NCBI RefSeq assembly: GCF_041320605.1
Contig: NZ_CP166679.1
Coordinates: 2,528,001 to 2,592,000, forward strand
Direction of reading: 5' to 3'
DNA length: 64,000 nt
Source of the DNA: Arenibacter antarcticus
Lineage (GTDB): Bacteria > Bacteroidota > Bacteroidia > Flavobacteriales > Flavobacteriaceae
Both the position numbers and the translations under genes were made by a program. Positions 1-64,000 of this stretch are shown here, in pieces. Under the pieces are notes generated by a model. The model saw nothing but the letters and a program-made list of their open reading frames with translations. It ran no database searches and was not told the origin of the DNA. Position 1 is the first letter of the stretch; every line of letters starts with the position of its first letter.

Positions 1-13
1 TAAGTTTTAGTAG

Positions 14-46
14 CCCGTAAATATTACTATTTTCGGGTTTTTTTTT
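14..46 (+). terminator. Intrinsic terminator of an upstream gene outside the window
   Basis: Ten-base arms CCCGTAAATA (14-23) and TATTTTCGGG (28-37) pair with one T-T mismatch around a four-base loop, followed by nine T (38-46). The window opens with TAA, which could be the stop codon of the gene being terminated. Confidence 0.75.
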
Positions 47-276
47 AGCCTCATTTTAATTGTAAAATATGTTCTTCCCACTCTTTATAATATTTTTATA
101 ATGCAATAGTTTGGGTGAATCAGGATAAAATTTTGAGGATTAGAAAAATTATATTATACTCACTAAGTGAGATTTGATTGCTCAGATGCTTGTGTCGAAA
201 TGTTATCGATAGTTTCCGTCCAATACTTCATGGGCTTGCCCTGAGATAATTGACCTATTTTTAAAAAATAAAATTT

Positions 277-1344
277 ATGAATAACCCGTTGGTACTAAGT
301 CTTGATCCTTTTTTTGAGCTATCTATGGATTTACTGTGTATTGCTGGTTATGATGGCTATTTTAGAAGAGTAAATCCAGCTTTTAGAAAGCTTTTGGGGT
401 ATTCCGAGGAAGAGCTGTTTTCGAAATTGATTAGCGATTTTATTTATAAAGGGGACCAGTCGATAACGGCAAGTTATCGGGAAAACCTAAAGAAAGCTGT
501 TCCCTTGATCAATTATGAGAACCGATTTATCACCAAATCTGGGGAGTTGATATGGTTGCAATGGACCTCGATCCCATTACCTGATAAACAGCTAATTTAT
601 GCCATTGCCAAAAATATTACCCATAAAAAAAAGTTGGAAGAAGAGCGGAATAACCATATTGTCCAGTTGGAAGAAATCAACAAGGACTTAAAGCAGCTTA
701 GTTATACCACTTCTCACGATCTAAGGGCTCCTGTCAACAACCTTTTGACCTTATTTAGCTTTTTAGATTTAAGCAAAATTAAGGATCCTGATGTTTTGGA
801 AACCTTGGGGTATATGAAGATGGCCACTGAAGGCCTCCATCAATCCATGGATAAATATGTGGACTTACTAAGTCTGAACGATACCCTAAAGGTGGAAATG
901 GAGGAGGTGGAATTTGAATCGACCTTTAAGCAAGTTCGTCATTCCATAGAATCCTTAGTAGGGAATTCAAATGTGAAAATTGAAATGGATTTTTCAGCTT
1001 TACCAAAGGTGCTTTTCAAAAAGAATTATTTGGAGAGTATTTTCTTAAACTTATTGACCAATTCTATAAAATATGCAAGACCAGAGGTTTTGCCGCTTAT
1101 TCAAGTTACAACTAGCGTTACAAATGGTGTGAAACAACTAATTTTTGAGGACAACGGTCTTGGCTTTGATATGGAAAAGATAGGGGATAGAATATTTGGT
1201 CTTAACCAAAAATTTCATGGAAACGCAGACAGTAAGGGTGTAGGCCTATACCTAGTGTATAACCATGTTACAAACCTTGGCGGTACCATTACTGTAAGTA
1301 GTGAAATTAATAAGGGAGCTACTTTTATAATTACTTTTATGTAA
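277..1344 (+). CDS. PAS-domain sensor histidine kinase
   Basis: Probable cytoplasmic sensor kinase of 355 aa without membrane segments. An N-terminal PAS domain spans about residues 10-118, including the NPAFRKLLGYS turn. A short coiled linker follows, then the phospho-acceptor box SHDLRAP with His147. The ATPase domain shows the N-box with Asn262 (NLLTNS), the DNGLGFD G1 box at 292-298 and a G2-like GVGLYLV at 321-327. The family autophosphorylates on His and passes the phosphate to a response regulator, but no response regulator gene lies next to it, so it is an orphan here. The ligand cannot be predicted. A 13-base palindrome (CTCACT-A-AGTGAG, 159-171) lies about 106 bases upstream. Confidence 0.9.
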   Translation: MNNPLVLSLDPFFELSMDLLCIAGYDGYFRRVNPAFRKLLGYSEEELFSKLISDFIYKGDQSITASYRENLKKAVPLINYENRFITKSGELIWLQWTSIPLPDKQLIYAIAKNITHKKKLEEERNNHIVQLEEINKDLKQLSYTTSHDLRAPVNNLLTLFSFLDLSKIKDPDVLETLGYMKMATEGLHQSMDKYVDLLSLNDTLKVEMEEVEFESTFKQVRHSIESLVGNSNVKIEMDFSALPKVLFKKNYLESIFLNLLTNSIKYARPEVLPLIQVTTSVTNGVKQLIFEDNGLGFDMEKIGDRIFGLNQKFHGNADSKGVGLYLVYNHVTNLGGTITVSSEINKGATFIITFM

Positions 1345-1469
1345 AAGACCTTTCGTTTTTAGGGTCCTTAAAACAGTTCCGTTTTAATACTAACGTATAA
1401 ATGGACACTTTGAGGAGTGTTTAGGCGCCTTGACTAGTAATTGTATAAATGTTTAAAGTGGTTCGCTTT

Positions 1470-1625
1470 TTATCTTAAAAAAACTAGGGCCTTGGCTGTT
1501 TGTGTAGTTTTGGTGCTATCTGTTGGAGTTAGGATATCTATTTTTTCATCATTTTCATCATTCGTACAACTGCCAATAGCAATACAACAAAAAAATAATG
1601 TAAGTACACTTGCCATTTTTTTCAT
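1470..1625 (-). CDS. Small lipoprotein, 51 aa, unknown function
   Basis: A short reading frame starting at ATG 1625 encodes MKKMASVLTLFFCCIAIGSC followed by TNDENDEK, a textbook lipoprotein signal with lipobox AIGSC (Cys20). The 31-residue mature part is acidic at first, then rich in Thr and Lys, and ends VFLR. It is too short for usual gene-calling cut-offs and lies antisense to a longer spurious frame. It has no obvious relatives that I recognise. It would be anchored to the inner or outer membrane after lipidation. It is transcribed away from fabV, so the 387-base region between them should hold both promoters. The signal peptide is strong evidence; whether the C-terminus is complete is uncertain. 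Confidence 0.6.
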   Translation of the reverse strand: MKKMASVLTLFFCCIAIGSCTNDENDEKIDILTPTDSTKTTQTAKALVFLR

Positions 1626-2012
1626 GATTTCAGAAATTTGTTGGTTTTATCCAAAGTCAAACTCTCATTATAACGCAAACAGTATCCTTTTGTTATATGG
1701 GATGCACTGAAAATTGAAGTTATAGGCGAAGGTTCTTTGAAAATGCCAGCCTATTTTTAAATAATTATCTGAAAAGAGAAGGCCTATTTGGTTTTTTAAA
1801 TCGATAAAGTTTAAACTGCTATAAAAGTGAATAATCATCATTATATTTTCCCAGATATAGGGGTTTTAATTTTTTTTTACATTCAATTTTAGAGTTGGCA
1901 GGGTAGTCTTTTAAAACTTTTATATATCTTCGATAATTGGTAAATTTTAAACACAGTAAACCACTCTGCTTTATGCACGGGCATTAGGCATTGAAAAATA
2001 AAGAAACAGAAC
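1626..2012. other. Intergenic region between divergent genes
   Basis: An A+T-rich stretch of 387 bases between the small lipoprotein (minus) and fabV (plus). I saw no further reading frame, RNA gene or clear TAnnTTTG promoter box. It must contain the start signals for fabV. Confidence 0.4.
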
Positions 2013-3200
2013 ATGATTATAGAACCTAGAACGAGGGGATTTATATGCCTTACTTCACATCCTTCGGGCTGTGAACAAAACATAATTGACCAAATTGAAT
2101 ACATCAAATCGGAGGGAACCATTAATGGGCCAAAAAAAGTATTGGTTATTGGTGCATCTACGGGATTTGGACTAGCATCTAGAATAACCAGTGCCTTTGG
2201 TTCACAGGCAGCTACGATTGGAGTGTTTTTTGAAAAACCACCCTCAGAAGGTAGGCCTGCTACCCCAGGTTGGTACAATAGTGCCTATTTTGAGCAGGAA
2301 GCCCATAAAGCCGGACTTTATGCTAAAAGTATTAATGGAGATGCCTTTTCTAAAGAGATAAAAAGACAGACCTTGGATTTGATAAAGGCAGATTTAGGGC
2401 AAATTGATTTGATAATTTATAGTTTGGCTTCCCCGGTTAGAACGCATCCCGAAACAGGTGTTAGGTACAAATCCGTGCTAAAACCAATTGGGTCTAGTTT
2501 TAAAAATAAAACAGTGGATTTTCATTCGGGGGTAGTATCTGATATCTCTATAGAACCTGCCGTTGGTGATGATGTAGACAATACTATTGCAGTTATGGGG
2601 GGTGAAGATTGGAAAATGTGGATGGATGCCTTACAGGAAGAAGAACTTTTGGCTAATGGATGTAAAACAGTTGCCTATTCCTATATTGGCCCATCACTTA
2701 CCGAACCCGTTTATAGAAAAGGAACCATTGGTAAGGCTAAAGATCATTTAGAGGCGACAGCTTTTAGCATTGGAGATGCACTGAAATCTGTAAATGGGGA
2801 AGCTTATGTTTCTGTAAACAAGGCCTTGGTTACCCAAGCAAGTTCTGCCATTCCTGTAATCCCGTTATATATTTCCCTGCTGTACAAAGTGATGAAGGAA
2901 AAAGGAATTCATGAAGGTTGTATAGAGCAGATTCAACGTTTATTTCAAGACCGACTGTATTCAGCTAGCACCCCAACAGATGATCAAGGGAGGATTAGAA
3001 TAGATGATTTGGAAATGCGTGATGATGTACAGGCCGAAGTAGCTGAACTTTGGGAAAAGGCTACAACAGAAACCTTGCCCAATATAGGTGACCTTAAAGG
3101 TTATGAAAAGGATTTCTTTAATCTCTTTGGATTTTTGGTGCCTGGGGTAGATTATGAAAAGGATGTAAATGAAATGGTAGAAATTAAAGGATTGCAATAG
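2013..3200 (+). CDS. fabV: Trans-2-enoyl-ACP/CoA reductase FabV
   Basis: NADH-dependent enoyl reductase catalysing the last step of the fatty acid elongation cycle; FabV enzymes are an alternative to FabI and tolerate triclosan. Its 395 aa match the family's usual length of about 400. Visible features are the N-terminal IEPRTRGFIC start typical of the family, the nucleotide-binding GASTGFG at 47-53, and the catalytic Tyr-x8-Lys motif YRKGTIGKAK (Tyr234, Lys243). The conserved VNKALVTQASSAIPVIPLY stretch follows. It stands alone, with a structured inverted repeat immediately downstream. Assignment is firm; whether it supplements or replaces FabI cannot be judged from this window. Confidence 0.95.
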   Translation: MIIEPRTRGFICLTSHPSGCEQNIIDQIEYIKSEGTINGPKKVLVIGASTGFGLASRITSAFGSQAATIGVFFEKPPSEGRPATPGWYNSAYFEQEAHKAGLYAKSINGDAFSKEIKRQTLDLIKADLGQIDLIIYSLASPVRTHPETGVRYKSVLKPIGSSFKNKTVDFHSGVVSDISIEPAVGDDVDNTIAVMGGEDWKMWMDALQEEELLANGCKTVAYSYIGPSLTEPVYRKGTIGKAKDHLEATAFSIGDALKSVNGEAYVSVNKALVTQASSAIPVIPLYISLLYKVMKEKGIHEGCIEQIQRLFQDRLYSASTPTDDQGRIRIDDLEMRDDVQAEVAELWEKATTETLPNIGDLKGYEKDFFNLFGFLVPGVDYEKDVNEMVEIKGLQ

Positions 3201-3236
3201 ATACGCTATTATTTAAAGGTAGTATCGACTTATATT

Positions 3237-3310
3237 AAAAAAAGTCCGTTAAGGGTAGTGAGATCTAGCTGTGTTACACAGGGGGCTTACCGGTCATAAC
3301 GGACTTTTTT
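3237..3310 (+). terminator. Nested inverted repeat, terminator-like
   Basis: The arms AAAAAAAGTCCGTTA (3237-3251) and TAACGGACTTTTTT (3297-3310) are perfectly complementary over 14 bp. They enclose a second stem (GGTAgtgAG with CTTACC) and a perfect hairpin CTGTG-TTA-CACAG (3269-3281). The A-run and T-run make it bidirectional in form. It directly follows fabV and probably ends its transcript, but the enclosed structure is more elaborate than a plain terminator. Confidence 0.65.
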
Positions 3311-3487
3311 ATTGGGAATTTATTTCTATTTTAATGGTGTCCAGAGAGGTCGGTCATTTTGCCAAATAATTTATTCCGTTTCTCATATGAGGTATAGCGG
3401 CAAATATTTTCTATTTTTAATGATTCGGATTGGAAGGATTTCTATTGTGGAATGCTGTCCGGATTGTTCTTAAAATTAGTATCACCT

Positions 3488-4345
3488 ATGAAAAGTCCAT
3501 TTCTTTTTTTATTTCTAATTACCGGCCTGTTGGCTACTAATGCACAATCCGGAAAAGTTTTTGATCAACTTAGTATGAAAAGTGAAATATTGGATAGCGA
3601 ACGCAAATTTGCAGTTTACCTGCCTCCAGATTATGAAACTTCCCAGAGAAATTACCCGGTTTTGTATTTGTTGCATGGTGCAGGGGACGATCAAACTGGT
3701 TGGATACAATTCGGCGAGGTGCTACGTATTACCGATTTAGCCATTAAAGAAGGCAGGGCCACGCCAATGATTATTGTTATGCCAGATGCGAATACTGGGG
3801 TTCGCGGTTATTTTAATAGCATCAATGGGGATTGGCGCTATGAGGATTTCTTTTTTGAGGAGTTAATGCCTCATGTGGAAAAAGAGTATCGCATTAAAGC
3901 CGAAAAAAAGTTTAGGGCAATTGCCGGACTCTCTATGGGAGGTGGAGGATCTTTTATGTACGCCTTACATCGACCCGAATTGTTTTCCTCTGCCTGTCCG
4001 CTAAGCGCCTATGTTGGACCATTAAGCATGGATGAAATGGAAGAGCGGTTAAAGAGGAACAAGGAAACGTACAATAAGAAGGATATTAAGGCGTATTTTG
4101 ATAAACATAACGCCCTTTCCCTAATCCAGAATATGCCTGTGGAGGGGATCAGTTCGGTGCGGTGGTATATAGATTGCGGCGATGATGACTTTCTGTATGA
4201 AGGGAATAGCTTGGTGCATATCGCCATGAAAAAAAAGGAAATACCCCATGAATATCGCGTAAGGGACGGGAAGCATAACTGGACGTATTGGCGAGAATCC
4301 TTACCAAATGTATTGGAGTTCATATCCGATGCTTTTCATCAATAG
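3488..4345 (+). CDS. Secreted esterase of the esterase D / PF00756 family
   Basis: Alpha/beta hydrolase of 285 aa with a signal peptide (MKSPFLFLFLITGLLATNAQS, cut near residue 20). Start 3488 was preferred over an in-frame ATG at 3452 because it gives a clean signal sequence. The nucleophile elbow is GLSMGGG with Ser149; the acid is probably in CGDDDFLYEG (about 232-234) and the base is His263 in DGKHNW. LLHGAGDD near 62 supplies the oxyanion hole. Relatives hydrolyse carbohydrate acyl esters such as feruloyl or acetyl groups, or S-formylglutathione; the export signal argues for a carbohydrate or lipid ester in the periplasm. It is followed at 56 bases by an aldo/keto reductase. Confidence 0.85.
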   Translation: MKSPFLFLFLITGLLATNAQSGKVFDQLSMKSEILDSERKFAVYLPPDYETSQRNYPVLYLLHGAGDDQTGWIQFGEVLRITDLAIKEGRATPMIIVMPDANTGVRGYFNSINGDWRYEDFFFEELMPHVEKEYRIKAEKKFRAIAGLSMGGGGSFMYALHRPELFSSACPLSAYVGPLSMDEMEERLKRNKETYNKKDIKAYFDKHNALSLIQNMPVEGISSVRWYIDCGDDDFLYEGNSLVHIAMKKKEIPHEYRVRDGKHNWTYWRESLPNVLEFISDAFHQ

Positions 4346-4401
4346 TGTGCAAGAGAGTAATTTATAGCTTTTTAAATCAAGGAAATAGATAGACACCAAA
4401 A

Positions 4402-5373
4402 ATGATACATAGAAAATTTGGAGTAACCCAATGGGACATAAGTGAGATAGGGTATGGCATGTGGGGTATGGGGGAGTGGACGGAATCTGATGATCTACTT
4501 TCTGCCAAGGCTTTGGACCTAGCAGTAGAACAGGGGGTAAATTTCTTTGATACCGCATGGGCTTACGGTCATGGACATAGTGAAAAGTTGTTGGGAGAGT
4601 TAGTGAAAAGGCATCCGGATAAAAAATTGTATACCGCAACCAAAATTCCCGCAAAGAATTTTAGGTGGCCGGCAAAACCCGAATACGCTTTGGAGGAATC
4701 CTACCCCATAGCCCACATTATGGATTATACCGAGAAGTCCTTAAAGAATTTAGGATTAGAGCAGATAGATCTAATGCAGTTCCATACCTGGGACGATAGT
4801 TGGGCCGATCAGGAAGAGTGGCAACGTGCGGTCGAGGATTTAAAGACCTCTGGAAAAATTGCCGCCATGGGTATTAGTGTTAATAGATGGGAGCCAGAAA
4901 ATGGGATAAAAGCACTAAAAACGGGAAAGTTTGAAGCGGTTCAAGTTATCTATAACATTTTTGACCAAGCTCCAGAGGACAAGCTTTTTCCGCTCTGTGA
5001 GGATCTAAATATAGCGGTTATTGCTAGGGTGCCCTTTGATGAGGGTACCCTTACAGGCGCCATTACCAAAGAGACTACCTTTCCAGAAAAAGATTGGAGG
5101 GCAAGTTACTTTGTTCCAGAGAATTTAATTGCCAGTGCCGAACGTGCCGAACGTCTTAGACCTGTTGTGCCAGAGGGAATGACCATGGCTGAAATGGCAC
5201 TGCGTTTTATTAGCATGAATAGAAACGTCAGTACCATAATTCCAGGAATGCGAAAAGAAAGAAATGTATTGATGAACACCGCCTTGAGCGATGGCAAAGG
5301 CCTTTCTAAAGAAATATATCAAGAATTAAAAGGGCATCGTTGGGATAGAAAACCAACTTCTTGGTCCCAATAA
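4402..5373 (+). CDS. Aldo/keto reductase
   Basis: NAD(P)H-dependent oxidoreductase of 323 aa with the TIM-barrel AKR fold. The catalytic tetrad is visible: Asp50 and Tyr55 in FDTAWAYG, Lys81 in TATKIP and His128 in MQFHTW. No signal peptide, so cytosolic. It precedes a sugar-isomerase-like gene with 17 bases between, and the pair is probably cotranscribed. The two together suggest oxidation or epimerisation of a sugar or polyol, but substrate cannot be read from sequence. Confidence 0.88.
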   Translation: MIHRKFGVTQWDISEIGYGMWGMGEWTESDDLLSAKALDLAVEQGVNFFDTAWAYGHGHSEKLLGELVKRHPDKKLYTATKIPAKNFRWPAKPEYALEESYPIAHIMDYTEKSLKNLGLEQIDLMQFHTWDDSWADQEEWQRAVEDLKTSGKIAAMGISVNRWEPENGIKALKTGKFEAVQVIYNIFDQAPEDKLFPLCEDLNIAVIARVPFDEGTLTGAITKETTFPEKDWRASYFVPENLIASAERAERLRPVVPEGMTMAEMALRFISMNRNVSTIIPGMRKERNVLMNTALSDGKGLSKEIYQELKGHRWDRKPTSWSQ

Positions 5374-5390
5374 TATAAAAACAGTATCCT

Positions 5391-6227
5391 ATGACAACGA
5401 GAAAAGAGTTTTTAATTAAATCGGGACTATTGGTAGCAGGGACAGTGTTGATGCCCTCCTTTACTACAGCGCCCAAAAAAGCGGTGAGAAATTTAGGCGT
5501 CCAATTGTATACCTTTCGCAATGAAATGGCGGCAGATGCTGTAGGGACATTAGAGAAGATTGCCGCCTTGGGCATAAAACAGATCGAGTCGGCTAGAAGT
5601 GAGAAAGGTTTGTATTATGGGCTGGGACCGAAAGAAATGAAAAAGGTTTGTAAAAGCTTAGGTATGACACTTAGAAGCGGACATGTAGCCTTGGACAAAA
5701 ATTGGCAGAACACGCTGGATCAAGCTTCGGAATCAGGTCAAGAGTATCTTATTTGTTCCTCCATGCCTAGCAACGGGCAGACAGTGGATAATTATAAGGC
5801 AGTTGCAGAGGCATTTAATAAGGCTGGTGAAGATTGCAAACAAAGGGGAATTAAATTTGGATATCATAACCACGACTACGAATTTGAATCAGAAAATGGG
5901 GAAGTACTATACGATGTGCTCTTGGACAATACCCAAGCAGATTTGGTGCATATGGAACTGGATCTAGGATGGGTGGTTGTCGCTGGAAAAGACCCCTTGG
6001 ATTATTTTAAGAGATACACTGGAAGGTTTCCCCTATGGCATTTAAAAGATATGGACATGGAGAAAAAGGAAAGTACTGAGTTTGGTAGGGGCGGACTTAA
6101 TATTCCACAAATGTTAAAACATAGGAAGGAGTCAGGACTTGAATATATATTTATAGAACAGGAGGAATACGCAAGTACACCATTTGAGAGTATGGCTCAT
6201 AATATGGAGTATATGAAGGATCTCTAG
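5391..6227 (+). CDS. Exported sugar phosphate isomerase/epimerase-like TIM barrel
   Basis: Xylose isomerase-like barrel (AP endonuclease family 2 fold) of 278 aa. The N-terminus TTRKEFLIKSGLLVAG resembles an export signal and cleavage is likely near FTTAPKK. Metal-site features typical of the fold are present: YHNHDYEFE around 158-166, the MELDLGW strand at about 192-198, HLKDMD near 217 and IFIEQEEY near the end. The family isomerises or epimerises sugars using a divalent metal, but exported members in Bacteroidota are largely uncharacterised. Probably one transcript with the aldo/keto reductase upstream. Confidence 0.8.
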   Translation: MTTRKEFLIKSGLLVAGTVLMPSFTTAPKKAVRNLGVQLYTFRNEMAADAVGTLEKIAALGIKQIESARSEKGLYYGLGPKEMKKVCKSLGMTLRSGHVALDKNWQNTLDQASESGQEYLICSSMPSNGQTVDNYKAVAEAFNKAGEDCKQRGIKFGYHNHDYEFESENGEVLYDVLLDNTQADLVHMELDLGWVVVAGKDPLDYFKRYTGRFPLWHLKDMDMEKKESTEFGRGGLNIPQMLKHRKESGLEYIFIEQEEYASTPFESMAHNMEYMKDL

Positions 6228-6272
6228 ACTGAATTTAGAAGTTTAATGGGTCGGTTATTTTGCAAATAGCTG

Positions 6273-6386
6273 TTATATATCGGTAAACTCCAAGGCATTT
6301 CCTACAGGGTCTAAAACAACATGCTAGGCTGCTTACCTACTTCTCCCTTAAATCGGATATAGGGTGCAATACTAAAATGAGCTATT
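6273..6386 (-). pseudogene. Frameshifted 3' remnant of a VOC/glyoxalase-family gene
   Basis: Read on the minus strand, 6382 downward gives AHFSIAPYIRFKGEVGKQPS and then a stop. Shifting frame near 6323 gives HVVLDPVGNALEFTDI and a stop at 6273-6275. Together these match the C-terminal signature of glyoxalase-like (VOC) proteins, in which an IRFKGEVGEQ-type segment is followed by LDPxGNALEF. The first two thirds of such a gene are absent because the neighbouring hydrolase gene ends at 6387. This is a decayed fragment, not a working gene. Confidence 0.75.
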
Positions 6387-7226
6387 CTAAGAGCTTAAGA
6401 ATTTCGCGATTTTGCGATTCACCTCATCTTGATGAAGGGAATGTCCTAAGCCTGTAGTTGCTATCAGCTGACTGTTTTTCCAGTTTTTGTGGAGGCGTTC
6501 GGAAGCGCTAAAGGGAGTAATGATATCTTCCTTATCGTGGACTATTAAGCCTGGTTTAGATATCGATCGTGCAAATTTTGGGGTAGAAATATCCTTGATC
6601 CAAAAATTGTAATTCTCGTATAGGTATTTGTCCAACCCCTCTAGGACGCTATCATTAAACTTGAGTAGGTTTTGATAGTGTTCCATCAGTTCTGTGAGTT
6701 CAGCTGGAGCTCCCAATGCCACAATTTTTTGAATTGAAGTATCTGGATTTTGGTATTGATGATGGATTGTGGCAAGGCCACCCATAGAATGTCCAATAAT
6801 ATGCTTCGGTTGGTACATTTGGATCAATTGCCTTGCACTGTCGGAATACGTGGCCAAGTTTAATAAATTGCCATTGGAATATCCGTGTCCAGGAGCATCA
6901 AAGGCAATAACATTGAATTTTTCTTCCTGTAACTTTTCAATTAGGTTGCGCCACCTAAATGCATTGCTTTCCCAACCGTGCATTAGAAGTACGGTGTCGT
7001 TTTGCCCTTCCCACTGGTAAGTTTGTAAATCCAATCCATTAATTAAAACCGTTTTGTCCTTGGCATTGTTTAGGAATTGTTCCTGATGAGGTAACACCTT
7101 TCCTTTTCTAGGTGTACTAAAAAGTTGGAACGCCTTTTTTGCTGCATGGGACTGCGAAAAAAGGGCAAGAGTATTAAAATAGGCTCCATAGGACAATGCC
7201 AAAGTATGGTAAACAGTTTTGTTCAT
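6387..7226 (-). CDS. Alpha/beta hydrolase
   Basis: Cytosolic serine hydrolase of 279 aa. The oxyanion region is LMHGWESN near 82-88, the nucleophile elbow IGHSMGG has Ser147, the acid is Asp234 in HDKEDIITPF and the base is His262 in GLGHSLHQ, so the triad is complete. Similar proteins are esterases or lipases of unknown substrate. Its stop lies directly against a glyoxalase-family remnant. A lipoprotein gene lies 8 bases upstream in the same direction, suggesting one transcript. Confidence 0.85.
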   Translation of the reverse strand: MNKTVYHTLALSYGAYFNTLALFSQSHAAKKAFQLFSTPRKGKVLPHQEQFLNNAKDKTVLINGLDLQTYQWEGQNDTVLLMHGWESNAFRWRNLIEKLQEEKFNVIAFDAPGHGYSNGNLLNLATYSDSARQLIQMYQPKHIIGHSMGGLATIHHQYQNPDTSIQKIVALGAPAELTELMEHYQNLLKFNDSVLEGLDKYLYENYNFWIKDISTPKFARSISKPGLIVHDKEDIITPFSASERLHKNWKNSQLIATTGLGHSLHQDEVNRKIAKFLSS

Positions 7227-7234
7227 ATAGTAAT

Positions 7235-7783
7235 TTATTCCCAGCCAATCATGATATATTTTATCTTGGCAGCGTCCGGTATCTGAACCGCTTCTATATT
7301 GGTGCTGGAAGCATACTGTAGGCTACTGGGGAGTTCTGTTTTGGCAATGGTAAAATAGACATCCGAATCCTTTAAGAAAATCACCACGTTATTTAAGGCG
7401 GTTACAATCTTTCGGATGTTGTGCTTATCTCTAATATCCTTAAAAGTACTACTTAACCCCACTCCTTTATCCGTCACAAACCTTGGGTCGTAAATTCTTA
7501 TTATTTCTACCTTGGGAACGCTATCGGTTGAAGGGGTAAGAGTCATTAGGTGCACTCCTCCTTTTTCATAGATGTTTATTTTATTTACCCGGGCTCCGAT
7601 TCTGGTAAAAGCCGTATCCCTTACAATAGAATCTGCTGCAAAAAGCGTTTCCAATTGGTCTAAGGAGGCAGATTTCTCTAATTTACCTACCTGATCTTTA
7701 GTAATTAAAAAATCGTTGTTGGTATTACATTGAATAAATAGTAAGGATAAAAGTACTACTGTATAAATAGGGAATCTTGTCAT
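7235..7783 (-). CDS. Lipoprotein of unknown function
   Basis: 182-aa protein with a lipoprotein signal ending LLFIQC (Cys19) and an Asn-rich start to the mature part. The body has alternating beta-rich segments (KINIYEKGGVHLMTLTP, VEIIRIYDPRF) and reads like a small beta-sheet domain such as those in periplasmic binding lipoproteins. I do not recognise the family. It lies upstream of the alpha/beta hydrolase with 8 bases between and downstream of the DUF853 ATPase with 38 between, so all three may share a transcript. Confidence 0.75.
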   Translation of the reverse strand: MTRFPIYTVVLLSLLFIQCNTNNDFLITKDQVGKLEKSASLDQLETLFAADSIVRDTAFTRIGARVNKINIYEKGGVHLMTLTPSTDSVPKVEIIRIYDPRFVTDKGVGLSSTFKDIRDKHNIRKIVTALNNVVIFLKDSDVYFTIAKTELPSSLQYASSTNIEAVQIPDAAKIKYIMIGWE

Positions 7784-7821
7784 ATTAGGAAATGGTGGTT
7801 TTATGTATTAATCGTTCTTCT

Positions 7822-9339
7822 CTAGCGCATTGCTTTCTTTAATACTCCCAATACACCTCGGATGAAAGTGGCGCTGGTAAGTACTTTTATAATGGGATTT
7901 TGTCGGGTGCTGGCTCTTCGGTTACTGGTCCTAGTGGTACTTTTTGAATCGGTATTGGCACTTTCTTTCTCAGCCAGTTTTTCCGCACGATCAATTTTGT
8001 CGTTCAGCATTTCATAGGCGCTTTCCCTGTCTATAGTCTCATTGTATTTTTTAACTAATTTGGAATTGCCTATCAGCGTATTTAACTCACTTTCTGTCAA
8101 CACGTCCATACGGCTCATTGGAGCCCTTACCATTGTGGCGGCCAAGGGGGTTGGTCTTCCCTTCTCATCCAAGGCAGAGATTAAAGCTTCCCCAGTTCCA
8201 AGAGAAGTTAGCACTTCTTTGGTGTCGTAATATTCAGAAATGGGGTAGTTTTCTGCCGTAAGTTTTATAGCTTTTCTATCCTTTGCCGTAAAAGCTCTTA
8301 GGGCATGTTGTATTTTTAATCCCAATTGGGCCAACACTGCATCGGGGACATCGGTGGGGTTTTGGGTCACAAAATAAAGTCCGATACCTTTAGATCGGAT
8401 TAGTTTTACAATGCTTTCTATTTGGTTCAATAGCGCTTTAGAGGCTTCATTGAACAGTAAATGGGCTTCATCTATAAAGAGCACCAATTCCGGTCTGTCA
8501 CTATCTCCTTGTTCAGGAAAGGTGTCGTAGATTTCCGCCAGAAGGCTCAACATAAAGGTGGAAAACAATTTAGGCCGGTCCTGAATATCGGTCAGTCTTA
8601 TGATATTGATATAGCCACGGCCCTTATCATCAATACGGGTAAGGTCGTTCACTTCAAAGGATTTTTCCCCAAAAAAGAGGTCCGCTCCCTGTTGTTCCAA
8701 TTCTATTACCTTTCTAAGGATAGTACCCGTAGAGCTGGTAGATATGCGTCCGTAGCTATCGGTAAACTCCTTTTTGCCCTCATTGGTGGCATATTGTAAT
8801 ACTTTTTTAAAGTCCTTAAGGTCCAATAAGGGGTAATGGTGGTCATCGCAATATTTAAAGATTACCGCTACAATTCCCTCTTGAGTCACGGATAGGTCTA
8901 GAATCCTAGACAAGAGTACGGGACCAAATTCGGAAACAGTGGCCCTTAATTTTACACCGCCTTGCTCGGATAGGGAAAGTATTTCTACAGGAAATCCAGA
9001 AGCGGTAAAAGGTAGCCCAATTTTCGCATGCCTTTCATCTATTTTAGCATGTCCGGGGCTTGGTTGTGCTAGACCACTAAGATCGCCTTTGAGATCCATA
9101 CACAGCACAGGGATTCCTTTTTCGGAAAGGTTTTCAGCCATTACCTGTAGGGTCTTGGTTTTTCCTGTACCTGTGGCACCTGCGATTAGTCCGTGCCTGT
9201 TCAATGTTTTTAGCGGGATCTTCACGAAGGCATTGGTCAAAGTTTCTTCATTAAGCATGGCCGCACCCATGGTTATGTAATCGCCCTTGGTGGTGTATCC
9301 TTCCTCTATATGTGCAAAGAACTTTTCCTTGGCATCCAT
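7822..9339 (-). CDS. HerA-like ATPase, DUF853/YjgR family
   Basis: Cytosolic P-loop ATPase of 505 aa related to HerA/FtsK DNA translocases. The Walker A GATGTGKT is at 54-61 and the Walker B LFIDEAHLLF near 287-296. The QNPTDVPDAVLAQLG stretch is typical of the DUF853 family. The C-terminus (about 435-505) is charged and Ser/Thr-rich. E. coli YjgR is the namesake, and its role is unknown. It is divergent from the exported RidA-like gene, with 85 bases between starts. Confidence 0.88.
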   Translation of the reverse strand: MDAKEKFFAHIEEGYTTKGDYITMGAAMLNEETLTNAFVKIPLKTLNRHGLIAGATGTGKTKTLQVMAENLSEKGIPVLCMDLKGDLSGLAQPSPGHAKIDERHAKIGLPFTASGFPVEILSLSEQGGVKLRATVSEFGPVLLSRILDLSVTQEGIVAVIFKYCDDHHYPLLDLKDFKKVLQYATNEGKKEFTDSYGRISTSSTGTILRKVIELEQQGADLFFGEKSFEVNDLTRIDDKGRGYINIIRLTDIQDRPKLFSTFMLSLLAEIYDTFPEQGDSDRPELVLFIDEAHLLFNEASKALLNQIESIVKLIRSKGIGLYFVTQNPTDVPDAVLAQLGLKIQHALRAFTAKDRKAIKLTAENYPISEYYDTKEVLTSLGTGEALISALDEKGRPTPLAATMVRAPMSRMDVLTESELNTLIGNSKLVKKYNETIDRESAYEMLNDKIDRAEKLAEKESANTDSKSTTRTSNRRASTRQNPIIKVLTSATFIRGVLGVLKKAMR

Positions 9340-9424
9340 TTGTTGAAATTTTTGATAAAAATAGGGTAATTTTAATCAACAGAAAAGCGCATTGTATTTG
9401 TGTTTATCCTTACCCTTCTTATTT

Positions 9425-9880
9425 ATGGAAAATTATAGCATTATCATATTTATTTGTTTGCTGACCTCTACCACGGAATTAATGGCGCAGCAAGTAGAAA
9501 TACCAATATTTCACAAGAGTCATGTGGAGCGAAAAAAAAATGCTCCTTTTAGTGATGCGGTACAAGTGGGGAACCTCTTCTTTTTGTCGGGCCAGATAGG
9601 AATGGACAATCATAAAAGTGAAGTGGTGAGTGGCGGAATAACTGCTGAGACCGAACAGACCATACATAACATCCAAGAAGTGCTACGGCAACATGGAATG
9701 GAGCTTGAAAATGTTATTAAATGCACGGTAATTCTCAGAAATATTGATGATTTTGCTGCTTTTAACGAGGTATACACCGGCTACTTTCCCCAAAAACCTG
9801 TCCGTACTACCTTCGCAGCCAGTGGACTGGCTATGGATGCAAAGATAGAGATAGAGGTGGTTGCCGTTAAAATCGAATAG
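9425..9880 (+). CDS. Exported RidA-family protein
   Basis: RidA/YjgF/UK114 proteins hydrolyse reactive enamine/imine intermediates released by PLP enzymes. The 151-aa product has the conserved core from FSDAVQVGNLFFLSGQIG to the VRTTFAASGLAMDAKIEIE end, with the catalytic Arg in PVRTTF. The family is normally cytosolic and about 125-130 aa; this one carries an extra N-terminal signal peptide (MENYSIIIFICLLTSTTELMAQ). Start 9425 was chosen over an in-frame ATG at 9392 for that reason. It would act in the periplasm, where its substrate is unclear. Confidence 0.85.
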   Translation: MENYSIIIFICLLTSTTELMAQQVEIPIFHKSHVERKKNAPFSDAVQVGNLFFLSGQIGMDNHKSEVVSGGITAETEQTIHNIQEVLRQHGMELENVIKCTVILRNIDDFAAFNEVYTGYFPQKPVRTTFAASGLAMDAKIEIEVVAVKIE

Positions 9881-9891
9881 TTTTTTGCGAT

Positions 9892-12264
9892 TTATTTGTC
9901 CAGCAAGCTTTGTTGGAACAGCTTATAGATACGTGTATATTCATCGGTCCAACTACTAGGTTCCACAAAACCGTGTCGTTCTACCGGGTATACGGCCATT
10001 TCCCAATTGTGTTTTTCCAATTCAATCAACCGTTGTGAGAGTCGCACCATATCCTGAAAATGTACATTGTCATCTACCATCCCGTGTAAGATTAATAAGT
10101 CGCCCTGTAATCCATCAGCAAAATAAATAGGGGAGCTTCTTCGGTACGCCAGACTATCCGTAACAGGGGTATTTAATATTCTGGCCGTATAACCATGGTT
10201 GTACGCCGCCCAATCGCCTACAGATCTAATTGCGGCACCAGCCTTAAAGGTATCTGGGGCGGTAAACATACCCATCAAGGTAATAAAGCCACCATAAGAA
10301 CCACCATATATTCCTATTTTATCTTGGTCCACTCCTAATTCGTTTACCAGATACTTGGCTCCATCTACATGGTCAGACAAGTCCTTTCCGCCCATATGGC
10401 GATAAATGCCTGTTCTCCAATCCCTGCCATAACCAGCGCTGCCCCTATAATCTATATCCAACACCGTATAGCCATTATCAACTAGGATATTATGGAACAT
10501 GTACTCCCTGTAATAGCTACTCCACCATTTATGAGCATTTTGCAAATAGCCCGCCCCATGCACAAAGATAACGGCGGCCTTATTTTTCACGCCAGCATTA
10601 GGTTTGTAGAGTCGCGCGTGTACGGCTGCGCCATCTTCGGCGGTAAAAGTGATTATTTCCGGATCGCGCCATTGGTACTTCTTAAATTCTGGGGTTGTGG
10701 AAAAGGTAATCTGTTTTGCCCCCTCTTTAGATTTTCCCCAAATAGGATTGTCTTGAAGGTAGAGTTCGGTGGGCTTATTGGCATACGAGTGAAGGATTGC
10801 CATTTTACTTTCATCTGGGGATAGGGTAACCTCATTTCCCCCAGTCATTTCCGTTAATTGTTGCAATTTTCCACCTCCTAGGGGCATACTATAAAACTGC
10901 CTGTCCCCAGGATGATTTTTATTGGCCGTAAAATACCACCTTTTTTGATCCTTAGATATTTGTGGGTCGTAGATTTCAAAATTACCAGAAGTCAAGGCCT
11001 TCGTTTTTTTGGATCTCACATCCATCACGTAAAGATGGGAATAACCGGTTTTTTCCGATTGGAACCAGATGCTCTTGCCATCTGGCATCCAATCTAACTC
11101 ACCTCCACGGTATCCGCCAATACCTGGACCTGCAACCCAAGCCTCGTCATGCTGATGGTCTAAGTTCGTAACTGTGCCGTTTTCTGGATCTAAAAGCACG
11201 ATCCATCTATCTTTATAATCGTTGGTATTAATATCTAGTACTGCGTGTTTTCCGTCTTTACTCCAAACTGGACCAGTAATATATCCGATCCTATTTTTAT
11301 TTTCATACGTCTTATCTGGGTAGTCCTTGGCATATTCCGGGATATAATCCAGTCCTTCTAGGTTATCTAGAACAACAGGATACACCTTTCTGTTTTGAAT
11401 ATCATAAACAAATAGTTCATATTCACTGGGTTGGTCGCCAACCTTCGATCGGGTATTCTGATCCTCGGTATAACCAGATTCTGTTACGTAATGAGGCACA
11501 ATGGTTCCTTCCCTATCAGAAGGTGCTTTAATGGATAGGTAGGTAATGAATTTGCCATCTGGACTAATTTGCAGATTTGAGATCGATTTCCCTTCGGGGT
11601 CAATTGGAAGTGGTCCTTTTGCTTCTAAACGTTTATTTAATTCCTCAGCCTCGTCATTTTTCGCCTTTCGGGTACGCAGTACATCAAAAAGTGCCAATTG
11701 ATCATTGTATAGCCATTCGTTTTTAATGCTTTTCTTTTGATCCGTTTTTTCGGATTTAAAGTTGGTCAGCTGTACCGTGGTTCCGCTAGATATATTCCAT
11801 GTATAAAGATTATCGCCCTTACTGAAAGCTACTTTGGTTCCGTTCTCGGTAAAATGTGGATTGCCCTCGTATTCTTCGGTGTCTGTAATTTGGGTAATGA
11901 CTTGTGTTTTTTGGTTGACGATAAATATATCCCCCCGTTTTGCGTATAATTTTAGGGATTTATCCTCGTTCAAAACCCCGCGCGTGCTCGGTAAGGCGAA
12001 TTCTGTCTCAAAATTGGTTTTTACCGTATTGGACGATTTTAAATGATGTGCATAAAGAGAGTCGCTATAGGCTTGTTCTGGATTCCAATTAAAATAAAGA
12101 GTTTGGCCGTCTACGGACCATTGTGGATTGGAAGGAAGATGCCCAACAAAGTTGTCCCCCTTCATTATTTCCTTGATTGACAGGGATGATATATTCTCTA
12201 GTTGAGCAAAACTTGAGGAAATAGACAATTGAAATATAACGCTTAGTAACCAGAAGTTTTTCAT
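9892..12264 (-). CDS. Secreted S9 prolyl oligopeptidase / DPP-IV-like peptidase
   Basis: 790-aa exported serine peptidase. Start 12264 gives a clean signal peptide (MKNFWLLSVIFQLSISSSFAQ); an in-frame ATG at 12363 would place 33 extra residues ahead of it. An eight-bladed propeller (about 35-520) is followed by the alpha/beta hydrolase domain with GGSYGG nucleophile Ser656, Asp731/732 in HGMVDDNVHF and His764 in VERHGF. The family releases dipeptides or short fragments from N-termini after Pro or Ala. It converges with the RidA-like gene (11 bases between stops) and stands alone. Confidence 0.9.
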   Translation of the reverse strand: MKNFWLLSVIFQLSISSSFAQLENISSLSIKEIMKGDNFVGHLPSNPQWSVDGQTLYFNWNPEQAYSDSLYAHHLKSSNTVKTNFETEFALPSTRGVLNEDKSLKLYAKRGDIFIVNQKTQVITQITDTEEYEGNPHFTENGTKVAFSKGDNLYTWNISSGTTVQLTNFKSEKTDQKKSIKNEWLYNDQLALFDVLRTRKAKNDEAEELNKRLEAKGPLPIDPEGKSISNLQISPDGKFITYLSIKAPSDREGTIVPHYVTESGYTEDQNTRSKVGDQPSEYELFVYDIQNRKVYPVVLDNLEGLDYIPEYAKDYPDKTYENKNRIGYITGPVWSKDGKHAVLDINTNDYKDRWIVLLDPENGTVTNLDHQHDEAWVAGPGIGGYRGGELDWMPDGKSIWFQSEKTGYSHLYVMDVRSKKTKALTSGNFEIYDPQISKDQKRWYFTANKNHPGDRQFYSMPLGGGKLQQLTEMTGGNEVTLSPDESKMAILHSYANKPTELYLQDNPIWGKSKEGAKQITFSTTPEFKKYQWRDPEIITFTAEDGAAVHARLYKPNAGVKNKAAVIFVHGAGYLQNAHKWWSSYYREYMFHNILVDNGYTVLDIDYRGSAGYGRDWRTGIYRHMGGKDLSDHVDGAKYLVNELGVDQDKIGIYGGSYGGFITLMGMFTAPDTFKAGAAIRSVGDWAAYNHGYTARILNTPVTDSLAYRRSSPIYFADGLQGDLLILHGMVDDNVHFQDMVRLSQRLIELEKHNWEMAVYPVERHGFVEPSSWTDEYTRIYKLFQQSLLDK

Positions 12265-12443
12265 GAGCAATATCTTGTTTACAATAATGTGATCCCAGAT
12301 TAGGTCTCCTAATGTTCTGGAAGAAGAAATCAGGTAAATATCCAAAATATTGGGAGATAACACAATGCTGTGGGTGAATTAATGTAAGGTTATTTCTCTT
12401 CTTGTGGACTCTATTTTTTAAAATGATGTAGGGTTGGTAGAAA

Positions 12444-13058
12444 TCAAATTCGGTTTTTTTCCTCATACTCCGGACAGTCCAATCTAATATCCGTGTTTAA
12501 TAACTCAGTTTTAAGGAGGTTACAATAGTCCTTTTCTTGATGTTTACTGTAGAATTTACATCCGTAACAGGTGCGTTGTACGGTGAGGACGCCGTTTTGG
12601 TTTAGATGATAGATTAGGTTGCTTAGGGTTCCAAAGAGTTGTTGCAGACTGGCCTCATCAATATCTTTAAGCCCATTTTTTAATGGAAAGGCAAAATCAT
12701 CTGTTTCTGCTACCAACTTTATTCCTGTGTCGGACAATTCAATGCTGTAACTCCGGCTGTCCGTGAGAGAGTAATTTTTGGTAATCATTCCTTTTTGATG
12801 AAGAACCTTTATAGCATCGCTAATGGTAGGTTTCGTTAGGTTAAATTCTTTAGCCAAATAGCTTACGTTGGAATCGTTTGGTTTGTGGTAAGCGATAAAA
12901 ATAAGAATCTGTATTTGAATGGGACTCAGACCCAGAAGTTTGGCTTTTTCCCATAGGAGCACTTTAAATGCTTCGGATATTCGTGATAGACCCGCAACAA
13001 TTTTACTTGAAATGTCGGAATTTTGATAGTCCGGATTAAAAACGCTCTTATCTTTCAT
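12444..13058 (-). CDS. MarR-family regulator with a four-cysteine C-terminal tail
   Basis: 204-aa winged-helix regulator. The MarR domain covers about 15-155 with the recognition helix near LTKPTISDAIKVLHQKGM (74-91). After it comes an extra tail with Cys164, Cys167, Cys179 and Cys195 in the pattern CxxC-x11-C-x15-C ending DCPEYEE. The spacing could bind an Fe-S cluster or zinc, or act as a thiol switch; that is inference. It is the next gene after a CxxC mini-redoxin on the same strand. Inverted repeats containing GTTAGGA and TCCTAAC lie both in the mini-redoxin promoter and upstream of this gene, so it probably controls both. Confidence 0.85.
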   Translation of the reverse strand: MKDKSVFNPDYQNSDISSKIVAGLSRISEAFKVLLWEKAKLLGLSPIQIQILIFIAYHKPNDSNVSYLAKEFNLTKPTISDAIKVLHQKGMITKNYSLTDSRSYSIELSDTGIKLVAETDDFAFPLKNGLKDIDEASLQQLFGTLSNLIYHLNQNGVLTVQRTCYGCKFYSKHQEKDYCNLLKTELLNTDIRLDCPEYEEKNRI

Positions 13059-13212
13059 AAAAATTCCTACTGGGGTTTTGGCCGACAGGTAAAATTAATT
13101 AACCTAATGAAATAACACCACTTTAAAGGGAGGTTTCTGTTTTTGTCAGTTTTCTTTTCTCCTTCCTGTGATGAAAATGTTTAGGTTTACTGAAGACAAT
13201 TTTAAAGTAGAT

Positions 13213-13248
13213 AAAGTTAGGACCCTAGCAATAAAGAATCCTAACTTT
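13213..13248 (-). repeat. Inverted repeat between the mini-redoxin and MarR genes
   Basis: Perfect 10-base arms AAAGTTAGGA (13213-13222) and TCCTAACTTT (13239-13248) around 16 bases. It may be a terminator hairpin for the mini-redoxin gene, but its arms repeat the half-sites of the operator at 13552-13570, including an exact GAATCCTAACT copy. It may therefore also be a second regulator site upstream of marR. Confidence 0.55.
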
Positions 13249-13276
13249 TTGGATTAAAAGAATACGTGAACACTTC

Positions 13277-13510
13277 TTATGCCTTTACGTCTGCCATTGA
13301 GGCTCCATAATTAATATGTAGCACATTTCCGCTAGGGGTTACTAGGGCGGGGACAGATTTAACACCTGCTTTCTCCGCTTCTGCGATTCGGGATTTACTT
13401 TGACCAAAATGTACAATTTCTACATTATCGGTGCCAATTAGTTCTAGAATCTCATGTTCTGCACTTAAGCATACTGGGCATCCTGCGTGATAAAAAACTG
13501 ATTTTTTCAT
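13277..13510 (-). CDS. Mini thioredoxin/glutaredoxin-like protein
   Basis: 77-aa thioredoxin-fold protein with active site GCPVC (Cys11, Cys14) near the N-terminus and a cis-Pro loop VKSVPALVTPSG near residues 50-61. It has no signal peptide, so it is probably a cytosolic dithiol redoxin. It is shorter than thioredoxin (about 105 aa) and nearer to glutaredoxin size. Its promoter carries a 19-bp palindrome lying between the -33 and -7 regions, consistent with repression by the adjacent cysteine-tailed MarR protein. Together they look like a thiol-redox sensing module. Confidence 0.85.
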   Translation of the reverse strand: MKKSVFYHAGCPVCLSAEHEILELIGTDNVEIVHFGQSKSRIAEAEKAGVKSVPALVTPSGNVLHINYGASMADVKA

Positions 13511-13545
13511 GTGTTTTCAATTAAGGTTGATGCATTATTGCGAAA

Positions 13546-13570
13546 CAAATATAGTAAGGAATCCTAACTA
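13546..13570 (-). promoter_or_regulatory. Promoter and 19-bp operator of the mini-redoxin gene
   Basis: On the minus strand TATATTTG (13553-13546) matches the Bacteroidota -7 consensus TAnnTTTG exactly. Overlapping and just upstream is TAGTaAGGAaTCCTaACTA (13552-13570, plus strand), palindromic except at the centre and one symmetric pair. A repressor bound there would cover the spacer between the promoter boxes. The start codon is at 13510, about 36 bases further on. No clear -33 TTTG is visible. Confidence 0.65.
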
Positions 13571-13695
13571 AATAAAGAAATTTGTGCTTTTTTGTTGATT
13601 GCTACAAGATTGCGCTCAAAGATGACCGACATATATGTCATATATCTTTTATTAAAATAGTAGGGCCAGAGCAGTCTATTTTCTATCTTTGCTAA

Positions 13696-14328
13696 ATGGT
13701 AAAAGAAGAAGTTTTAACGCTGGTAAATCAGGGGCTTATGCTTCCGTTGATGGAGGAATTCTACACAATACAAGGTGAGGGCTTCCACAAGGGAACGGCG
13801 GCCTATTTTATTCGTGTGGGAGGTTGTGATGTTGGGTGCCATTGGTGCGATGTAAAGGAAAGCTGGGACGCGGAAACCCATCCGCCAACGGGGATAGACC
13901 ATATTGTGAACAATGCCGTAAAATATTCGGACACCATAGTTATTACCGGTGGGGAGCCCCTAACTTGGGATATGGGGCCTTTAACGAAAGCTTTAAAGGC
14001 TAAGAATCTCAAGACCCATATAGAAACTTCTGGAGCCTATCCGCTTTCGGGAACCTGGGACTGGATCTGCCTCTCTCCTAAAAAGAATAAATTACCCGAG
14101 GGCATTATCTATGATAAGGCACACGAATTAAAAGTAATCGTATTCAATAAACACGACCTTATTTTCGCGGAGGAACAAGCTGCCAAGACCAATAAAGACT
14201 GTATTTTGTACCTACAACCAGAGTGGAGCGTAAGGGATAAAGTTGTCCCTATGATTGTTGATTATGTAATGCAAAACCCGAAATGGAAGGTCTCCCTTCA
14301 AACGCATAAATACCTGAATATTCCCTAG
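13696..14328 (+). CDS. queE: 7-carboxy-7-deazaguanine synthase
   Basis: Radical SAM enzyme converting 6-carboxytetrahydropterin to 7-carboxy-7-deazaguanine on the queuosine route. The 210 aa fit the short QueE class. The Fe-S cluster motif is C-x3-C-x2-C (Cys44, Cys48, Cys51 in GGCDVGCHWCD), preceded by EEFYTIQGEG and followed by the SAM-binding ITGGEPL. The ending VSLQTHKYLNIP is typical of the family. It stands alone here; other queuosine genes are not in the window. Confidence 0.95.
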   Translation: MVKEEVLTLVNQGLMLPLMEEFYTIQGEGFHKGTAAYFIRVGGCDVGCHWCDVKESWDAETHPPTGIDHIVNNAVKYSDTIVITGGEPLTWDMGPLTKALKAKNLKTHIETSGAYPLSGTWDWICLSPKKNKLPEGIIYDKAHELKVIVFNKHDLIFAEEQAAKTNKDCILYLQPEWSVRDKVVPMIVDYVMQNPKWKVSLQTHKYLNIP

Positions 14329-14567
14329 GAATCCCGAATTATTGAAAGAGAAATCGGGTTAAAGAGGGAAAGAGTATAAAGCAAAAACTTCGCTTTCTTA
14401 AGATTTATTTGAAAGTACTTTGGACTCTGCTGATTGGCAGGTTTGCCTTTCTCGTGATATGCAGGCGTAATCACCAACTTTGGAATTACTTCTAGACAAA
14501 TTTCGTATTCTCGGGCTCGCCGAGTAAGGGGCTCATCTCTCAATACTTTGTACTCAATACTACTTAA

Positions 14568-15347
14568 TTACCTTCCTCCATTGGCACGTAAATCCTTAAT
14601 ACACTCCACCCCAAATCCAGGAGTTCTTCCACCCTTTGCGGTCAACATTTTCGCCATACCATTCCCAAATTGAAGTTCTGCCCGCATTAGGCAGCCAGCA
14701 ATATTGCAATGGCTCTCCGCGCTGGGATCCTGATGTGGGACAACAGATGGAGATCCTATGTCGACCAATCCAAATAGATGTCCAGCTTCGTGGCATATGG
14801 TTGCGGATTCTACTTCTCCAGTGGATAATAAGATGCTTTTTGACGCCAATTTTCTAATGGTGGCCTCATAAATGACCATTGAAGTATTTCTATAAACTGC
14901 ACCTAGGGTAACCAAATCTTCTTCGGGTTTATCTGCATTGGATGAAGCATCTGAAAAATAGATATATAGACCCAAGGTATCTCCATTAGTGTACATCGTT
15001 CTATTCTTTGTTTCTAACTCAGAAATTTCCTTTATGCTCAGGCTATCTTTATCAGGGGAAGTCAACTCTTTATATACTACGCTAATCTCATCCTTGTGCG
15101 TGCGTTGGCTTAGCAGGGACACAAAATTGGAAATAGCGATTTCGGTAGGGGCAAATCCAGTAACATAACCTATTTGGATTACCAAGTTCTTATATTTTGA
15201 ATCGGAAAGAAAGTCGTTTGCGGAATCTCCCGGATCTTTTAAATTTGCAGTCTTATCTGGCGTCTTTGAAGTGTCTAGGTCATTATCCTTCGAACAACCA
15301 AGAGCGCAAATAAAAATTAGTAGTAACAATACGGAAATTTTTCTCAT
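14568..15347 (-). CDS. Metzincin-like zinc metalloprotease lipoprotein
   Basis: 259-aa lipoprotein (MRKISVLLLLIFICALGC, lipobox ALGC, Cys18); an alternative ATG lies two codons upstream at 15353. The C-terminal half holds HEAGHLFGLVD, an HExxHxxGxxD zinc site (His186, Glu187, His190, Asp196), the metzincin arrangement with Asp as third ligand. A later CLM (Met221) may form the Met-turn. Several Cys residues (CHEAGH, HCNIAGC, VECIKD) could form disulfides. It would be a cell-surface or periplasmic peptidase; the substrate is unknown. It stands alone, transcribed away from the methyltransferase only by shared direction. Confidence 0.75.
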   Translation of the reverse strand: MRKISVLLLLIFICALGCSKDNDLDTSKTPDKTANLKDPGDSANDFLSDSKYKNLVIQIGYVTGFAPTEIAISNFVSLLSQRTHKDEISVVYKELTSPDKDSLSIKEISELETKNRTMYTNGDTLGLYIYFSDASSNADKPEEDLVTLGAVYRNTSMVIYEATIRKLASKSILLSTGEVESATICHEAGHLFGLVDIGSPSVVPHQDPSAESHCNIAGCLMRAELQFGNGMAKMLTAKGGRTPGFGVECIKDLRANGGR

Positions 15348-15403
15348 GGTCATTTAATTTAATAATGGTCTGGCCACTTTAATAAAACGGGAAACTTGCC
15401 ATT

Positions 15404-16120
15404 CTATTTCCCTAACAAGGTAAGTTTTGCCAAATAATCATAGTGTTCGCCCTCGTATACCAGCTCACATGTCAGGTTATTTGCAATTGCTGCCCGTTGT
15501 AAAGTGTTGTAATCTATGTATAGCCAGGGTAATGGTTCGCTTTTCTGCCCCTTGTATTCCATAATAAAGGATACCTCTCCATAGTATTCTTGGCCATCTG
15601 GAATCCAATACCCCCCATCCTCATCCTCATCAAACATATATATTATATCACTGGAGTCTAATAGAATCTGACCCTTGGGTTTTAAAAGAGATTTTAAATG
15701 GGTAAAGAAAGCATCGATCTCGTTTAATTTCCCCACGATACCTATCCCGTTCATAAGCATTAATAAGGTGTCGTACTTTTGGTTCTTTACGTCTAAAATA
15801 TCTGCCAATATCACTTGATCAATACCTCTTTGTTTACAGGTTTCAACCGCGCCTGGCGAATTGTCTAAGGCCGTTACATTAAATCCTTTTTTTTGTAAAT
15901 AAAGGCTGTGGCTGCCAGCGCCACATCCAATATCCATAATGTTTCCCTTGCAGAGTTTTAAGGCTTTTTTCTCCAGATCGGGCATCGTTTTATACACTCT
16001 AAAAAGGTATGGTACGGGAATAACGTCTTCCTCTTCCAAGGAGGAAAAGGTTTTTATATCCTCGAAATAATTTCCATTTTGGTAATCCAATACCGCCTTG
16101 CCTAAGATATCCTTATTCAT
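15404..16120 (-). CDS. Class I SAM-dependent methyltransferase
   Basis: 238-aa cytosolic methyltransferase. The SAM-binding motif I is MDIGCGAGSHSLYLQKKG (about 62-80), followed by the acidic NVTALDNS motif and the ADILD motif. The Asp/Glu-rich SSDIIYMFDEDEDGGYW segment is unusual and may shape the substrate pocket. Substrate type cannot be inferred. It lies 56 bases upstream of the metzincin lipoprotein on the same strand. Confidence 0.82.
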   Translation of the reverse strand: MNKDILGKAVLDYQNGNYFEDIKTFSSLEEEDVIPVPYLFRVYKTMPDLEKKALKLCKGNIMDIGCGAGSHSLYLQKKGFNVTALDNSPGAVETCKQRGIDQVILADILDVKNQKYDTLLMLMNGIGIVGKLNEIDAFFTHLKSLLKPKGQILLDSSDIIYMFDEDEDGGYWIPDGQEYYGEVSFIMEYKGQKSEPLPWLYIDYNTLQRAAIANNLTCELVYEGEHYDYLAKLTLLGK

Positions 16121-16529
16121 TCAAATTTAGTGTTTCTATGCAAAAGTGGGATTTTTATACGTATTTCGAAGTAACTTTTGATAATATCAGAAATAATATT
16201 TTATTATTTCCGAGGGTACTATTTGTGTATGACGGAAGTTGAGGTGAGGGTTATTCTTGGGAAGAAAGAAATCTAATGAAATATCCATGCACCCTAAATG
16301 GTCGCCTTAGGAATTGGATTATTTCATGATTATGCACGATCCCCAAGAGGCTGATTTTCGATATAGCTCTCTTATTTCCGTGCAGAAATTTTGCAAACAG
16401 TTATTTCTCCTTAATTTTATAGAACCTGCTGTACCTCCCTTAGGGCCCTTCTTGTAAGGGCGTGGATTCCTTTAAATAGGAATTTTGTAGCACATCCATT
16501 TCATTGTAAATATTTTGTATTTTTAAATC
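16121..16529. other. Intergenic region without a gene
   Basis: A 409-base stretch between divergent genes. I found only a 15-codon frame (16229-16276) that does not look real, and a short hairpin CCCTTA/TAAGGG (16437-16460). The promoters for the methyltransferase and the desaturase should lie here, but no convincing TAnnTTTG box is in the expected place. Confidence 0.4.
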
Positions 16530-17381
16530 ATGGAAACCATTTACAACTATTTTGAATCTATACCTCCAGCGCATAGAAGCCTGATTTTGGTGTTGGGAAT
16601 TGCATTCTTTTGGATATTGGAATCTATCGTTCCCTTATTCCAACTTAAATACAAGAAGTTTAAGCATGCAGGCATCAATATTTTCTTTACCCTAACCACG
16701 GTCCTGGTGAATTTTCCATTGGCATTTTTATTGCTAAAAACAAGTGATTGGACCATCGCTAATAATTTTGGTGTCTTACAGTGGCTGCCCGCAATGCCAT
16801 TGTGGATAAAAATACTGCTTGGGGTAATGTTGCTAGATCTTTTAAGTGCTTGGCTTGCCCATTGGGTAGAGCACAAGGTGAAATTGTTATGGGGATTTCA
16901 TCTAATACACCACACCGATCATCAAGTAGATACCACCACTGCCAATAGACATCATCCGGGAGAAAGTATGGTCCGTTTTATTTTCACTTGTTTTGGAACT
17001 TTAATAGTGGGTGCACCGGTCGCCATCATAATGATCTATCAGGCTCTTTCGGTTGTTTTTTCACAATTTAATCATGCCAATATCTCCTTGCCCAAAAAAC
17101 TGGACAATGTGTTGAGCTGGATAATTGTCTCCCCAGATATGCACAAGGTTCACCATCATTACAAATTGCCCTATACGGATAGCAATTATGGGAATATTTT
17201 TTCCCTTTGGGACCGACTCTTTGGAACCTTCCTAAAATTGCCAAACCAGGATATTGTATACGGGGTGGACACCTATTTTAATGAAAGGGAAAATTCAGAT
17301 ATTGGATTATTGTTGAAAATCCCCTTTAAAACCTATAAATCCCCGGAAAAAGTAGATATGAAATCTACATCTCAATCATAA
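16530..17381 (+). CDS. Sterol desaturase / fatty acid hydroxylase family membrane protein
   Basis: 283-aa integral membrane di-iron oxygenase. Histidine clusters typical of the superfamily are present: HWVEH (111-115), HLIHH (124-128), NRHHPGE (140-145) and MHKVHHHY near 207-214. Four or so hydrophobic segments surround them. Family members hydroxylate or desaturate lipids, including sterols, fatty acids and carotenoids. The substrate is unknown. Its last ten bases overlap the end of the convergent NamZ-like gene. Confidence 0.85.
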   Translation: METIYNYFESIPPAHRSLILVLGIAFFWILESIVPLFQLKYKKFKHAGINIFFTLTTVLVNFPLAFLLLKTSDWTIANNFGVLQWLPAMPLWIKILLGVMLLDLLSAWLAHWVEHKVKLLWGFHLIHHTDHQVDTTTANRHHPGESMVRFIFTCFGTLIVGAPVAIIMIYQALSVVFSQFNHANISLPKKLDNVLSWIIVSPDMHKVHHHYKLPYTDSNYGNIFSLWDRLFGTFLKLPNQDIVYGVDTYFNERENSDIGLLLKIPFKTYKSPEKVDMKSTSQS

Positions 17382-18619
17382 AGAAGGTGCTTCGCTCTTA
17401 GTTGTTTAAAGTGGTTAATGTCTTCTTGCCAGCTTAACTTTATTTCCTCTTGCGAGAGTCCCGTTTCTATCTGTTTTTGCAATTTTGTTGTTCCCGCGTG
17501 TCTTGTAAAACCACTGGTGAGGAAGAATAGTTTCTTGTCGGTACTGTTTTGGTAGGCATCCAAAAGAAAGCTTAAATCCACAGTTTTCATTTTTGGCATT
17601 TGGGACAGATCTTTTCCATAACAAATTTCGCCATTATGTTTTGGGGTTTTAGACCCGAAATTTGGGGCTGGAGTATATTTAAAGTTGTATTGGGTGCTGT
17701 CCAAAAAGGGTGCACCGTACCGCTGAAATTGAAACTCGGTTCCTCTGCCTGCATTTATATTAGTGCCTTCAAAAAAGCCTAAGCTAGGGTATAGGTAAAT
17801 AGAAGTGTTATTAGGCAGGTTCGGAGAGGGCCTAATTGGGAGGTTATAGTCTTTAAAATGATCGTAGTTTTCCAAAGGGATTACAGTAAGGTCTACCTTA
17901 GCTTTGTTCTCCATCATACCTTCTTTATTAATCATATTAGCGTATTCCCCAATCGTCATCCCATAAACTAACGGAATATTGGTCATCCCCAAGAAACCAC
18001 GGTGTTCGGTTTCCATGCTGGGGCCGTCTACATAATGCCCATTGGGATTGGGTCTGTCCAGTATAATCACAGGAATTTTCTGAGCAGCACAAGCTTCCAT
18101 TACCAATTGCATGGTAGCAATATATGTGTAGAAGCGTACCCCAACATCCTGAATATCAAAAAGGACCACATCTATGTCCTGTAACATTTCTTTTGAGGGT
18201 TTTCGGTTTTTTCCATAGAGCGATATTAGAGGTAGGCCAGTCTTTTCATCTTTGCCGTCTACAACTTTTTCTCCGGCATCTGCCTCACCTCTAAAGCCGT
18301 GTTCAGGTGCAAAGACCTTTTTTATTGCTATGTTTAAACTCATCAGAGAGTCCACAATATGAGTATAGGTCAAGGGGGCCGTGTCCTTAAAGATAACACT
18401 GGTTTGGTTAGCGACAACGGCTACCTTTTTTCCATTTAACAAGGGCAAGTATTTTGCGGTTCGGTTGGCGGCCACAATTATAGGTGGTTCGCTTTCCAAT
18501 GTGGTTGTACCCAACTTGGTGCTTTGGTCTTTGTTGTTGGATTTGGATGGGCTTCCACAAGAAGAAAGTATATAAACCAATAATAAAACTGTATTTTTGA
18601 GAACGGATAAAACTGCCAT
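17372..18619 (-). CDS. namZ: Exo-beta-N-acetylmuramidase NamZ family (DUF1343) lipoprotein
   Basis: 415-aa protein of the DUF1343 family, characterised members of which remove terminal N-acetylmuramic acid from peptidoglycan fragments. The signal peptide runs from Met at 18619 to lipobox LSSC; an upstream in-frame start at 18673 would give a poor leader. Conserved stretches include FAPEHGFRGEADAGE, LPLISLYGKNRKPS, DVVLFDIQDVGVRFYTYI, DRPNPNGHYVDGP, PSPNLPN and FFEGTNINAGRGTE. It would act in the periplasm in wall recycling. Its start codon is only 3 bases from that of the divergent FtsX-like gene, so each promoter must lie inside the other's coding region or be shared. Confidence 0.82.
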   Translation of the reverse strand: MAVLSVLKNTVLLLVYILSSCGSPSKSNNKDQSTKLGTTTLESEPPIIVAANRTAKYLPLLNGKKVAVVANQTSVIFKDTAPLTYTHIVDSLMSLNIAIKKVFAPEHGFRGEADAGEKVVDGKDEKTGLPLISLYGKNRKPSKEMLQDIDVVLFDIQDVGVRFYTYIATMQLVMEACAAQKIPVIILDRPNPNGHYVDGPSMETEHRGFLGMTNIPLVYGMTIGEYANMINKEGMMENKAKVDLTVIPLENYDHFKDYNLPIRPSPNLPNNTSIYLYPSLGFFEGTNINAGRGTEFQFQRYGAPFLDSTQYNFKYTPAPNFGSKTPKHNGEICYGKDLSQMPKMKTVDLSFLLDAYQNSTDKKLFFLTSGFTRHAGTTKLQKQIETGLSQEEIKLSWQEDINHFKQLRAKHLLYD

Positions 18620-18622
18620 ATT

Positions 18623-19864
18623 TTGAATTTTGAATTTTTTATAGCCAAACGGCTGGTTACTGCAAAGGAGCATAAAATTAGTATATCTGCACCTATAATA
18701 AAAATTGCAATCGCAGCAATTGCATTAGGGGTCATAATGATGTTGGTGGCAATAGCGACCGGAGTAGGATTAAAGCATAAGATCAGGGAGAAGATTGCGG
18801 CCTTTAACGGGCATATCCAGATTTATAACTACGATAATAATAATTCGGACGTATCCGTGGTCCCTGTCTCTCTAGAACAGGAATTTTACCCTGAATTTAA
18901 ATCGGTCAGTGGTATAAAGCACATTCAGGGAGTAGCCACAAAGGCTGGTATCATTAGGACCGAAGAAACTTTTGAGGGTGTAATTTCCAAAGGAGTGGGG
19001 ACAGACTTTAATTGGGAAGTATTTAAGGAATTTTTGGTAGATGGGAAGCTTCCAGACTTTTCAGGGGAGTTAAATGATGAGGTATTGATATCCCAAATAT
19101 TGGCCAACCGCTTAAATTTTAAAACAGGCGATTCCTTTGTAGCGATTTTTTTTAAGGAAGACGATGAATCAAAAATGCCCAATCAGCGGAAATTCATCAT
19201 CACGGGAATTTATGACAGTGGTTTTGAAGAGCTCGATGCTTCCTATATTTTTATCGATATCCGCCACATTCGCCATATGAACAAATGGGCCCCAGATGAA
19301 GTGGGGAATTTTGAGATATTTCTCGATAATTTTGATGATATGGAATCCAAGGCTAAGGAAATCTATGGAAAAACCTTGTCCGATCTAGATACGCAAACCA
19401 TTCAAGGGAAGTATTTTAGGATCTTTGAATGGATTGGACTCTTCGATCTAAACATCGCGATCATCATTGGTATTATGATTATCGTAGGAGGCTTTAACAT
19501 GATCACCGCCCTCTTAGTGTTGATCTTGGAAAGGACCCAGATGATTGGGGTGTTAAAGGCATTGGGTTCCTCTAATTGGAGTATCCGAAAAATATTTTTG
19601 TACAACGCTACCTACCTTATTGGAGTTGGTCTGTTGTTGGGCAATAGTATAGGACTGGGGATTATTGGGTTGCAATATAAGTTTCGGATATTGAAATTCC
19701 CTAACCCCAAGGAGTATTATATAGATTATGTTCCCGTGTATATAGATGTTTGGATGGTATTGGCGTTAAATCTAGGTGTCCTAGTCTTATGCTTGCTAAT
19801 GTTGTTGATTCCTTCCTATGTTATTACTAAAATTTCTCCTGTTAAGGCCATTAAATTTGAATAA
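18623..19864 (+). CDS. FtsX/LolC-type ABC permease
   Basis: 413-aa inner-membrane permease of the MacB/FtsX fold, most like the LolC/LolE subunits that extract outer-membrane lipoproteins. The N-terminal NFEFFIAKRL is typical of the family and points to a TTG start at 18623; no ATG lies nearby. There is one membrane segment at about 26-50, a large periplasmic domain (about 50-270), then three C-terminal segments beginning FDLNIAIIIGIMIIVGGFNMITALLVLILERTQMIG-type. No ATPase partner is adjacent, so it must pair with one encoded elsewhere. Confidence 0.87.
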   Translation: MNFEFFIAKRLVTAKEHKISISAPIIKIAIAAIALGVIMMLVAIATGVGLKHKIREKIAAFNGHIQIYNYDNNNSDVSVVPVSLEQEFYPEFKSVSGIKHIQGVATKAGIIRTEETFEGVISKGVGTDFNWEVFKEFLVDGKLPDFSGELNDEVLISQILANRLNFKTGDSFVAIFFKEDDESKMPNQRKFIITGIYDSGFEELDASYIFIDIRHIRHMNKWAPDEVGNFEIFLDNFDDMESKAKEIYGKTLSDLDTQTIQGKYFRIFEWIGLFDLNIAIIIGIMIIVGGFNMITALLVLILERTQMIGVLKALGSSNWSIRKIFLYNATYLIGVGLLLGNSIGLGIIGLQYKFRILKFPNPKEYYIDYVPVYIDVWMVLALNLGVLVLCLLMLLIPSYVITKISPVKAIKFE

Positions 19865-20191
19865 ACTAAATTAACTTTTTGCAATTTTTGGAGGGGCAAA
19901 ATATAAAATTTTAAGATATTTTATAGTGCACTCTAATTTTCCTTGGACCATTGGAGCTAATAACTTATAAAGTACCAGCTGATTCTCAGTCTATGATGAA
20001 AATTTGCAATAATCCATTACACCCCCTTCAAAAGAAATCTAGATTTTGTATGTTTACTTAATGGGCTAGGCTTATTTTGGTTTGCCCTAGATGAGCAGCA
20101 TGTTGCGCCAAAGGGAAAAAATCCGATTAAATTAAGAATCGCAGATTGAGCATATTGCTCCTCCTTTAAGAATCCATTATCTTTATAGGCT
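19865..20191. other. Intergenic region upstream of the PLP synthase gene
   Basis: A 327-base A+T-rich stretch. It contains a 22-codon frame (19993-20061) with two Cys codons that is not convincing as a gene, and a weak CTAGG/CCTAG inverted repeat near 20066-20090. No clear promoter or RNA gene was seen. Confidence 0.4.
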
Positions 20192-21172
20192 ATGAAATAC
20201 ACGGAAAATATTCTGGGAACAATTGGGAACACTCCCTTAGTGAAAGTAAACCGCATAACGGCAGATTTACCCTGCTTAGTACTCGCAAAATATGAGACTT
20301 TTAATCCAGGGAATTCGGTGAAGGACCGTATGGCCCTTCAAATGATCGAAGATGCTGAAGCTTCGGGCCTGCTAAAGCCTGGAGGGACCATTATAGAAAG
20401 TACCTCCGGAAATACGGGGATGGGACTTGCCTTAGTGGCTATTATTAAAGGGTATAAAATGGTATGCGTTATCAGTGATAAGCAATCCAAGGAAAAGGTA
20501 GATATTCTTAAAGCTATGGGTAGTGAAGTCTATGTCTGCCCTAACAATGTGGCTCCGGAGGATCCTAAAAGTTATTATTCCACCGCTAGAAGGCTGTCAC
20601 AAGAGACCCCTAATTCTTGGTACGTAAATCAATATGATAATCCTTCCAATTATAAAGCACATTACCTGAGTACTGGTCCTGAGATTTGGGAGCAGACCGA
20701 GGGCAAGATTACCCATTTTGTGGTGGGCGTAGGTACCGGGGGAACCATTTCTGGGGTAGGGACCTTTTTAAAGGAAAAAAATCCAGACATTAAAATTTGG
20801 GGTGTAGATACCTATGGTTCCGTTTTTAAGAAATATCATGAAACTGGTATCTTTGACGAAAATGAGATCTATCCTTATATCACGGAAGGGATAGGTGAGG
20901 ATATTCTGCCAAAGAATGTTCATTTTGATATTATAGACGGATTTACAAAGGTTACCGATAAGGATGCGGCCGTATACACCCAACGTTTGGCAAAAGAGGA
21001 AGCCATGTTTCTTGGAAATTCTGCAGGGGCGGCTATTAAAGGGGTCTTACAGCTGGCGGAACATTTTACCAAAGATGATGTGGTGGTGGTATTGTTCCAC
21101 GATCACGGGAGTAGGTATGTCGGTAAAATGTTTAATGATGAATGGATGAAGGAAAAAGGTTTTATAGGTTAA
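20192..21172 (+). CDS. PLP-dependent cysteine synthase / cystathionine beta-synthase-like enzyme
   Basis: 326-aa fold-type II PLP enzyme. The cofactor lysine is Lys44 in NPGNSVKDRMA, the phosphate and substrate loops are STSGNTGMGLA near 70-80 and the glycine-rich GVGTGGTISGVG near 173-184. The C-terminal LFHDHGSRYVGKMFNDEW matches a subgroup related to cystathionine beta-synthase rather than classic CysK. There is no CBS regulatory domain. It makes or rearranges cysteine or cystathionine from serine-type substrates. It is followed 20 bases later by an aldose epimerase-like gene. Confidence 0.85.
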   Translation: MKYTENILGTIGNTPLVKVNRITADLPCLVLAKYETFNPGNSVKDRMALQMIEDAEASGLLKPGGTIIESTSGNTGMGLALVAIIKGYKMVCVISDKQSKEKVDILKAMGSEVYVCPNNVAPEDPKSYYSTARRLSQETPNSWYVNQYDNPSNYKAHYLSTGPEIWEQTEGKITHFVVGVGTGGTISGVGTFLKEKNPDIKIWGVDTYGSVFKKYHETGIFDENEIYPYITEGIGEDILPKNVHFDIIDGFTKVTDKDAAVYTQRLAKEEAMFLGNSAGAAIKGVLQLAEHFTKDDVVVVLFHDHGSRYVGKMFNDEWMKEKGFIG

Positions 21173-21192
21173 TACAACAACACTATTATTAA

Positions 21193-21972
21193 ATGATAAG
21201 CTTAACACAAAACGAAAAAAAGGTTACTATAGATGCTGGGGAATTGGTGGGGTATAATGTAGATGGTCATGAGTATATCCACCAAAAAGGAAGTCCTGGA
21301 TGGTCAAATTCGGATACGGAGATGTTTCCTGTTATTGGTCCAACTCAAGAGTCGAATTTTAGGGTACAGACCCCAAAGGGGATCGCTGTTCAGGATCAGC
21401 ATGGTCTGCTTAGAGAACTGGAGTATGAACTTGCCCAGCAGACGGAAAATAGCACAACCTTTATTAAAAAATATGTTGCAGGAACCAAGGTTAAAAATGC
21501 CAAGTTCCCCGATAAATCTACAGAAGAATATTTGTATTGGCCCTATGATTTTGAGTTCACAAAATCTTTCCATCTAAGCGAAAAAGGACTCACCATCCAA
21601 TTTGAAATAAAGGCCGAGGATGTTATGCCTTTTATGTTGGGATATCATCCCGCCTTTAAATTGCATACCTCCAATCCGGTAATTACAGCTGGGAATAGGA
21701 TTATCTCCCTAAACCAAATAATGGAAGTCGGAAATAGGGCGCTTCCTATACTGAATTGTGATTCGTTAACCTTGACCGATGGTAAGAAATTAAAGATTAC
21801 TACCGAAGGTTTTGGGAATTTTATGCTGTGGACAGAAGTGTCCAATATGGTGTGTATAGAACCCATTACATTTTATCCTTATAATGTAGAACAGCCTCAA
21901 TTGCATACAGGTTTTCAGAACCTGAAGAAATCTGAGAATATATTTAAAGTGATGATAATGTCTGATTTTTGA
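21193..21972 (+). CDS. Aldose 1-epimerase-like protein
   Basis: 259-aa galactose mutarotase-superfamily protein. The HEYIHQKGSPGWSNSDTEMFPVIGP start, the LGYHPAFKL motif with the substrate-binding His and the VCIEPITFYPYN segment with the catalytic Glu are those of the LacX/YihR-like aldose epimerase group. It probably interconverts anomers of an unspecified hexose in the cytosol. Its stop codon is 11 bases from the start of the Crp-family gene. Confidence 0.82.
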   Translation: MISLTQNEKKVTIDAGELVGYNVDGHEYIHQKGSPGWSNSDTEMFPVIGPTQESNFRVQTPKGIAVQDQHGLLRELEYELAQQTENSTTFIKKYVAGTKVKNAKFPDKSTEEYLYWPYDFEFTKSFHLSEKGLTIQFEIKAEDVMPFMLGYHPAFKLHTSNPVITAGNRIISLNQIMEVGNRALPILNCDSLTLTDGKKLKITTEGFGNFMLWTEVSNMVCIEPITFYPYNVEQPQLHTGFQNLKKSENIFKVMIMSDF

Positions 21973-21983
21973 ATGGTAAAGGT

Positions 21984-22616
21984 ATGGAAGAATTGTTAGA
22001 GCGTTATTACGGCTATCTTTTTGAGGAGGAATTACTGGAGGAAATCAGAAAAATTGGTGTTTATAGAAAAATACAGCAGGGAGAAAAATTAATGGATATT
22101 GGTGACCTGGTGCAAACGATGCCCCTATTGTTGCGAGGTGCAATAAAAGTTATGAGGGAAGATGATGAAGGAGATGAGCTTCTGCTTTACTTTATTGAAC
22201 GGGGAGATACTTGCGCCATGACTTTTTCTTGTTGTATGGGTGGGAATAAAAGTGAAATACGGGCAGTTGCTGAAACCGATGCCGAATTATTGATGATTCC
22301 CGTAAAATACATGGAATCCTGGATGGGGAAATATAAAACTTGGCAGCGATTTATCTTGGATAGTTACCATTCCAGAATGATGGAGCTTATGGAAACGGTA
22401 GATTCCATTGCCTTCATGAAAATGGATGAACGTCTCCTTAAACATCTCCATGATAAGGCCAAGGTAACTCAAGATGATGTTATTTATGCCACCCATCAGG
22501 ATATTGCGTATGACCTTCACACCTCAAGGGTGGTAGTCTCTAGATTGCTTAAAAAGATGGAGAAGGATGGTAAAATTGAGCTTAACCGGAATCATATTAA
22601 AATATTGAATCTTTAA
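21984..22616 (+). CDS. Crp/Fnr-family transcription regulator
   Basis: 210-aa regulator with an N-terminal cyclic nucleotide-binding-like beta barrel (about 10-115) and a C-terminal winged helix (THQDIAYDLHTSRVVVSRLLKK, recognition helix near 175-190). Start ATG 21984 is preferred; a TTG at 21969 overlapping the previous stop would add five residues. The DTCAMTFSCCMGG segment contains adjacent Cys residues that could sense redox state, but the Fnr cysteine pattern is absent. It sits between the epimerase and a di-haem peroxidase gene. Confidence 0.85.
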   Translation: MEELLERYYGYLFEEELLEEIRKIGVYRKIQQGEKLMDIGDLVQTMPLLLRGAIKVMREDDEGDELLLYFIERGDTCAMTFSCCMGGNKSEIRAVAETDAELLMIPVKYMESWMGKYKTWQRFILDSYHSRMMELMETVDSIAFMKMDERLLKHLHDKAKVTQDDVIYATHQDIAYDLHTSRVVVSRLLKKMEKDGKIELNRNHIKILNL

Positions 22617-22677
22617 TCATCAATCACTTATTATTAAAGGGAGAAGTGGCTTGGTATTTAGGGGAACTACCACAAAG

Positions 22678-23859
22678 ATGAAAAGTAGCGCTATAAAATA
22701 TGTAATGGTATTACCCATATTGGTATGGATAGGCTGCGGGAACCCTAAAGTGGAAAAAACAATAGATTTGGAGCCAGTTAGGCCAATGCCTACTGTTGCT
22801 GCACTGCCATCAGAAATTAAATTTCCTTTAAATAATCCCAACTCCCCAGAAAAAGAGTATTTGGGAAAACTTTTGTTCTATGATCCCATTCTTTCTGGAG
22901 GAAAGGACGTTTCCTGTGCCAGCTGCCATCACCCTTCAACTGGTTACGCAGAATTTTTAGATCTTTCTATTGGTGCCAATGGGAGAGGGCTGGGCAGTAA
23001 ACGGATTTTTAATACACCCAATTCAATCCCAATAATGAAACGCAACTCCCCAACCATTCTAAACACTGCCTTTAATGGGATTGCCAATGGGAAGGGATAT
23101 AATCCTGAAGAGGCCTCTATGTTTTGGGACGACCGGGTAAAGAGCTTGGAAAAACAAGCTCTAGAACCTATTAAGACTTTGGAAGAAATGAAAGGCGATC
23201 ATTTTGAGAAATCTGAAATATTAATCGAAGTGGCACAAAGATTAATGAATATCCCCGAGTATAGGACCCTTTTTGCCCATGCATTTGGAGAACATGTCGC
23301 CATAGATAGTATCAGTATATCACAGGCCATTGCAGCCTTTGAGAGAACCTTGCTAGCCAATAATTCGCGCTTTGATCAGTATATGAATGGTGACTTTAAT
23401 GCCATTTCCAATTCCGAAAAGGAAGGTTTTGACCTCTTTAAATCCGTAGGATGTATTAACTGCCATAATGGGCCCATGTTTTCAGATTATAAATTACATG
23501 TATTGGGGGTACCAGAGAATAAAAAATTAAATGCTCCTGATGGGGGTATAGATGAGAGTTTTGCTTTTAGAACGGCTTCCCTTCGAAATTTGAGATTTAC
23601 AGCACCCTATATGCACAACGGAAGTTTCCAGAACCTAAGACAAGTGCTGGAATTTTATGAGGATATCTCCTTTGGGAAAACTAGGAACCCTTTGGTGTCC
23701 AAAGAAATGTTTGATCCGTTTGTTAGGGAGCTACAGCTTAGCGTGAAGGATATGTCTAGGATCATCTCCTTTTTAAATACGTTGAATGACCCTAATTTTG
23801 ATACGGATATTCCCGAAAAAGTGCCTAGTGGACTTCCCGTAGGAGGAAATATTCACTAG
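22678..23859 (+). CDS. Di-haem cytochrome c peroxidase (CcpA/MauG family) lipoprotein
   Basis: 393-aa periplasmic protein with lipoprotein signal ending VWIGC (Cys20); start 22678 was chosen over TTG 22651 because it gives this signal. Two c-type haem motifs are present: CASCH (Cys80, Cys83, His84) and CINCH (Cys259, Cys262, His263), as in bacterial cytochrome c peroxidases. The conserved FRTASLRNLRFTAPYMHNGSF-like segment follows. The family reduces hydrogen peroxide or, in MauG-like members, oxidises protein residues. The upstream Crp/Fnr gene, 61 bases away, may regulate it. Confidence 0.88.
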   Translation: MKSSAIKYVMVLPILVWIGCGNPKVEKTIDLEPVRPMPTVAALPSEIKFPLNNPNSPEKEYLGKLLFYDPILSGGKDVSCASCHHPSTGYAEFLDLSIGANGRGLGSKRIFNTPNSIPIMKRNSPTILNTAFNGIANGKGYNPEEASMFWDDRVKSLEKQALEPIKTLEEMKGDHFEKSEILIEVAQRLMNIPEYRTLFAHAFGEHVAIDSISISQAIAAFERTLLANNSRFDQYMNGDFNAISNSEKEGFDLFKSVGCINCHNGPMFSDYKLHVLGVPENKKLNAPDGGIDESFAFRTASLRNLRFTAPYMHNGSFQNLRQVLEFYEDISFGKTRNPLVSKEMFDPFVRELQLSVKDMSRIISFLNTLNDPNFDTDIPEKVPSGLPVGGNIH

Positions 23860-23966
23860 GCAGCCTAATTTTAATCCTATAGAATCGGTATTATAAAAGA
23901 ATCTAGGTATTTGGTGAAAGCCAAGAATGGCATATAGGAAACGAAGAAAAATAAACAGGTTTTGGT

Positions 23967-24842
23967 TTAGTATTTACAATCCACCATATCTGGTTCTATA
24001 TAGTAATCCCGATAATTTTTTGCTTTGGGATCCATACATCCTTTTAAGTTTTTTAGGGATACTTTTCTAAAATCTATGGGTTGCCCTTCAGATTGTAGGG
24101 CTATAAATCCCTCCTTCAATAATTTGCCGTCAATTTTAATCGCTGGGTCGTATCGGTTGGCTACTCCACCTCCAATTTGTGGTTTGGCGTACTCCAGAAC
24201 TTTTTCCCCATTGATAATATGCGTTACCAAGGAATCTCCCAAAACTATGGCCTCTGCACGGACCCATTGATCACCAAAATAGGTTTTTGAAGTAGAATTT
24301 ATACAATGACGCGGGTCTATTTTTCCTTTGTATACCACATCAGTACCTGGGGAACACATATTGCCTGTGGGTCTCGATTTCCCCTCTTCTAATCCTGCTA
24401 AAAACTGCATTTCCACCGATATGGGCCAATCTTGCTCCTTCAACACGGTTTTGGGGTCTTGTGAGTGAAACATGACACCACTATTTTTTATCGTATAACT
24501 GGGAGCTCCAGGATGTAATTCGCCCACAAACCTGTATTCTATCACTAAATGGTAATACGAATATGGTGTATTATAGTAAAGATGACCATAACTTTCGTTA
24601 AAGTCGCCTTCATACTTATCATATCGCACTTTAATAATACTGTCCTCTACCCTAAAGGTGTCCCCGTAGTTATCGCCTACTTCATAATGGTGTATCTTGG
24701 TGGTCCAATCCTTTATGTCCTTTCCGTTGAACATATTGATCCAGCCGTCATTTTCTTGCTGGGAAATTGGTTTTACAGTACCACACTGGCAGAATACCAG
24801 TACTAATAGGGAGCACAATACAATGGTGAGATAGTTCCGCAT
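23967..24842 (-). CDS. DUF1080 (3-keto-disaccharide hydrolase-like) lipoprotein
   Basis: 291-aa surface or periplasmic lipoprotein (lipobox VFCQC, Cys20). The concanavalin-like domain of DUF1080 spans about 32-270, beginning DGWINMFNGKDIKDWTTKI and including NSGVMFHSQDP, VEMQFLAG and GFIALQSEGQPIDFRKVSLKNL. Related proteins hydrolyse 3-keto glycosides or bind sugars. A short Cys-containing tail (GCMDPKAKNYRDYYIEPDM, DCKY) follows, resembling the DPxAxNY motif seen at the end of many Bacteroidota surface proteins. It stands alone. Confidence 0.82.
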   Translation of the reverse strand: MRNYLTIVLCSLLVLVFCQCGTVKPISQQENDGWINMFNGKDIKDWTTKIHHYEVGDNYGDTFRVEDSIIKVRYDKYEGDFNESYGHLYYNTPYSYYHLVIEYRFVGELHPGAPSYTIKNSGVMFHSQDPKTVLKEQDWPISVEMQFLAGLEEGKSRPTGNMCSPGTDVVYKGKIDPRHCINSTSKTYFGDQWVRAEAIVLGDSLVTHIINGEKVLEYAKPQIGGGVANRYDPAIKIDGKLLKEGFIALQSEGQPIDFRKVSLKNLKGCMDPKAKNYRDYYIEPDMVDCKY

Positions 24843-24991
24843 TTTAAATTATTTTTCATGAATTTAAGGGTACAAGATAGGAGTTTTAATTTTTATTTAT
24901 CTGGGTATGTTGCTTCGGGATTATAGAAGGGAATGTGAATTGTGTAACCTTGATTACATTCGATTTAAGTATTTAATACTAATTTTGACAA

Positions 24992-26716
24992 ATGAGAAGA
25001 TTTTTTCCTTTCTTAGATTGGCTGCCAAAGTATAACAAAGAATATTTTGGGAAAGATATTGTAGCCGGACTTACAGTGGGGATAATTCTTATTCCGCAGG
25101 GTATGGCCTATGCAATGATTGCGGGTTTGCCTCCGGTATACGGATTATATGCTTCCTTGTTTCCCGTTCTGGTATATGCCTTTTTGGGAACATCTAGGCA
25201 AATAGCGGTTGGCCCAGTGGCCATGGACTCACTGCTTGTAGCTGCCGGATTGGGAACTTTGGCCATTACAGGAGTAGAGAATTATATCCTTATGGCACTG
25301 TTCCTATCTTTTATGGTGGGGCTCTTTCAATTGTCGTTGGGACTGCTACGGATGGGGTTTTTGGTGAACTTTATGTCCAAACCCGTCATCAGTGGCTTTA
25401 CCTCTGCCGCCGCCCTCATTATTATTTTCAGTCAGTTAAAACACTTATTGGGAGCTGATATTGCCAATAGTAATAAGTTTCACATTCTAGTAATAAATAC
25501 CTTTCAAAACCTCTCTTATACCAATATCTACGACTTTGGTATAGGCATTGCAGGGATTCTTATTATAGTATCATTTAAAAAATGGCTTAAAAAGTTTCCC
25601 GCCATATTGGTGGTGGTGGTATTGAGCACCTTGGTAGTGTATTTTTTTAATTTGGAGGCCTACGATGTTCAGGTTGTGGGAAAAGTACCGGCAGGATTAC
25701 CAAGCTTTCAGTTGCATAATATTACTTGGGATAAGGTAACGCAGATATGGCCAATTGCATTGACATTGGCACTGTTGGGGTATTTAGAAGCCATTTCCAT
25801 AGGCAAGGCTTTTGAGGAGAAGACCAAGATAGAAACCATAGACCCCAATCAAGAATTGGTAGCCTTGGGAAGTGCAAATATGATAGGTTCCTTTTTTCAA
25901 GCCTATCCCGTTACTTCCAGTTTTTCCAGATCTGCCATAAATTTTGATGCGGGAGCAAAAAGTACCGTCGCCTCAGTGGTCAGTGTACTTATGGTGGTAT
26001 TAACCTTATTGTTTTTAACCCCATTGTTTTATAACTTGCCCAAAGCGGCATTGGCATCCATTATTATGGTTTCTGTATTTGGATTGATCGACCTATCCTA
26101 TCCAAAATATTTATGGAAACAACATAAGGACGAATTTTCGGTGCTGCTGCTTACTTTTTTAATGACGCTTTCCGTAGGTATTGTACAAGGCATCCTAATT
26201 GGGGTGTTATTGGCATTGTTGTTAATGGTATACCGAACCTCTAAGCCCCATTTTGCGGTTTTGGGAAAAATAAAGGAGTCGGATTATTATAAGAATGTCA
26301 ATCGCTTTGGGGATGAGGTAGAGGTGCGTGATGACCTATTGATTGTTAGGTTCGACTCCCAGCTATATTTTGGGAATACCGCCTATTTTAAAAGTCAGCT
26401 TTTTAAGTATATCCATGCAAAAGGTCCTACGTTAAGAGCGGTGATTTTGAATGCAGAAGCTATAAATTATATCGATGCAAGTGCCTCTAATATGCTTATC
26501 CAGGTTATAGAGGACATTCATGAAATGAATATACAGTTCTTTATAGCAGGGGCAATAGGACCTACTAGGGATATCATATTCAGTAGTGGAATTGTTAATT
26601 GCTTGGATAAGGCCTATCTTTTTGTGAAAATAAAAGAGGCTGTGGACTATTTTGACGACCCCAAGGCCATTCCTCGTTTCAGGGAAAAAGTAGCTTATCA
26701 AAATCTCGGTAACTAA
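24992..26716 (+). CDS. SulP-family anion transporter with STAS domain
   Basis: 574-aa inner-membrane permease of the SLC26/SulP family. About 10-12 hydrophobic segments fill residues 20-425, starting with the GLTVGIILIPQGMAYAMIAGLPPVYGLY signature. The C-terminal STAS domain is about 440-555 (LLIVRFDSQLYFGN, INYIDASASNML). The family carries sulfate, bicarbonate or other anions. A CstB-like persulfide enzyme lies 179 bases downstream on the same strand, favouring sulfate or sulfite as cargo. A perfect CGGTAACT/AGTTACCG hairpin (26707-26724) spans the stop codon. Confidence 0.9.
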   Translation: MRRFFPFLDWLPKYNKEYFGKDIVAGLTVGIILIPQGMAYAMIAGLPPVYGLYASLFPVLVYAFLGTSRQIAVGPVAMDSLLVAAGLGTLAITGVENYILMALFLSFMVGLFQLSLGLLRMGFLVNFMSKPVISGFTSAAALIIIFSQLKHLLGADIANSNKFHILVINTFQNLSYTNIYDFGIGIAGILIIVSFKKWLKKFPAILVVVVLSTLVVYFFNLEAYDVQVVGKVPAGLPSFQLHNITWDKVTQIWPIALTLALLGYLEAISIGKAFEEKTKIETIDPNQELVALGSANMIGSFFQAYPVTSSFSRSAINFDAGAKSTVASVVSVLMVVLTLLFLTPLFYNLPKAALASIIMVSVFGLIDLSYPKYLWKQHKDEFSVLLLTFLMTLSVGIVQGILIGVLLALLLMVYRTSKPHFAVLGKIKESDYYKNVNRFGDEVEVRDDLLIVRFDSQLYFGNTAYFKSQLFKYIHAKGPTLRAVILNAEAINYIDASASNMLIQVIEDIHEMNIQFFIAGAIGPTRDIIFSSGIVNCLDKAYLFVKIKEAVDYFDDPKAIPRFREKVAYQNLGN

Positions 26717-26724
26717 AGTTACCG
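26707..26724 (+). repeat. Perfect hairpin across the SulP stop codon
   Basis: CGGTAACT-AA-AGTTACCG has 8-base perfect arms and contains the TAA stop (26714-26716). It lacks a T-run, so it is not a classic terminator. It may stabilise the 3' end of the message or be incidental. Confidence 0.5.
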
Positions 26725-26895
26725 ACGAAGTGAAAGATATCCTTTATTTTTGTAAAGAACCCTCAAGAAAAAGTAATTCTTGGGAGCTTAAGGAAACACT
26801 TTAAATATAACAGTAAATTTTAAGGTTAAAGATTTTGTGATATGCCATTAATGCCATATTCAAAATCGACCTGAAAAACAACAAAATTAATTGAG

Positions 26896-28305
26896 ATGAA
26901 AATAGAACAGATATATACCGGATGTTTGGCACAGGGTGCTTATTATATTGAAAGTAAAGGAGAAGTAGCTATTATTGATCCCTTGCGTGAAGTAGAACCC
27001 TACCTTCAACGTGTAAAAGAAGATAAAGCCAAGGTGAAATATATTTTTGAAACGCATTTTCATGCTGATTTCGTAAGTGGTCACCTTACTCTTTCTAAGG
27101 AAACCGGAGCACCTATAGTATATGGTCCTTTGGCCAATCCTACTTATGATGCTATTATAGCCAAAGACGGACAAGAATTCCCATTGGGAGAGTTAATCAT
27201 AAAAGTATTGCATACACCAGGACATACCATGGAAAGTACTACTTACCTCTTGAAGGATAAAAATGGGAAGGACCATGCCATTTTCTCTGGAGACACTTTG
27301 TTTTTGGGAGATGTTGGCAGACCAGATCTAGCGCAAAAGGCCGCAAATATGACTCAAGAAGATCTTGCGGGAATACTGTTCGACAGTCTTAGAAATAAAA
27401 TTATGCCGCTAAACGATGAGGTGGTTGTTTATCCTGCTCATGGAGCGGGATCTGCTTGCGGAAAGAATATGATGAAAGAGACGGTGGACACCTTGGGGAA
27501 CCAGAAAAAAATGAACTATGCCCTCAGGGCAGATATGACCAAGGAAGAATTTATAAAAGAGGTCACAGACGGATTATTGCCGCCACCAAAATATTTTCCA
27601 CTAAACGTAAAGATGAACAAGGAAGGATATGAAGATATCAGTGAAATCCTAAAAAAGGGAACTACTGCATTTTCTCCAGATGAATTTGAGGAAGCGGCGA
27701 ATGCTACCGATGCGATAGTCTTGGATGTGCGCCATCAGGACGATTTTGTAAAGGGCCATATTCCCAGATCGATATTTATAGGATTAGATGGCGGATTTGC
27801 ACCTTGGGTAGGAGCCCTGATCGCAGATGTGAAACAACCCATTTTGTTGGTGACGGATAAAGGAAAGGAAGAAGAGGCCATTATACGCTTATCCCGAGTT
27901 GGTTTTGATGCCACCATAGGATATTTGAATGGAAGTTTTGATGCTTGGAAAGATGCAGGTAAGGATTATGATACCATTACCTCTATTCCGGCAAGTGATT
28001 TAAAAACAATATTGGCTCAAGATAAAGTTCCAGTTTTCGATGTGAGAAAAGACTCGGAATACCAATCGGAACATGTGGTGGATGCCCATAACACACCCTT
28101 GGACTATCTTAACCAATATATGGGAGAATTCCCGAAGGAAGCGCCATTTTATGTGCATTGTGCCGGAGGTTATAGATCGGTTATTGCCGCTTCAATCCTA
28201 AAGAGTAGAGGTATCCATAACTTAATTGATATCGCAGGGGGGTATGCGGGATTAAAGGAGAACGGGGTGCCGGTTACAGACTATGTGTGTCCCACAACAC
28301 TGTAG
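26896..28305 (+). CDS. CstB-like persulfide dioxygenase with pseudo-rhodanese and rhodanese domains
   Basis: 469-aa cytosolic multidomain enzyme. The N-terminal metallo-beta-lactamase fold has THFHADFVSGH (His54, His56, Asp58), HTPGH (His110), SGDTLF (Asp133) and YPAHG (His182), the iron site of persulfide dioxygenases. A first rhodanese domain (about 260-350) has no catalytic Cys at the expected place. The second (about 365-465) has Cys422 in YVHCAGGYRS. This domain order matches staphylococcal CstB, which turns persulfides into thiosulfate and sulfite. It follows the SulP gene, suggesting sulfide detoxification with export of products. A strong terminator follows. Confidence 0.87.
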   Translation: MKIEQIYTGCLAQGAYYIESKGEVAIIDPLREVEPYLQRVKEDKAKVKYIFETHFHADFVSGHLTLSKETGAPIVYGPLANPTYDAIIAKDGQEFPLGELIIKVLHTPGHTMESTTYLLKDKNGKDHAIFSGDTLFLGDVGRPDLAQKAANMTQEDLAGILFDSLRNKIMPLNDEVVVYPAHGAGSACGKNMMKETVDTLGNQKKMNYALRADMTKEEFIKEVTDGLLPPPKYFPLNVKMNKEGYEDISEILKKGTTAFSPDEFEEAANATDAIVLDVRHQDDFVKGHIPRSIFIGLDGGFAPWVGALIADVKQPILLVTDKGKEEEAIIRLSRVGFDATIGYLNGSFDAWKDAGKDYDTITSIPASDLKTILAQDKVPVFDVRKDSEYQSEHVVDAHNTPLDYLNQYMGEFPKEAPFYVHCAGGYRSVIAASILKSRGIHNLIDIAGGYAGLKENGVPVTDYVCPTTL

Positions 28306-28342
28306 GAAATTAATCGTAAAGAATATAATTGATAAGTAGATT

Positions 28343-28389
28343 TGCCCAAATAATAGACTTAGATGTCCTATTGTTTGGGCATTTTTTTT
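28343..28389 (+). terminator. Strong intrinsic terminator
   Basis: Arms at 28343-28356 (TGCCCAAA-T-AATAG) and 28368-28381 (CTATT-G-TTTGGGCA) pair over 14 bp with one T-G wobble, followed by eight T (28382-28389). It ends the SulP/CstB-like transcript. Confidence 0.9.
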
Positions 28390-28625
28390 GAGGTAGGGTT
28401 GCCTGCTTTTAGTGATTTAATCGTAATCCAATATTTTTATTATCGACTTTATAGTTGACCAGTTGGGTTTAATTATGTGAGTTTTGATGTGTAACTAGGA
28501 GATTTTTGTTGTATTTTAGTTTGTTAATGCACCTGATGAATTATTTTTAGATGCTGACATTAGTCATATTATTTGAAACTATATGCTACTATTTTAGCAT
28601 CTGTAAATTTTAAACAATTTGGAAT
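28390..28625. other. Intergenic region upstream of a small membrane protein
   Basis: Together with the terminator this makes 320 bases without a longer gene. It is A+T-rich. An inverted repeat AGATGCT (28549-28555) / AGCATCT (28596-28602) is present, but the arms are 40 bases apart and may be chance. The promoter for the 41-aa gene should lie here. Confidence 0.35.
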
Positions 28626-28751
28626 ATGATGAAATTTTTACCCTTGGTCAATTGGAGTAATGGAATTGTTATGATTGCAATCTTTGGCGTGGTCTGCGTA
28701 GCGTTGGTGGGTATAGTACTAGTGTTTTTAAGCAGCGGCAAAAAGAATTAG
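28626..28751 (+). CDS. Small single-pass membrane protein, 41 aa
   Basis: ATG-ATG at 28626 opens a frame reading MMKFLPLVNWSNG, then a strongly hydrophobic segment IVMIAIFGVVCVALVGIVLVFL (about 14-35), then a basic end SSGKKN. That is a convincing membrane segment with cytosolic positive charge. It has its own space after the CstB terminator. Function unknown; position next to the SulP/CstB genes may be coincidental. It is under the size limit of most gene finders. Confidence 0.6.
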   Translation: MMKFLPLVNWSNGIVMIAIFGVVCVALVGIVLVFLSSGKKN

Positions 28752-28797
28752 ATTCCTGAAACGGCTTTATAGCCAGGCTTTCCTATCTCTGCATGCA

Positions 28798-30177
28798 CTA
28801 CAGGGTTGTGTGTGGTATTGGAGCGGTTTTACGGGGGAATTTTCTTAGGTACCAAGAAATTATTCTTATGGTGTCTATATTTTCTTTTTTACGTTCCAAA
28901 AAGTTTTCCAAATCCTCCAAGGTCGTGATCTGTTGGTTTTTTTCGATAAATCCAAATCCCCTATACTGCCCAGCCGTTATTAAAACAAAGGCTTCTTCGT
29001 TAAATTGTCTGCCTTTTTCGATAATCATTATATCCTGATTTTTATTCTTTACGACTTCAATGGCTCGTTTCACTTTTACATTATATGCTGAAAGGGGCTC
29101 CTTTTCCCTACATATCCCTTCGCAGCTACTAAGGCTATAATGGGAGCAGCTTTCAGTATTTTCCTGTAAATGACAGAATTTTGGACATAGAAGGCTGGAT
29201 TCGCACATTTCCTCTAAAAAGGACCTGCATTCCGTAATGTTATTGAAGGTGCATATGGGGTCCGTAACCATCTTTAGGTTGTTGTAAGCCAGATGTAGAA
29301 TTCCATTTCTATCCTCATAGGAAAAAATAGCAAATTCTTGTGAATTTCTTTTTTGGCTCGAATTGTATTTTGGGTAATGTTGTTTTATTGCATCAGATTC
29401 CATTAAAAGTGCTATCAATTCACTGCCCGAAAGTTCATAATCTATGTCGTGGGTAGCCTTGCACAAGAGATTTTCCTTATTAGACTTATTATAGAAATGA
29501 CCGAGGACCCGTTTTTTTATATCGATGGCCTTCCCTATATATATGATACTGCCATTTTCGTCCTTAAAATAATAAACCCCTGTCGCATTGGGAAGTTTCT
29601 CAAAAACTTCCTTAGGGAGTCCGGGTGGGAGAGTGGCTTCCTGTGAACGCGAGTTAAGAAAGGTTTGGAATACACTATCAGCTCCCTCGGCAATCATTAA
29701 TTTTTTAAACAACAATACCGTTGCATGCGCATCTCCTCTTGCCCGATGCCGATCGGTTAAGGGAATGTTTAGAGCGGTGCATAATTTCCCCAAACTGTAA
29801 GAATTTAATCCAGGTATCAATTTACGGGAAAGTCGAACCGTACAGAGTTTTTTCCGGATATAGGGAATCCCTAAATCCTTAAATTCATTCTTTATTACAT
29901 TATAGTCGAAATTAACGCTATGGGCCACGAAAATGGTGTCTTGGGTCATTTCCAATACTTTGGCCCCTATTTCATGCCATTTTGGAGCGTTTCTGACCAT
30001 ACTATCGTCTATCCCTGTCAATCCGGTGATAAAATGAGGTATTTCGCATTCCGGATTTACCAAAGAAGTGAATTCATCCACTATTTCCTCACCATCAAAA
30101 TTGAAAATGGAGATTTCTGTAATCTTATTGCCCATTATTCCGTTCCCGGTAGTTTCTATATCTATAATGCTGTACAT
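28798..30177 (-). CDS. DnaQ-like exonuclease fused to a GIY-YIG endonuclease domain
   Basis: 459-aa two-nuclease protein. The N-terminal 3'-5' exonuclease (about 1-165) shows IDIETTG (Asp6, Glu8), the VAHSVNFDYNV motif and HRARGDAHAT, all DEDDh features. A GIY-YIG domain starts near 192 (GVYYFKDENG, IIYIGKA) as in UvrC and Cho. A Cys cluster lies between about 335 and 370 (CESSLLCPKFC, SCEGICREKE). This fusion is widespread in Bacteroidota and Actinobacteria and is thought to act in DNA repair, but is little studied. It stands alone; a perfect hairpin lies just upstream of its start. Confidence 0.87.
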   Translation of the reverse strand: MYSIIDIETTGNGIMGNKITEISIFNFDGEEIVDEFTSLVNPECEIPHFITGLTGIDDSMVRNAPKWHEIGAKVLEMTQDTIFVAHSVNFDYNVIKNEFKDLGIPYIRKKLCTVRLSRKLIPGLNSYSLGKLCTALNIPLTDRHRARGDAHATVLLFKKLMIAEGADSVFQTFLNSRSQEATLPPGLPKEVFEKLPNATGVYYFKDENGSIIYIGKAIDIKKRVLGHFYNKSNKENLLCKATHDIDYELSGSELIALLMESDAIKQHYPKYNSSQKRNSQEFAIFSYEDRNGILHLAYNNLKMVTDPICTFNNITECRSFLEEMCESSLLCPKFCHLQENTESCSHYSLSSCEGICREKEPLSAYNVKVKRAIEVVKNKNQDIMIIEKGRQFNEEAFVLITAGQYRGFGFIEKNQQITTLEDLENFLERKKENIDTIRIISWYLRKFPRKTAPIPHTTL

Positions 30178-30223
30178 CTATTACTTTAAGATTTAAGGAC
30201 AATAAAGTTATGGGAAAATCATG

Positions 30224-30251
30224 GAATAATGATGTTCTTACATCATTATTC
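30224..30251 (-). promoter_or_regulatory. Perfect 11-bp hairpin upstream of the exonuclease gene
   Basis: GAATAATGATG (30224-30234), loop TTCTTA, CATCATTATTC (30241-30251). It lies in the likely leader or promoter of the nuclease gene. It may be an operator, a leader hairpin or a terminator of the long minus-strand operon. No T-run follows on the minus strand. Confidence 0.5.
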
Positions 30252-30523
30252 AGATGGAGGCTTCCAAGTGTAAACATGTGTGCCAATAACCTTTCCAATT
30301 ACGGGATAGTGTAAACTTTTGATTACTTGCTTGCTTGTGCTTCCCGATTATCTTTCATCGCGATAACTATAACCTAACCTTGTCCTTGATAAACAAATAG
30401 TAGATAGTTGTGTTTTTCTATGTTGCCAGTTAATAATGCAGAGCTATTATTAATAATGTCGCTTCCCTATAGATTTAAAATAGCCAATGTTAAGGATGCA
30501 GTGAATAATTGCTCAACCTCAAG

Positions 30524-30543
30524 TTTTTAATCTCAATTAAAAA
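30524..30543 (-). terminator. Possible weak terminator of the ceramidase-like operon
   Basis: Perfect 8-bp arms TTTTTAAT and ATTAAAAA with a four-base loop, 20 bases beyond the stop at 30564. It is composed only of A and T, so the call is tentative. Confidence 0.4.
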
Positions 30544-30563
30544 TGGACCCCAAGAAAATCATA

Positions 30564-32129
30564 TTAGTCCAAATCCTGAATCACTTCCGTTAAGGCCTTA
30601 TAAATTATAGGCCCGGTTTCTGGCCCCAAGGAGTTACTCTCTCCGTAGGTAGCGCTTTCCTTATTATAGAGATAGGGCTTTTCTACGTCCCATTCGCTTT
30701 TGGGAATAATATATCCAATCTCGTCATTGGATAGGCCGAGGTAAAACTTGTATTTGTCCCTTATTAACTCCTTTATTGGGGGGATTTCTAAGGGTTGAAT
30801 ATCAAAATCCCTGCCTTCGGGCGCTTCAATGCCCCCATATACAATTTCAGGGTAAATTTCCCCCGGAATGCTTAACCAAAGGCTGGGACCAATACGAATG
30901 GCGCCTACTTCGGTCCTTAGCTTAAAATATTCGGGCATGCCCATATCAATCAATCCCATGGCACTGGCTAGTTTAAAGATATTGTTCTCTACTGGTGCCA
31001 AGAGGGTCTTTGCCCTTAAAGAAATATTGCTTTCTATAATAGTGTCCCCCTTTTGCTTTAGTGCTGCTAGGGAGAGTAGGGCTATTTGATCTCCAAGCGC
31101 CTTTGTCTTTTCAAAAGTTGGTTCTGACAATTCCTCGCCGGTGAAGGGATGTGGTATTGCCAAAGAGGGATGCGGTGCCATTAGGCCACCTATAGCTCCC
31201 GAAAAGTAGATGGCCGTTCCGCCCAATCCTTCCTGCATTAATTGTCCATCGTGATACACACCAGTTTCTATGGCTTCCCGAATGAAGTGCGGAAAATCTG
31301 AGCTAATCAAAAGGTTTTGAGACCAAAGGGTCTCCGGATGATTGGCCCAATTGATCACGGTGCCCATGGTAGTACCATTTTCTGCATCCAGCACCTGCAT
31401 TAAATGAATTCCCGTTGCCTTTACAATGGGTTTCCTAGTATCCTTTATAAACTTTGCGTCGGCCCCCGAAAGATCTTCCGCAAAGACCAGTTTGGCAGTT
31501 CGTATATTGCTCACCGCTTCTGTAATGGCAGCCACTGTCTGGGTTTTTACGTATTCCATCATCTCCGGGTTAACCCCAGAATTAAATATGTTCTCTCCCC
31601 ATATTCCAACAAGATCATTGCTTTCATGGGTGTGGGTCGAGGCAATTAGGGTGTAGTCTATTCCTAATTCCTTGGGAAGGCGTTTCCGAATATCGACCAC
31701 GTCTCCATGTAAAAAACCTATAGCATCCAATGATACTAGGGCGATTCTTGTATTGTTATCCTCAATGACCATTACCCTAGACCATACATCGTCATGGACT
31801 CCTTGGGCAGGCTTGGCATTACTCATGCCAGCAATCCAATACGCGTCAAATATGCCATTATTATTGTTGTCATTGTAGGTGTCTCCCTCACTTTTGTTGT
31901 ATTTGTGGTTTCCATTGGCATCGTTCCATGTGTCTACAATGGTTGGGGTAATAGGCCTTTTTGCAAACCCTGCCCTAATGGGTTGAAGGGCACTATTTTC
32001 TATCTTAAGATCTATGGAATACTCCGGATGCCGGTCCCGCCAATTGTACATGGCTATTGAAACCAGAACAATTAGAAATAGGAAAAAGAGGAGTCCCGTT
32101 ATTTTTATGATTCTTTTAAATGCTTTCAT
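30564..32129 (-). CDS. Neutral/alkaline ceramidase-fold protein, paralogue 1
   Basis: 521-aa membrane-anchored protein (one segment at about 8-27) of the neutral ceramidase family. Zinc-site histidines are kept: His166 and His168 in STHTHES, His264 in NWANHPE. At the place where true ceramidases have GDxSPN with the nucleophilic Ser, this protein has GAIGGL (311-316), so ceramide hydrolysis is doubtful. An insertion at about 68-96 (WNDANGNHKYNKSEGD, NDNNNNGIFD) resembles dockerin or EF-hand calcium loops and is not in the other two paralogues. It is last in a block of five genes; 12 bases separate it from paralogue 2. Confidence 0.82.
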   Translation of the reverse strand: MKAFKRIIKITGLLFFLFLIVLVSIAMYNWRDRHPEYSIDLKIENSALQPIRAGFAKRPITPTIVDTWNDANGNHKYNKSEGDTYNDNNNNGIFDAYWIAGMSNAKPAQGVHDDVWSRVMVIEDNNTRIALVSLDAIGFLHGDVVDIRKRLPKELGIDYTLIASTHTHESNDLVGIWGENIFNSGVNPEMMEYVKTQTVAAITEAVSNIRTAKLVFAEDLSGADAKFIKDTRKPIVKATGIHLMQVLDAENGTTMGTVINWANHPETLWSQNLLISSDFPHFIREAIETGVYHDGQLMQEGLGGTAIYFSGAIGGLMAPHPSLAIPHPFTGEELSEPTFEKTKALGDQIALLSLAALKQKGDTIIESNISLRAKTLLAPVENNIFKLASAMGLIDMGMPEYFKLRTEVGAIRIGPSLWLSIPGEIYPEIVYGGIEAPEGRDFDIQPLEIPPIKELIRDKYKFYLGLSNDEIGYIIPKSEWDVEKPYLYNKESATYGESNSLGPETGPIIYKALTEVIQDLD

Positions 32130-32141
32130 AGTGTTGCCTCT

Positions 32142-33542
32142 TTAGAATTTGGAATGGGTAAGTACATTGGCCATTTTAAAATTAAGTTCCATGAGATAAT
32201 CCCCCATACTTGGACCGTACCACCCCATTAATGCTGCTTCGTAGGTGTCGTAATAATAGTATTTTGGCGGGATGATATAACCTAGATATTGTCCGTTAAA
32301 ACTGCTTAAGACCATTTGGTATCCCTCTGCTTCCAAAGCGTTTTTAAGGTCCAATCCATATTCTCCGCTTAGTTCATAGGGCAATGCTAGCCATATAAGA
32401 TTGTTTAATTGGAATCCTTGTAGGGGGATGGATTTTATTTCAGGCATTAATTTTTGACCTATAAATGGTGATAATCGCAGTCGGTCAGAAATCTTTAGGA
32501 ATTGCAGTTTTGGGATTTCCAATTCTGTGGTGATGGCTGATAAATGGACGTTTGGATTGTATTCCAATCTATTTAGGACTACTTGTGCGGAATCGGCTAG
32601 GGTTTCCCCTATATATTTTGCTTTTTCAAATTTCTCACCTTCTCCTTTGTTGGAATGACTCCCTACGGTACCAGCAAAGAAAAGAGCAAGGTCTGTTCCG
32701 TTCGCCTCTAAATGTCGCTGAAAATACCCAGGATAATCTCCGCTAAATTTGTCGTTAAAGGTGCTTATTACCGTGGCGTGTGCAGAATAGATCCCTATGG
32801 TTGCCTTCTTACCGTTGTCCTGTACAAAGGACAACACGTCCAATTTATCGTTTAATCTGCCTGGTTCCCCAATAATCCTATTTCGAACTACATTGGGAAC
32901 TCTAATATAACCCGATGAAAATTTAGTTGGATGTTTATCTGCTATCGCTTTTTTTATAAGGGTGACAAACTTATCGCTTAGCCAGGCTACCATTTCTGGT
33001 TGATACGCTCCACCAAAACTTTCGCCAACATAGCTGGGAAGGCAGTTCCCAATACTAGAATGAGTGTGTGTTGCTCCAAATAATAGTTGATCCCGTTCTA
33101 TAAGTCCTTTTAGTTTTTCCGAAACCGCTATCACTACAGGCTCTGGCATTAAGAGGAGGTCGGCGCTAATCAATACCAACTTTTGTTCCCCTACTTGTAA
33201 TGCTATTGCCTTGGCGTAAATGGAATCGTGCACCCCATTGGCAATTTTCCCATCCCCATATCCAGCTAATTTAATTCGATTAAATTCACCTATTTCGAGA
33301 TTCGGGCTCCCCTCGACTATCGTGGGGGTAATATTTACTTTTGCAAATCCGGCTAAAAGAGAGCCCTGGGCTTCAGTTTTGTTTTTAGCCGCCACCTCCA
33401 TTTTCGCGATGGTATTATGGTAGTATTCCGTTTCAAAATAGGGGGTGGTATCTATAGAGGCAGTAGCAATAAAGAAAATTAAGCCCAACAATAGCAATAA
33501 GCCGACCCCTATTTTTAACAATACCTTTCCCCATTTTTGCAT
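32142..33542 (-). CDS. Neutral/alkaline ceramidase-fold protein, paralogue 2
   Basis: 466-aa protein with an N-terminal membrane segment (about 8-27). His159 and His161 in GATHTHSS and His255 in YSAHATV fit the zinc site of neutral ceramidases. The nucleophile region reads GTVGSH (291-296) in place of GDxSPN, so the catalytic Ser is replaced by Gly, with a Ser one place later. This suggests altered chemistry or substrate. It lies 9 bases after the BNR lipoprotein gene and 12 before paralogue 1, and is clearly cotranscribed. Confidence 0.82.
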   Translation of the reverse strand: MQKWGKVLLKIGVGLLLLLGLIFFIATASIDTTPYFETEYYHNTIAKMEVAAKNKTEAQGSLLAGFAKVNITPTIVEGSPNLEIGEFNRIKLAGYGDGKIANGVHDSIYAKAIALQVGEQKLVLISADLLLMPEPVVIAVSEKLKGLIERDQLLFGATHTHSSIGNCLPSYVGESFGGAYQPEMVAWLSDKFVTLIKKAIADKHPTKFSSGYIRVPNVVRNRIIGEPGRLNDKLDVLSFVQDNGKKATIGIYSAHATVISTFNDKFSGDYPGYFQRHLEANGTDLALFFAGTVGSHSNKGEGEKFEKAKYIGETLADSAQVVLNRLEYNPNVHLSAITTELEIPKLQFLKISDRLRLSPFIGQKLMPEIKSIPLQGFQLNNLIWLALPYELSGEYGLDLKNALEAEGYQMVLSSFNGQYLGYIIPPKYYYYDTYEAALMGWYGPSMGDYLMELNFKMANVLTHSKF

Positions 33543-33551
33543 CAGCCTACT

Positions 33552-34631
33552 TTATTTAAGTTTTGTTGGGTCCAACTTTATATATTTCACCGTTTTTCGA
33601 TTCCAGGTATATACAATATGGACCATTCCGTCCTCTGCCAGTAGCATGGTAGGGTAGGAGTACTCTTCGCCTTCTTTATCCGTGGTTTCGCGTAGGGGTT
33701 CCAAATCTAGCACTCTATCCCATTTTTTTCCATCAGAGGATAGTGCCAGACTTAAAGGTACCCGGTCTCCCCAGTTTTTTCCTGTGGGGTTGTAGATCAA
33801 TAATTGTCGCCCATCCTTTAGACTTACGCCATCGATACCCGAGTTTGGATTGGGTAGTTGTGTGGCGGTCATTTTATCCCAGGTCTTACCGAAGTCGTTG
33901 GACCAGTTTTGTGAGACTACATTATTTTCGGTACGGCTCAATAATTGTAGTTTCCCATCGCCATAATTTAATACTACTGGCTGTATGGCACCAAATTCTT
34001 TTCCGTCGTTCAGGGATTCGGTCCGGGACCAAGTTTTACCCGAATCTGAGCTATGTTCTAAATGTATCTGCCATCCGTCCTTATCGCTTTCTGTACTGGA
34101 TGGGGATATTATTTCTCCATTAGCCAATTGTATAGGCTGATTTTTTATAGGTCCCAAGACTCCGTCAGGAAGTTTTATAGGGGCAGACCAAGTTTTCCCA
34201 TCGTCATTGGAGGTCATATAAAGACCCCACCAATCCTTAGGATCGGGCCCTACCTTGTAAAATAACATTAGGGGTTGGTCTTTTGGCTTGAACAGCACCG
34301 GATTCCAGCTAGGAAATCGGGAACCATCTGCTTGTACCCCATTGGCCACCTCTACGGGAGCGGACCAAGATCCGTCGGTTTTGCGCGATACCCATATCCC
34401 TACATCGTCATTTTTTTCCTTGGTACCCCCAAACCAGGAAGCCACCACAATACCATTGCTGACCTCTACGGTAGAGGCGTGACATTCCGGAGTCAGTGCC
34501 TTATCTAATTCGTAAATAAATTCCTGTTCTACAATGGCAGGATGGTTTAAGGGAATAATATCGGGTAATTTTTCTATTTTTCCTTTACAAGATATGAGTA
34601 TCAAAGAACATAAAAAGAATAGTAATTTCAT
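33552..34631 (-). CDS. BNR-repeat propeller lipoprotein (sialidase-like fold)
   Basis: 359-aa lipoprotein (MKLLFFLCSLILISC, Cys15); start 34631 chosen over ATG 34691 for the clean signal. It has at least three Asp-box blades (NDDGKTWS, SDSGKTWS, NDFGKTWD) plus weaker SSDGKKWD and KTDGSWS, as in six-bladed sialidase-like propellers. The N-terminal FRIP arginine motif of real sialidases is missing; instead there is CHASTVEVSNGIVVASWFGG. The last blade ends SYPTMLLAEDGMVHIVYTWN, shared with the second propeller in this locus. It is likely an exo-acting glycosidase or lyase on an acidic sugar, but the name sialidase is unsafe. Confidence 0.82.
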   Translation of the reverse strand: MKLLFFLCSLILISCKGKIEKLPDIIPLNHPAIVEQEFIYELDKALTPECHASTVEVSNGIVVASWFGGTKEKNDDVGIWVSRKTDGSWSAPVEVANGVQADGSRFPSWNPVLFKPKDQPLMLFYKVGPDPKDWWGLYMTSNDDGKTWSAPIKLPDGVLGPIKNQPIQLANGEIISPSSTESDKDGWQIHLEHSSDSGKTWSRTESLNDGKEFGAIQPVVLNYGDGKLQLLSRTENNVVSQNWSNDFGKTWDKMTATQLPNPNSGIDGVSLKDGRQLLIYNPTGKNWGDRVPLSLALSSDGKKWDRVLDLEPLRETTDKEGEEYSYPTMLLAEDGMVHIVYTWNRKTVKYIKLDPTKLK

Positions 34632-34695
34632 CCGATTGGTTTTTTTAAATTGATGTATGATTATTTTGTGAAAAATGGATTTTTTCTTCATTTTC

Positions 34696-36015
34696 TTAAT
34701 TGTTAGGTGGGTAAATATTGCTCTTAAAATCAGTGAAGGGTTTAGGAGCAGGTTTGTAGCCTAATAGATCCTTTATTTTAGTAGTTTGATTATTGATTAA
34801 AGGTTTGGCCCAAAACCCAATACTGAAAATAAAGCCCAAGGTCAGGTATAAAAAAATCATTCCACCCCTTAGTCCAATGGCGTCTCCAATAGAACCTACT
34901 ATTAAAGGGACTACGGCACCGCCTACTATTCCTGAACACAGAATGCCAGATAACGCCCCGTGATTGTCCCTAACAGAATTCAATGCTAATGAAATAATGA
35001 TGGACCACATTACAGAAGCAAAAAAACCTATCATAGGAAATGCAATAAGTGCCACCTGGGCAGATCCAAATAAGGCGGCCGTGAGACTCAGGATTGCGGC
35101 TCCAGAGAAGAGTTTTAATACTAGTTTGCTATCCATTATTTTTAGCAAAATAAGACCAAGGATACAACCTACGGTCAACAATCCCCAAAATAGGGAAATA
35201 GTGGTGGCACCTTCTATTCTGGGATCAAAACCGTGATATTGGGATAAAAATTGGGACATCCAGTTGGCTACGCCTTGTTCAGTACCCACATAGGCGAACA
35301 CGGCCATAAAATAGAAGATGACTTTTTTATTTTTTAAAAGCACTTTATTTGTAGCCCAATTTCCCGCTTTTTCCTCCTCATTTCTTTCCACTTTGGGAAG
35401 TTTTACGGGAGCGATTAAGACCAGCATCAACAAACAAATAATGGCAAAGATCCAATATAAAGATACCCAAGGGAGTTCTGCCGGAACCAAATTATGAAAA
35501 AGAGTGATCATAAAATTGCTGTTTTCTGTTCCAGAGTAGTCTTCTAGATTTAGAACTAGATAAGAAAAAAGGAATGGACTCACAAAAGAGGCTAGTCCAA
35601 ACGCCAATTGTCCCAACACAGAGTTAAAGGCGAAATGTTCCTCCCCTCCTGCAACCCGTAATAAAGGGTTAATAGCTACTTGTAACATTGCCATTCCTGA
35701 ACCTATTAAAAACAAGGATAGTAAAGCAATGGGAAAAGTGGGGACGAGCGAGAACAAAATTGCGCCACAAAATGCGATAAAAAATGCTCCCAAAATTGTT
35801 GTTTTTTCCCCGTATTTCTCTACTGCAATTCCGGATGGGATCGAGAAAACACCATAGGCGATAAAGAAGGCAAAAGGCAATAATGCAGCCATGGTAAGGC
35901 TCATTTTAAAATCCGTAATAATATCGGGGATCAAAGGCCCTAAAATATTGGTCAAAAAGGAAATGACAAAAAAGATGAAAAGGATTAGAATTACAATTAG
36001 ATGTCTTTTTTTCAT
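34696..36015 (-). CDS. FucP-type MFS sugar transporter
   Basis: 439-aa inner-membrane permease with about 12 hydrophobic segments. The sequence resembles the FHS family (L-fucose permease and relatives): FLTNILGPLIPDI early, IPSGIAVEKYGEK in the first loop, QVAINPLLRVAGGEE and FNSVLGQLAFGLASFVSPF. It would import the monosaccharide released by the locus in exchange with protons. It lies 24 bases after the BASS symporter gene and 64 before the BNR lipoprotein. Confidence 0.87.
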   Translation of the reverse strand: MKKRHLIVILILFIFFVISFLTNILGPLIPDIITDFKMSLTMAALLPFAFFIAYGVFSIPSGIAVEKYGEKTTILGAFFIAFCGAILFSLVPTFPIALLSLFLIGSGMAMLQVAINPLLRVAGGEEHFAFNSVLGQLAFGLASFVSPFLFSYLVLNLEDYSGTENSNFMITLFHNLVPAELPWVSLYWIFAIICLLMLVLIAPVKLPKVERNEEEKAGNWATNKVLLKNKKVIFYFMAVFAYVGTEQGVANWMSQFLSQYHGFDPRIEGATTISLFWGLLTVGCILGLILLKIMDSKLVLKLFSGAAILSLTAALFGSAQVALIAFPMIGFFASVMWSIIISLALNSVRDNHGALSGILCSGIVGGAVVPLIVGSIGDAIGLRGGMIFLYLTLGFIFSIGFWAKPLINNQTTKIKDLLGYKPAPKPFTDFKSNIYPPNN

Positions 36016-36039
36016 ATCGAGGAGGGAGGTAATGTTGAC

Positions 36040-36924
36040 TTATAATTTTTCTTCTATGCTTAGTTCGTCTTTTACACCAAGTGGTTTTCTTATAAATATG
36101 ATACCTGTGGCGGTAACGAACATAAGGAGACCGTAGATTGCTGGAACAATGGAATATTCCGCATTGTTAAGTGCAATAGTGGCTAAAGTTATGGCCAAGG
36201 TCCCGTTTTGAATTCCGGTTTCTATGGAAATACTAATGGCTTGTGGTCTGGATAGTTTAAACAATACAGCCAGTAGAAAACCAACGGTCATAGTGCTTAT
36301 ATTTAACAAAATAGCTGGAAGCCCCGCTTCTTGCAAGTAACTCATAAAAACATCTTTAATGCTAAAAGTAACTCCAATAATGACCAAGATAAAAATTACG
36401 GCAGAGGCTATTTTCACGGGCTTGTCCATTTTTTTTGCAAAGTGGGGAAACTTATCTTTCACCAACATTCCTATCCCTACGGGAACAATTACGATGACCA
36501 ATAATTGTTTAACCATGGTCATGGCATCTACGCTGACCGTTAAGCTTTGATCTGCAAATTCTACCAGCGCAAATTGCACTATGATCGGAATAGTAATAAT
36601 GGTGAGCAGGCTGGCCACCGCTGTAAGGGAAACAGACAATGCCAAATCTCCCTTAGCCAAATAGGTCAACATATTGGAAGTTGGTCCACCAGGACATGCG
36701 GCCAATAACATTACGCCAATGGCCGTGGTAGGAGACAGGTTTAAATATAGGGTGATAAGATATCCGATGAGCGGAAGTAGAATAATTTGGCAGGAAAGGC
36801 CCACAATCATGGCTTTCGGGTAGATCAAAACTCTCTTAAAATCTGAAAGGGTTAGGGAAAGTCCCATCCCGAACATGATTATAATTAATGAAATTGCGAG
36901 AATAATTCCAGTAGTAGTATTCAT
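36040..36924 (-). CDS. BASS-family (bile acid:sodium symporter-like) transporter
   Basis: 294-aa membrane protein with about nine to ten hydrophobic segments, showing the family landmarks FGMGLSLTLSDFKRVL near 19-34, LLAACPGGPTSNMLTYLAKGD near 93-113 and ISIETGIQNGTLAITLA near 230-246. The BASS family moves organic anions with sodium. It is first in its block and preceded by a 203-base gap that probably carries a promoter. Presence beside a sugar permease suggests the locus releases an organic acid as well as a sugar. Confidence 0.87.
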   Translation of the reverse strand: MNTTTGIILAISLIIIMFGMGLSLTLSDFKRVLIYPKAMIVGLSCQIILLPLIGYLITLYLNLSPTTAIGVMLLAACPGGPTSNMLTYLAKGDLALSVSLTAVASLLTIITIPIIVQFALVEFADQSLTVSVDAMTMVKQLLVIVIVPVGIGMLVKDKFPHFAKKMDKPVKIASAVIFILVIIGVTFSIKDVFMSYLQEAGLPAILLNISTMTVGFLLAVLFKLSRPQAISISIETGIQNGTLAITLATIALNNAEYSIVPAIYGLLMFVTATGIIFIRKPLGVKDELSIEEKL

Positions 36925-37127
36925 ATATTAGTGTTGCTATCTTAAATTGTTGACACAAAATACGCATGGCCGCAAACCAACCACTACTGACAAATAAACT
37001 TTAAAGAACTGAGAATTACTTCGTATATATTGTGCTAATTACATCATATATTACCTAATATTAACGGATGTCTTCGGTTATGAGGCAATAGGCAAGAATA
37101 ATTTAATTTGTTTATTGTTGTCCGGTC

Positions 37128-38159
37128 CTATTCTTTCATGGCATTGAACCGCTCCATAATTTCTTTCCAATTGGTAAAAATGATATCCTCTTCTTTGAAA
37201 AAATCGATTAGATCAGGGTCTCCGAACATTTTGGCCTCCCATACTCTTTGCTGCCAAGAATTGGTTATTCCCTTTAAGTTCTCGGTCTCTACCGAGGGGT
37301 GAAAAATAATTTCGGTGAGTCCAGGTTTCAGTGCGAGAATAAGTTTTTTAAAGTTGGCTATCTTTTCGTCATAAGATTTGGCTTTAGGGGCACTCGTAAA
37401 AAAGTCTAATTTGGGAAGAGTGTAGCCAGCTATCATGTCAACAACCGAATCATCCAAAGGATATCCTTGTTCCTTAAATAGGGCCAATACTTTTGGGTTG
37501 GAAATGTCTATGATATTTGCTGGAATACCGTATTCCTGAGCTACCTTAATATATGCTTTCACATAACTAGGATCGCCATACAGGGTCCCCATATGCGTGT
37601 CTATATGATCTGGGGTATAGCCCCAAGCAATGGATTGTTCTATTTGGGCGCGGATCTCTTTTTCCACTTCTAAATCAGAGGCGTTTTGTACCACTTCTGG
37701 TACGCTTCGCCATAATTTGGATTCTGGGTCCACTAAACCGGGGACCTGGGTTTTGTCGGTGATAGGCCCCCAGCGGTACTCCTTCCATTCACTGGTGAGG
37801 GTAAGGTGCAACCCGATATCCATTTTCGGATTTTCTATGGCCCAGCTGATAAATTCTTCGGCACTGGCACAAGGGATCATTACCGCTGCGGACTGAATTT
37901 GGCCAGTTGTCAGTTGCGCTTTGGCCGCAATATTCGCTTCTGGGCACATGCCAATATCATCTGCATGTAGCATGATAATTTTTTTTCCTGCTGGCCAGCC
38001 CAATTTTTCGGCCCATGTATTGGGGGTTTCGGATAACTGTTCTAAGCTATCCAAGGTAGTTGTGGCTACTTGGTCCTTACTTTTCTTTTCTCCACATCCC
38101 ATTAGAAATACAGAAAGACTCAAGGCCAATATAGATTTAGTTAAGAGTAATTTTTTCAT
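37128..38159 (-). CDS. YdjC/ChbG-family deacetylase lipoprotein
   Basis: 343-aa lipoprotein (lipobox FLMGC, Cys22). The YdjC/ChbG fold is seen in LHADDIGM near 64-71, IGLHLTLTSEW near 115-125 and DHIDTHMG near 183-190, which supply the metal-binding Asp and His residues. The family deacetylates N-acetylated disaccharides such as chitobiose; exported members are less studied. It would remove acetyl groups in the periplasm before uptake. It is last in a four-gene block and 14 bases after the alpha/beta hydrolase. Confidence 0.82.
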   Translation of the reverse strand: MKKLLLTKSILALSLSVFLMGCGEKKSKDQVATTTLDSLEQLSETPNTWAEKLGWPAGKKIIMLHADDIGMCPEANIAAKAQLTTGQIQSAAVMIPCASAEEFISWAIENPKMDIGLHLTLTSEWKEYRWGPITDKTQVPGLVDPESKLWRSVPEVVQNASDLEVEKEIRAQIEQSIAWGYTPDHIDTHMGTLYGDPSYVKAYIKVAQEYGIPANIIDISNPKVLALFKEQGYPLDDSVVDMIAGYTLPKLDFFTSAPKAKSYDEKIANFKKLILALKPGLTEIIFHPSVETENLKGITNSWQQRVWEAKMFGDPDLIDFFKEEDIIFTNWKEIMERFNAMKE

Positions 38160-38173
38160 GATGTATTTTTTGA

Positions 38174-39094
38174 TTATAAATATTCGTTAAACCAATTGAG
38201 GCCATCGCCATAGATACTGTCTAAAGGAGCGTCCCTATGTTTGGCATTGTACCATATTATTTCTTTTGGTTGCCTCGCGCCTTTAAAAAGTAATTTGGAC
38301 ATCATTGGCGGAACTACCTCGTCATTTTTGGCGTTTAACATTAAAAAGGGACGTGGGGCTATCTGCTTTACAAAATTTAAAGGTTCAATAATACTGGTAA
38401 ATTCTTTTGCCTCCCGCGATAGACCGCCCTTTCCATAAAGTAGATTTAATTGTCCCCCTGCCAATGCTACAATTGGAACTTTTACTCTGTCTTCCAACCC
38501 GCAGAATATTGTGCCCGTTATTCCCCCAAGGCTAATACCATAATACCCTATTCTATAGGCATCTAGATTATTTTGGGTCTCTATAAAATCTACGGCACGT
38601 CTTAGGTCAAAAACAGTCTGGGCAATAATTTCCCTAGTCCAATATTTGTGTGGCCCAGTAAGATCGAAATCATAAAAATCCCCTTTTCTTTCCCCGTGGT
38701 CGTTCATATCTAACCGCAAGACAGCATATCCATTTTTAGTAAAAAGAGAATTGCCATAGGCTACATAATCTACCGCCTTATGGTCGCCAAGTCCGTGCAT
38801 TAAAATTATTACTGGATAGGGAGCCTTTCCAATTTTGGGTATACTCAATAGTCCGGTTACAATCTTGTTGTGTACACTGGTGTACTGTAGGTGGTACAGA
38901 TAAAAATCAGAAGTATCCTGCAAGGGTGCCAGCGTGTCATTTAAGGGGATTGCCTTGTCATATTCATAATAGTTGGTTACCGAAATACTATGGCTGGTAC
39001 TAAGAAAGGATATCAACAGATACATGCAGGTCAACAATAGTAAAGCAACTATTGCAACCGACCAACGACTGTTTTTTTTTCTAAAGAATTTCAT
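38174..39094 (-). CDS. Membrane-anchored alpha/beta hydrolase
   Basis: 306-aa protein with one N-terminal membrane segment (about 12-32). The hydrolase domain has LMHGLGDHKAVDY near 98-110, the nucleophile elbow GISLGG, acid in LNAKNDEVVPP and base His in NAKHRDAP. It resembles dienelactone hydrolase and acetyl xylan esterase-type enzymes. It probably cleaves an ester on the locus substrate. It overlaps the PqaA-like gene by 14 bases, so the two are translationally linked. Confidence 0.8.
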   Translation of the reverse strand: MKFFRKKNSRWSVAIVALLLLTCMYLLISFLSTSHSISVTNYYEYDKAIPLNDTLAPLQDTSDFYLYHLQYTSVHNKIVTGLLSIPKIGKAPYPVIILMHGLGDHKAVDYVAYGNSLFTKNGYAVLRLDMNDHGERKGDFYDFDLTGPHKYWTREIIAQTVFDLRRAVDFIETQNNLDAYRIGYYGISLGGITGTIFCGLEDRVKVPIVALAGGQLNLLYGKGGLSREAKEFTSIIEPLNFVKQIAPRPFLMLNAKNDEVVPPMMSKLLFKGARQPKEIIWYNAKHRDAPLDSIYGDGLNWFNEYL

Positions 39095-40463
39095 CGGTAT
39101 CCGTTACGTACATCCTAGTGCTCTTGGTGTATAGACCACCATTTGGGTCGCTGAATTCCAAATCGATATAAAATGCCTTAAATCCGTTTTTCGGAAATTG
39201 GATATGGTAGAAAATATCCTTTGGGTTTTTTATTTCAATTTTAATGGGGGTCCATTCTTCATCCCTAAAATCGCGATCTTCGGAATCTGCAGACCACAAA
39301 TACGCATTTTGTAGTTCCTTGGAGGTTGTGGTTACGGTTAAAGTGGCTGATTCCTTATCAGAGTTTATTTTATAGGATAATGGAGGTTGGGGTTTTTCAT
39401 TTAATAATTTTCCCCAAAACGCACTCAATGCTTTCAAGGCTTGTTCTCCCCCAGCAAGATCATGGCCTGCATTAGGAACATAATGAAGATAATTTTCGCC
39501 GGGGATATCATCTATATAGTTTTTAACGGCATCTACGGGCCAATACTCGTCATTGGTGCCAATAAATATCAATTTGGGCATAGTGAGTTTGTCCCTATAG
39601 GAGTAGGGGTCCACCATTTGAGTAATGGCATTACCCTCTGCAGAACGTACGGTTTGGGGAATTTCTAGCTTTATATAATCGTTGATCTGATCACTGTATT
39701 CGTTCCATGCGGTAATATGATAATCTAGGCTCACGGGCATATTAAGTACATCGATGACCATGGGGGCAATAGCGGTTACCCTTTTGTCATTGGCACCAGT
39801 CAACCACGTGGTCCAACCTCTTTTGGAGGCTCCCGATATGGTAAAACGGGTTATTTGTTGTTTTAATTCTTTACTGCTAAACTCCTGTACCGCATCCATG
39901 GCGCTAACAGCGCTCTTTACCATTGGGAAAAGCAAAGGCCAAGTAAGATCCTTGTCATTCTTGTAATTGTGTAGGGTATAGGATATTAGTTCGTCCTCTA
40001 CCAAACCATCATAAAGTGGTTGATTGGGAACTTGTTTTAGGATGGCTACAATTGCTTGGTTCTTTTCTGCAATATGGTTAAAACTTAGGGCTCTTTTATC
40101 CCCTAGATTTGACGACCAATTGGGAGAACCGTCTTTTATACTCCCACCGGAAATAAACAATAAGGCTCCATTGTGGGTCACCTCCTTAGGCACCATTATT
40201 GATAACTGATGAGTCCAGATAAATTCGCGCCACTTTTGGGAGGTCAGAAGAAGATCGTAAACTGTAGATTCGCCAATCTTATAGGTGTCTTTAATTTCCC
40301 ATTTAAAATGGGAGTCGTTATTGTGTAAATAACTTTTTAAAGCGGTTTCGGGTGTTATTGGATCTGAGATGTCCTTGTTGTCTGCCAATTTGGTTGGACC
40401 TTCCTTACAGGCAGAAACCAGTGTTAAGGACATCAATAGAAATAGGAATAGGTATTTTTTCAT
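39081..40463 (-). CDS. PhoPQ-activated pathogenicity-related (PqaA-type) lipoprotein
   Basis: 460-aa lipoprotein (lipobox LVSAC, Cys19) of the PF10142 family, named after Salmonella PqaA. The core is an alpha/beta hydrolase: ISGASKRGWTTWL holds the nucleophile Ser, IFIGTNDEYWPVDA the acid and PNAGHDLAGG the His. A C-terminal beta domain (about 345-450) follows. The biochemical role is unknown; the fold suggests an esterase or peptidase. It overlaps the next hydrolase gene and lies 11 bases after ceramidase paralogue 3. Confidence 0.85.
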   Translation of the reverse strand: MKKYLFLFLLMSLTLVSACKEGPTKLADNKDISDPITPETALKSYLHNNDSHFKWEIKDTYKIGESTVYDLLLTSQKWREFIWTHQLSIMVPKEVTHNGALLFISGGSIKDGSPNWSSNLGDKRALSFNHIAEKNQAIVAILKQVPNQPLYDGLVEDELISYTLHNYKNDKDLTWPLLFPMVKSAVSAMDAVQEFSSKELKQQITRFTISGASKRGWTTWLTGANDKRVTAIAPMVIDVLNMPVSLDYHITAWNEYSDQINDYIKLEIPQTVRSAEGNAITQMVDPYSYRDKLTMPKLIFIGTNDEYWPVDAVKNYIDDIPGENYLHYVPNAGHDLAGGEQALKALSAFWGKLLNEKPQPPLSYKINSDKESATLTVTTTSKELQNAYLWSADSEDRDFRDEEWTPIKIEIKNPKDIFYHIQFPKNGFKAFYIDLEFSDPNGGLYTKSTRMYVTDTDEIL

Positions 40464-40474
40464 TGCTTCTTATA

Positions 40475-41791
40475 TTAATGTGATAATGGTGTTATGGTTT
40501 TGTCTGGTTCTGGACTACGTTTAACGAGATTTAATAGTTCCGTGACCATGATTTCCCCAGTCCTTTCTCCTAAACTGGTCTTGGTAATATATTCGTACCG
40601 TTTAAAACTGTTGTAATCCTCCTTAGTTAAGATATAACCAAAGGCATCGTTGGTCAGCCCAAATAGAAATGGATGGTCAGTTGGCATTTTTCGCTTAAGA
40701 AAATAGCCAATATTGGGAAGGGCCTCCCCTGGAATAGTAAGTATCTGGGCGGTGCCTATATTTAAAAGGTTAATTGTGGTTGAGATCTTCCCATCTTCGG
40801 TAGTTCCCAGACTTAAAGGAGAGTTATTCAGAATAGATCGCATCATTTCTGACTCGATTGGGAAAGTTACTTGTTGACTCTGTATGAAAAGTTGTGGATT
40901 GCGCTGTGGTTTTGCATCGGATAACAGACGCAGGGCTTCGTCTGCCAACAAATTGCCTATTCTAATACATTCCTCCCAGTCGTTTGCCTCTTTGTTTTGG
41001 TCCAATCTGTTGTCTGCAGTGACCATTCCTCCCTGGGCCCCGTTCATAAATATAGCCATCCCTTGGGTTTTAGTGGCTATACGGTCATATAATGGACCTA
41101 CTAGATCTGGACTCAATATTCCTTGACCATTACCAATTACCTCTGGATGAATGGCATAGTTTACCAGAGTAACTATAGGCTTGTCCTTATTTTTTCCTCC
41201 GGTCCCAAGGGCCTGGATCACTCCACATCTTGGGTCGTACAGATTAGGAGCATAATAGTTGTAGGCAATTTTTCCTTTAGCTTCTCCAACTGCAATTTTC
41301 AGATAAGCGGGCTCTAAACCTTCTATAGCTTCGTTTATGGCATCTGCCATCTCAGTAACACACCAATCTAAATACGCGAGGTCTGCGGAAGATTTTCCAG
41401 TTTCATCTGGAAAGGCGTATGCATCAGGGGCACTATGGGTGTGGGTGGCGCCAATCATAATATTTTCTGGGGGAATGCCTTTAATTAAGGCCTTGGTTCT
41501 GTTGCCAAGTGCAGCGGGCCATCCAAGGTTATCTATATTGACAATTGCAATTCTCTCCCCAGCCTTTTCCAAGACCATGGCCCTTACGGTCAAATCACCT
41601 TTTTTGACACTTGCAGGTTTTGGAATCCCTACTCCCCCCGAAACAGCAATAAGAGGGTCTGGGGTAATATTACGCATAGCTGCTCCCACCTTTAGTTGCT
41701 GGGAATAGATAGTAAGAGATGCTAATAAGAAGAATGTAATGAGTAAAAAGCTCAAACTTGACTCAGATGCGCTGTAAGATTTTATATTCAT
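40475..41791 (-). CDS. Secreted neutral/alkaline ceramidase-fold protein, paralogue 3
   Basis: 438-aa protein with a signal peptide ending near residue 30 (LTIYSQQL), so secreted rather than anchored like the other two. His117 and His119 in GATHTHSAP and His215 in NYAIHPE match the ceramidase zinc site, and THTHSAPDAY is the closest of the three to the family motif. The nucleophile place again lacks Ser: GAQGGM (251-256). It is the first gene of the leftward block and is divergent from the PKD/SusC/SusD block; a 14-bp perfect palindrome lies about 35 bases upstream. Confidence 0.83.
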   Translation of the reverse strand: MNIKSYSASESSLSFLLITFFLLASLTIYSQQLKVGAAMRNITPDPLIAVSGGVGIPKPASVKKGDLTVRAMVLEKAGERIAIVNIDNLGWPAALGNRTKALIKGIPPENIMIGATHTHSAPDAYAFPDETGKSSADLAYLDWCVTEMADAINEAIEGLEPAYLKIAVGEAKGKIAYNYYAPNLYDPRCGVIQALGTGGKNKDKPIVTLVNYAIHPEVIGNGQGILSPDLVGPLYDRIATKTQGMAIFMNGAQGGMVTADNRLDQNKEANDWEECIRIGNLLADEALRLLSDAKPQRNPQLFIQSQQVTFPIESEMMRSILNNSPLSLGTTEDGKISTTINLLNIGTAQILTIPGEALPNIGYFLKRKMPTDHPFLFGLTNDAFGYILTKEDYNSFKRYEYITKTSLGERTGEIMVTELLNLVKRSPEPDKTITPLSH

Positions 41792-42096
41792 AAATCTTCA
41801 CATTTAAATGTTAAAAATGCTCTTATTATGCATGCATAAAACTTAATAAGAATATTGACTTATTTAACAAAAATATATTTAATTTATTAAATCGAGGGTT
41901 AATATTTAATGTGTATTTAATAATATAACTGAATAGTATTGAAGATTTTAAATATATTTTTGATGCAAGTGCATTTAATTAGCCTTAATATTAACATATC
42001 GTTAACTTATGGACATCAAGTTGCGAATAGGATTTTGGTGATTAATATTATTCGATCTTAGGCATTACAAAAAAAACTAACTTAAAACTACTATTT
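41792..42096. promoter_or_regulatory. Divergent promoter region of the locus
   Basis: A 305-base, very A+T-rich region between the leftward and rightward blocks. It holds two oppositely oriented TATTTTTG boxes fitting TAnnTTTG: minus strand 41875-41868 and plus strand 41955-41962. A perfect 14-bp palindrome TTATGCATGCATAA (41826-41839) lies inside a wider TCTTATT/AATAAGA repeat (41821-41851) between the leftward box and the start at 41791. No clear -33 box is seen, and such boxes arise by chance in A+T-rich DNA. Confidence 0.5.
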
Positions 42097-43047
42097 ATGA
42101 TTCAAAAAAATCTAATACTGTTGTATGGAATTTTATTTTCGATCATGCTATCATTGTCTTCTTGTAGCTCAGATGATAGCAGTGGTTTGGAAGATATTCC
42201 TCTTACCGTAGATGTTTTTCAGAGTACCGTTGGAAAGAAAGTAGCCTTCCAGGGGTTGACCAATAACGCGACCTCATGGCTGTGGGATTTTGGTGATGGG
42301 TCTACCAGTACGGAAAAGAACCCGGTTCATGTCTTCTCTGATGGAGGATATTATTCTGGGAAGTTGACCGCAACATCTTCAGATGGAAGTTCTGTGAGTA
42401 AGGAATTTAATTTGGCGGTGGATTTAACGCCTTATATATTACTTACAGGTGGCCCTACAGCTACCAGTGGTAAAACTTGGAGAATTTCAAGCGCCCATTC
42501 TGCTGGGGATTATTTCGCCAATTCAAATGCAGGTTTGACCCCTTTTAATGCAGCTCCAAACCCTCTTCCAGCGGGTATATTAGGAGGTGGGTTAGGACTG
42601 AGCGAAGTGTATCAGGATGAGTATACCTTTAATTTTAATGGGGATTATTCGATGGATTTAAAGGATGGGGCCGCATTAAGTGGTTTGGTCTATCAGTTTT
42701 TGACAACTGGCGGTGCGGGAATAAAAAACCCCAGTAGTAATCAAGATTTTGGTTTGTGTACTGGCTTATTTGCCCCAGAGCCCAATGCTACTTTTACTTA
42801 TAAGGAAAATGCTGATTTAACTGTATCATCTGTATATGGGCCTGGAGGGGCTTTGACTTATAACGGAGTAAGTACCTTGGAGTTTTCGGGGACCATGTTT
42901 TTTGGATTGTTAGATTACGAGCGAAAGGTGATTATTAAGGAAGTTAAGGATAATTCATTGAAAGCAATCATGTTTATATCTGCTTCTCCGGATTATGCGC
43001 CACTCAGTACCCATGCACTTGTACTTACTTTTGAGGCTGTGAAATAA
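42097..43047 (+). CDS. PKD-domain surface lipoprotein
   Basis: 316-aa lipoprotein (lipobox SLSSC, Cys23, followed by SSDDSS, an acidic export signal for the outer surface in this phylum). A PKD domain spans about 33-110 with SWLWDFGDGSTSTEKNPVHVF. The remainder (about 115-316) has no recognised domain and is beta-rich. It lies directly upstream of SusC and likely belongs to the outer-membrane uptake complex as a glycan-binding protein, similar in place to SusE/F-type proteins, though those normally follow SusD. Confidence 0.8.
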   Translation: MIQKNLILLYGILFSIMLSLSSCSSDDSSGLEDIPLTVDVFQSTVGKKVAFQGLTNNATSWLWDFGDGSTSTEKNPVHVFSDGGYYSGKLTATSSDGSSVSKEFNLAVDLTPYILLTGGPTATSGKTWRISSAHSAGDYFANSNAGLTPFNAAPNPLPAGILGGGLGLSEVYQDEYTFNFNGDYSMDLKDGAALSGLVYQFLTTGGAGIKNPSSNQDFGLCTGLFAPEPNATFTYKENADLTVSSVYGPGGALTYNGVSTLEFSGTMFFGLLDYERKVIIKEVKDNSLKAIMFISASPDYAPLSTHALVLTFEAVK

Positions 43048-43109
43048 TTCATCTAAACAATGGGAGATAGGGATATTCAGAATAAATTAACCAACCACAA
43101 TACAATTTT

Positions 43110-46100
43110 ATGAACAATTACATAAATTATATAAAACCGATAGTTCAACAAATGTGTTTGCTGCTGCTGTTATTTTGCACGGCCTTGCTATCGGCGCAAT
43201 CAGGGCAACATACAGTTACGGGTAATGTTACGTCTTTAGAAGACGGTATGCCATTACCTGGTGTAAGTATCGTACTAAAAGGAACCACCCAAGGAGTGTC
43301 TTCTGATTTTGATGGTAATTATAGTATTAACATACCCAATGGGAATGGTGTTTTAGTCTTTACTTCTTTGGGATTTGAGGTACAGGAAACTGCCGTTAAT
43401 GGTAGGACTTCCATTAACATTGCTATGGCTCCAAGTGCAGAAGCCTTGGATGAGGTAGTGGTGACCGCTTTAGGTATCAAAAGGGAAGATAAGTCTTTGG
43501 GGTATTCTGTTGAAAATGTAGCAGGGGAGGAACTGACCCGAGTAGCTCAGGAGAATGTATTGAATTCCCTGTCAGGAAAGGTGGCCGGTGTTACCCTTAA
43601 TTCTACGGGAGGCACAGGTTCTTCTGTAAGTATGGTAATTCGTGGAGCCATTTCCTTGAGTTCGGACAATCAGCCACTCTTTGTAATCGATGGGGTTCCC
43701 ATATCCAATTCCCTAAATAATATTGGTGGATTTGGAGATAGGAATGCTGTGGATTACGGAAACGCTATTTCGGATTTGGACCCCAATAGTATTGAAGATG
43801 TCACTATTTTAAAAGGACCCAGTGCTGCAGCGCTTTATGGTTCTCGGGCTGGTAACGGGGTGGTATTGATTACCACTAAAAAGGCTAAGAATAAGGAGAA
43901 AATGAAGGTTTCCTTTTCGTCGAGTACCGTTTTTGATGTACCCTATAAATTTTTAAATCAGAACACTAGGTTTGCCTCTGGTCAATTTTCGTATTCCCCA
44001 GAATCTCAAGGGGGTAGTTATTTAATGCCAGATATTTCGTTTGGTGGTGTCGGCGGTCCGGAATTGGATAAGGGGTATTATGCCGTGCAATGGAGGGCGC
44101 CTTTGGATGCCAACGGAGTTCCCATACCCACCGAATTAAGGTCTTATCCCAATAACGTTAAAAATTTTGTGCAAACAGGGATAACTACCAATAATAGTCT
44201 TTCGGTTACGAATAGCACGGATGTCATGAACTATAGAATGGGGGTAACTAATATGTCCAATACGGGTTTGGTTCCCAATTCTGACGTAAATAGAAACAGT
44301 TTTTCATTATCGGCATCTTCTAACATGGATCATAAGCTGATTCTAAGTACTAATGTAAATGTGGTACATAGTTATGCCGATAATAGGCCAGCGTCCAACA
44401 GAGGTGCTAACCCCTTACAATATGCATATAGTACTCCTAGTAATATAGATCTTGGGATATTAAGGGATTATGATTTACCAGGTACGGATGTATTGACGAT
44501 TTTACCAGGTTATGATAATCCCTACTTTTTGGCAAATGAGATAAATAATAGTTATTCCAGATTTAGGATCTTTGGGAATGTGGCCTTGGATTGGGTTGTT
44601 TCTCCCGCTTTTAAATTGAGGACTAGTTATAATATGAATAGTTTTAATCAGACTCAAGAAACTAAAATGGCTCCAGGGTATAGCAGGGAGACCAATAATG
44701 GAACCTATGGTATTGCTAAAAGTGAAGGTCTGGAGACTAACATCGATGTATTGGCAACCTATACAAAGGATTTTGGTAATTTCGATTTTAGTCTTTCCGG
44801 TGGTGGAAACTTAATGTACCAAAAGAACACGGGGCTTAGTAATTCTGCATTCTCTGGGGTTGGACTTATTGTTCCAAACTTGTTTACGGTAAAGAATATT
44901 GCTCCTACGGCTTTGAACTACTCTAGTTTCTTTAGTGAACGAGGAATTAATAGTGTGTATGCCTTGGCCAATTTCGGATTTTGGGATATGCTTTATTTAG
45001 ATGTGGGTGCGCGGAACGACTGGGCAAGTACCTTGCCCATAGACAACAGGTCTTATTTTTATCCTTCCGCCTCCTTGAGTTTCTTGCTAAGCGAGGTCGT
45101 GGATATTCCTAAGGTGGATCTTTTTAAACTTAGAGGAGGTTGGGCGAGAGCGGGTAATGACACCAGCCCCTATCAGTTGGGGGCGTATTACAATAATGCC
45201 GGGGTATGGGACAATGCAGTGCTATATAGCGCTTCTGGAGGTTTAAGTACACCTACATTGGAACCAGAGGAAGCCACCTCAAAAGAATTTGGTGTGGATT
45301 TGACCATGTTCAACAATAGGTTTCGATTTGAAGGAACTTACTATACGGTTGAAAACAGAAATCAAATTGTACCCAATATTACCATCCCTGGATCTTCAGG
45401 ATATAGTAGTGTGAGTATTAATGCTGGAGCCCTGGAAAGTAAGGGTTGGGAACTCTCTCTAGGTGTAACTCCCATTAGAACGGAGAACTTTAATTGGGAT
45501 TTGAATTTTAATTTCACTAAGAATGAATCTAAAATTTTGGAATTGTCTGACGGTGTAGATTATATTGAATTTTGGAGTGAAAACAAAAGTAAGTCACGAG
45601 GTTATGTGGCTAACCCAGCCACCGGAGAAGATGGCTTGCTTGGAAATATATATTCCTTGGAAAAATTAAGAGTTACCGATGCAAATTCCCCCTATTTTGG
45701 ATATCCTTTGATAGATCCCGATGAAGGAGAATGGTTGCCTCAAGAAGAATTGGTTAAAGTGGGAAACTACAATCCAGATTTTATTTTGGGACTGCAATCC
45801 AGTTTTTCGTACAAGAACTTTACATTGAACATGACCTTCGATTGGCGTTCTGGCGGACAGTATATGTCTCAAACCTCCAGATATATGACAGAAGATGGTT
45901 TTGGGGGACAACTTTTGGAAATGGTAAACCCGGGTATTGCCCAGCCAGGACCTGAACTTAAACAGTGGGTATTAGACAATGCAGGGGAATTTATTTTCAG
46001 TGAAGATCTTAGGTCTATAGGTGGTACACCAGGTAACGGGGGTCTTCCCGAATCTTTTGGGGGTTCTGTAGTTTACGACGGTGTTTTTGATGCAGGAGTT

Positions 46101-46502
46101 ATTGGGACTTATGATGGAAACGGCAACTTTGTATTGGTCAGTGAAAACCTTGGAAATGTGGGTACCTTATTTATGCCATTTTCCTATTCCCATCCATGGG
46201 CATTTGGAACACAGCATATGTTCGATGCAGATTATATAAAACTTAGGGAAGTATCTATAGGCTATGATCTTCCTAAAAAGCTTTTATCTAGAACAGGCTT
46301 GGATAATGTTAGTGTATCTGTTTACAGTAGAAATATTATGTTGTGGACCAAGGATTCGGCTTTCGGAATAGATCCAGAAAGGGCATTTCAGGCCGAAACG
46401 GGTAAAGATAAAAGAGGCACTCAGTTTAAGCAGGGTGTTGAGCGCTATAATGTGGATCCATGGGTTGTCCCAGTTGGTTTTAAAATTGGTATAACATTTT
46501 AA
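43110..46502 (+). CDS. SusC/RagA-type TonB-dependent outer-membrane transporter
   Basis: 1130-aa outer-membrane porin. A signal peptide ends near residue 30 (ALLSAQ). A carboxypeptidase-like regulatory domain (about 35-112: VTGNVTSLEDGMPLPGVSI) is followed by the LDEVVVTALG TonB-box-like segment, the plug (about 125-250: GVPISNSLNN, SIEDVTILKGPSAAALYGSRAGNGVVLITTKK-type) and a beta barrel ending in VPVGFKIGITF. It imports large glycans or glycoconjugates with its SusD partner. It is 62 bases after the PKD lipoprotein and 18 before SusD. Confidence 0.96.
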   Translation: MNNYINYIKPIVQQMCLLLLLFCTALLSAQSGQHTVTGNVTSLEDGMPLPGVSIVLKGTTQGVSSDFDGNYSINIPNGNGVLVFTSLGFEVQETAVNGRTSINIAMAPSAEALDEVVVTALGIKREDKSLGYSVENVAGEELTRVAQENVLNSLSGKVAGVTLNSTGGTGSSVSMVIRGAISLSSDNQPLFVIDGVPISNSLNNIGGFGDRNAVDYGNAISDLDPNSIEDVTILKGPSAAALYGSRAGNGVVLITTKKAKNKEKMKVSFSSSTVFDVPYKFLNQNTRFASGQFSYSPESQGGSYLMPDISFGGVGGPELDKGYYAVQWRAPLDANGVPIPTELRSYPNNVKNFVQTGITTNNSLSVTNSTDVMNYRMGVTNMSNTGLVPNSDVNRNSFSLSASSNMDHKLILSTNVNVVHSYADNRPASNRGANPLQYAYSTPSNIDLGILRDYDLPGTDVLTILPGYDNPYFLANEINNSYSRFRIFGNVALDWVVSPAFKLRTSYNMNSFNQTQETKMAPGYSRETNNGTYGIAKSEGLETNIDVLATYTKDFGNFDFSLSGGGNLMYQKNTGLSNSAFSGVGLIVPNLFTVKNIAPTALNYSSFFSERGINSVYALANFGFWDMLYLDVGARNDWASTLPIDNRSYFYPSASLSFLLSEVVDIPKVDLFKLRGGWARAGNDTSPYQLGAYYNNAGVWDNAVLYSASGGLSTPTLEPEEATSKEFGVDLTMFNNRFRFEGTYYTVENRNQIVPNITIPGSSGYSSVSINAGALESKGWELSLGVTPIRTENFNWDLNFNFTKNESKILELSDGVDYIEFWSENKSKSRGYVANPATGEDGLLGNIYSLEKLRVTDANSPYFGYPLIDPDEGEWLPQEELVKVGNYNPDFILGLQSSFSYKNFTLNMTFDWRSGGQYMSQTSRYMTEDGFGGQLLEMVNPGIAQPGPELKQWVLDNAGEFIFSEDLRSIGGTPGNGGLPESFGGSVVYDGVFDAGVIGTYDGNGNFVLVSENLGNVGTLFMPFSYSHPWAFGTQHMFDADYIKLREVSIGYDLPKKLLSRTGLDNVSVSVYSRNIMLWTKDSAFGIDPERAFQAETGKDKRGTQFKQGVERYNVDPWVVPVGFKIGITF

Positions 46503-46520
46503 TAAAATAAAACTTAGATC

Positions 46521-48173
46521 ATGATGTATCAGATAATAAATAAAATAGCCATATTGGTTTTGGGACTCATCGTTTTAGTGTCCTGCCACGGCTTAGAGGA
46601 CTTAAATGAAAATCCTAATCAAATAGGATCGGACAATGTGGATCCCAATCTTTTGATTGCCACTGTAATTTCAGGAACGGCCAAGAATGTGGTTGATTTG
46701 GGATTCGGGGATATTGCTGGGGTGATGCAGCATACCCAAAAAGATGGTTGGTCCGGAGGACATAATTCCTACGATTGGAGCAATGGATCCTTTAATTGGA
46801 ACGGCTATTATAGCCTTTTGACAAATGATAAAACCCTGCTAAAGAAAGCTGAAGTAGATAATTTGGAGTTTCATATCGGAGTGGGATTGGTTATGAAGGC
46901 CTATTTATTCGGAATGATTTCCGACCTCTATGGTGATGCACCATATACCAATGCGCTAAGAGGGGATGAAGGGGTTGAGTTTTTTGATACCGCCTTTGAT
47001 AACCAAAAGGTAATCTATACGGGTATCTTATCGGATTTGGATAGGGCGAATAGTTTATTGTCCAAAAATCAAGATGCTTATTTTAGTATTCTAGAAAATC
47101 AGGATATCCTTTATAGTGGCGATGTTGCTAAATGGAGGAAATTTGCCAATTCATTAGCACTTCGCTATTACATGCGACTATCAGAAAAGGAGCCAGGGAT
47201 AGCAGAAGCAGGAATTAAAAATATTACTTCTAATCCAAGTCAATATCCATTGATCATGAACGCTTCCGATGATGCTAATGTAGATTATGTTGGTTCAAGT
47301 GGAGCCGATTCATGGCCATCAACAACCAAATTTAGTAGTGATCCAGCTGGAAACTATTTTAGAATTAAAATGTCGGCAACCTTGGTAGATGCTTTGCTGG
47401 CTTTGGATGACCCTAGATTGGGGGTTTGGGCCAATAAGATAGAAATACCTTTGGTTTTAGCTACAGGAGAGCCTGAGAATACGGATCAAATTCGCAACGG
47501 GGAAAGATATGTTGGCCAAAAATTGGTTGATGATCATTTGGAGATTGTAGGGGTACCTGTAAACTATAATAAAGATTATGTGGGATTGCCAACTGCCATT
47601 CCTTTCGGAGGCTCATTTAACTTAAGGGTAAATCCGGCCCAAGGAACTTATAATCCTTCTGTTTCCCAGTTAAATGATATTTATAAGGAAGCTAAGGGCC
47701 CCTTGTTAAAGTCGAGATTGATTTCTGCAGCCGAGGTTAACTTTATTTTGGCGGAGGCAGCACTTAAAGGTTGGGTGTCCGGAAGTGCAGAGAATTACTA
47801 TAACGAGGGTATTAAGCAGTCTTTTGAGGCTTGGGGTATTGGAGATGAGTATGCCAATTATATGGCAGGAATAAGCTTTGGAGGCTTGGGGGATATTATG
47901 GAGCAAAAATGGATAGCTAGTTGGACTTCTGCGACCCAATCTTGGTTCGATTACAGAAGGACGGGCTTGCCTAACCTTACCACAGGGCCATCAAGCAAAC
48001 GTGCTGCAATTCCACTGAGATTTTATTATAATATCGATGAAATTAATAGCAATACTGAAAATGCTAATGATGCCATTGATAAGTTGGAGCCAACACAATT
48101 TACCGCACCAGATAGTAATAACAGCGCATGGTCCAAAATGTGGTTGCTGCAGGGTACGGGAAAACCGTATTAA
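46521..48173 (+). CDS. SusD/RagB-like surface lipoprotein
   Basis: 550-aa lipoprotein (lipobox VLVSC) forming the lid of the SusC channel and binding substrate. The start LEDLNENPNQIG and the DLYGDAPYTNALRG segment with TPR-like helices are those of the SusD-like group 2. The C-terminal W-rich part (WIASWTSATQSWFDYRRTG) is typical. Substrate specificity cannot be read from sequence. It closes the outer-membrane pair; a 351-base gap with an unusual structured repeat follows. Confidence 0.94.
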   Translation: MMYQIINKIAILVLGLIVLVSCHGLEDLNENPNQIGSDNVDPNLLIATVISGTAKNVVDLGFGDIAGVMQHTQKDGWSGGHNSYDWSNGSFNWNGYYSLLTNDKTLLKKAEVDNLEFHIGVGLVMKAYLFGMISDLYGDAPYTNALRGDEGVEFFDTAFDNQKVIYTGILSDLDRANSLLSKNQDAYFSILENQDILYSGDVAKWRKFANSLALRYYMRLSEKEPGIAEAGIKNITSNPSQYPLIMNASDDANVDYVGSSGADSWPSTTKFSSDPAGNYFRIKMSATLVDALLALDDPRLGVWANKIEIPLVLATGEPENTDQIRNGERYVGQKLVDDHLEIVGVPVNYNKDYVGLPTAIPFGGSFNLRVNPAQGTYNPSVSQLNDIYKEAKGPLLKSRLISAAEVNFILAEAALKGWVSGSAENYYNEGIKQSFEAWGIGDEYANYMAGISFGGLGDIMEQKWIASWTSATQSWFDYRRTGLPNLTTGPSSKRAAIPLRFYYNIDEINSNTENANDAIDKLEPTQFTAPDSNNSAWSKMWLLQGTGKPY

Positions 48174-48524
48174 TAATTTTTTCAATTAAATAAAAGAGGA
48201 AGTTTAAAAAATAGATTTTGAGGTTCATTTTAGCGCAGTAGAAAACTTGTAATGGCGTAATGTTAGCAAGTATGCAATTTCGCTCGACAGGAAAATCAGA
48301 CTGTTTTTAGACATCCTCTTTTTCAATGTATTTCATCACAACCCGGTGATAACGGGAAGGAAAATGAATTATTTTAGTAGGTATTAACTAATTAACCTCC
48401 CTTAATCTGTTCCACTTTTATCCAGTGTAAATAGAATCAGTGATTAAAACCGCAAAAACAACCGCTTTAAATGGCTATGATATAATTATGGCAATTGAAG
48501 TAGAACCAAAACAAATTTTTAAAT
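48174..48524. other. Intergenic region between SusD and the BNR protein
   Basis: 351 bases without a gene. Its first half is occupied by a long structured inverted repeat (48192-48322, listed separately). The rest is A+T-rich and should contain the promoter for the downstream genes. Confidence 0.45.
48192..48322 (+). ncRNA. Candidate structured RNA element after SusD
   Basis: Arms AAAAGAGGA-a-GT (48192-48203) and AC-a-TCCTCTTTT (48311-48322) pair over 12 positions with one mismatch and enclose 107 bases. Inside are ACTTGTAA with TTAgCAAGT (48245-48271, one bulge) and ACAG/CTGT hairpins. It may be a multibranch terminator or regulatory RNA between the susCD part and the following enzymes. No known RNA family was recognised. 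Confidence 0.4.
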
Positions 48525-49730
48525 ATGAATAGATTGATTGCCATCCAAAATAGGTACAGAACCTACCTTTGTTATTTAGTTTTATTTTTTATATCCGTTA
48601 CTCTTTTTGCACAAAAACAGCAGTATGGAGAGGAGTACATCTTTCCTTTTCAAGGGCAACATGTGCACTCTAGTTCTATCGTAGAACTTCCAAACGGTGA
48701 CCTTATGTCGTGCTGGTTTCAAGGTTCTGGTGAACGCAATTCCAATGATGTAGTCATAAATGGTTCCAAATTAAAAAAAGGAAGCAAGACATGGAGTGAA
48801 CCTTTCTTATTGGCCGACACGCCTGGCCAACCAGATTGTAACCCTGTGCTTTTTTTGGATGCGAAAGGGAAATTATACCTGTTCTGGATTGTGGTTCAGG
48901 CCAATCAATGGGAGCGGTCTATATTAAAATATAAGGTAGCTTCAGATTATATGCAATCGGATATCCCGAAATGGGAATGGCAGGATGTTATCCTTTTAAA
49001 ACCCGATGAATCTTTTGAAAAGACCATAGAGGAACAGTTTAATAAAATGGGTTCTAGAGGCCTTACATGGGCAGAATATGCGCCAAAATACGAAAATATG
49101 ATCCTAGAGGCCGCAAAGGATAAGACTAAAAAAGAAACTGGATGGATGACGCGGATCCATCCCATTGTACTCCCCTCTGGGCGAATCCTATTGCCACTTT
49201 ATTCGGATGGTTATAATCTTTCCCTGATCGGTATATCTGATGATGATGGTGCCACTTGGCAACCTAGTTTGCCTATTGTGGGCTATGGCAATATTCAGCC
49301 TAGTATTGTGCAAAAGAAAGACGGAAGTCTAATAGCTTATATGCGCGATAATGGGGATGCACCAGGAAGGATTTTGGAAAGTACTTCCACGGACGAAGGC
49401 TATTCTTGGACAGCAGCAACCGAATCCAATATTCCAAATCCAGGCACCAGTGTAGAAACCTTGGTGCTTAATAATGGCGATTGGATTATGGTCTACAACG
49501 ATTTGGAATCGGGGAGATACAGTTTGGCCGTAAGCCTATCGGATGATGAAGGAAAAACTTGGAAATGGAGTCGGTCTCTTGAAATGGAAAGCAATAAAGA
49601 CGGGTCGTTTTCCTATCCGTCCATGATTCAATCCAGTGATGGATTGGTCCATATTACCTACTCCTATCACATAAAGGGGAATAAAACCATAAAGCATGTA
49701 GCCTTTCCATCGAAATGGATAAAGGAATAA
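48525..49730 (+). CDS. Secreted BNR-repeat propeller protein (sialidase-like fold)
   Basis: 401-aa secreted protein with a signal peptide ending near LFAQKQQ (about residue 30). Asp-box blades are DDDGATWQ, TDEGYSWT and DDEGKTWK, plus a weaker KGSKTWS. As in the lipoprotein paralogue, the FRIP motif is replaced by HVHSSSIVELPNGDLMSCWFQG, and the end reads SYPSMIQSSDGLVHITYSYH. The shared His-x-Ser-Ser and WFxG features mark a distinct subfamily whose function I cannot name. It is 67 bases ahead of the metallophosphoesterase gene. Confidence 0.82.
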   Translation: MNRLIAIQNRYRTYLCYLVLFFISVTLFAQKQQYGEEYIFPFQGQHVHSSSIVELPNGDLMSCWFQGSGERNSNDVVINGSKLKKGSKTWSEPFLLADTPGQPDCNPVLFLDAKGKLYLFWIVVQANQWERSILKYKVASDYMQSDIPKWEWQDVILLKPDESFEKTIEEQFNKMGSRGLTWAEYAPKYENMILEAAKDKTKKETGWMTRIHPIVLPSGRILLPLYSDGYNLSLIGISDDDGATWQPSLPIVGYGNIQPSIVQKKDGSLIAYMRDNGDAPGRILESTSTDEGYSWTAATESNIPNPGTSVETLVLNNGDWIMVYNDLESGRYSLAVSLSDDEGKTWKWSRSLEMESNKDGSFSYPSMIQSSDGLVHITYSYHIKGNKTIKHVAFPSKWIKE

Positions 49731-49797
49731 AAATAACGTCATAAGAGAAAATGGCAAAGCAGTTAAAATAGTAGCATAAATATTTAAAATTTAAAAC

Positions 49798-50919
49798 ATG
49801 AAAAAAGTATTGTTCTTATCCTACCTATTGATCAGTGTTATTGGTATGGCACAAGAAAACCAAAAAATTGCCTTCGGGCCCTATATTCAGCAAATGGGAA
49901 CCAAGGAGGCCACCATAAACTGGTCCACCAAAGAAAGTGAGCCCACCTTGACTGATCCTGAAGGAAATGTGAAAACCATAACTGAATACAAACACCATAC
50001 AATCCATTTAGGCAGATTAAAGCCCAATACGGAATATAATTATGATGTGCTTAACGATGGAACCGATGAGGGGAAAGGAACATTAACGACCTATCCAGAA
50101 GAAAGAATCCCATTTAATTTTGTGGTGACCGGCGATTCTAGAAGTAGGCATGATGTACATGCCAAGGTGGTAGCCAAAATAATGGAAACCAATCCAAAGT
50201 TCATTGTCAATTCAGGAGATTTGGTTTCCAACGGTCGCTCAATAGAGGATTGGGAAGCGTTTTTTGAGGTAAACAAAGATTTGATGCGAAATACACCATA
50301 CTATCCGGTGCTAGGTAATCACGAGAAGGATTCTCCCTATTATTACGATTTGTTTGACCTTCCCAATAATGAGAAATATTATTACTTCACGGTTGGAGAC
50401 GCCCTGATGATCGTGTTGGACAGTGAAGGAAAACAGATCTCCCAACCCGAATTTGTTTCCGATAAAAATAGTGATGCCTTTTGGCAAGAAGCATTCTCAG
50501 AATATTTCATCACTCAAAAAAAATGGTTGGAAAAAGTGTTAGAACTTAATAAGGAGGCAGGCTTTGTTTTTATTTTTCAACATAAACCCCTTTACAGTGC
50601 CATGAAAAATAGAAAAGCCGAAGCAGAGAAAACTAGAAAATTCTGGGGCGATATTTTTGAAAGGCATAACGTTCAGGTGTTCTTTAATGGTCATGATCAT
50701 CATTACCATAGAGCTACAAAAAATGGAGTCCATTATATTACCTCCGCTGGAGCCGGAGCACCACTATATGATATCGATCTGGTGCTTCCCGAAACAAAAA
50801 AATCTAGTAAAATAGAGCATTTTGTAAACGTGCAGATCCAAAAGAACAAAGCAGTGCTTTTAGTGACCGATATAAATGGAAACGAGATAGAAACAGTAGA
50901 AGTAAAAAGACGAAAATAA
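49798..50919 (+). CDS. Secreted metallophosphoesterase, purple acid phosphatase-like
   Basis: 373-aa exported protein (signal peptide MKKVLFLSYLLISVIGMAQ). A fibronectin-type N-domain (about 22-105, with LGRLKPNTEYNYDV) precedes the calcineurin-like metallophosphoesterase domain: VVTGDSRSRHD, NSGDLVSNG, VLGNHEKDS, FQHKPLYS and FNGHDHHYHR supply the dimetal ligands in order. It resembles purple acid phosphatases in layout and would remove phosphate in the periplasm. Its place after the propeller suggests the locus substrate is phosphorylated or a phospholipid. Confidence 0.87.
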   Translation: MKKVLFLSYLLISVIGMAQENQKIAFGPYIQQMGTKEATINWSTKESEPTLTDPEGNVKTITEYKHHTIHLGRLKPNTEYNYDVLNDGTDEGKGTLTTYPEERIPFNFVVTGDSRSRHDVHAKVVAKIMETNPKFIVNSGDLVSNGRSIEDWEAFFEVNKDLMRNTPYYPVLGNHEKDSPYYYDLFDLPNNEKYYYFTVGDALMIVLDSEGKQISQPEFVSDKNSDAFWQEAFSEYFITQKKWLEKVLELNKEAGFVFIFQHKPLYSAMKNRKAEAEKTRKFWGDIFERHNVQVFFNGHDHHYHRATKNGVHYITSAGAGAPLYDIDLVLPETKKSSKIEHFVNVQIQKNKAVLLVTDINGNEIETVEVKRRK

Positions 50920-51003
50920 CAGGGTCCCTAGTGTTTAAACCTGACAGATATCCCTCGCGGCCAATAAGCATCAGTTTAGCAGCTGAATAAAAAAAAGTGA
51001 TCC

Positions 51004-51035
51004 ATTTGTCGGCTTCATGATGCCAACAAATTTTT
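51004..51035 (+). terminator. Intrinsic terminator after the phosphoesterase gene
   Basis: Arms ATTTGTCGGC (51004-51013) and GCCAACAAAT (51022-51031) pair with one mismatch around an eight-base loop, followed by TTTT. It would end the rightward transcript before the two membrane-protein genes. Confidence 0.7.
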
Positions 51036-51106
51036 AGAACTATTTCCTGAGTTGACCCCTTGGAGCAGCCGAAATAGGATCGATAAAAAATGCTAAATAG
51101 CTATAT

Positions 51107-52378
51107 ATGAAAACATCCAATTGGAGAATTCCCATGCTTATTGTCGCGATGTCTTTGGCAACAGCTTGGGCAATACGAGGTCAGTTTGGACATGAACAAG
51201 GAGCTGCATGGGCAGGAGGAATTGGAGGATTGGCGTTGGTACTTGTGTCGCAACGACGGGATTGGTACCGTAAAATGATGCTTGTTGCCTTGGCCTCGGC
51301 AGTAGGTTGGGGAGCTGGTGGTATGATCAGTTATGGAATGGTGGTTGGTTATGGGAATGCAGATAATTTTCCCAATGCATTTTACGGTTTAGGGATGTTG
51401 TTCGTCATAGGCGGACTTTTCGGATTGTTGGGAGGTGGACTGGTGGGACTTACCTTGGATTCCACCCGCGAAAATAGGGTGAAATGGGGTTCGCTAATAA
51501 CAGAAATGGCAGTAGGCGGACTCATTGGGTATTATTTTTTGGTAGAACAAATAGGAATTAAAATGACCCCGCCACGTTCAGAAGCCTGGGCGGTCTGTTT
51601 GGGAGCCGGATTGGCGATGTTGTGGCATTTGGCAAGGGGAAAGAGAAATTCTGCTATGAGAGTGGCATTTTTTTCCATGCTGGGAGCCGGTATAGGGTTT
51701 GGGTTCGGTAATTTTTTACAAGTGATGGGGAAAATAGGGCAGGTTTCCTTTAATATGTGGAACGTTATGGAATATAGTATCGGATTTTTCGGAGGCCTAG
51801 GGATGGCCTACGGCGTATTTAGCTCCAAATGGCCCCAAGATATTCCTGGACCAAAAAAATGGGAAAACTGGAGTTCCTACATCATCGTTGGGCTGTTTAT
51901 ACCCCTGATCGTTTATAGGGAATCCTTGAGTTTCGAACATCTGGTTCGGCGTTTTAAAGATTTGCCAAATGTAGCATCCCTAGCTACCACAAGTACAATA
52001 GTGGCAGCGATAATACTCTTGATGATGATGTGTTTATTGTATTGGAAAATGAAAAAAGAGCGCATAGAAAAAAAAGATGTACTACATGCTTTATTTATCT
52101 TATGGATTCCCTATATATTGGTCAGTTATATTGTAAAGGGGCTTTTTGGGGGAGTAATGGAAATTACCCATCACTTGTATTTGTTAAATGTATTGATAAT
52201 AATTATATTGGGTCGAATTAAAAATGCCCCCATTTCATTTGGGGACTTGGATAAGGTGCCAGTAAAAAAATGGATTTACCTTCTAATGGGCGCTATATTA
52301 TTTATGGCTTTTTTGGCGCTTTTAGCCAGCAGTTTGCATGGCGATATAGGAGGACATAATAGATTCCCTTTAGATTAG
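51107..52378 (+). CDS. Polytopic membrane protein, unknown family
   Basis: 423-aa protein with about 10-12 hydrophobic segments and many Gly-rich helices (GGIGGLALVL, GLFGLLGGGLVGL, GAGIGFGFG). A short N-terminal stretch IRGQFGHEQGAAW looks conserved. The final periplasmic-type tail is SSLHGDIGGHNRFPLD. No catalytic motif or known transporter signature was found. It is followed 4 bases later by the ferric reductase-like gene, so they are cotranscribed. Candidate roles are substrate uptake or membrane anchoring of the enzymes, both inference. Confidence 0.75.
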   Translation: MKTSNWRIPMLIVAMSLATAWAIRGQFGHEQGAAWAGGIGGLALVLVSQRRDWYRKMMLVALASAVGWGAGGMISYGMVVGYGNADNFPNAFYGLGMLFVIGGLFGLLGGGLVGLTLDSTRENRVKWGSLITEMAVGGLIGYYFLVEQIGIKMTPPRSEAWAVCLGAGLAMLWHLARGKRNSAMRVAFFSMLGAGIGFGFGNFLQVMGKIGQVSFNMWNVMEYSIGFFGGLGMAYGVFSSKWPQDIPGPKKWENWSSYIIVGLFIPLIVYRESLSFEHLVRRFKDLPNVASLATTSTIVAAIILLMMMCLLYWKMKKERIEKKDVLHALFILWIPYILVSYIVKGLFGGVMEITHHLYLLNVLIIIILGRIKNAPISFGDLDKVPVKKWIYLLMGAILFMAFLALLASSLHGDIGGHNRFPLD

Positions 52379-52382
52379 GTCT

Positions 52383-53021
52383 ATGAGTGTTAAGAAAGAA
52401 AAAAATGGTGTTAATTTCATTATTCTTGTGGTTGCGATCTCTATTGGATATGCCATTTTAAGATATCAAATAAAGGGCGATGTTCCCTGGAAAGACCTCC
52501 CTGTATTTATCCTTAACAAGGGAATTTCCCTTGCCGCGATAACCCTTTTGTCTTTATGTATATCTATAAGGCCGTTGTCTAATTTAGGTGTTCAGCTCTT
52601 TTCTTCCAGACAGGCCAAGAAGGTTTTGGGAATCTCTGGTCTTTTGTTGACCATTGCCCATGTATTGTTAAGTTTTTTGATTTTTAACCCAAGTTATTTT
52701 AGTGTTTTTTTTGAGGAGGATGGAACATTGTCCTCCAAGGGGTCATTAAGTTTGCTTGCAGGGGTTGTTGGCTTTATGCTAGTGATAATATATCATCACT
52801 GTTTTGGGGGTGTCCGTGCGGGTAAGGAAAAACTGATAAAAATAGTAACCTCCAAAAAGTTTATTTTGGGATTATTGTTGTTGTTTGGGCTACACCTTTT
52901 TTTTATGGGGTATTCTAACTGGATGCTACCCTCCAATTGGCAAGGTGGATTGCCTCCTATCAGTTTAATTTCTTTTGTTGTAGTTTTCTTGGGATTGGGA
53001 ATAAATATTTCTGGACGGTAG
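52383..53021 (+). CDS. Ferric reductase-like membrane protein
   Basis: 212-aa protein with about six hydrophobic segments. The SRQAKKVLGISGLLLTIAHVLLSF segment, YHHCFGG and GLHLFFMGYSNW have His residues placed as in ferric reductase or MsrQ-type haem membrane domains. The assignment is by resemblance of layout and is tentative. It is tightly linked to the preceding unknown membrane protein and converges on the AraC gene. Confidence 0.6.
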   Translation: MSVKKEKNGVNFIILVVAISIGYAILRYQIKGDVPWKDLPVFILNKGISLAAITLLSLCISIRPLSNLGVQLFSSRQAKKVLGISGLLLTIAHVLLSFLIFNPSYFSVFFEEDGTLSSKGSLSLLAGVVGFMLVIIYHHCFGGVRAGKEKLIKIVTSKKFILGLLLLFGLHLFFMGYSNWMLPSNWQGGLPPISLISFVVVFLGLGINISGR

Positions 53022-53067
53022 CAATTCATGTCCGATTGGAACTATAATATAGGGTTGACTTGTACTT

Positions 53068-53916
53068 CTACCTAAATGTTTTTCGATAATCTGATGGGGT
53101 CTTGCCCATTATAAATTTAAAATAATGATTAAAGTTGGCAAGATTGTTATAACCACTTTCAAAGCAGATTTGGGTAATCTGTTTATCGGTCTCCGCCAAT
53201 AATTTAGCCGCTATACCTACTCTAACAGTTTTTACATACTCCATAAAGGTATGGCTGGTCTTTTTCTTAAAATACCTGCAAAAACTACTGGGGGCCATAT
53301 TTAATACCGCTGCGGCCTCTTCCAATTTTACTCCTTCTTGGATGTTTTGAAAAACATATTCGTAAACCTTGTTTATTTTATCTAAATTTTTTGAAAAAAT
53401 ATGGGAGTTGCTATGGGGGTTAGAAAGGTTTTCCCTTTCCTCCAATTGTATCAGATAATTAAATACAGTTAATAATTGAATATAGTAATCCAAACCTGTC
53501 AATAACGTCATTTTTTCCAGTATAGATCGTATATGGATATCATTTTCCACCTTAAATCGAAGCCCTGTGTTGGACTGCTTTAGCAAATCCACAACCTTTT
53601 CCAATTCGGGCATTTTAAAAAAATCCGAGTTGATGATGTCTTCCGAAAAATGGGTTACAATGCAGAAGGGGTCTTTTCCCTTTTCGGAATCCAAGGCTTC
53701 CCAACAGTGCGGTAAATTTGGCCCTAGGAGTACTAGGTCGCCTTTTTCAAATCCAGAAATATTGTCTCCTACAATTCTTCTACCCGATCCTGAGGTTATA
53801 AAATTTAATTCAAAATTCCTATGAGAATGAATTCTGGCATTAGATGCCAAGGGCAATTTTCTAGAAATAAATGAATGCTTTGTAGGGACATAGATCTTCT
53901 CAAAAATAAACTCCAT
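53068..53916 (-). CDS. AraC-family transcription regulator
   Basis: 282-aa regulator, or 288 aa if the ATG at 53934 is used. The N-terminal cupin-type sensor domain (about 15-95) has RIHSHRNFELNFITSGSGRR and ENGDL-like GFEKGDLVLLGPNLPHCW. The C-terminal double helix-turn-helix (about 185-280) ends ICFESGYNNLANFNHYFKFIMGKTPSDYRK, the family signature. It is the only regulator in the locus and likely responds to a sugar and controls the flanking blocks. It is divergent from the aldolase gene. Confidence 0.88.
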   Translation of the reverse strand: MEFIFEKIYVPTKHSFISRKLPLASNARIHSHRNFELNFITSGSGRRIVGDNISGFEKGDLVLLGPNLPHCWEALDSEKGKDPFCIVTHFSEDIINSDFFKMPELEKVVDLLKQSNTGLRFKVENDIHIRSILEKMTLLTGLDYYIQLLTVFNYLIQLEERENLSNPHSNSHIFSKNLDKINKVYEYVFQNIQEGVKLEEAAAVLNMAPSSFCRYFKKKTSHTFMEYVKTVRVGIAAKLLAETDKQITQICFESGYNNLANFNHYFKFIMGKTPSDYRKTFR

Positions 53917-54150
53917 ATTTATATATATTGACAATTTTTTACCAATATAATTAATTATTTTAAAATAAAAGGTAAAATATAATGTAATTAAAACAATATT
54001 GTAGTGGTGTAGGGAGTGAAATTGATTTTATTTTGTTAAAGACTTAATTGTTTTGAAAATAGATTTTTGAAAGGCACTATCAGCTGCCCCTGCTGTGCAG
54101 ACTTTTATCAAATTTAACTAAGAAACGGAGGTCTTTTAAAAAACAAGCAA

Positions 54151-55074
54151 ATGAATTTACCTATAAAAGGAATTATTCCTCCAATGATTACCCCGTTGTC
54201 GGAGAATTTAGAATTGGATCTTAACGGATTACAGAAATTGATACATCATTTATTAGAGGGTGGTGTACACGGTATTTTTTTGCTCGGGACCTCGGGAGAG
54301 GGACCCAGTTTAAGCTATGAAACCCGAAAACAGTTGATCACAGAGACCTGTAAAATAGTGGGCGGTAAGGTGCCCGTTCTTGTAGGGATCACCGATACTT
54401 CCTTTAAAGGTGCGCTAGAAATAGCCACCCATGCAAAGAAAGAGGGGGCCGATGCCCTGGTAGTAGCGCCGCCCTATTACCTTCCCATATCCCAACAAGA
54501 AATGATTGATTACCTAGAAAATTTGGTGCCCCTTTTGCCGTTGCCATTTCTTTTATACAATATGCCCAGTTGTACAAAATTGAGCATGTCCATGAAAATA
54601 GTAAAGAGGGGAAAGGAACTGGGTGCAATAGGGATAAAGGATAGTTCTGGTGACCTTTCATTTCTCTATATGTTGATCGAGGAATTTAAAAACGACCCTT
54701 TGTTTTCCGTTATTACGGGGACCGAATTATTCTTACCCGAAACTATAATGAACGGAGGACATGGTGCCGTTGCAGGAGGAGCAAATTTCTTTCCGAAATT
54801 ATTTGTAGATCTTTATGAAGCTATGCAGGAAAGGGATTTTGATAGAGTAAAAGCTTTACGGCAAGAGGTCATTATGATCCATAACACGATCTATGAAGTG
54901 GGTAAACATTCATCTCGACATATCAAGGGTACCAAATCTGCCTTGTCTGCAATGAACATTTGTCAGGATTATGTAGCTGAACCTCTTCAGAGATTTAATG
55001 AGGATCAACGAAATCTAATTAAGGAGTATATTGGACAGTTTAAACAAAGCACCAACTATAATACAGCAATATGA
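54151..55074 (+). CDS. Dihydrodipicolinate synthase / N-acetylneuraminate lyase family aldolase
   Basis: 307-aa TIM-barrel aldolase. GTSGEG at 46-51 binds the keto-acid carboxylate, Tyr136 lies in LLYNMP and the Schiff-base Lys163 in GIKDSSGD. The family includes DapA, NanA and KDG/KDX-type aldolases; substrate cannot be settled. Given the sugar permease and BNR proteins, cleavage of a 2-keto-3-deoxy acid or sialic-type sugar is more likely than lysine synthesis. The stop overlaps the ATG of a 33-aa frame by ATGA. Confidence 0.85.
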   Translation: MNLPIKGIIPPMITPLSENLELDLNGLQKLIHHLLEGGVHGIFLLGTSGEGPSLSYETRKQLITETCKIVGGKVPVLVGITDTSFKGALEIATHAKKEGADALVVAPPYYLPISQQEMIDYLENLVPLLPLPFLLYNMPSCTKLSMSMKIVKRGKELGAIGIKDSSGDLSFLYMLIEEFKNDPLFSVITGTELFLPETIMNGGHGAVAGGANFFPKLFVDLYEAMQERDFDRVKALRQEVIMIHNTIYEVGKHSSRHIKGTKSALSAMNICQDYVAEPLQRFNEDQRNLIKEYIGQFKQSTNYNTAI

Positions 55075-55172
55075 ATCCTATAATAAAGGCAGCGGCATCT
55101 ACAGCCATAATTAATGCTGTCTCTTCAATATTTGTGCTGCTCAACAAAAGAAAGGCCAAATTGCAAGAATAA
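55071..55172 (+). CDS. Translationally coupled 33-aa peptide
   Basis: ATG at 55071 overlaps the aldolase stop (ATGA). It reads MNPIIKAAASTAIINAVSSI then FVLLNKRKAKLQE and stops at 55172, ten bases before the PHP gene. A mid-length hydrophobic stretch (about 4-24) with a basic tail suggests a membrane-associated or amphipathic helix. The tight ATGA linkage on one side and short spacing on the other favour a real gene. Function unknown. Confidence 0.55.
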   Translation: MNPIIKAAASTAIINAVSSIFVLLNKRKAKLQE

Positions 55173-55181
55173 ATTTGGAAC

Positions 55182-56636
55182 ATGGAGAACAAGAGATGGA
55201 CAAGGGCGTTTATGGGGGTTATCCCTCCTTTTGCCCTTTTTGTCATTGTCCTGTTTTTTCCGTACCAAATAGCTATTATTGATGCCCTAACAGTACAGCC
55301 CCTAGCCGAATACGGTATCCATATACATTTTTGGAGAATTGTGTTCGAGCCATTTTTGGGGCCTTTACTCTATTTTAATAGAGCTATTAATCCACTTCAG
55401 GAGCTGCCAATTGCTGTTATGTGGATTTTGGTCCTCTATTTGGTTTATGGGTTGATGCAGCTTAAACCCCTTCAATCTATTCTGCTAAGAAGAAAGAAGC
55501 TTTTAAGAATATTGGGGAACCTTCCGTTATTGGTCGGAATCGGATTTGGCATTTTTGTAATACTTCTGTTTATCCCATTACCCAATAATACGATAGTCAA
55601 TAATTCCCAAAATGATATTTTAGTGACCACCCATACACATACGGAATACAGTCATGATGGACTTACCTCCCAAAAAAATATGTGGAAATGGCATAAAAGA
55701 AATGGGTTCGATGCCTTTTTTATTACCGATCATGCCAATCATAAAAAAACGTTGGAATTTTCTGAGCAACAGCGGAATAATAAATTTCCTCTAAAGCCTT
55801 TGGTCCTTGTAGGACAAGAACATTCGGGCTCTAACCACATGAGTCTTCTGGGGTTGGACGGAAGTTTCGTTACCAAAGATAAACCAGATTCCAGTATCGT
55901 TAAGTTAACCCACAAATATGGCGGAGCTGTTATTGTAAATCATTGGTTTGATGGCAAGGGAAAAGAAAAGGAATTTTATAAGGCTTTGGGAGTAGATGGT
56001 TTTGAAATTGAAAATGTTGGCAAGGAGTTGTACTACGATCGATCACAATTTAGGGAACTTAAAAAATACTGTGAAGAAAATGGTTTGATTATGGTGGGTG
56101 GGCTAGACTACCACGGTTACGGGAGGGTTTGTGCTATTTGGAATGCCTTTACCATTCCCAATTGGTCAGGGATGGACCCAGATCATAAAGAGAGCGCCAT
56201 ACTCCAAATTTTAAGGGAAAGGGATCAGAGCAAGCTAAAGGTGCTAATGTACAGAGACAGGCCTTTAAATGAAGGACTGAGCCCTTTATTTGGTCCTATT
56301 GTCACGGTGGTCAATTATTTTAGGACTCTCAATAGCTTTCAGGTGGTTTCTTGGATATTATGGTGGGGTGTTTTACAGTTATTTTTGAAATTTAAAAAAG
56401 CTAATGTTATGGGCTGGGACAAAACTTTAGCAATAGCAGGAGGGGCAAATGCCTTATTTTTACTGGTCTTGGGAGTGTTATACTTTTTAAGGGGCCAAGT
56501 TATAGAAGGATATAGTGATTTATATGATGAGTACAGCTCGCTCTTGTTTATTATAGGAGGAGTTTTAGCGGTTTATTCGGCAATGGTGATTTACAGTCGA
56601 TTTTTCGCGCAGCAAAAAATAGGGAGAAAAGAATAA
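55182..56636 (+). CDS. Membrane-embedded PHP-domain phosphoesterase
   Basis: 484-aa protein with an unusual layout: about three N-terminal membrane segments (to about residue 131), a PHP domain, then about three more membrane segments (about 385-475). The PHP metal motifs are THTHTEYSHDG (His151, His153, His158), FITDHANH near 179-186, GQEHSGSNH, VNHWFDG and GGLDYHGYG. The PHP family are metal-dependent phosphoesterases; membrane insertion suggests a phospholipid or membrane-coupled substrate. It is linked to the aldolase and the 33-aa peptide. Confidence 0.83.
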   Translation: MENKRWTRAFMGVIPPFALFVIVLFFPYQIAIIDALTVQPLAEYGIHIHFWRIVFEPFLGPLLYFNRAINPLQELPIAVMWILVLYLVYGLMQLKPLQSILLRRKKLLRILGNLPLLVGIGFGIFVILLFIPLPNNTIVNNSQNDILVTTHTHTEYSHDGLTSQKNMWKWHKRNGFDAFFITDHANHKKTLEFSEQQRNNKFPLKPLVLVGQEHSGSNHMSLLGLDGSFVTKDKPDSSIVKLTHKYGGAVIVNHWFDGKGKEKEFYKALGVDGFEIENVGKELYYDRSQFRELKKYCEENGLIMVGGLDYHGYGRVCAIWNAFTIPNWSGMDPDHKESAILQILRERDQSKLKVLMYRDRPLNEGLSPLFGPIVTVVNYFRTLNSFQVVSWILWWGVLQLFLKFKKANVMGWDKTLAIAGGANALFLLVLGVLYFLRGQVIEGYSDLYDEYSSLLFIIGGVLAVYSAMVIYSRFFAQQKIGRKE

Positions 56637-56693
56637 AACCATAGGGCTTTCCCATCTCTATTAACAAATTTAAGAGGATTCTCTTTTATTAGC

Positions 56694-57569
56694 TTATCGG
56701 TGAAGATTATGTGCCCTTAGGTACTTTAAAAGGGCTTCCGGTAGATCAGTCTGAATTACATTAACGTGCTTCTTGCGCAACAAGGTATTAAATCCGGAAT
56801 CTTTTTCTAAACGTTCCATTTCATCATATTTACCTAGGGCATTGATCCAAATCCTTGCCCCAGAGTTGGTGATTCGGCGCATGGTACGGTCTTTATAGTA
56901 GCTTTCATCTACATGTATAATATCAATATGGTCCATTTTTAAAATGGCCCTAACCTCTTTCTTGGAATAGGCCCTTGGCATAATCCGGATGTTGCTATCC
57001 AATTGTTGTAATGTGGGCGTTTCCTGATAGTCGTATAGAAAAAATAGAATCTGATTTTCCATCCCGTATTTTTGAATAAGGGCATAGGTCTTCTCAATAG
57101 AGGGCATATCCTCCAATTTAAAATCGATATCAATAAGAATCTTTCCCTTGGTTAATTTAAGCACTTCTTCAAAAGTAGGGATACGCTCCTCGGTGATACT
57201 ATCCCGAATAATAAGTTGAAATCCTTTTAATTCCTTCAGGGTGTAATCTTCAACTTTCCCGCTGCTGTTGGTGGTCCTGTCCAAGGTGCGGTCGTGCATT
57301 ATTACCAGCTCTCCGTCCTTACTTTGCCTTATATCCAATTCAACAATATCCACGCCAATGCGAATACTCTCTTCTATGGCTGCTAAAGAGTTTTCCGGAA
57401 AATGTTCATTAGTGGCCCTGTGGGCAGCAACCAACACTCGCTGAGGTTTGTTATTGAAGTCGTATAAAATACTGTCCAAGTTCGATTCCTGGGCAGATAG
57501 ACCAACAGTTAGAAAAAAAGATATAACAAAAAGAAATCTTTTAGGCATTAGGGATGTGAAGTGGTTCAT
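56694..57569 (-). CDS. Secreted glycerophosphodiester phosphodiesterase
   Basis: 291-aa exported enzyme from ATG 57569 (MNHFTSLMPKRFLFVISFFLTVGLSAQ signal in two parts); an in-frame start at 57665 would add 32 residues without a signal. GDPD core: AAHRATNEHFPENS, VDIVELDIRQSKDGELVIMHD and ILIDIDFKLED carry the His, Glu and Asp metal ligands. The family splits glycerophosphodiesters to glycerol 3-phosphate and an alcohol. It is divergent from a second GDPD gene. Confidence 0.88.
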   Translation of the reverse strand: MNHFTSLMPKRFLFVISFFLTVGLSAQESNLDSILYDFNNKPQRVLVAAHRATNEHFPENSLAAIEESIRIGVDIVELDIRQSKDGELVIMHDRTLDRTTNSSGKVEDYTLKELKGFQLIIRDSITEERIPTFEEVLKLTKGKILIDIDFKLEDMPSIEKTYALIQKYGMENQILFFLYDYQETPTLQQLDSNIRIMPRAYSKKEVRAILKMDHIDIIHVDESYYKDRTMRRITNSGARIWINALGKYDEMERLEKDSGFNTLLRKKHVNVIQTDLPEALLKYLRAHNLHR

Positions 57570-57707
57570 TTCGAAACTAAAATTTGATGATGGTCTAGTA
57601 TGTATGTCAATTAAAAATATCCCTAAGATATGGGATTTATCCTTGTGGTAATAAAAATTTGACATACCTTTTTACTTCAATTACTAAAATACCTAAAGTT
57701 AAAACAG

Positions 57708-58457
57708 GTGAAAAGGAAATTGTCAGGTGTTTTTTTGATGCTTATAGTATTTAGTGGATGTAAGCAATTAAACAAACCATTGGTAATAGGGCATAGAGGG
57801 GCAATGGGGCATGCCACTGAAAATACCTTGGAATCTATCCAAACAGCGATGGACCTGGGGGTAGATATGTTGGAAATTGATGTATTTAAAACAAGAGATG
57901 GGGAAATTGTGGTTTTTCACGATTCCAGTTTAAAACGACTTACAGGGCAACCAGGGAATATTGAGGAGCTAGATCTTAAAGCAGTGAAGGCATTAACGCT
58001 TGCACGAAACACTAAGATTCCAACCCTAAAAGAAGTGTTGGACTTGATGAAGGGCGAAACCATGCTCAATATAGAACTTAAGGGTGCCCACACAGCCGAA
58101 TCCGTAAATGAAATAATCAATCATTATATTAATAAAGGGAATTGGGAGCTGAAGGATTTTTTAATTTCAAGTTATAAATGGGACGAATTAAAAAGAATAC
58201 GGGAGTTGAATGGAAAAATCCCCATTGCAGTGCTGATCCAGAAAGACCCCTTAGACGCTATCCCTATTGGTCATGAACTTAAGGCGATGGTCATTATCCC
58301 TAACTATAAGAAGCTGACCAAGAAGAACGTTAGAATCCTCCATGAGGAAGGCTTTAAAATTTATCCTTATACCGTAAATGGGTATCTGCAAATTAAAAGA
58401 ATGGCGAGAATGGGGGTAGATGGAATTATCACCAATTATCCCAATCGGGTTAAGTGA
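57708..58457 (+). CDS. Glycerophosphodiester phosphodiesterase lipoprotein
   Basis: 249-aa lipoprotein starting at GTG 57708 with lipobox VFSGC (Cys18). GDPD motifs are VIGHRGAMGHATENT, DMLEIDVFKTRDGEIVVFHD and LNIELKG with the catalytic and metal residues. It is shorter than the divergent secreted paralogue and lacks its extra segments. It would act at the membrane on glycerophosphodiesters, fitting a substrate that is phospholipid-derived. Confidence 0.87.
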   Translation: MKRKLSGVFLMLIVFSGCKQLNKPLVIGHRGAMGHATENTLESIQTAMDLGVDMLEIDVFKTRDGEIVVFHDSSLKRLTGQPGNIEELDLKAVKALTLARNTKIPTLKEVLDLMKGETMLNIELKGAHTAESVNEIINHYINKGNWELKDFLISSYKWDELKRIRELNGKIPIAVLIQKDPLDAIPIGHELKAMVIIPNYKKLTKKNVRILHEEGFKIYPYTVNGYLQIKRMARMGVDGIITNYPNRVK

Positions 58458-58688
58458 TCAAGGAATGACTTGGCTACCAATAAACTTAGGAATTACAACT
58501 TAGAATACCGGTGCTATGGTAGGAGTAGGCCATGGATAGGGTAACGAAACCCAGAAAATTGCAATCGAGGTAAAATGGGTCAAAACGTTATAGATACTTC
58601 TAGTGTTCCTTAGTTTTTATTTGCATCAATATAATTATGGTCTGCATTCAATTTAAATAGTGCGGTCTTGTATTTTTATAGAAAAAAA

Positions 58689-60215
58689 ATGCCAATAGTA
58701 GGAAGTATAGTTAAAGGGTTCTTGGATTTGAGGGGGCAATTGGTGAGCGATAAAAATCCAGTAGATTCTCAAAAGGAGGTGTTGCAGATGCTTTTGGAAA
58801 AAGCCAAGAACACTGCTTTTGGTATGCATTATAATTTTACTGAAATTTTGGAGTCCTCCGAATTGGAAAAAACCTTTTCCGAAAGAATTCCTTATTTTGA
58901 TTATGATAAGATGGATGCCGAGTGGTGGAGTAAGATCCATGAAGGGAGCAATGATGTTAGTTGGCCTGGTAATCCAGATTATTTTGCGCTGAGTTCTGGT
59001 ACTACTGGGAAGACCAGTAAACGAATCCCAGTCACCAACCAGATGATAAAAGCCATACAGGAAGCGGGGTTGGAGCAAGTGTATGCCTTGAGTAATTTTG
59101 ACCTACCTGCAGATTTCTTCGAAAAAGATATTATGATGTTGGGCAGTTCTACTGCCTTGGATAATGTAGATGAACATATGGAAGGTGAGATTAGCGGAAT
59201 AAGTGCCAGTAAAATTCCCGCTTGGTTTAGGGGATATTACAAGCCGGGAGAAGAGATTTCAGAAATAGACGATTGGGATGAAAGGATAGATCGGATTGTA
59301 GAAAAAGCCACCGAATGGGATATCGGAGCACTAAGCGGCATCCCTTCATGGATGGAACTTATGTTGAAGCAGGTAATTGAACGGCACAACCTTAAAAACA
59401 TTCATGACCTTTGGCCTAATCTGCAAGTTTACACCTCTGGCGGAGTAGCATTTTCGCCTTATAAAAGGAGCTTTAATGCATTGTTAGGCAAACCTATTAC
59501 CGTCATAGATACTTATTTGGCCTCGGAAGGGTTTATCGCATTTCAGGCGAGACCGGAAACCAATGCCATGCAATTAGTGACCAATGGTGGCATTTATTTC
59601 GAATTTGTCCCTTTTAAACCGGAGTATATCGACCAAAATGGCGCCTTAGTAAAAGATGCCCCTTCTGTCCCTTTATCGGAAGTAAAATTGCATCAAGATT
59701 ATGTGTTGATTATCAGTACGGTCTCTGGTGCCTGGCGCTACATAATAGGGGATACGATAGAATTTACGGACGTAGAGCGGGCAGAGATCAAGATCACTGG
59801 GCGCACCAAATTTTTCCTCAACGTAGTGGGATCCCAATTATCGGTCAATAAAATGGACGATGCCGTAAATCATTTGGAGGACCAGTTCTCCATTAAAATA
59901 CCAGAATATACAATCTGCGCTAAAAAAATTGAAGGAGAGTTTTACCACTGCTGGTATTTGGGAACGGATGGAAGCGCAGCTGAGGGGGAAATAGTGGATT
60001 GTCTGGACAGTTACTTAAAAAGTGCCAATAAGAACTACAAGGTAGCTCGGTCAAAGGCATTAAAGGGAGTGAAAGCAACCCTTGTACCCATATCTATCTT
60101 CCACGATTGGTCAGCCTACAATAAAAATAAAGGTGGGCAAGTTAAGATGGAACGGGTAATGGATGAGGGTAAGTTTCAGGAATGGGAGCATTTTGCACAG
60201 AAAAAGATATCATAG
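58689..60215 (+). CDS. GH3-family acyl-adenylate-forming protein
   Basis: 508-aa cytosolic protein of the GH3 (auxin-responsive promoter) family within the adenylate-forming superfamily. Start ATG 58689 was chosen over TTG 58668. ATP-loop ALSSGTTGKTSKRIPV near 105-120, TYLASEGFIAFQ, WRYIIGDTIEFTD and GRTKFFLNVVGSQLS are the family motifs. Plant members conjugate amino acids to acids; bacterial ones are mostly uncharacterised. It stands alone. Confidence 0.85.
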   Translation: MPIVGSIVKGFLDLRGQLVSDKNPVDSQKEVLQMLLEKAKNTAFGMHYNFTEILESSELEKTFSERIPYFDYDKMDAEWWSKIHEGSNDVSWPGNPDYFALSSGTTGKTSKRIPVTNQMIKAIQEAGLEQVYALSNFDLPADFFEKDIMMLGSSTALDNVDEHMEGEISGISASKIPAWFRGYYKPGEEISEIDDWDERIDRIVEKATEWDIGALSGIPSWMELMLKQVIERHNLKNIHDLWPNLQVYTSGGVAFSPYKRSFNALLGKPITVIDTYLASEGFIAFQARPETNAMQLVTNGGIYFEFVPFKPEYIDQNGALVKDAPSVPLSEVKLHQDYVLIISTVSGAWRYIIGDTIEFTDVERAEIKITGRTKFFLNVVGSQLSVNKMDDAVNHLEDQFSIKIPEYTICAKKIEGEFYHCWYLGTDGSAAEGEIVDCLDSYLKSANKNYKVARSKALKGVKATLVPISIFHDWSAYNKNKGGQVKMERVMDEGKFQEWEHFAQKKIS

Positions 60216-60281
60216 GCAACCTCAAGATTGTTGTGTTATACAATGCGTATTTTCCGTATTTGGTACTACTGGAATACTAAT

Positions 60282-60878
60282 TTATTTACTTTCCATTTCC
60301 TCCACTAATACCATAATTTCCTCGGGGGATAGATAATATTTTTTGATGCGATCTTTGTAATCTTGCTGAATATCTGCATGGTCCAATATAAAGTTTTTGG
60401 TATCTAGGATATAGCTTCCCATACCATGGGATACGGCATTTATATCTGCGGCACGCTCTGCCTCTTTTATATAGGAACCGGATAGATAATATTTAATTCC
60501 GAACCAAAATAGGTTTAAACCGCTCCGATCCTTATAATCCATTATATGTCCCAATTCGTGTCCAAGCCATCCGATCATAATGTCATTGGAGATCGATTTG
60601 GTGTAAAACTCTTTTCCGGAAATTTTAATTTTTTCACTTATCAGGATAACATATTTTCTGTTCTTTCTAGATCCAAAAAGACTCCAAAACTTGGGTTGGG
60701 CCATCATAGTGGATTTTTTAATATTTTTTTTGAATTTTACGGAAATGGGGATTGCATCTAGTTCCGGATAATAAGAAAGTGCCTCAGCTACCTCATTTTT
60801 TATAATTTCAGGGGTAGTGTGCTGGGCATTTATTGAAATAAACGTCATAAATAGTGTAAAAATTAACCAATTCCTCAT
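60282..60878 (-). CDS. Secreted HExxH zinc protein
   Basis: 198-aa exported protein (signal peptide MRNWLIFTLFMTFISINAQ). A zinc motif WLGHELGHIMDY has His107, Glu108 and His111, and KEAERAADINAV near 138-149 supplies a third ligand Glu, as in gluzincin-type M48-like peptidases. The body is short, and the substrate is unknown. The next gene upstream runs divergently from it and is unrelated. Confidence 0.78.
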   Translation of the reverse strand: MRNWLIFTLFMTFISINAQHTTPEIIKNEVAEALSYYPELDAIPISVKFKKNIKKSTMMAQPKFWSLFGSRKNRKYVILISEKIKISGKEFYTKSISNDIMIGWLGHELGHIMDYKDRSGLNLFWFGIKYYLSGSYIKEAERAADINAVSHGMGSYILDTKNFILDHADIQQDYKDRIKKYYLSPEEIMVLVEEMESK

Positions 60879-61095
60879 ATAGCCCCCAATGATTATCGTC
60901 CTGATTCGAATATAGTATAAGATAAAAAAAAATTACGAGGATGCCGCAATATTTGCTATTGCATTAGAATAAATTTGGACGACTTAAATGGAAACAAGAA
61001 TGGCTGATTCTTTCAGATTTACTTTTAACCCAATAGCGTGGAAGTGAATCGGGATTTGGGGTAATAAAATAGAAAATACAGAATCCGAGTTGGTA

Positions 61096-62088
61096 TTAGC
61101 TTACGGTAGTTGTTTTTTGTTCCCTTATTTTCTTTTCAATATGATCGATGATCATGGGAGCGTGGATCCTAGAATTTTCTATAAACCATTTGTGGGTTTC
61201 CATTCCACCACATATCACCCCAGCCAAATAAATTCCTTTTACATTAGTTTCCATAGTCTCTGGATCGTATTGTGGGAGTCTTTTTTTGTCTTCGGATAGG
61301 TGTATGTTCAATTTTTCCAAAAAACCGAAGTTTGGCTTATAACCGGTAAGAGCCAGTACATAATCGTTTTGTATGCTTACCGCTCCTTTAGGTGTCTGTA
61401 TAAGGATTTCCTCCTCTTTAATCTCTTTTACGGTACTGTTGTAATATACTTTTATGCTGCCTTCGTTAATTCTGTTGATAATATCGGGTCTTACCCAATA
61501 TTTAACACGCTCTCCAATCTCTGGACCACGGACAATTAAAGTAACCTCGGCTCCTTTGCGGTAGCATTCCAAGGCTGCATCAACGGAAGAGTTACTGGCG
61601 CCTATTACTGCCACTTTCTGACTGGAATAATAGTGGGGATCCTTGTAATAATGGGATACTTTTACTAGATCTTCCCCCGGTACACCCATTTTGTTGGGGA
61701 TGTCATAAAACCCAGTAGCCACAATGATATTGGCTGCGCGATAGTTGTTTTTTGAAGAGGAAATATGAAAATGACCATCCACTTTCTTAACGGATTCTAC
61801 CGTTTCAAACAATTGAATGTTTAAATGATTGCTGGTAACAATTCGGCGATAGTATTCCAAGGCCTCATTTCTTTTAGGTTTGGCCTCAATACTGATAAAG
61901 GGAATGTTGTCTATTTCCAACTTTTCCGAAGAAGAAAAAAACTGCATATTCAAAGGATAGTTGTAAAGGGAGTTTACTATGCATCCCTTCTCTAGAATTG
62001 CATAAGACAGCCCTTTTTTTTTGGCTTCCAGTCCACATGCGATACCTATAGGTCCACCACCGATAATTATAATATCAAATTCCTTCAT
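61096..62088 (-). CDS. ypdA: YpdA-family NADPH-dependent disulfide reductase-like flavoprotein
   Basis: 330-aa thioredoxin reductase-type flavoprotein without a CxxC pair. The FAD loop is IIGGGPIGIACGLEAKKKG at about 6-24 and the NADPH loop is VAVIGASNSSVDAALECYRKG. YpdA of firmicutes reduces bacillithiol disulfide; in Bacteroidota its partner is likely also a bacillithiol system. ATG 62088 overlaps the TAA stop of the ribulose-phosphate epimerase gene (TAATG), so translation is coupled. Confidence 0.87.
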   Translation of the reverse strand: MKEFDIIIIGGGPIGIACGLEAKKKGLSYAILEKGCIVNSLYNYPLNMQFFSSSEKLEIDNIPFISIEAKPKRNEALEYYRRIVTSNHLNIQLFETVESVKKVDGHFHISSSKNNYRAANIIVATGFYDIPNKMGVPGEDLVKVSHYYKDPHYYSSQKVAVIGASNSSVDAALECYRKGAEVTLIVRGPEIGERVKYWVRPDIINRINEGSIKVYYNSTVKEIKEEEILIQTPKGAVSIQNDYVLALTGYKPNFGFLEKLNIHLSEDKKRLPQYDPETMETNVKGIYLAGVICGGMETHKWFIENSRIHAPMIIDHIEKKIREQKTTTVS

Positions 62089-62747
62089 TATCCTACTAAT
62101 TCTTTTAGTTCTTTTATTGTTTTGGCAGGGTTCTCACTGCTAAAAATAAAACTCCCTGCAACTAAAACATCTGCACCGGCGTCAATGAGCTGTTTGGCAT
62201 TTTCGGAAGTAACCCCTCCATCGATTTCAATTAGGGTATGTGCCTCTTTCCGGTTGATCAGTTCCTTTAAAGCTTTAATCTTGTCATAGGTGTTCTCTAT
62301 AAAAGATTGTCCCCCAAATCCAGGGTTTACACTCATGATCAGTACCAGATCGATATCGTTTATAGTATCTTCCAAGAGGCTAATATTGGTATGTGGGTTG
62401 ATCGCCACTCCAGCTGCCATGCCTTCTTCCTTTATAGCCTCTAAAGTTCTGTGTAGATGGGTGCAGGCTTCATAGTGCACCGTTAGGTTATTGGCTCCCA
62501 GCTTGGCAAATGTCTTTATATAACGGTCTGGGTCCACAATCATTAGGTGTACATCTATAGTTTTAGTGGCGTGGGCGGTTATTGCCTTTAATACCGGCAT
62601 GCCAAAGGAGATGTTAGGTACAAAAACACCATCCATAATATCGATATGAAACCAATCAGCATCGCTATTATTTACCATTTCAATGTCTCTCTGTAAGTTG
62701 GCGAAATCGGCTGCCAGTAAGGAAGGAGCAATAAGTTTTGAATCCAT
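62088..62747 (-). CDS. rpe: Ribulose-phosphate 3-epimerase
   Basis: 219-aa pentose phosphate enzyme interconverting ribulose 5-phosphate and xylulose 5-phosphate. Standard length. APSLLAADFANL at the start, WFHIDIMDGVFVPNISFG, HLMI, MSVNPGFGGQSF and EIDGGV with the catalytic Asp and phosphate loops are all intact. Its stop overlaps the ypdA start, and the gene starts after a 139-base gap containing a strong hairpin. Confidence 0.95.
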   Translation of the reverse strand: MDSKLIAPSLLAADFANLQRDIEMVNNSDADWFHIDIMDGVFVPNISFGMPVLKAITAHATKTIDVHLMIVDPDRYIKTFAKLGANNLTVHYEACTHLHRTLEAIKEEGMAAGVAINPHTNISLLEDTINDIDLVLIMSVNPGFGGQSFIENTYDKIKALKELINRKEAHTLIEIDGGVTSENAKQLIDAGADVLVAGSFIFSSENPAKTIKELKELVG

Positions 62748-62819
62748 TTTAGAGGTCTGAAAATTTATTTTATAAAGATAATAATTTTAATAGGTTCTGG
62801 AGAAAAGCTCTGTTTGTGC

Positions 62820-62858
62820 TATTTTGAAGGCGTAAATGGCTAGTCACCCTTCAAAATA
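62820..62858 (-). terminator. Hairpin terminator of the DEAD-box helicase gene
   Basis: Perfect 11-bp arms TATTTTGAAGG (62820-62830) and CCTTCAAAATA (62848-62858) around 17 bases, between the helicase stop and the rpe start. There is no clean T-run on the minus strand, so it may also act in the rpe leader. Confidence 0.55.
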
Positions 62859-62886
62859 ACGTATCGTAGATTTCTATAGAACAGCA

Positions 62887-64000
62887 TTAATACCAACGTT
62901 TCTTTTTCTTTTTTGAAGCTTCGGATTTTCTGCCTTTTTTATGCTTGCTGCCCTTTCTTTTATGTACTTCTGGTTTGGCTTTGGGGTCCAGAGGGAAAGG
63001 ATGGTCCTCTACAACATCGATATGCTTTTGCATTAACTTTTGTATGCTAATCACATATTCTTTTTCATCTGCGGAACACAATGAGTATGCTGTTCCACTT
63101 TGTCCTGCTCTCCCGGTCCTACCAATTCGGTGCACATAGGTTTCAGGGATATTGGGAAGATCAAAATTTAATACATTGTCTAAATTGTCAATGTCTATTC
63201 CCCTTGCAGCAACGTCTGTTGCTATTAGAATATTGGCCTCTTTGTTCTTAAACCTGCTTAAGGCATCCTGTCTATCGTCCTGCGATTTGTCGCCATGAAT
63301 ACTTTCTACCTTATAATTATTTTTTAAGAGCGTCTCTTCCAATTTATCCACCCCGTGTTTGGTTCTCCTAAAGATTAGGATATTGCCCTTTATGGTGTTT
63401 CTTAAGAGGTGTAGGCAAAGCTCTATTTTATTTGGCTTTGGGGTAAAATAGAGTAGCTGGTATACCCTGGCCGCCGCCAAGGATGTAGGGGTTACATTAA
63501 CTTTCGAGGCATTCTTTAAAATGCTGTTCGTCAATTGTACCACCTTATACGGAATGGTAGCGGAAAATAGCAGGGTCTGTTTTCCAGAGGGACAGAGTCG
63601 CTCTATCTTTTTAACATCATCAATAAAACCCATATCCAGCATTAGGTCTGCCTCATCCAAGACCAGTGTTTCTACATAATCTAAATTTATGACATCCTGT
63701 TTGTGGAGGTCTAGTAGCCTCCCTGGAGTGGCGACAAGGATATCCACTCCTTTTTTTAGCTCAGCGATCTGTGGCTCCATAGCGGTGCCCCCATAAACTA
63801 CTGTAGAGGTCAGCTCCGTATATAGGCTGTACTCTTTAAAATTTTCTTGGATCTGTACGGCCAATTCCCTAGTGGGACTTATTACTAAAGCCCTTATTTT
63901 CTTTCCTTTTTTAGAGGCTTCCTGTCTGTTGAACAACAGTTGAAGGATGGGAAGGGCATAGGCAGCAGTTTTGCCCGTCCCTGTCTGCGCAGATACAATT
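62887..64000 (-). CDS. DEAD-box RNA helicase, RhlE-like, 5' end outside the window
   Basis: Partial gene; the frame runs open to the window edge, and reading from there gives VSAQTGTGKTAAYALPIL, the Walker A motif. The remainder has PTRELAVQI, VLDEADLMLDMGF, the SAT motif, ATDVAARGID and HRIGRTGRAG, with a strongly basic tail rich in Lys (KHKKGRKSEASKKKKK). It unwinds RNA duplexes in ribosome assembly or RNA decay. About the first 50 residues should lie beyond 64000. Confidence 0.93.
   Translation of the reverse strand, partial: IVSAQTGTGKTAAYALPILQLLFNRQEASKKGKKIRALVISPTRELAVQIQENFKEYSLYTELTSTVVYGGTAMEPQIAELKKGVDILVATPGRLLDLHKQDVINLDYVETLVLDEADLMLDMGFIDDVKKIERLCPSGKQTLLFSATIPYKVVQLTNSILKNASKVNVTPTSLAAARVYQLLYFTPKPNKIELCLHLLRNTIKGNILIFRRTKHGVDKLEETLLKNNYKVESIHGDKSQDDRQDALSRFKNKEANILIATDVAARGIDIDNLDNVLNFDLPNIPETYVHRIGRTGRAGQSGTAYSLCSADEKEYVISIQKLMQKHIDVVEDHPFPLDPKAKPEVHKRKGSKHKKGRKSEASKKKKKRWY

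Follow-up and report, generated by a model that had tools for sequence, protein, structure and literature searches.

A conserved SusCD-linked locus of Arenibacter antarcticus that may serve the utilisation of an acylated, phosphorylated glycoconjugate

Described systems and the content of the locus

Sus-type polysaccharide utilisation loci of Bacteroidota join a SusC/SusD pair to a surface lipoprotein, a regulator, secreted hydrolases and inner-membrane transporters. In bacterial sialic-acid (Nan) loci, a propeller frees the ulosonic acid, a symporter imports it and an aldolase converts it to pyruvate and an aldose. The locus described here, about 20 genes at positions 30564-58457 of a 64,000-nucleotide stretch of the A. 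antarcticus genome (the window; Table 1), resembles both. It has the adjacent SusC and SusD homologues of a polysaccharide utilisation locus, and the other Sus-type components are present as well. Unlike a Sus-type locus, however, it holds three ceramidase-type proteins, a BASS symporter, a PHP protein and two orphan membrane proteins, and a family scan of the window's copy found no named glycosidase or lyase families beyond the BNR_2 and YdjC candidates. Classical glycosidases (GH92, GH31, GH2 and GH3) join the locus in relatives, where phosphatases and esterases also recur (purple acid phosphatase, PF04185 phosphoesterase, HAD and BD-FAE). By eye, an 860-residue protein of the relative L082, which lay outside the family scan, begins like a beta-helix pectinase.

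Profile searches recovered in this interval every gene that an earlier note on the DNA had placed there: the SusC/SusD pair, three Ceramidase_alk-type proteins, two BNR_2 propellers, PqaA, an alpha/beta hydrolase, YdjC, BASS and FucP/GluP-type MFS transporters, a DHDPS-family aldolase, AraC, a metallophosphoesterase, a membrane PHP protein and two GDPDs. A PKD lipoprotein ahead of SusC and the orphan membrane proteins mem423 and mem212 had not been listed. By simple rules, the degradative enzymes carry a signal, a lipobox or a membrane anchor (the start of GDPDa is uncertain) and DapA carries none. A search for a promoter motif common to both divergent units gave nothing beyond shuffles.

Table 1. 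Features of the locus, in window coordinates
Feature	Position	Strand	Match or motif
cer1, membrane-anchored protein with predicted ceramidase fold, putative metallohydrolase	30564..32129	-	Pfam 29.6 bits
cer2, second putative ceramidase-fold protein, N-terminal anchor	32142..33542	-	Pfam 58.3 bits
BNRa, lipoprotein, predicted sialidase-fold propeller with altered active site	33552..34691	-	BNR_2 287.5 bits
FucP/GluP-type MFS sugar transporter	34696..36015	-	MFS_1 114.8 bits; gluP 123 bits, below cut-off
BASS-family sodium symporter	36040..36924	-	SBF 139 bits; bass 214.5 bits, below NCBI cut-off
YdjC-family deacetylase, lipoprotein	37128..38159	-	169 bits; lipobox LMGC
alpha/beta hydrolase (esterase-like), N-terminal anchor	38174..39094	-	Hydrolase_4 39.7 bits; AXE1 35.3 bits
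PqaA (PhoPQ_related) alpha/beta hydrolase, lipoprotein	39081..40463	-	368 bits; lipobox
cer3, third ceramidase-type protein, hydrophobic N-terminus	40475..41791	-	Pfam 25.4 bits
PKD-domain lipoprotein, probable surface glycan-binding protein	42097..43047	+	PKD_4 50 bits
SusC/RagA TonB-dependent transporter	43110..46502	+	TIGR04056, 605 bits
SusD-like_2 lipoprotein	46521..48173	+	262 bits
BNRb, second BNR_2 propeller, signal peptide	48525..49730	+	183 bits
Secreted metallophosphoesterase, purple-acid-phosphatase-like N-terminus	49798..50919	+	Metallophos 61 bits; Pur_ac_phosph_N 23.5 bits, below cut-off
mem423, orphan polytopic membrane protein tracking the locus	51107..52378	+	no family above cut-off
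mem212, orphan membrane protein	52383..53021	+	no family matched
AraC-family regulator	53068..53934	-	HTH_18 78 bits
DapA-family class I aldolase, proposed Kdo aldolase	54151..55074	+	DHDPS 181 bits
Membrane PHP phosphoesterase (CehA/McbA-like)	55182..56636	+	PHP 36 bits; CehA_McbA 39.8 bits, below cut-off
GDPDa, glycerophosphodiester phosphodiesterase (accessory)	56694..57665	-	97 bits
GDPDb, outside the conserved core	57708..58457	+	165 bits

The locus is co-inherited in a minority of marine Bacteroidota. Among 199 Flavobacteriaceae genomes, one per genus, YdjC orthologues at no less than 65% identity occurred in nine (own genome included), DapA at no less than 57% in ten, and full-length mem423 in eight, all of which had YdjC and DapA. 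The profiles of five genes over these genomes mostly overlap (10 pairwise p-values from 2e-13 to 6e-6), and the locus therefore behaves as one evolutionary unit. Comparison of relative regions revealed that gene order is kept across genera, and together with the 199-genome profiles it indicated conservation far beyond chance. The blocks that the earlier note had joined into a single uncharacterised SusCD-linked locus thus do co-occur in related genomes, and we regard that description as very probably right.

Membership is less uniform gene by gene. Nine genomes with YdjC and DapA at 57% identity or more were counted as locus-bearing; PHP was present in six of these and full-length cer1 in seven, and in G169 the locus is split, with parts 0.34 Mb apart. 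The PKD lipoprotein adjoins SusC in all eight compared loci having it, and PHP directly precedes cer1 in 8 of 15 loci not titled Flavobacteriaceae. Across the 63 relative regions compared, the FucP/GluP-type transporter was found in 11, a GDPDa homologue (at least 33% identity) in 9 and BNRb in 5; mem212 was found in 6 of 16 regions with G handles and in none of 47 named loci, the majority of which stop short of its position. GDPDb, which the earlier note had counted as part of the locus, falls outside the conserved core: it had no match of its own in 12 relative regions. Some of these regions stop before reaching its position, which leaves the right edge of the locus soft.

Ceramidase-fold proteins and propellers

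Databases label ceramidase-fold, BNR_2 and DapA-like proteins as ceramidase, sialidase and lysine-biosynthesis enzyme. The AlphaFold2 model of cer1 (pLDDT 80.8) had four PDB matches at E <= 0.001, all neutral ceramidases, with 2zws as the best Foldseek match (E 4.7e-22, TMq 0.59), and cer1 is accordingly predicted to adopt the ceramidase fold. For cer2, the same assignment is backed by a family-profile match to 2zws that was strong over the His-ligand region (1.2e-21) and weak over the Glu and Tyr region (10.9 bits). cer3 shares the His/Glu motifs of the other two and matched the PDB only at E 0.89. In all three, the positions of His, His and Glu, which with Tyr we take to be the ceramidase zinc ligands, are present; the Tyr position is ambiguous in cer3.

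Differences from neutral/alkaline ceramidases (PF04734; 2zws, 4wgk) are considerable. cer1 is 14-15% identical to them, with a TM-score of 0.46-0.50 by target length, and the locus proteins have 438-521 residues as compared with 646-688. The Pfam cut-off for Ceramidase_alk (32.1 bits) is exceeded by cer2 and missed by cer1 and cer3, and the NCBI ceramidase equivalog cut-off of 1200 bits is approached by none (cer1 19.3, cer2 20.9, cer3 no match). cer1 keeps THTH, NHPE and PGE motifs and reads G311-A-I-G314 in place of GDVS, with Gly314 invariant in 26 aligned sequences. Gly likewise stands in the cer proteins for the serine of the GDVSPN-type motif, presumably the catalytic residue and signature of neutral ceramidases; the position is assigned here by motif. 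Judged by these motifs, the three proteins do not appear to be canonical ceramidases.

The propellers follow the same pattern. BNRa and BNRb are 33% identical, one family and not close copies. The BNRa model (pLDDT 84.9) matched the sialidase 1eus at 1.5e-15, which supports a predicted sialidase propeller fold, with 15-19% identity to GH33 sialidases among the 50 matches listed. BNRa retains two of the three arginines of the GH33 triad (Arg253, Arg310) and the tyrosine nucleophile position (Tyr346); His71 occupies what we take, from the spacing, to be the first Arg position, and Gln237 aligns with the sialidase Glu. All five residues are invariant in 18 sequences.

Fold-level matches to sialidase and neutral ceramidase would suit utilisation of gangliosides or sphingolipids, two substrate classes that the earlier note had put forward, by sialidase propellers, neutral ceramidases and a sialic acid lyase. 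The replaced serine, arginine and glutamate speak against this, as do an aldolase that is not of sialic-acid type by the residues checked and an ordinary sialic-acid locus elsewhere in the genome, which includes AGE and NANM. We consider this substrate class highly unlikely. The note's remark that the names of several enzymes disagree with standard chemistry, in contrast, is accurate at residue level for the ceramidase Ser, the sialidase Arg and Glu and the DHDPS Arg.

The aldolase and its linkage to FucI

Within the DHDPS/N-acetylneuraminate lyase superfamily, the locus DapA is closest to 4xky from B. theta (363 bits) and distinct from the window genome's NAL-like protein. It keeps the class I aldolase residues Lys163 and Tyr136, but Cys replaces Arg138 of DHDPS, which presumably binds the substrate carboxylate; six of six locus-DapA sequences read PSCT there, as opposed to PGRT in L046, which looks like a true DapA and lies elsewhere in the window genome. 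Since 4xky has His at this position, its PDB label as DHDPS seems doubtful. The locus DapA missed both nanA cut-offs (103 and 78 bits against 281 and 382) and scored higher with the dapA model, yet below its cut-off (165 against 206). Neither lysine synthesis nor sialic acid accounts for the locus DapA, given L046 and the separate sialic-acid locus.

Genomic linkage points elsewhere. Among 198 genomes, the L-fucose/D-arabinose isomerase FucI (E <= 1e-100) and the DapA clade (E <= 1e-60) occurred in 11 and 13, respectively, with 7 in common (p=2e-7). The two genes lie 1.7 to 14.4 kb apart in six of the seven. Aldolase and D-arabinose isomerase are linked within 15 kb in six relatives, not in the window genome, where FucI lies 1.4 Mb from the locus, a 52% paralogue of BNRa sits one gene from FucI and the locus has no symporter of the SSF type. 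L122 shows a contiguous DapA-SSF-FucI run, FucI sits inside the locus in four distinct relatives (G175, G212, G229, L073), and in G169 the two genes are on different contigs. Of the kinases beside FucI, the two that were compared had ribulokinase 3qdk as their closest match (354 and 326 bits); such a kinase adjoins FucI in four of nine neighbourhoods (own, G134, G175, L073) and was not found beside it in G101, G199, G169, G212 and G229.

FucI inside the locus and the FucP-type transporter in the window could instead reflect an L-fucose glycan, with DapA acting on 2-keto-3-deoxy-fuconate. We consider this quite improbable. FucA-like, FucK-like and aldehyde-dehydrogenase-like genes (named by eye from BLAST matches) stand beside FucI in all four FucI genomes without a locus-type DapA and in none of eight genomes with one (15-40 kb per genome), and the established keto-deoxy pathway for L-fucose needs no isomerase. 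The linkage of DapA and FucI fits cleavage of Kdo to pyruvate and D-arabinose, and aldolase activity on Kdo is predicted; no paper listed in a literature search showed an assay of this clade on Kdo. FucI was missing, at the threshold used, from four of nine locus-bearing genomes (G028, G035, G120, G224). Each has a Gfo/Idh gene in its locus, and a full alternative route was not found in them.

Proposed pathway and candidate substrates

The locus probably scavenges a glycoconjugate. The enzyme set fits the earlier suggestion of a glycan that bears acyl and phosphate groups and an acidic sugar, and we narrow the acid to a Kdo-like 3-deoxy-2-ulosonic acid; this fuller proposal, a SusCD-coupled utilisation locus for such a conjugate, we rate as evenly balanced, and Kdo itself as a tentative identification. 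We infer the substrate, the order of steps and every activity as follows. At the surface and in the periplasm, the ceramidase-fold proteins, as zinc hydrolases, and YdjC would strip N-acyl groups, PqaA and the alpha/beta hydrolase would remove O-acyl groups, and the metallophosphoesterase, PHP protein and GDPD would remove phosphates; the putative N-deacylation would have to proceed in a ceramidase fold that lacks the serine. BNR propellers would free the terminal ulosonic acid, the PKD protein, SusD and SusC would capture and import the pieces, and MFS, BASS and, in relatives, SSF transporters would carry products across the inner membrane. DapA would then split the acid into pyruvate and an aldose, which for Kdo would be D-arabinose. 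The aldose could pass to central metabolism through FucI and a kinase of the ribulokinase type, whose genes lie away from the locus in A. antarcticus but within it in some relatives; in other relatives a Gfo/Idh oxidoreductase perhaps takes their part. In contrast to Nan loci, the isomerase or oxidoreductase of relatives would take the place of the epimerase. AraC is the likely local regulator.

Kdo is familiar chiefly as a sugar of bacterial outer membranes, and the substrate could be the lipid A-Kdo-heptose part of such membranes, from other bacteria's necromass or vesicles. Ceramidase-fold metalloamidases would cut amide-linked acyl chains, esterases the ester-linked ones and phosphatases the phosphates; glucosaminidase-like GHs of relatives would cut the sugar backbone, altered sialidase-fold propellers would act as Kdo hydrolases, Kdo (by the aldolase-FucI-ribulokinase route) and heptose would be catabolised, and mem423 would serve as an inner-membrane carrier or enzyme of a new kind. 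Besides the Kdo-type DapA-SSF-FucI module of relatives, a GmhA-type (heptose) isomerase lies nearby in 9 of 15 cer1 loci not titled Flavobacteriaceae, accompanied by an HldE-like PfkB-HAD fusion in seven, a ROK kinase in five, a GSU2086-family protein in five and all of these in four. A passage of PMC5585712 places GSU2086 of Geobacter between GSU2085 (hldE) and GSU2087 (gmhA). L089 has DapA, SSF, AraC, GmhA, PfkB-HAD and GSU2086 genes together with cer1. DegT and Gfo/Idh genes, as for 3-amino sugars, occur in L096 and L098 and beside the Flavobacteriaceae loci G035, G120 and L097, and a GH2 with an exo-beta-glucosaminidase Ig domain adjoins cer1 in G037 and also lies close to the G035 locus. 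However, heptose genes were not found in the Flavobacteriaceae loci compared, the window's included, the GmhA and HldE matches are below NCBI equivalog cut-offs, genes of this kind can also take part in making a glycan of the cell itself, and no paper listed in a literature search dealt with bacteria growing on LPS. We regard LPS scavenging as possible but rather unlikely.

Kdo and Dha also occur in the scales of prasinophyte algae and in RG-II-like pectin, and a wall glycan of algae or plants that is rich in either acid, with acyl and phosphate removal as decoration chemistry, would likewise account for the DapA-SSF-FucI module and for the glycosidases at relatives' loci. Hosts include marine Flavobacteriaceae named for algae, for example Arenibacter algicola and Maribacter polysiphoniae. 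This origin seems unlikely, as no pectin lyase, GH28, GH78 or GH106 was found among the subset of proteins scanned from the locus and its relatives, and it leaves three ceramidase-type proteins and several phosphoesterases unexplained.

Bacterial LPS is a large reservoir of organic matter, and to our knowledge hardly any organisms that recycle it are known. If our preferred reading of a Kdo-like glycoconjugate is right, the locus would give genetic access to the recycling by marine bacteria of a conjugate with acyl groups, phosphates and a ulosonic acid, perhaps bacterial LPS, and would suggest new candidate functions for three groups of proteins, those with a ceramidase fold, the BNR_2 propellers and the DapA-like aldolases.

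Layout and co-inheritance of the block

The block is a utilisation locus of the Sus type whose set of enzymes is unusual, arranged in two divergent units (see table). The earlier note had proposed one locus here that takes in both GDPDs; the locus is real and is one unit, but GDPDb is outside its conserved core. A search with cer2, one of three ceramidase-type proteins (cer1-cer3), gave matches in 19 of 60 genomes (window genome counted): 15 of the 17 other same-genus genomes matched (exceptions G008 and G012). Outside the genus, matches came from two further genera of the family (G028, G035) and, at 44%, from a single genome of a different family (G037). In the 12 fetched regions, the order of genes flanking cer2 was conserved as far as each extends, least so in G037.

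Among 199 Flavobacteriaceae genomes, a one-per-genus sample rather than the whole family, with each genome counted once and the window genome included, we found full-length cer1 in 9, mem423 in 8, YdjC in 9, DapA (57% or more) in 10 and PHP in 6. With the window genome excluded, mem423 (7) and YdjC (8) had 7 genomes in common (p 4e-12), YdjC (8) and DapA (9) had 8 (p 2e-13), and cer1 (8) and YdjC (8) had 6 (p 1e-8), p-values that overstate independence because genera are related. The cut-offs for cer1 and DapA were chosen by eye; a 35-residue mem423 fragment of G120 was left out, and weak cer matches of G144 and G212, with which the initial search had 11 matches, were dropped.

In other genera, the core comprises cer3, PqaA, the alpha/beta hydrolase (ABH), YdjC, BASS, the BNR_2 propeller BNRa, cer2 and cer1 on one side and PKD, SusC, SusD, DapA, PHP, mem423 and AraC on the opposite side, often followed by a second DapA, an SSF symporter and Gfo/Idh. 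Single members are missing from individual genomes, and G169 carries the locus in two separate places on one contig. The 63 regions surveyed (16 from numbered genomes and 47 named loci) have unequal flanks and come from partly overlapping genomes; for example, L070/G035, L074/G028, L076/G229, L080/G175 and L067/G224 appear to be the same genomes. The labels FucA, FucK-like, aldehyde dehydrogenase and some FG-GAP were assigned by eye. Relatives of a protein of about 730 residues recur beside the locus in 8 regions; by eye it is propeller-like in its first half and helical in its second, it matches no Pfam family above cut-off, and it is possibly a new glycosidase or lyase.

Comparison of the cer3/PKD and AraC/DapA intergenic regions gave no support for a shared promoter motif, because the best 9-mer (one mismatch allowed), present in 11 of 13 DapA-side sequences, was equalled in 2 of 20 shuffles. 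In the literature on ceramidase, PqaA or Arenibacter with PULs, on Kdo aldolase and on LPS degradation, a set covering few subscription papers, none of the listed titles and abstract starts describes the locus. PMC13188925 describes a PET-active dienelactone hydrolase from Arenibacter palladensis as lying in no operon and in a region that is not conserved; on this description, we did not equate the locus hydrolase with it.

Features of the window, the window genome (G000) and compared loci
Feature	Location	Content or observation
Studied block	window 30564-58457	Two divergent units
Leftward unit	window, from 41791	cer3, PqaA, ABH, YdjC, BASS, MFS, BNRa, cer2, cer1
Rightward unit	window, from 42097	PKD lipoprotein, SusC, SusD, BNRb, metallophosphoesterase, mem423, mem212
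Beyond mem212		AraC (leftward), DapA, PHP, GDPDa (leftward), GDPDb
NamZ exo-N-acetylmuramidase	window 17372-18673	No tie to locus
Plant-GH3-family protein	window 58668-60215	No tie to locus, yet near locus edge in G007 and G010
G013 region (L033)	near 8039-8550	Metallophosphoesterase gene matched by short divergent pieces only
Protein of ~730 residues	L041:15825-18023	
PfkB-HAD fusion	L092:2378-4282	Heptose-7-phosphate-kinase-like PfkB domain fused to HAD domain
Ceramidase-type locus L114	G000:C1:2211800-2222200	DUF7133/cytochrome c neighbour (scanned); sulfatase-like neighbour (by eye)
Ceramidase-type locus L115	G000:C1:4033300-4039400	Neighbour with a start like that of the L114 DUF7133/cytochrome c protein, and sulfatase-like neighbour (both by eye)
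DHDPS-like frame	G000:C1:1174720-1175196	192 residues matching the family's first and last parts only, as if the middle were gone
FucI locus L121	G000:C1:1156950-1167240	Side by side: AraB-type kinase, FucI, two BNR propellers (one a 52% paralogue of BNRa), FG-GAP-like protein (by eye), weakly GH2-like protein
Sialic-acid locus L120	G000:C1:4131239-4147364	SusCD, DHDPS-family (NAL-like) protein, GH20, GDSL esterase, creatininase-family protein, GH33-type BNR with FRIP, AGE epimerase, SSF symporter fused to N-acetylneuraminate epimerase (NANM) domain

Ceramidase-type, propeller and aldolase proteins

The predicted structure of cer1 (pLDDT 80.8) has four PDB matches at E <= 0.001, all neutral ceramidases. 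Its THTH, NHPE-type and PGE motifs coincide with the zinc-ligand positions of ceramidases, but an invariant Gly314, placed by motif, would stand at the position of the ceramidase Ser. As a single sequence, cer1 found nothing in the PDB at E <= 1; family profiles of cer1 and cer2 matched neutral ceramidases among PDB sequences, that of cer1 also histones (E 0.11 and 0.34), which we took as chance. For cer3, the best E in a PDB sequence search was only 0.89. The window genome holds two more ceramidase-type loci, L114 and L115.

BNRa is predicted to adopt the sialidase propeller fold. Gln237 lies opposite the sialidase Glu in the alignment, and His71 occupies, by spacing, what is presumably the place of the first Arg; both are invariant in 18 sequences. 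DapA, the DHDPS-family aldolase of the locus, retains Lys163 and Tyr136, and the DHDPS Arg is replaced by Cys in all six aligned members. Another DHDPS-family protein of the window genome (L046) carries GTTGE and YNVPGRTG, as in true DHDPS. The solved structure nearest the DapA clade, 4xky, has PTHT and so is without the DHDPS Arg too. This entry, with His at the substrate-binding Arg position, was deposited as B. thetaiotaomicron DHDPS, a label that may be wrong.

The acid and the substrate

The acid we favour for DapA is Kdo, because a Kdo aldolase yields pyruvate and D-arabinose, and FucI isomerises D-arabinose as well. Among 198 genomes (window genome left out), the DapA clade (E <= 1e-60) occurs in 13 and FucI (E <= 1e-100) in 11, with 7 in common (p 2e-7). 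A distance of 1.7 to 14.4 kb separates the two genes in six of these seven; the seventh, G169, has them on different contigs. DapA, SSF and FucI are contiguous and co-directional in L122 and adjacent in L123, with FucI on the opposite strand; both FucI search matches contain one TAA, yet the fetched regions have open frames of 593 residues. All four FucI genomes without locus-type DapA have, next to FucI, a standard L-fucose set of FucA-like, FucK-like and aldehyde-dehydrogenase-like genes; none of the eight others has it in the regions fetched (about 15-40 kb each). The FucI-adjacent kinases of the window genome and G175 are nearest to ribulokinase 3qdk, and a ribulokinase-type kinase occurs in 4 of 9 FucI neighbourhoods. 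In G169 (C16, L129), the neighbours of FucI include a HAD protein, an FG-GAP protein, a relative (63%) of the metallophosphoesterase in the window and a different DHDPS-family-like protein (by eye).

Counting against Kdo, FucI at E <= 1e-100 was not found in four of nine locus-bearing genomes (YdjC plus DapA at 57% or more). All four have a Gfo/Idh gene within the locus; for that of G035, the best NCBIfam match, below cut-off, is D-xylose dehydrogenase.

Taken together, Kdo, heptose, phosphate and acyl chains in both amide and ester linkage would indicate the core and lipid A of LPS, a substrate we consider unlikely. The comparison covered 15 cer1 loci whose titles do not name Flavobacteriaceae (L081-L090, L092, L094-L096, L098); these are MAGs, several of them short and some with a title that goes no further than phylum. 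Among them, a GmhA-type isomerase occurs in 9, PHP in 8, a PfkB-HAD kinase of rfaE type in 7, and a ROK kinase and a GSU2086-family protein in 5 each, with L092, the source of these queries, counted among the loci. PMC5585712 places GSU2086 between hldE (GSU2085) and gmhA (GSU2087). Heptose-type genes adjoin AraC, DapA and SSF in L089; however, none were found in the Flavobacteriaceae loci compared, and the GmhA/PfkB-HAD module may be biosynthetic.

The earlier guess of a glycolipid or an acylated, phosphorylated glycan with an acidic sugar holds in part. Sialic acid was set aside: an ordinary locus for it (L120), whose DHDPS-family protein we take, by context and motif, as a putative N-acetylneuraminate lyase (NAL), is found at another place in the window genome, and the acid handled by the block is therefore likely to be another.
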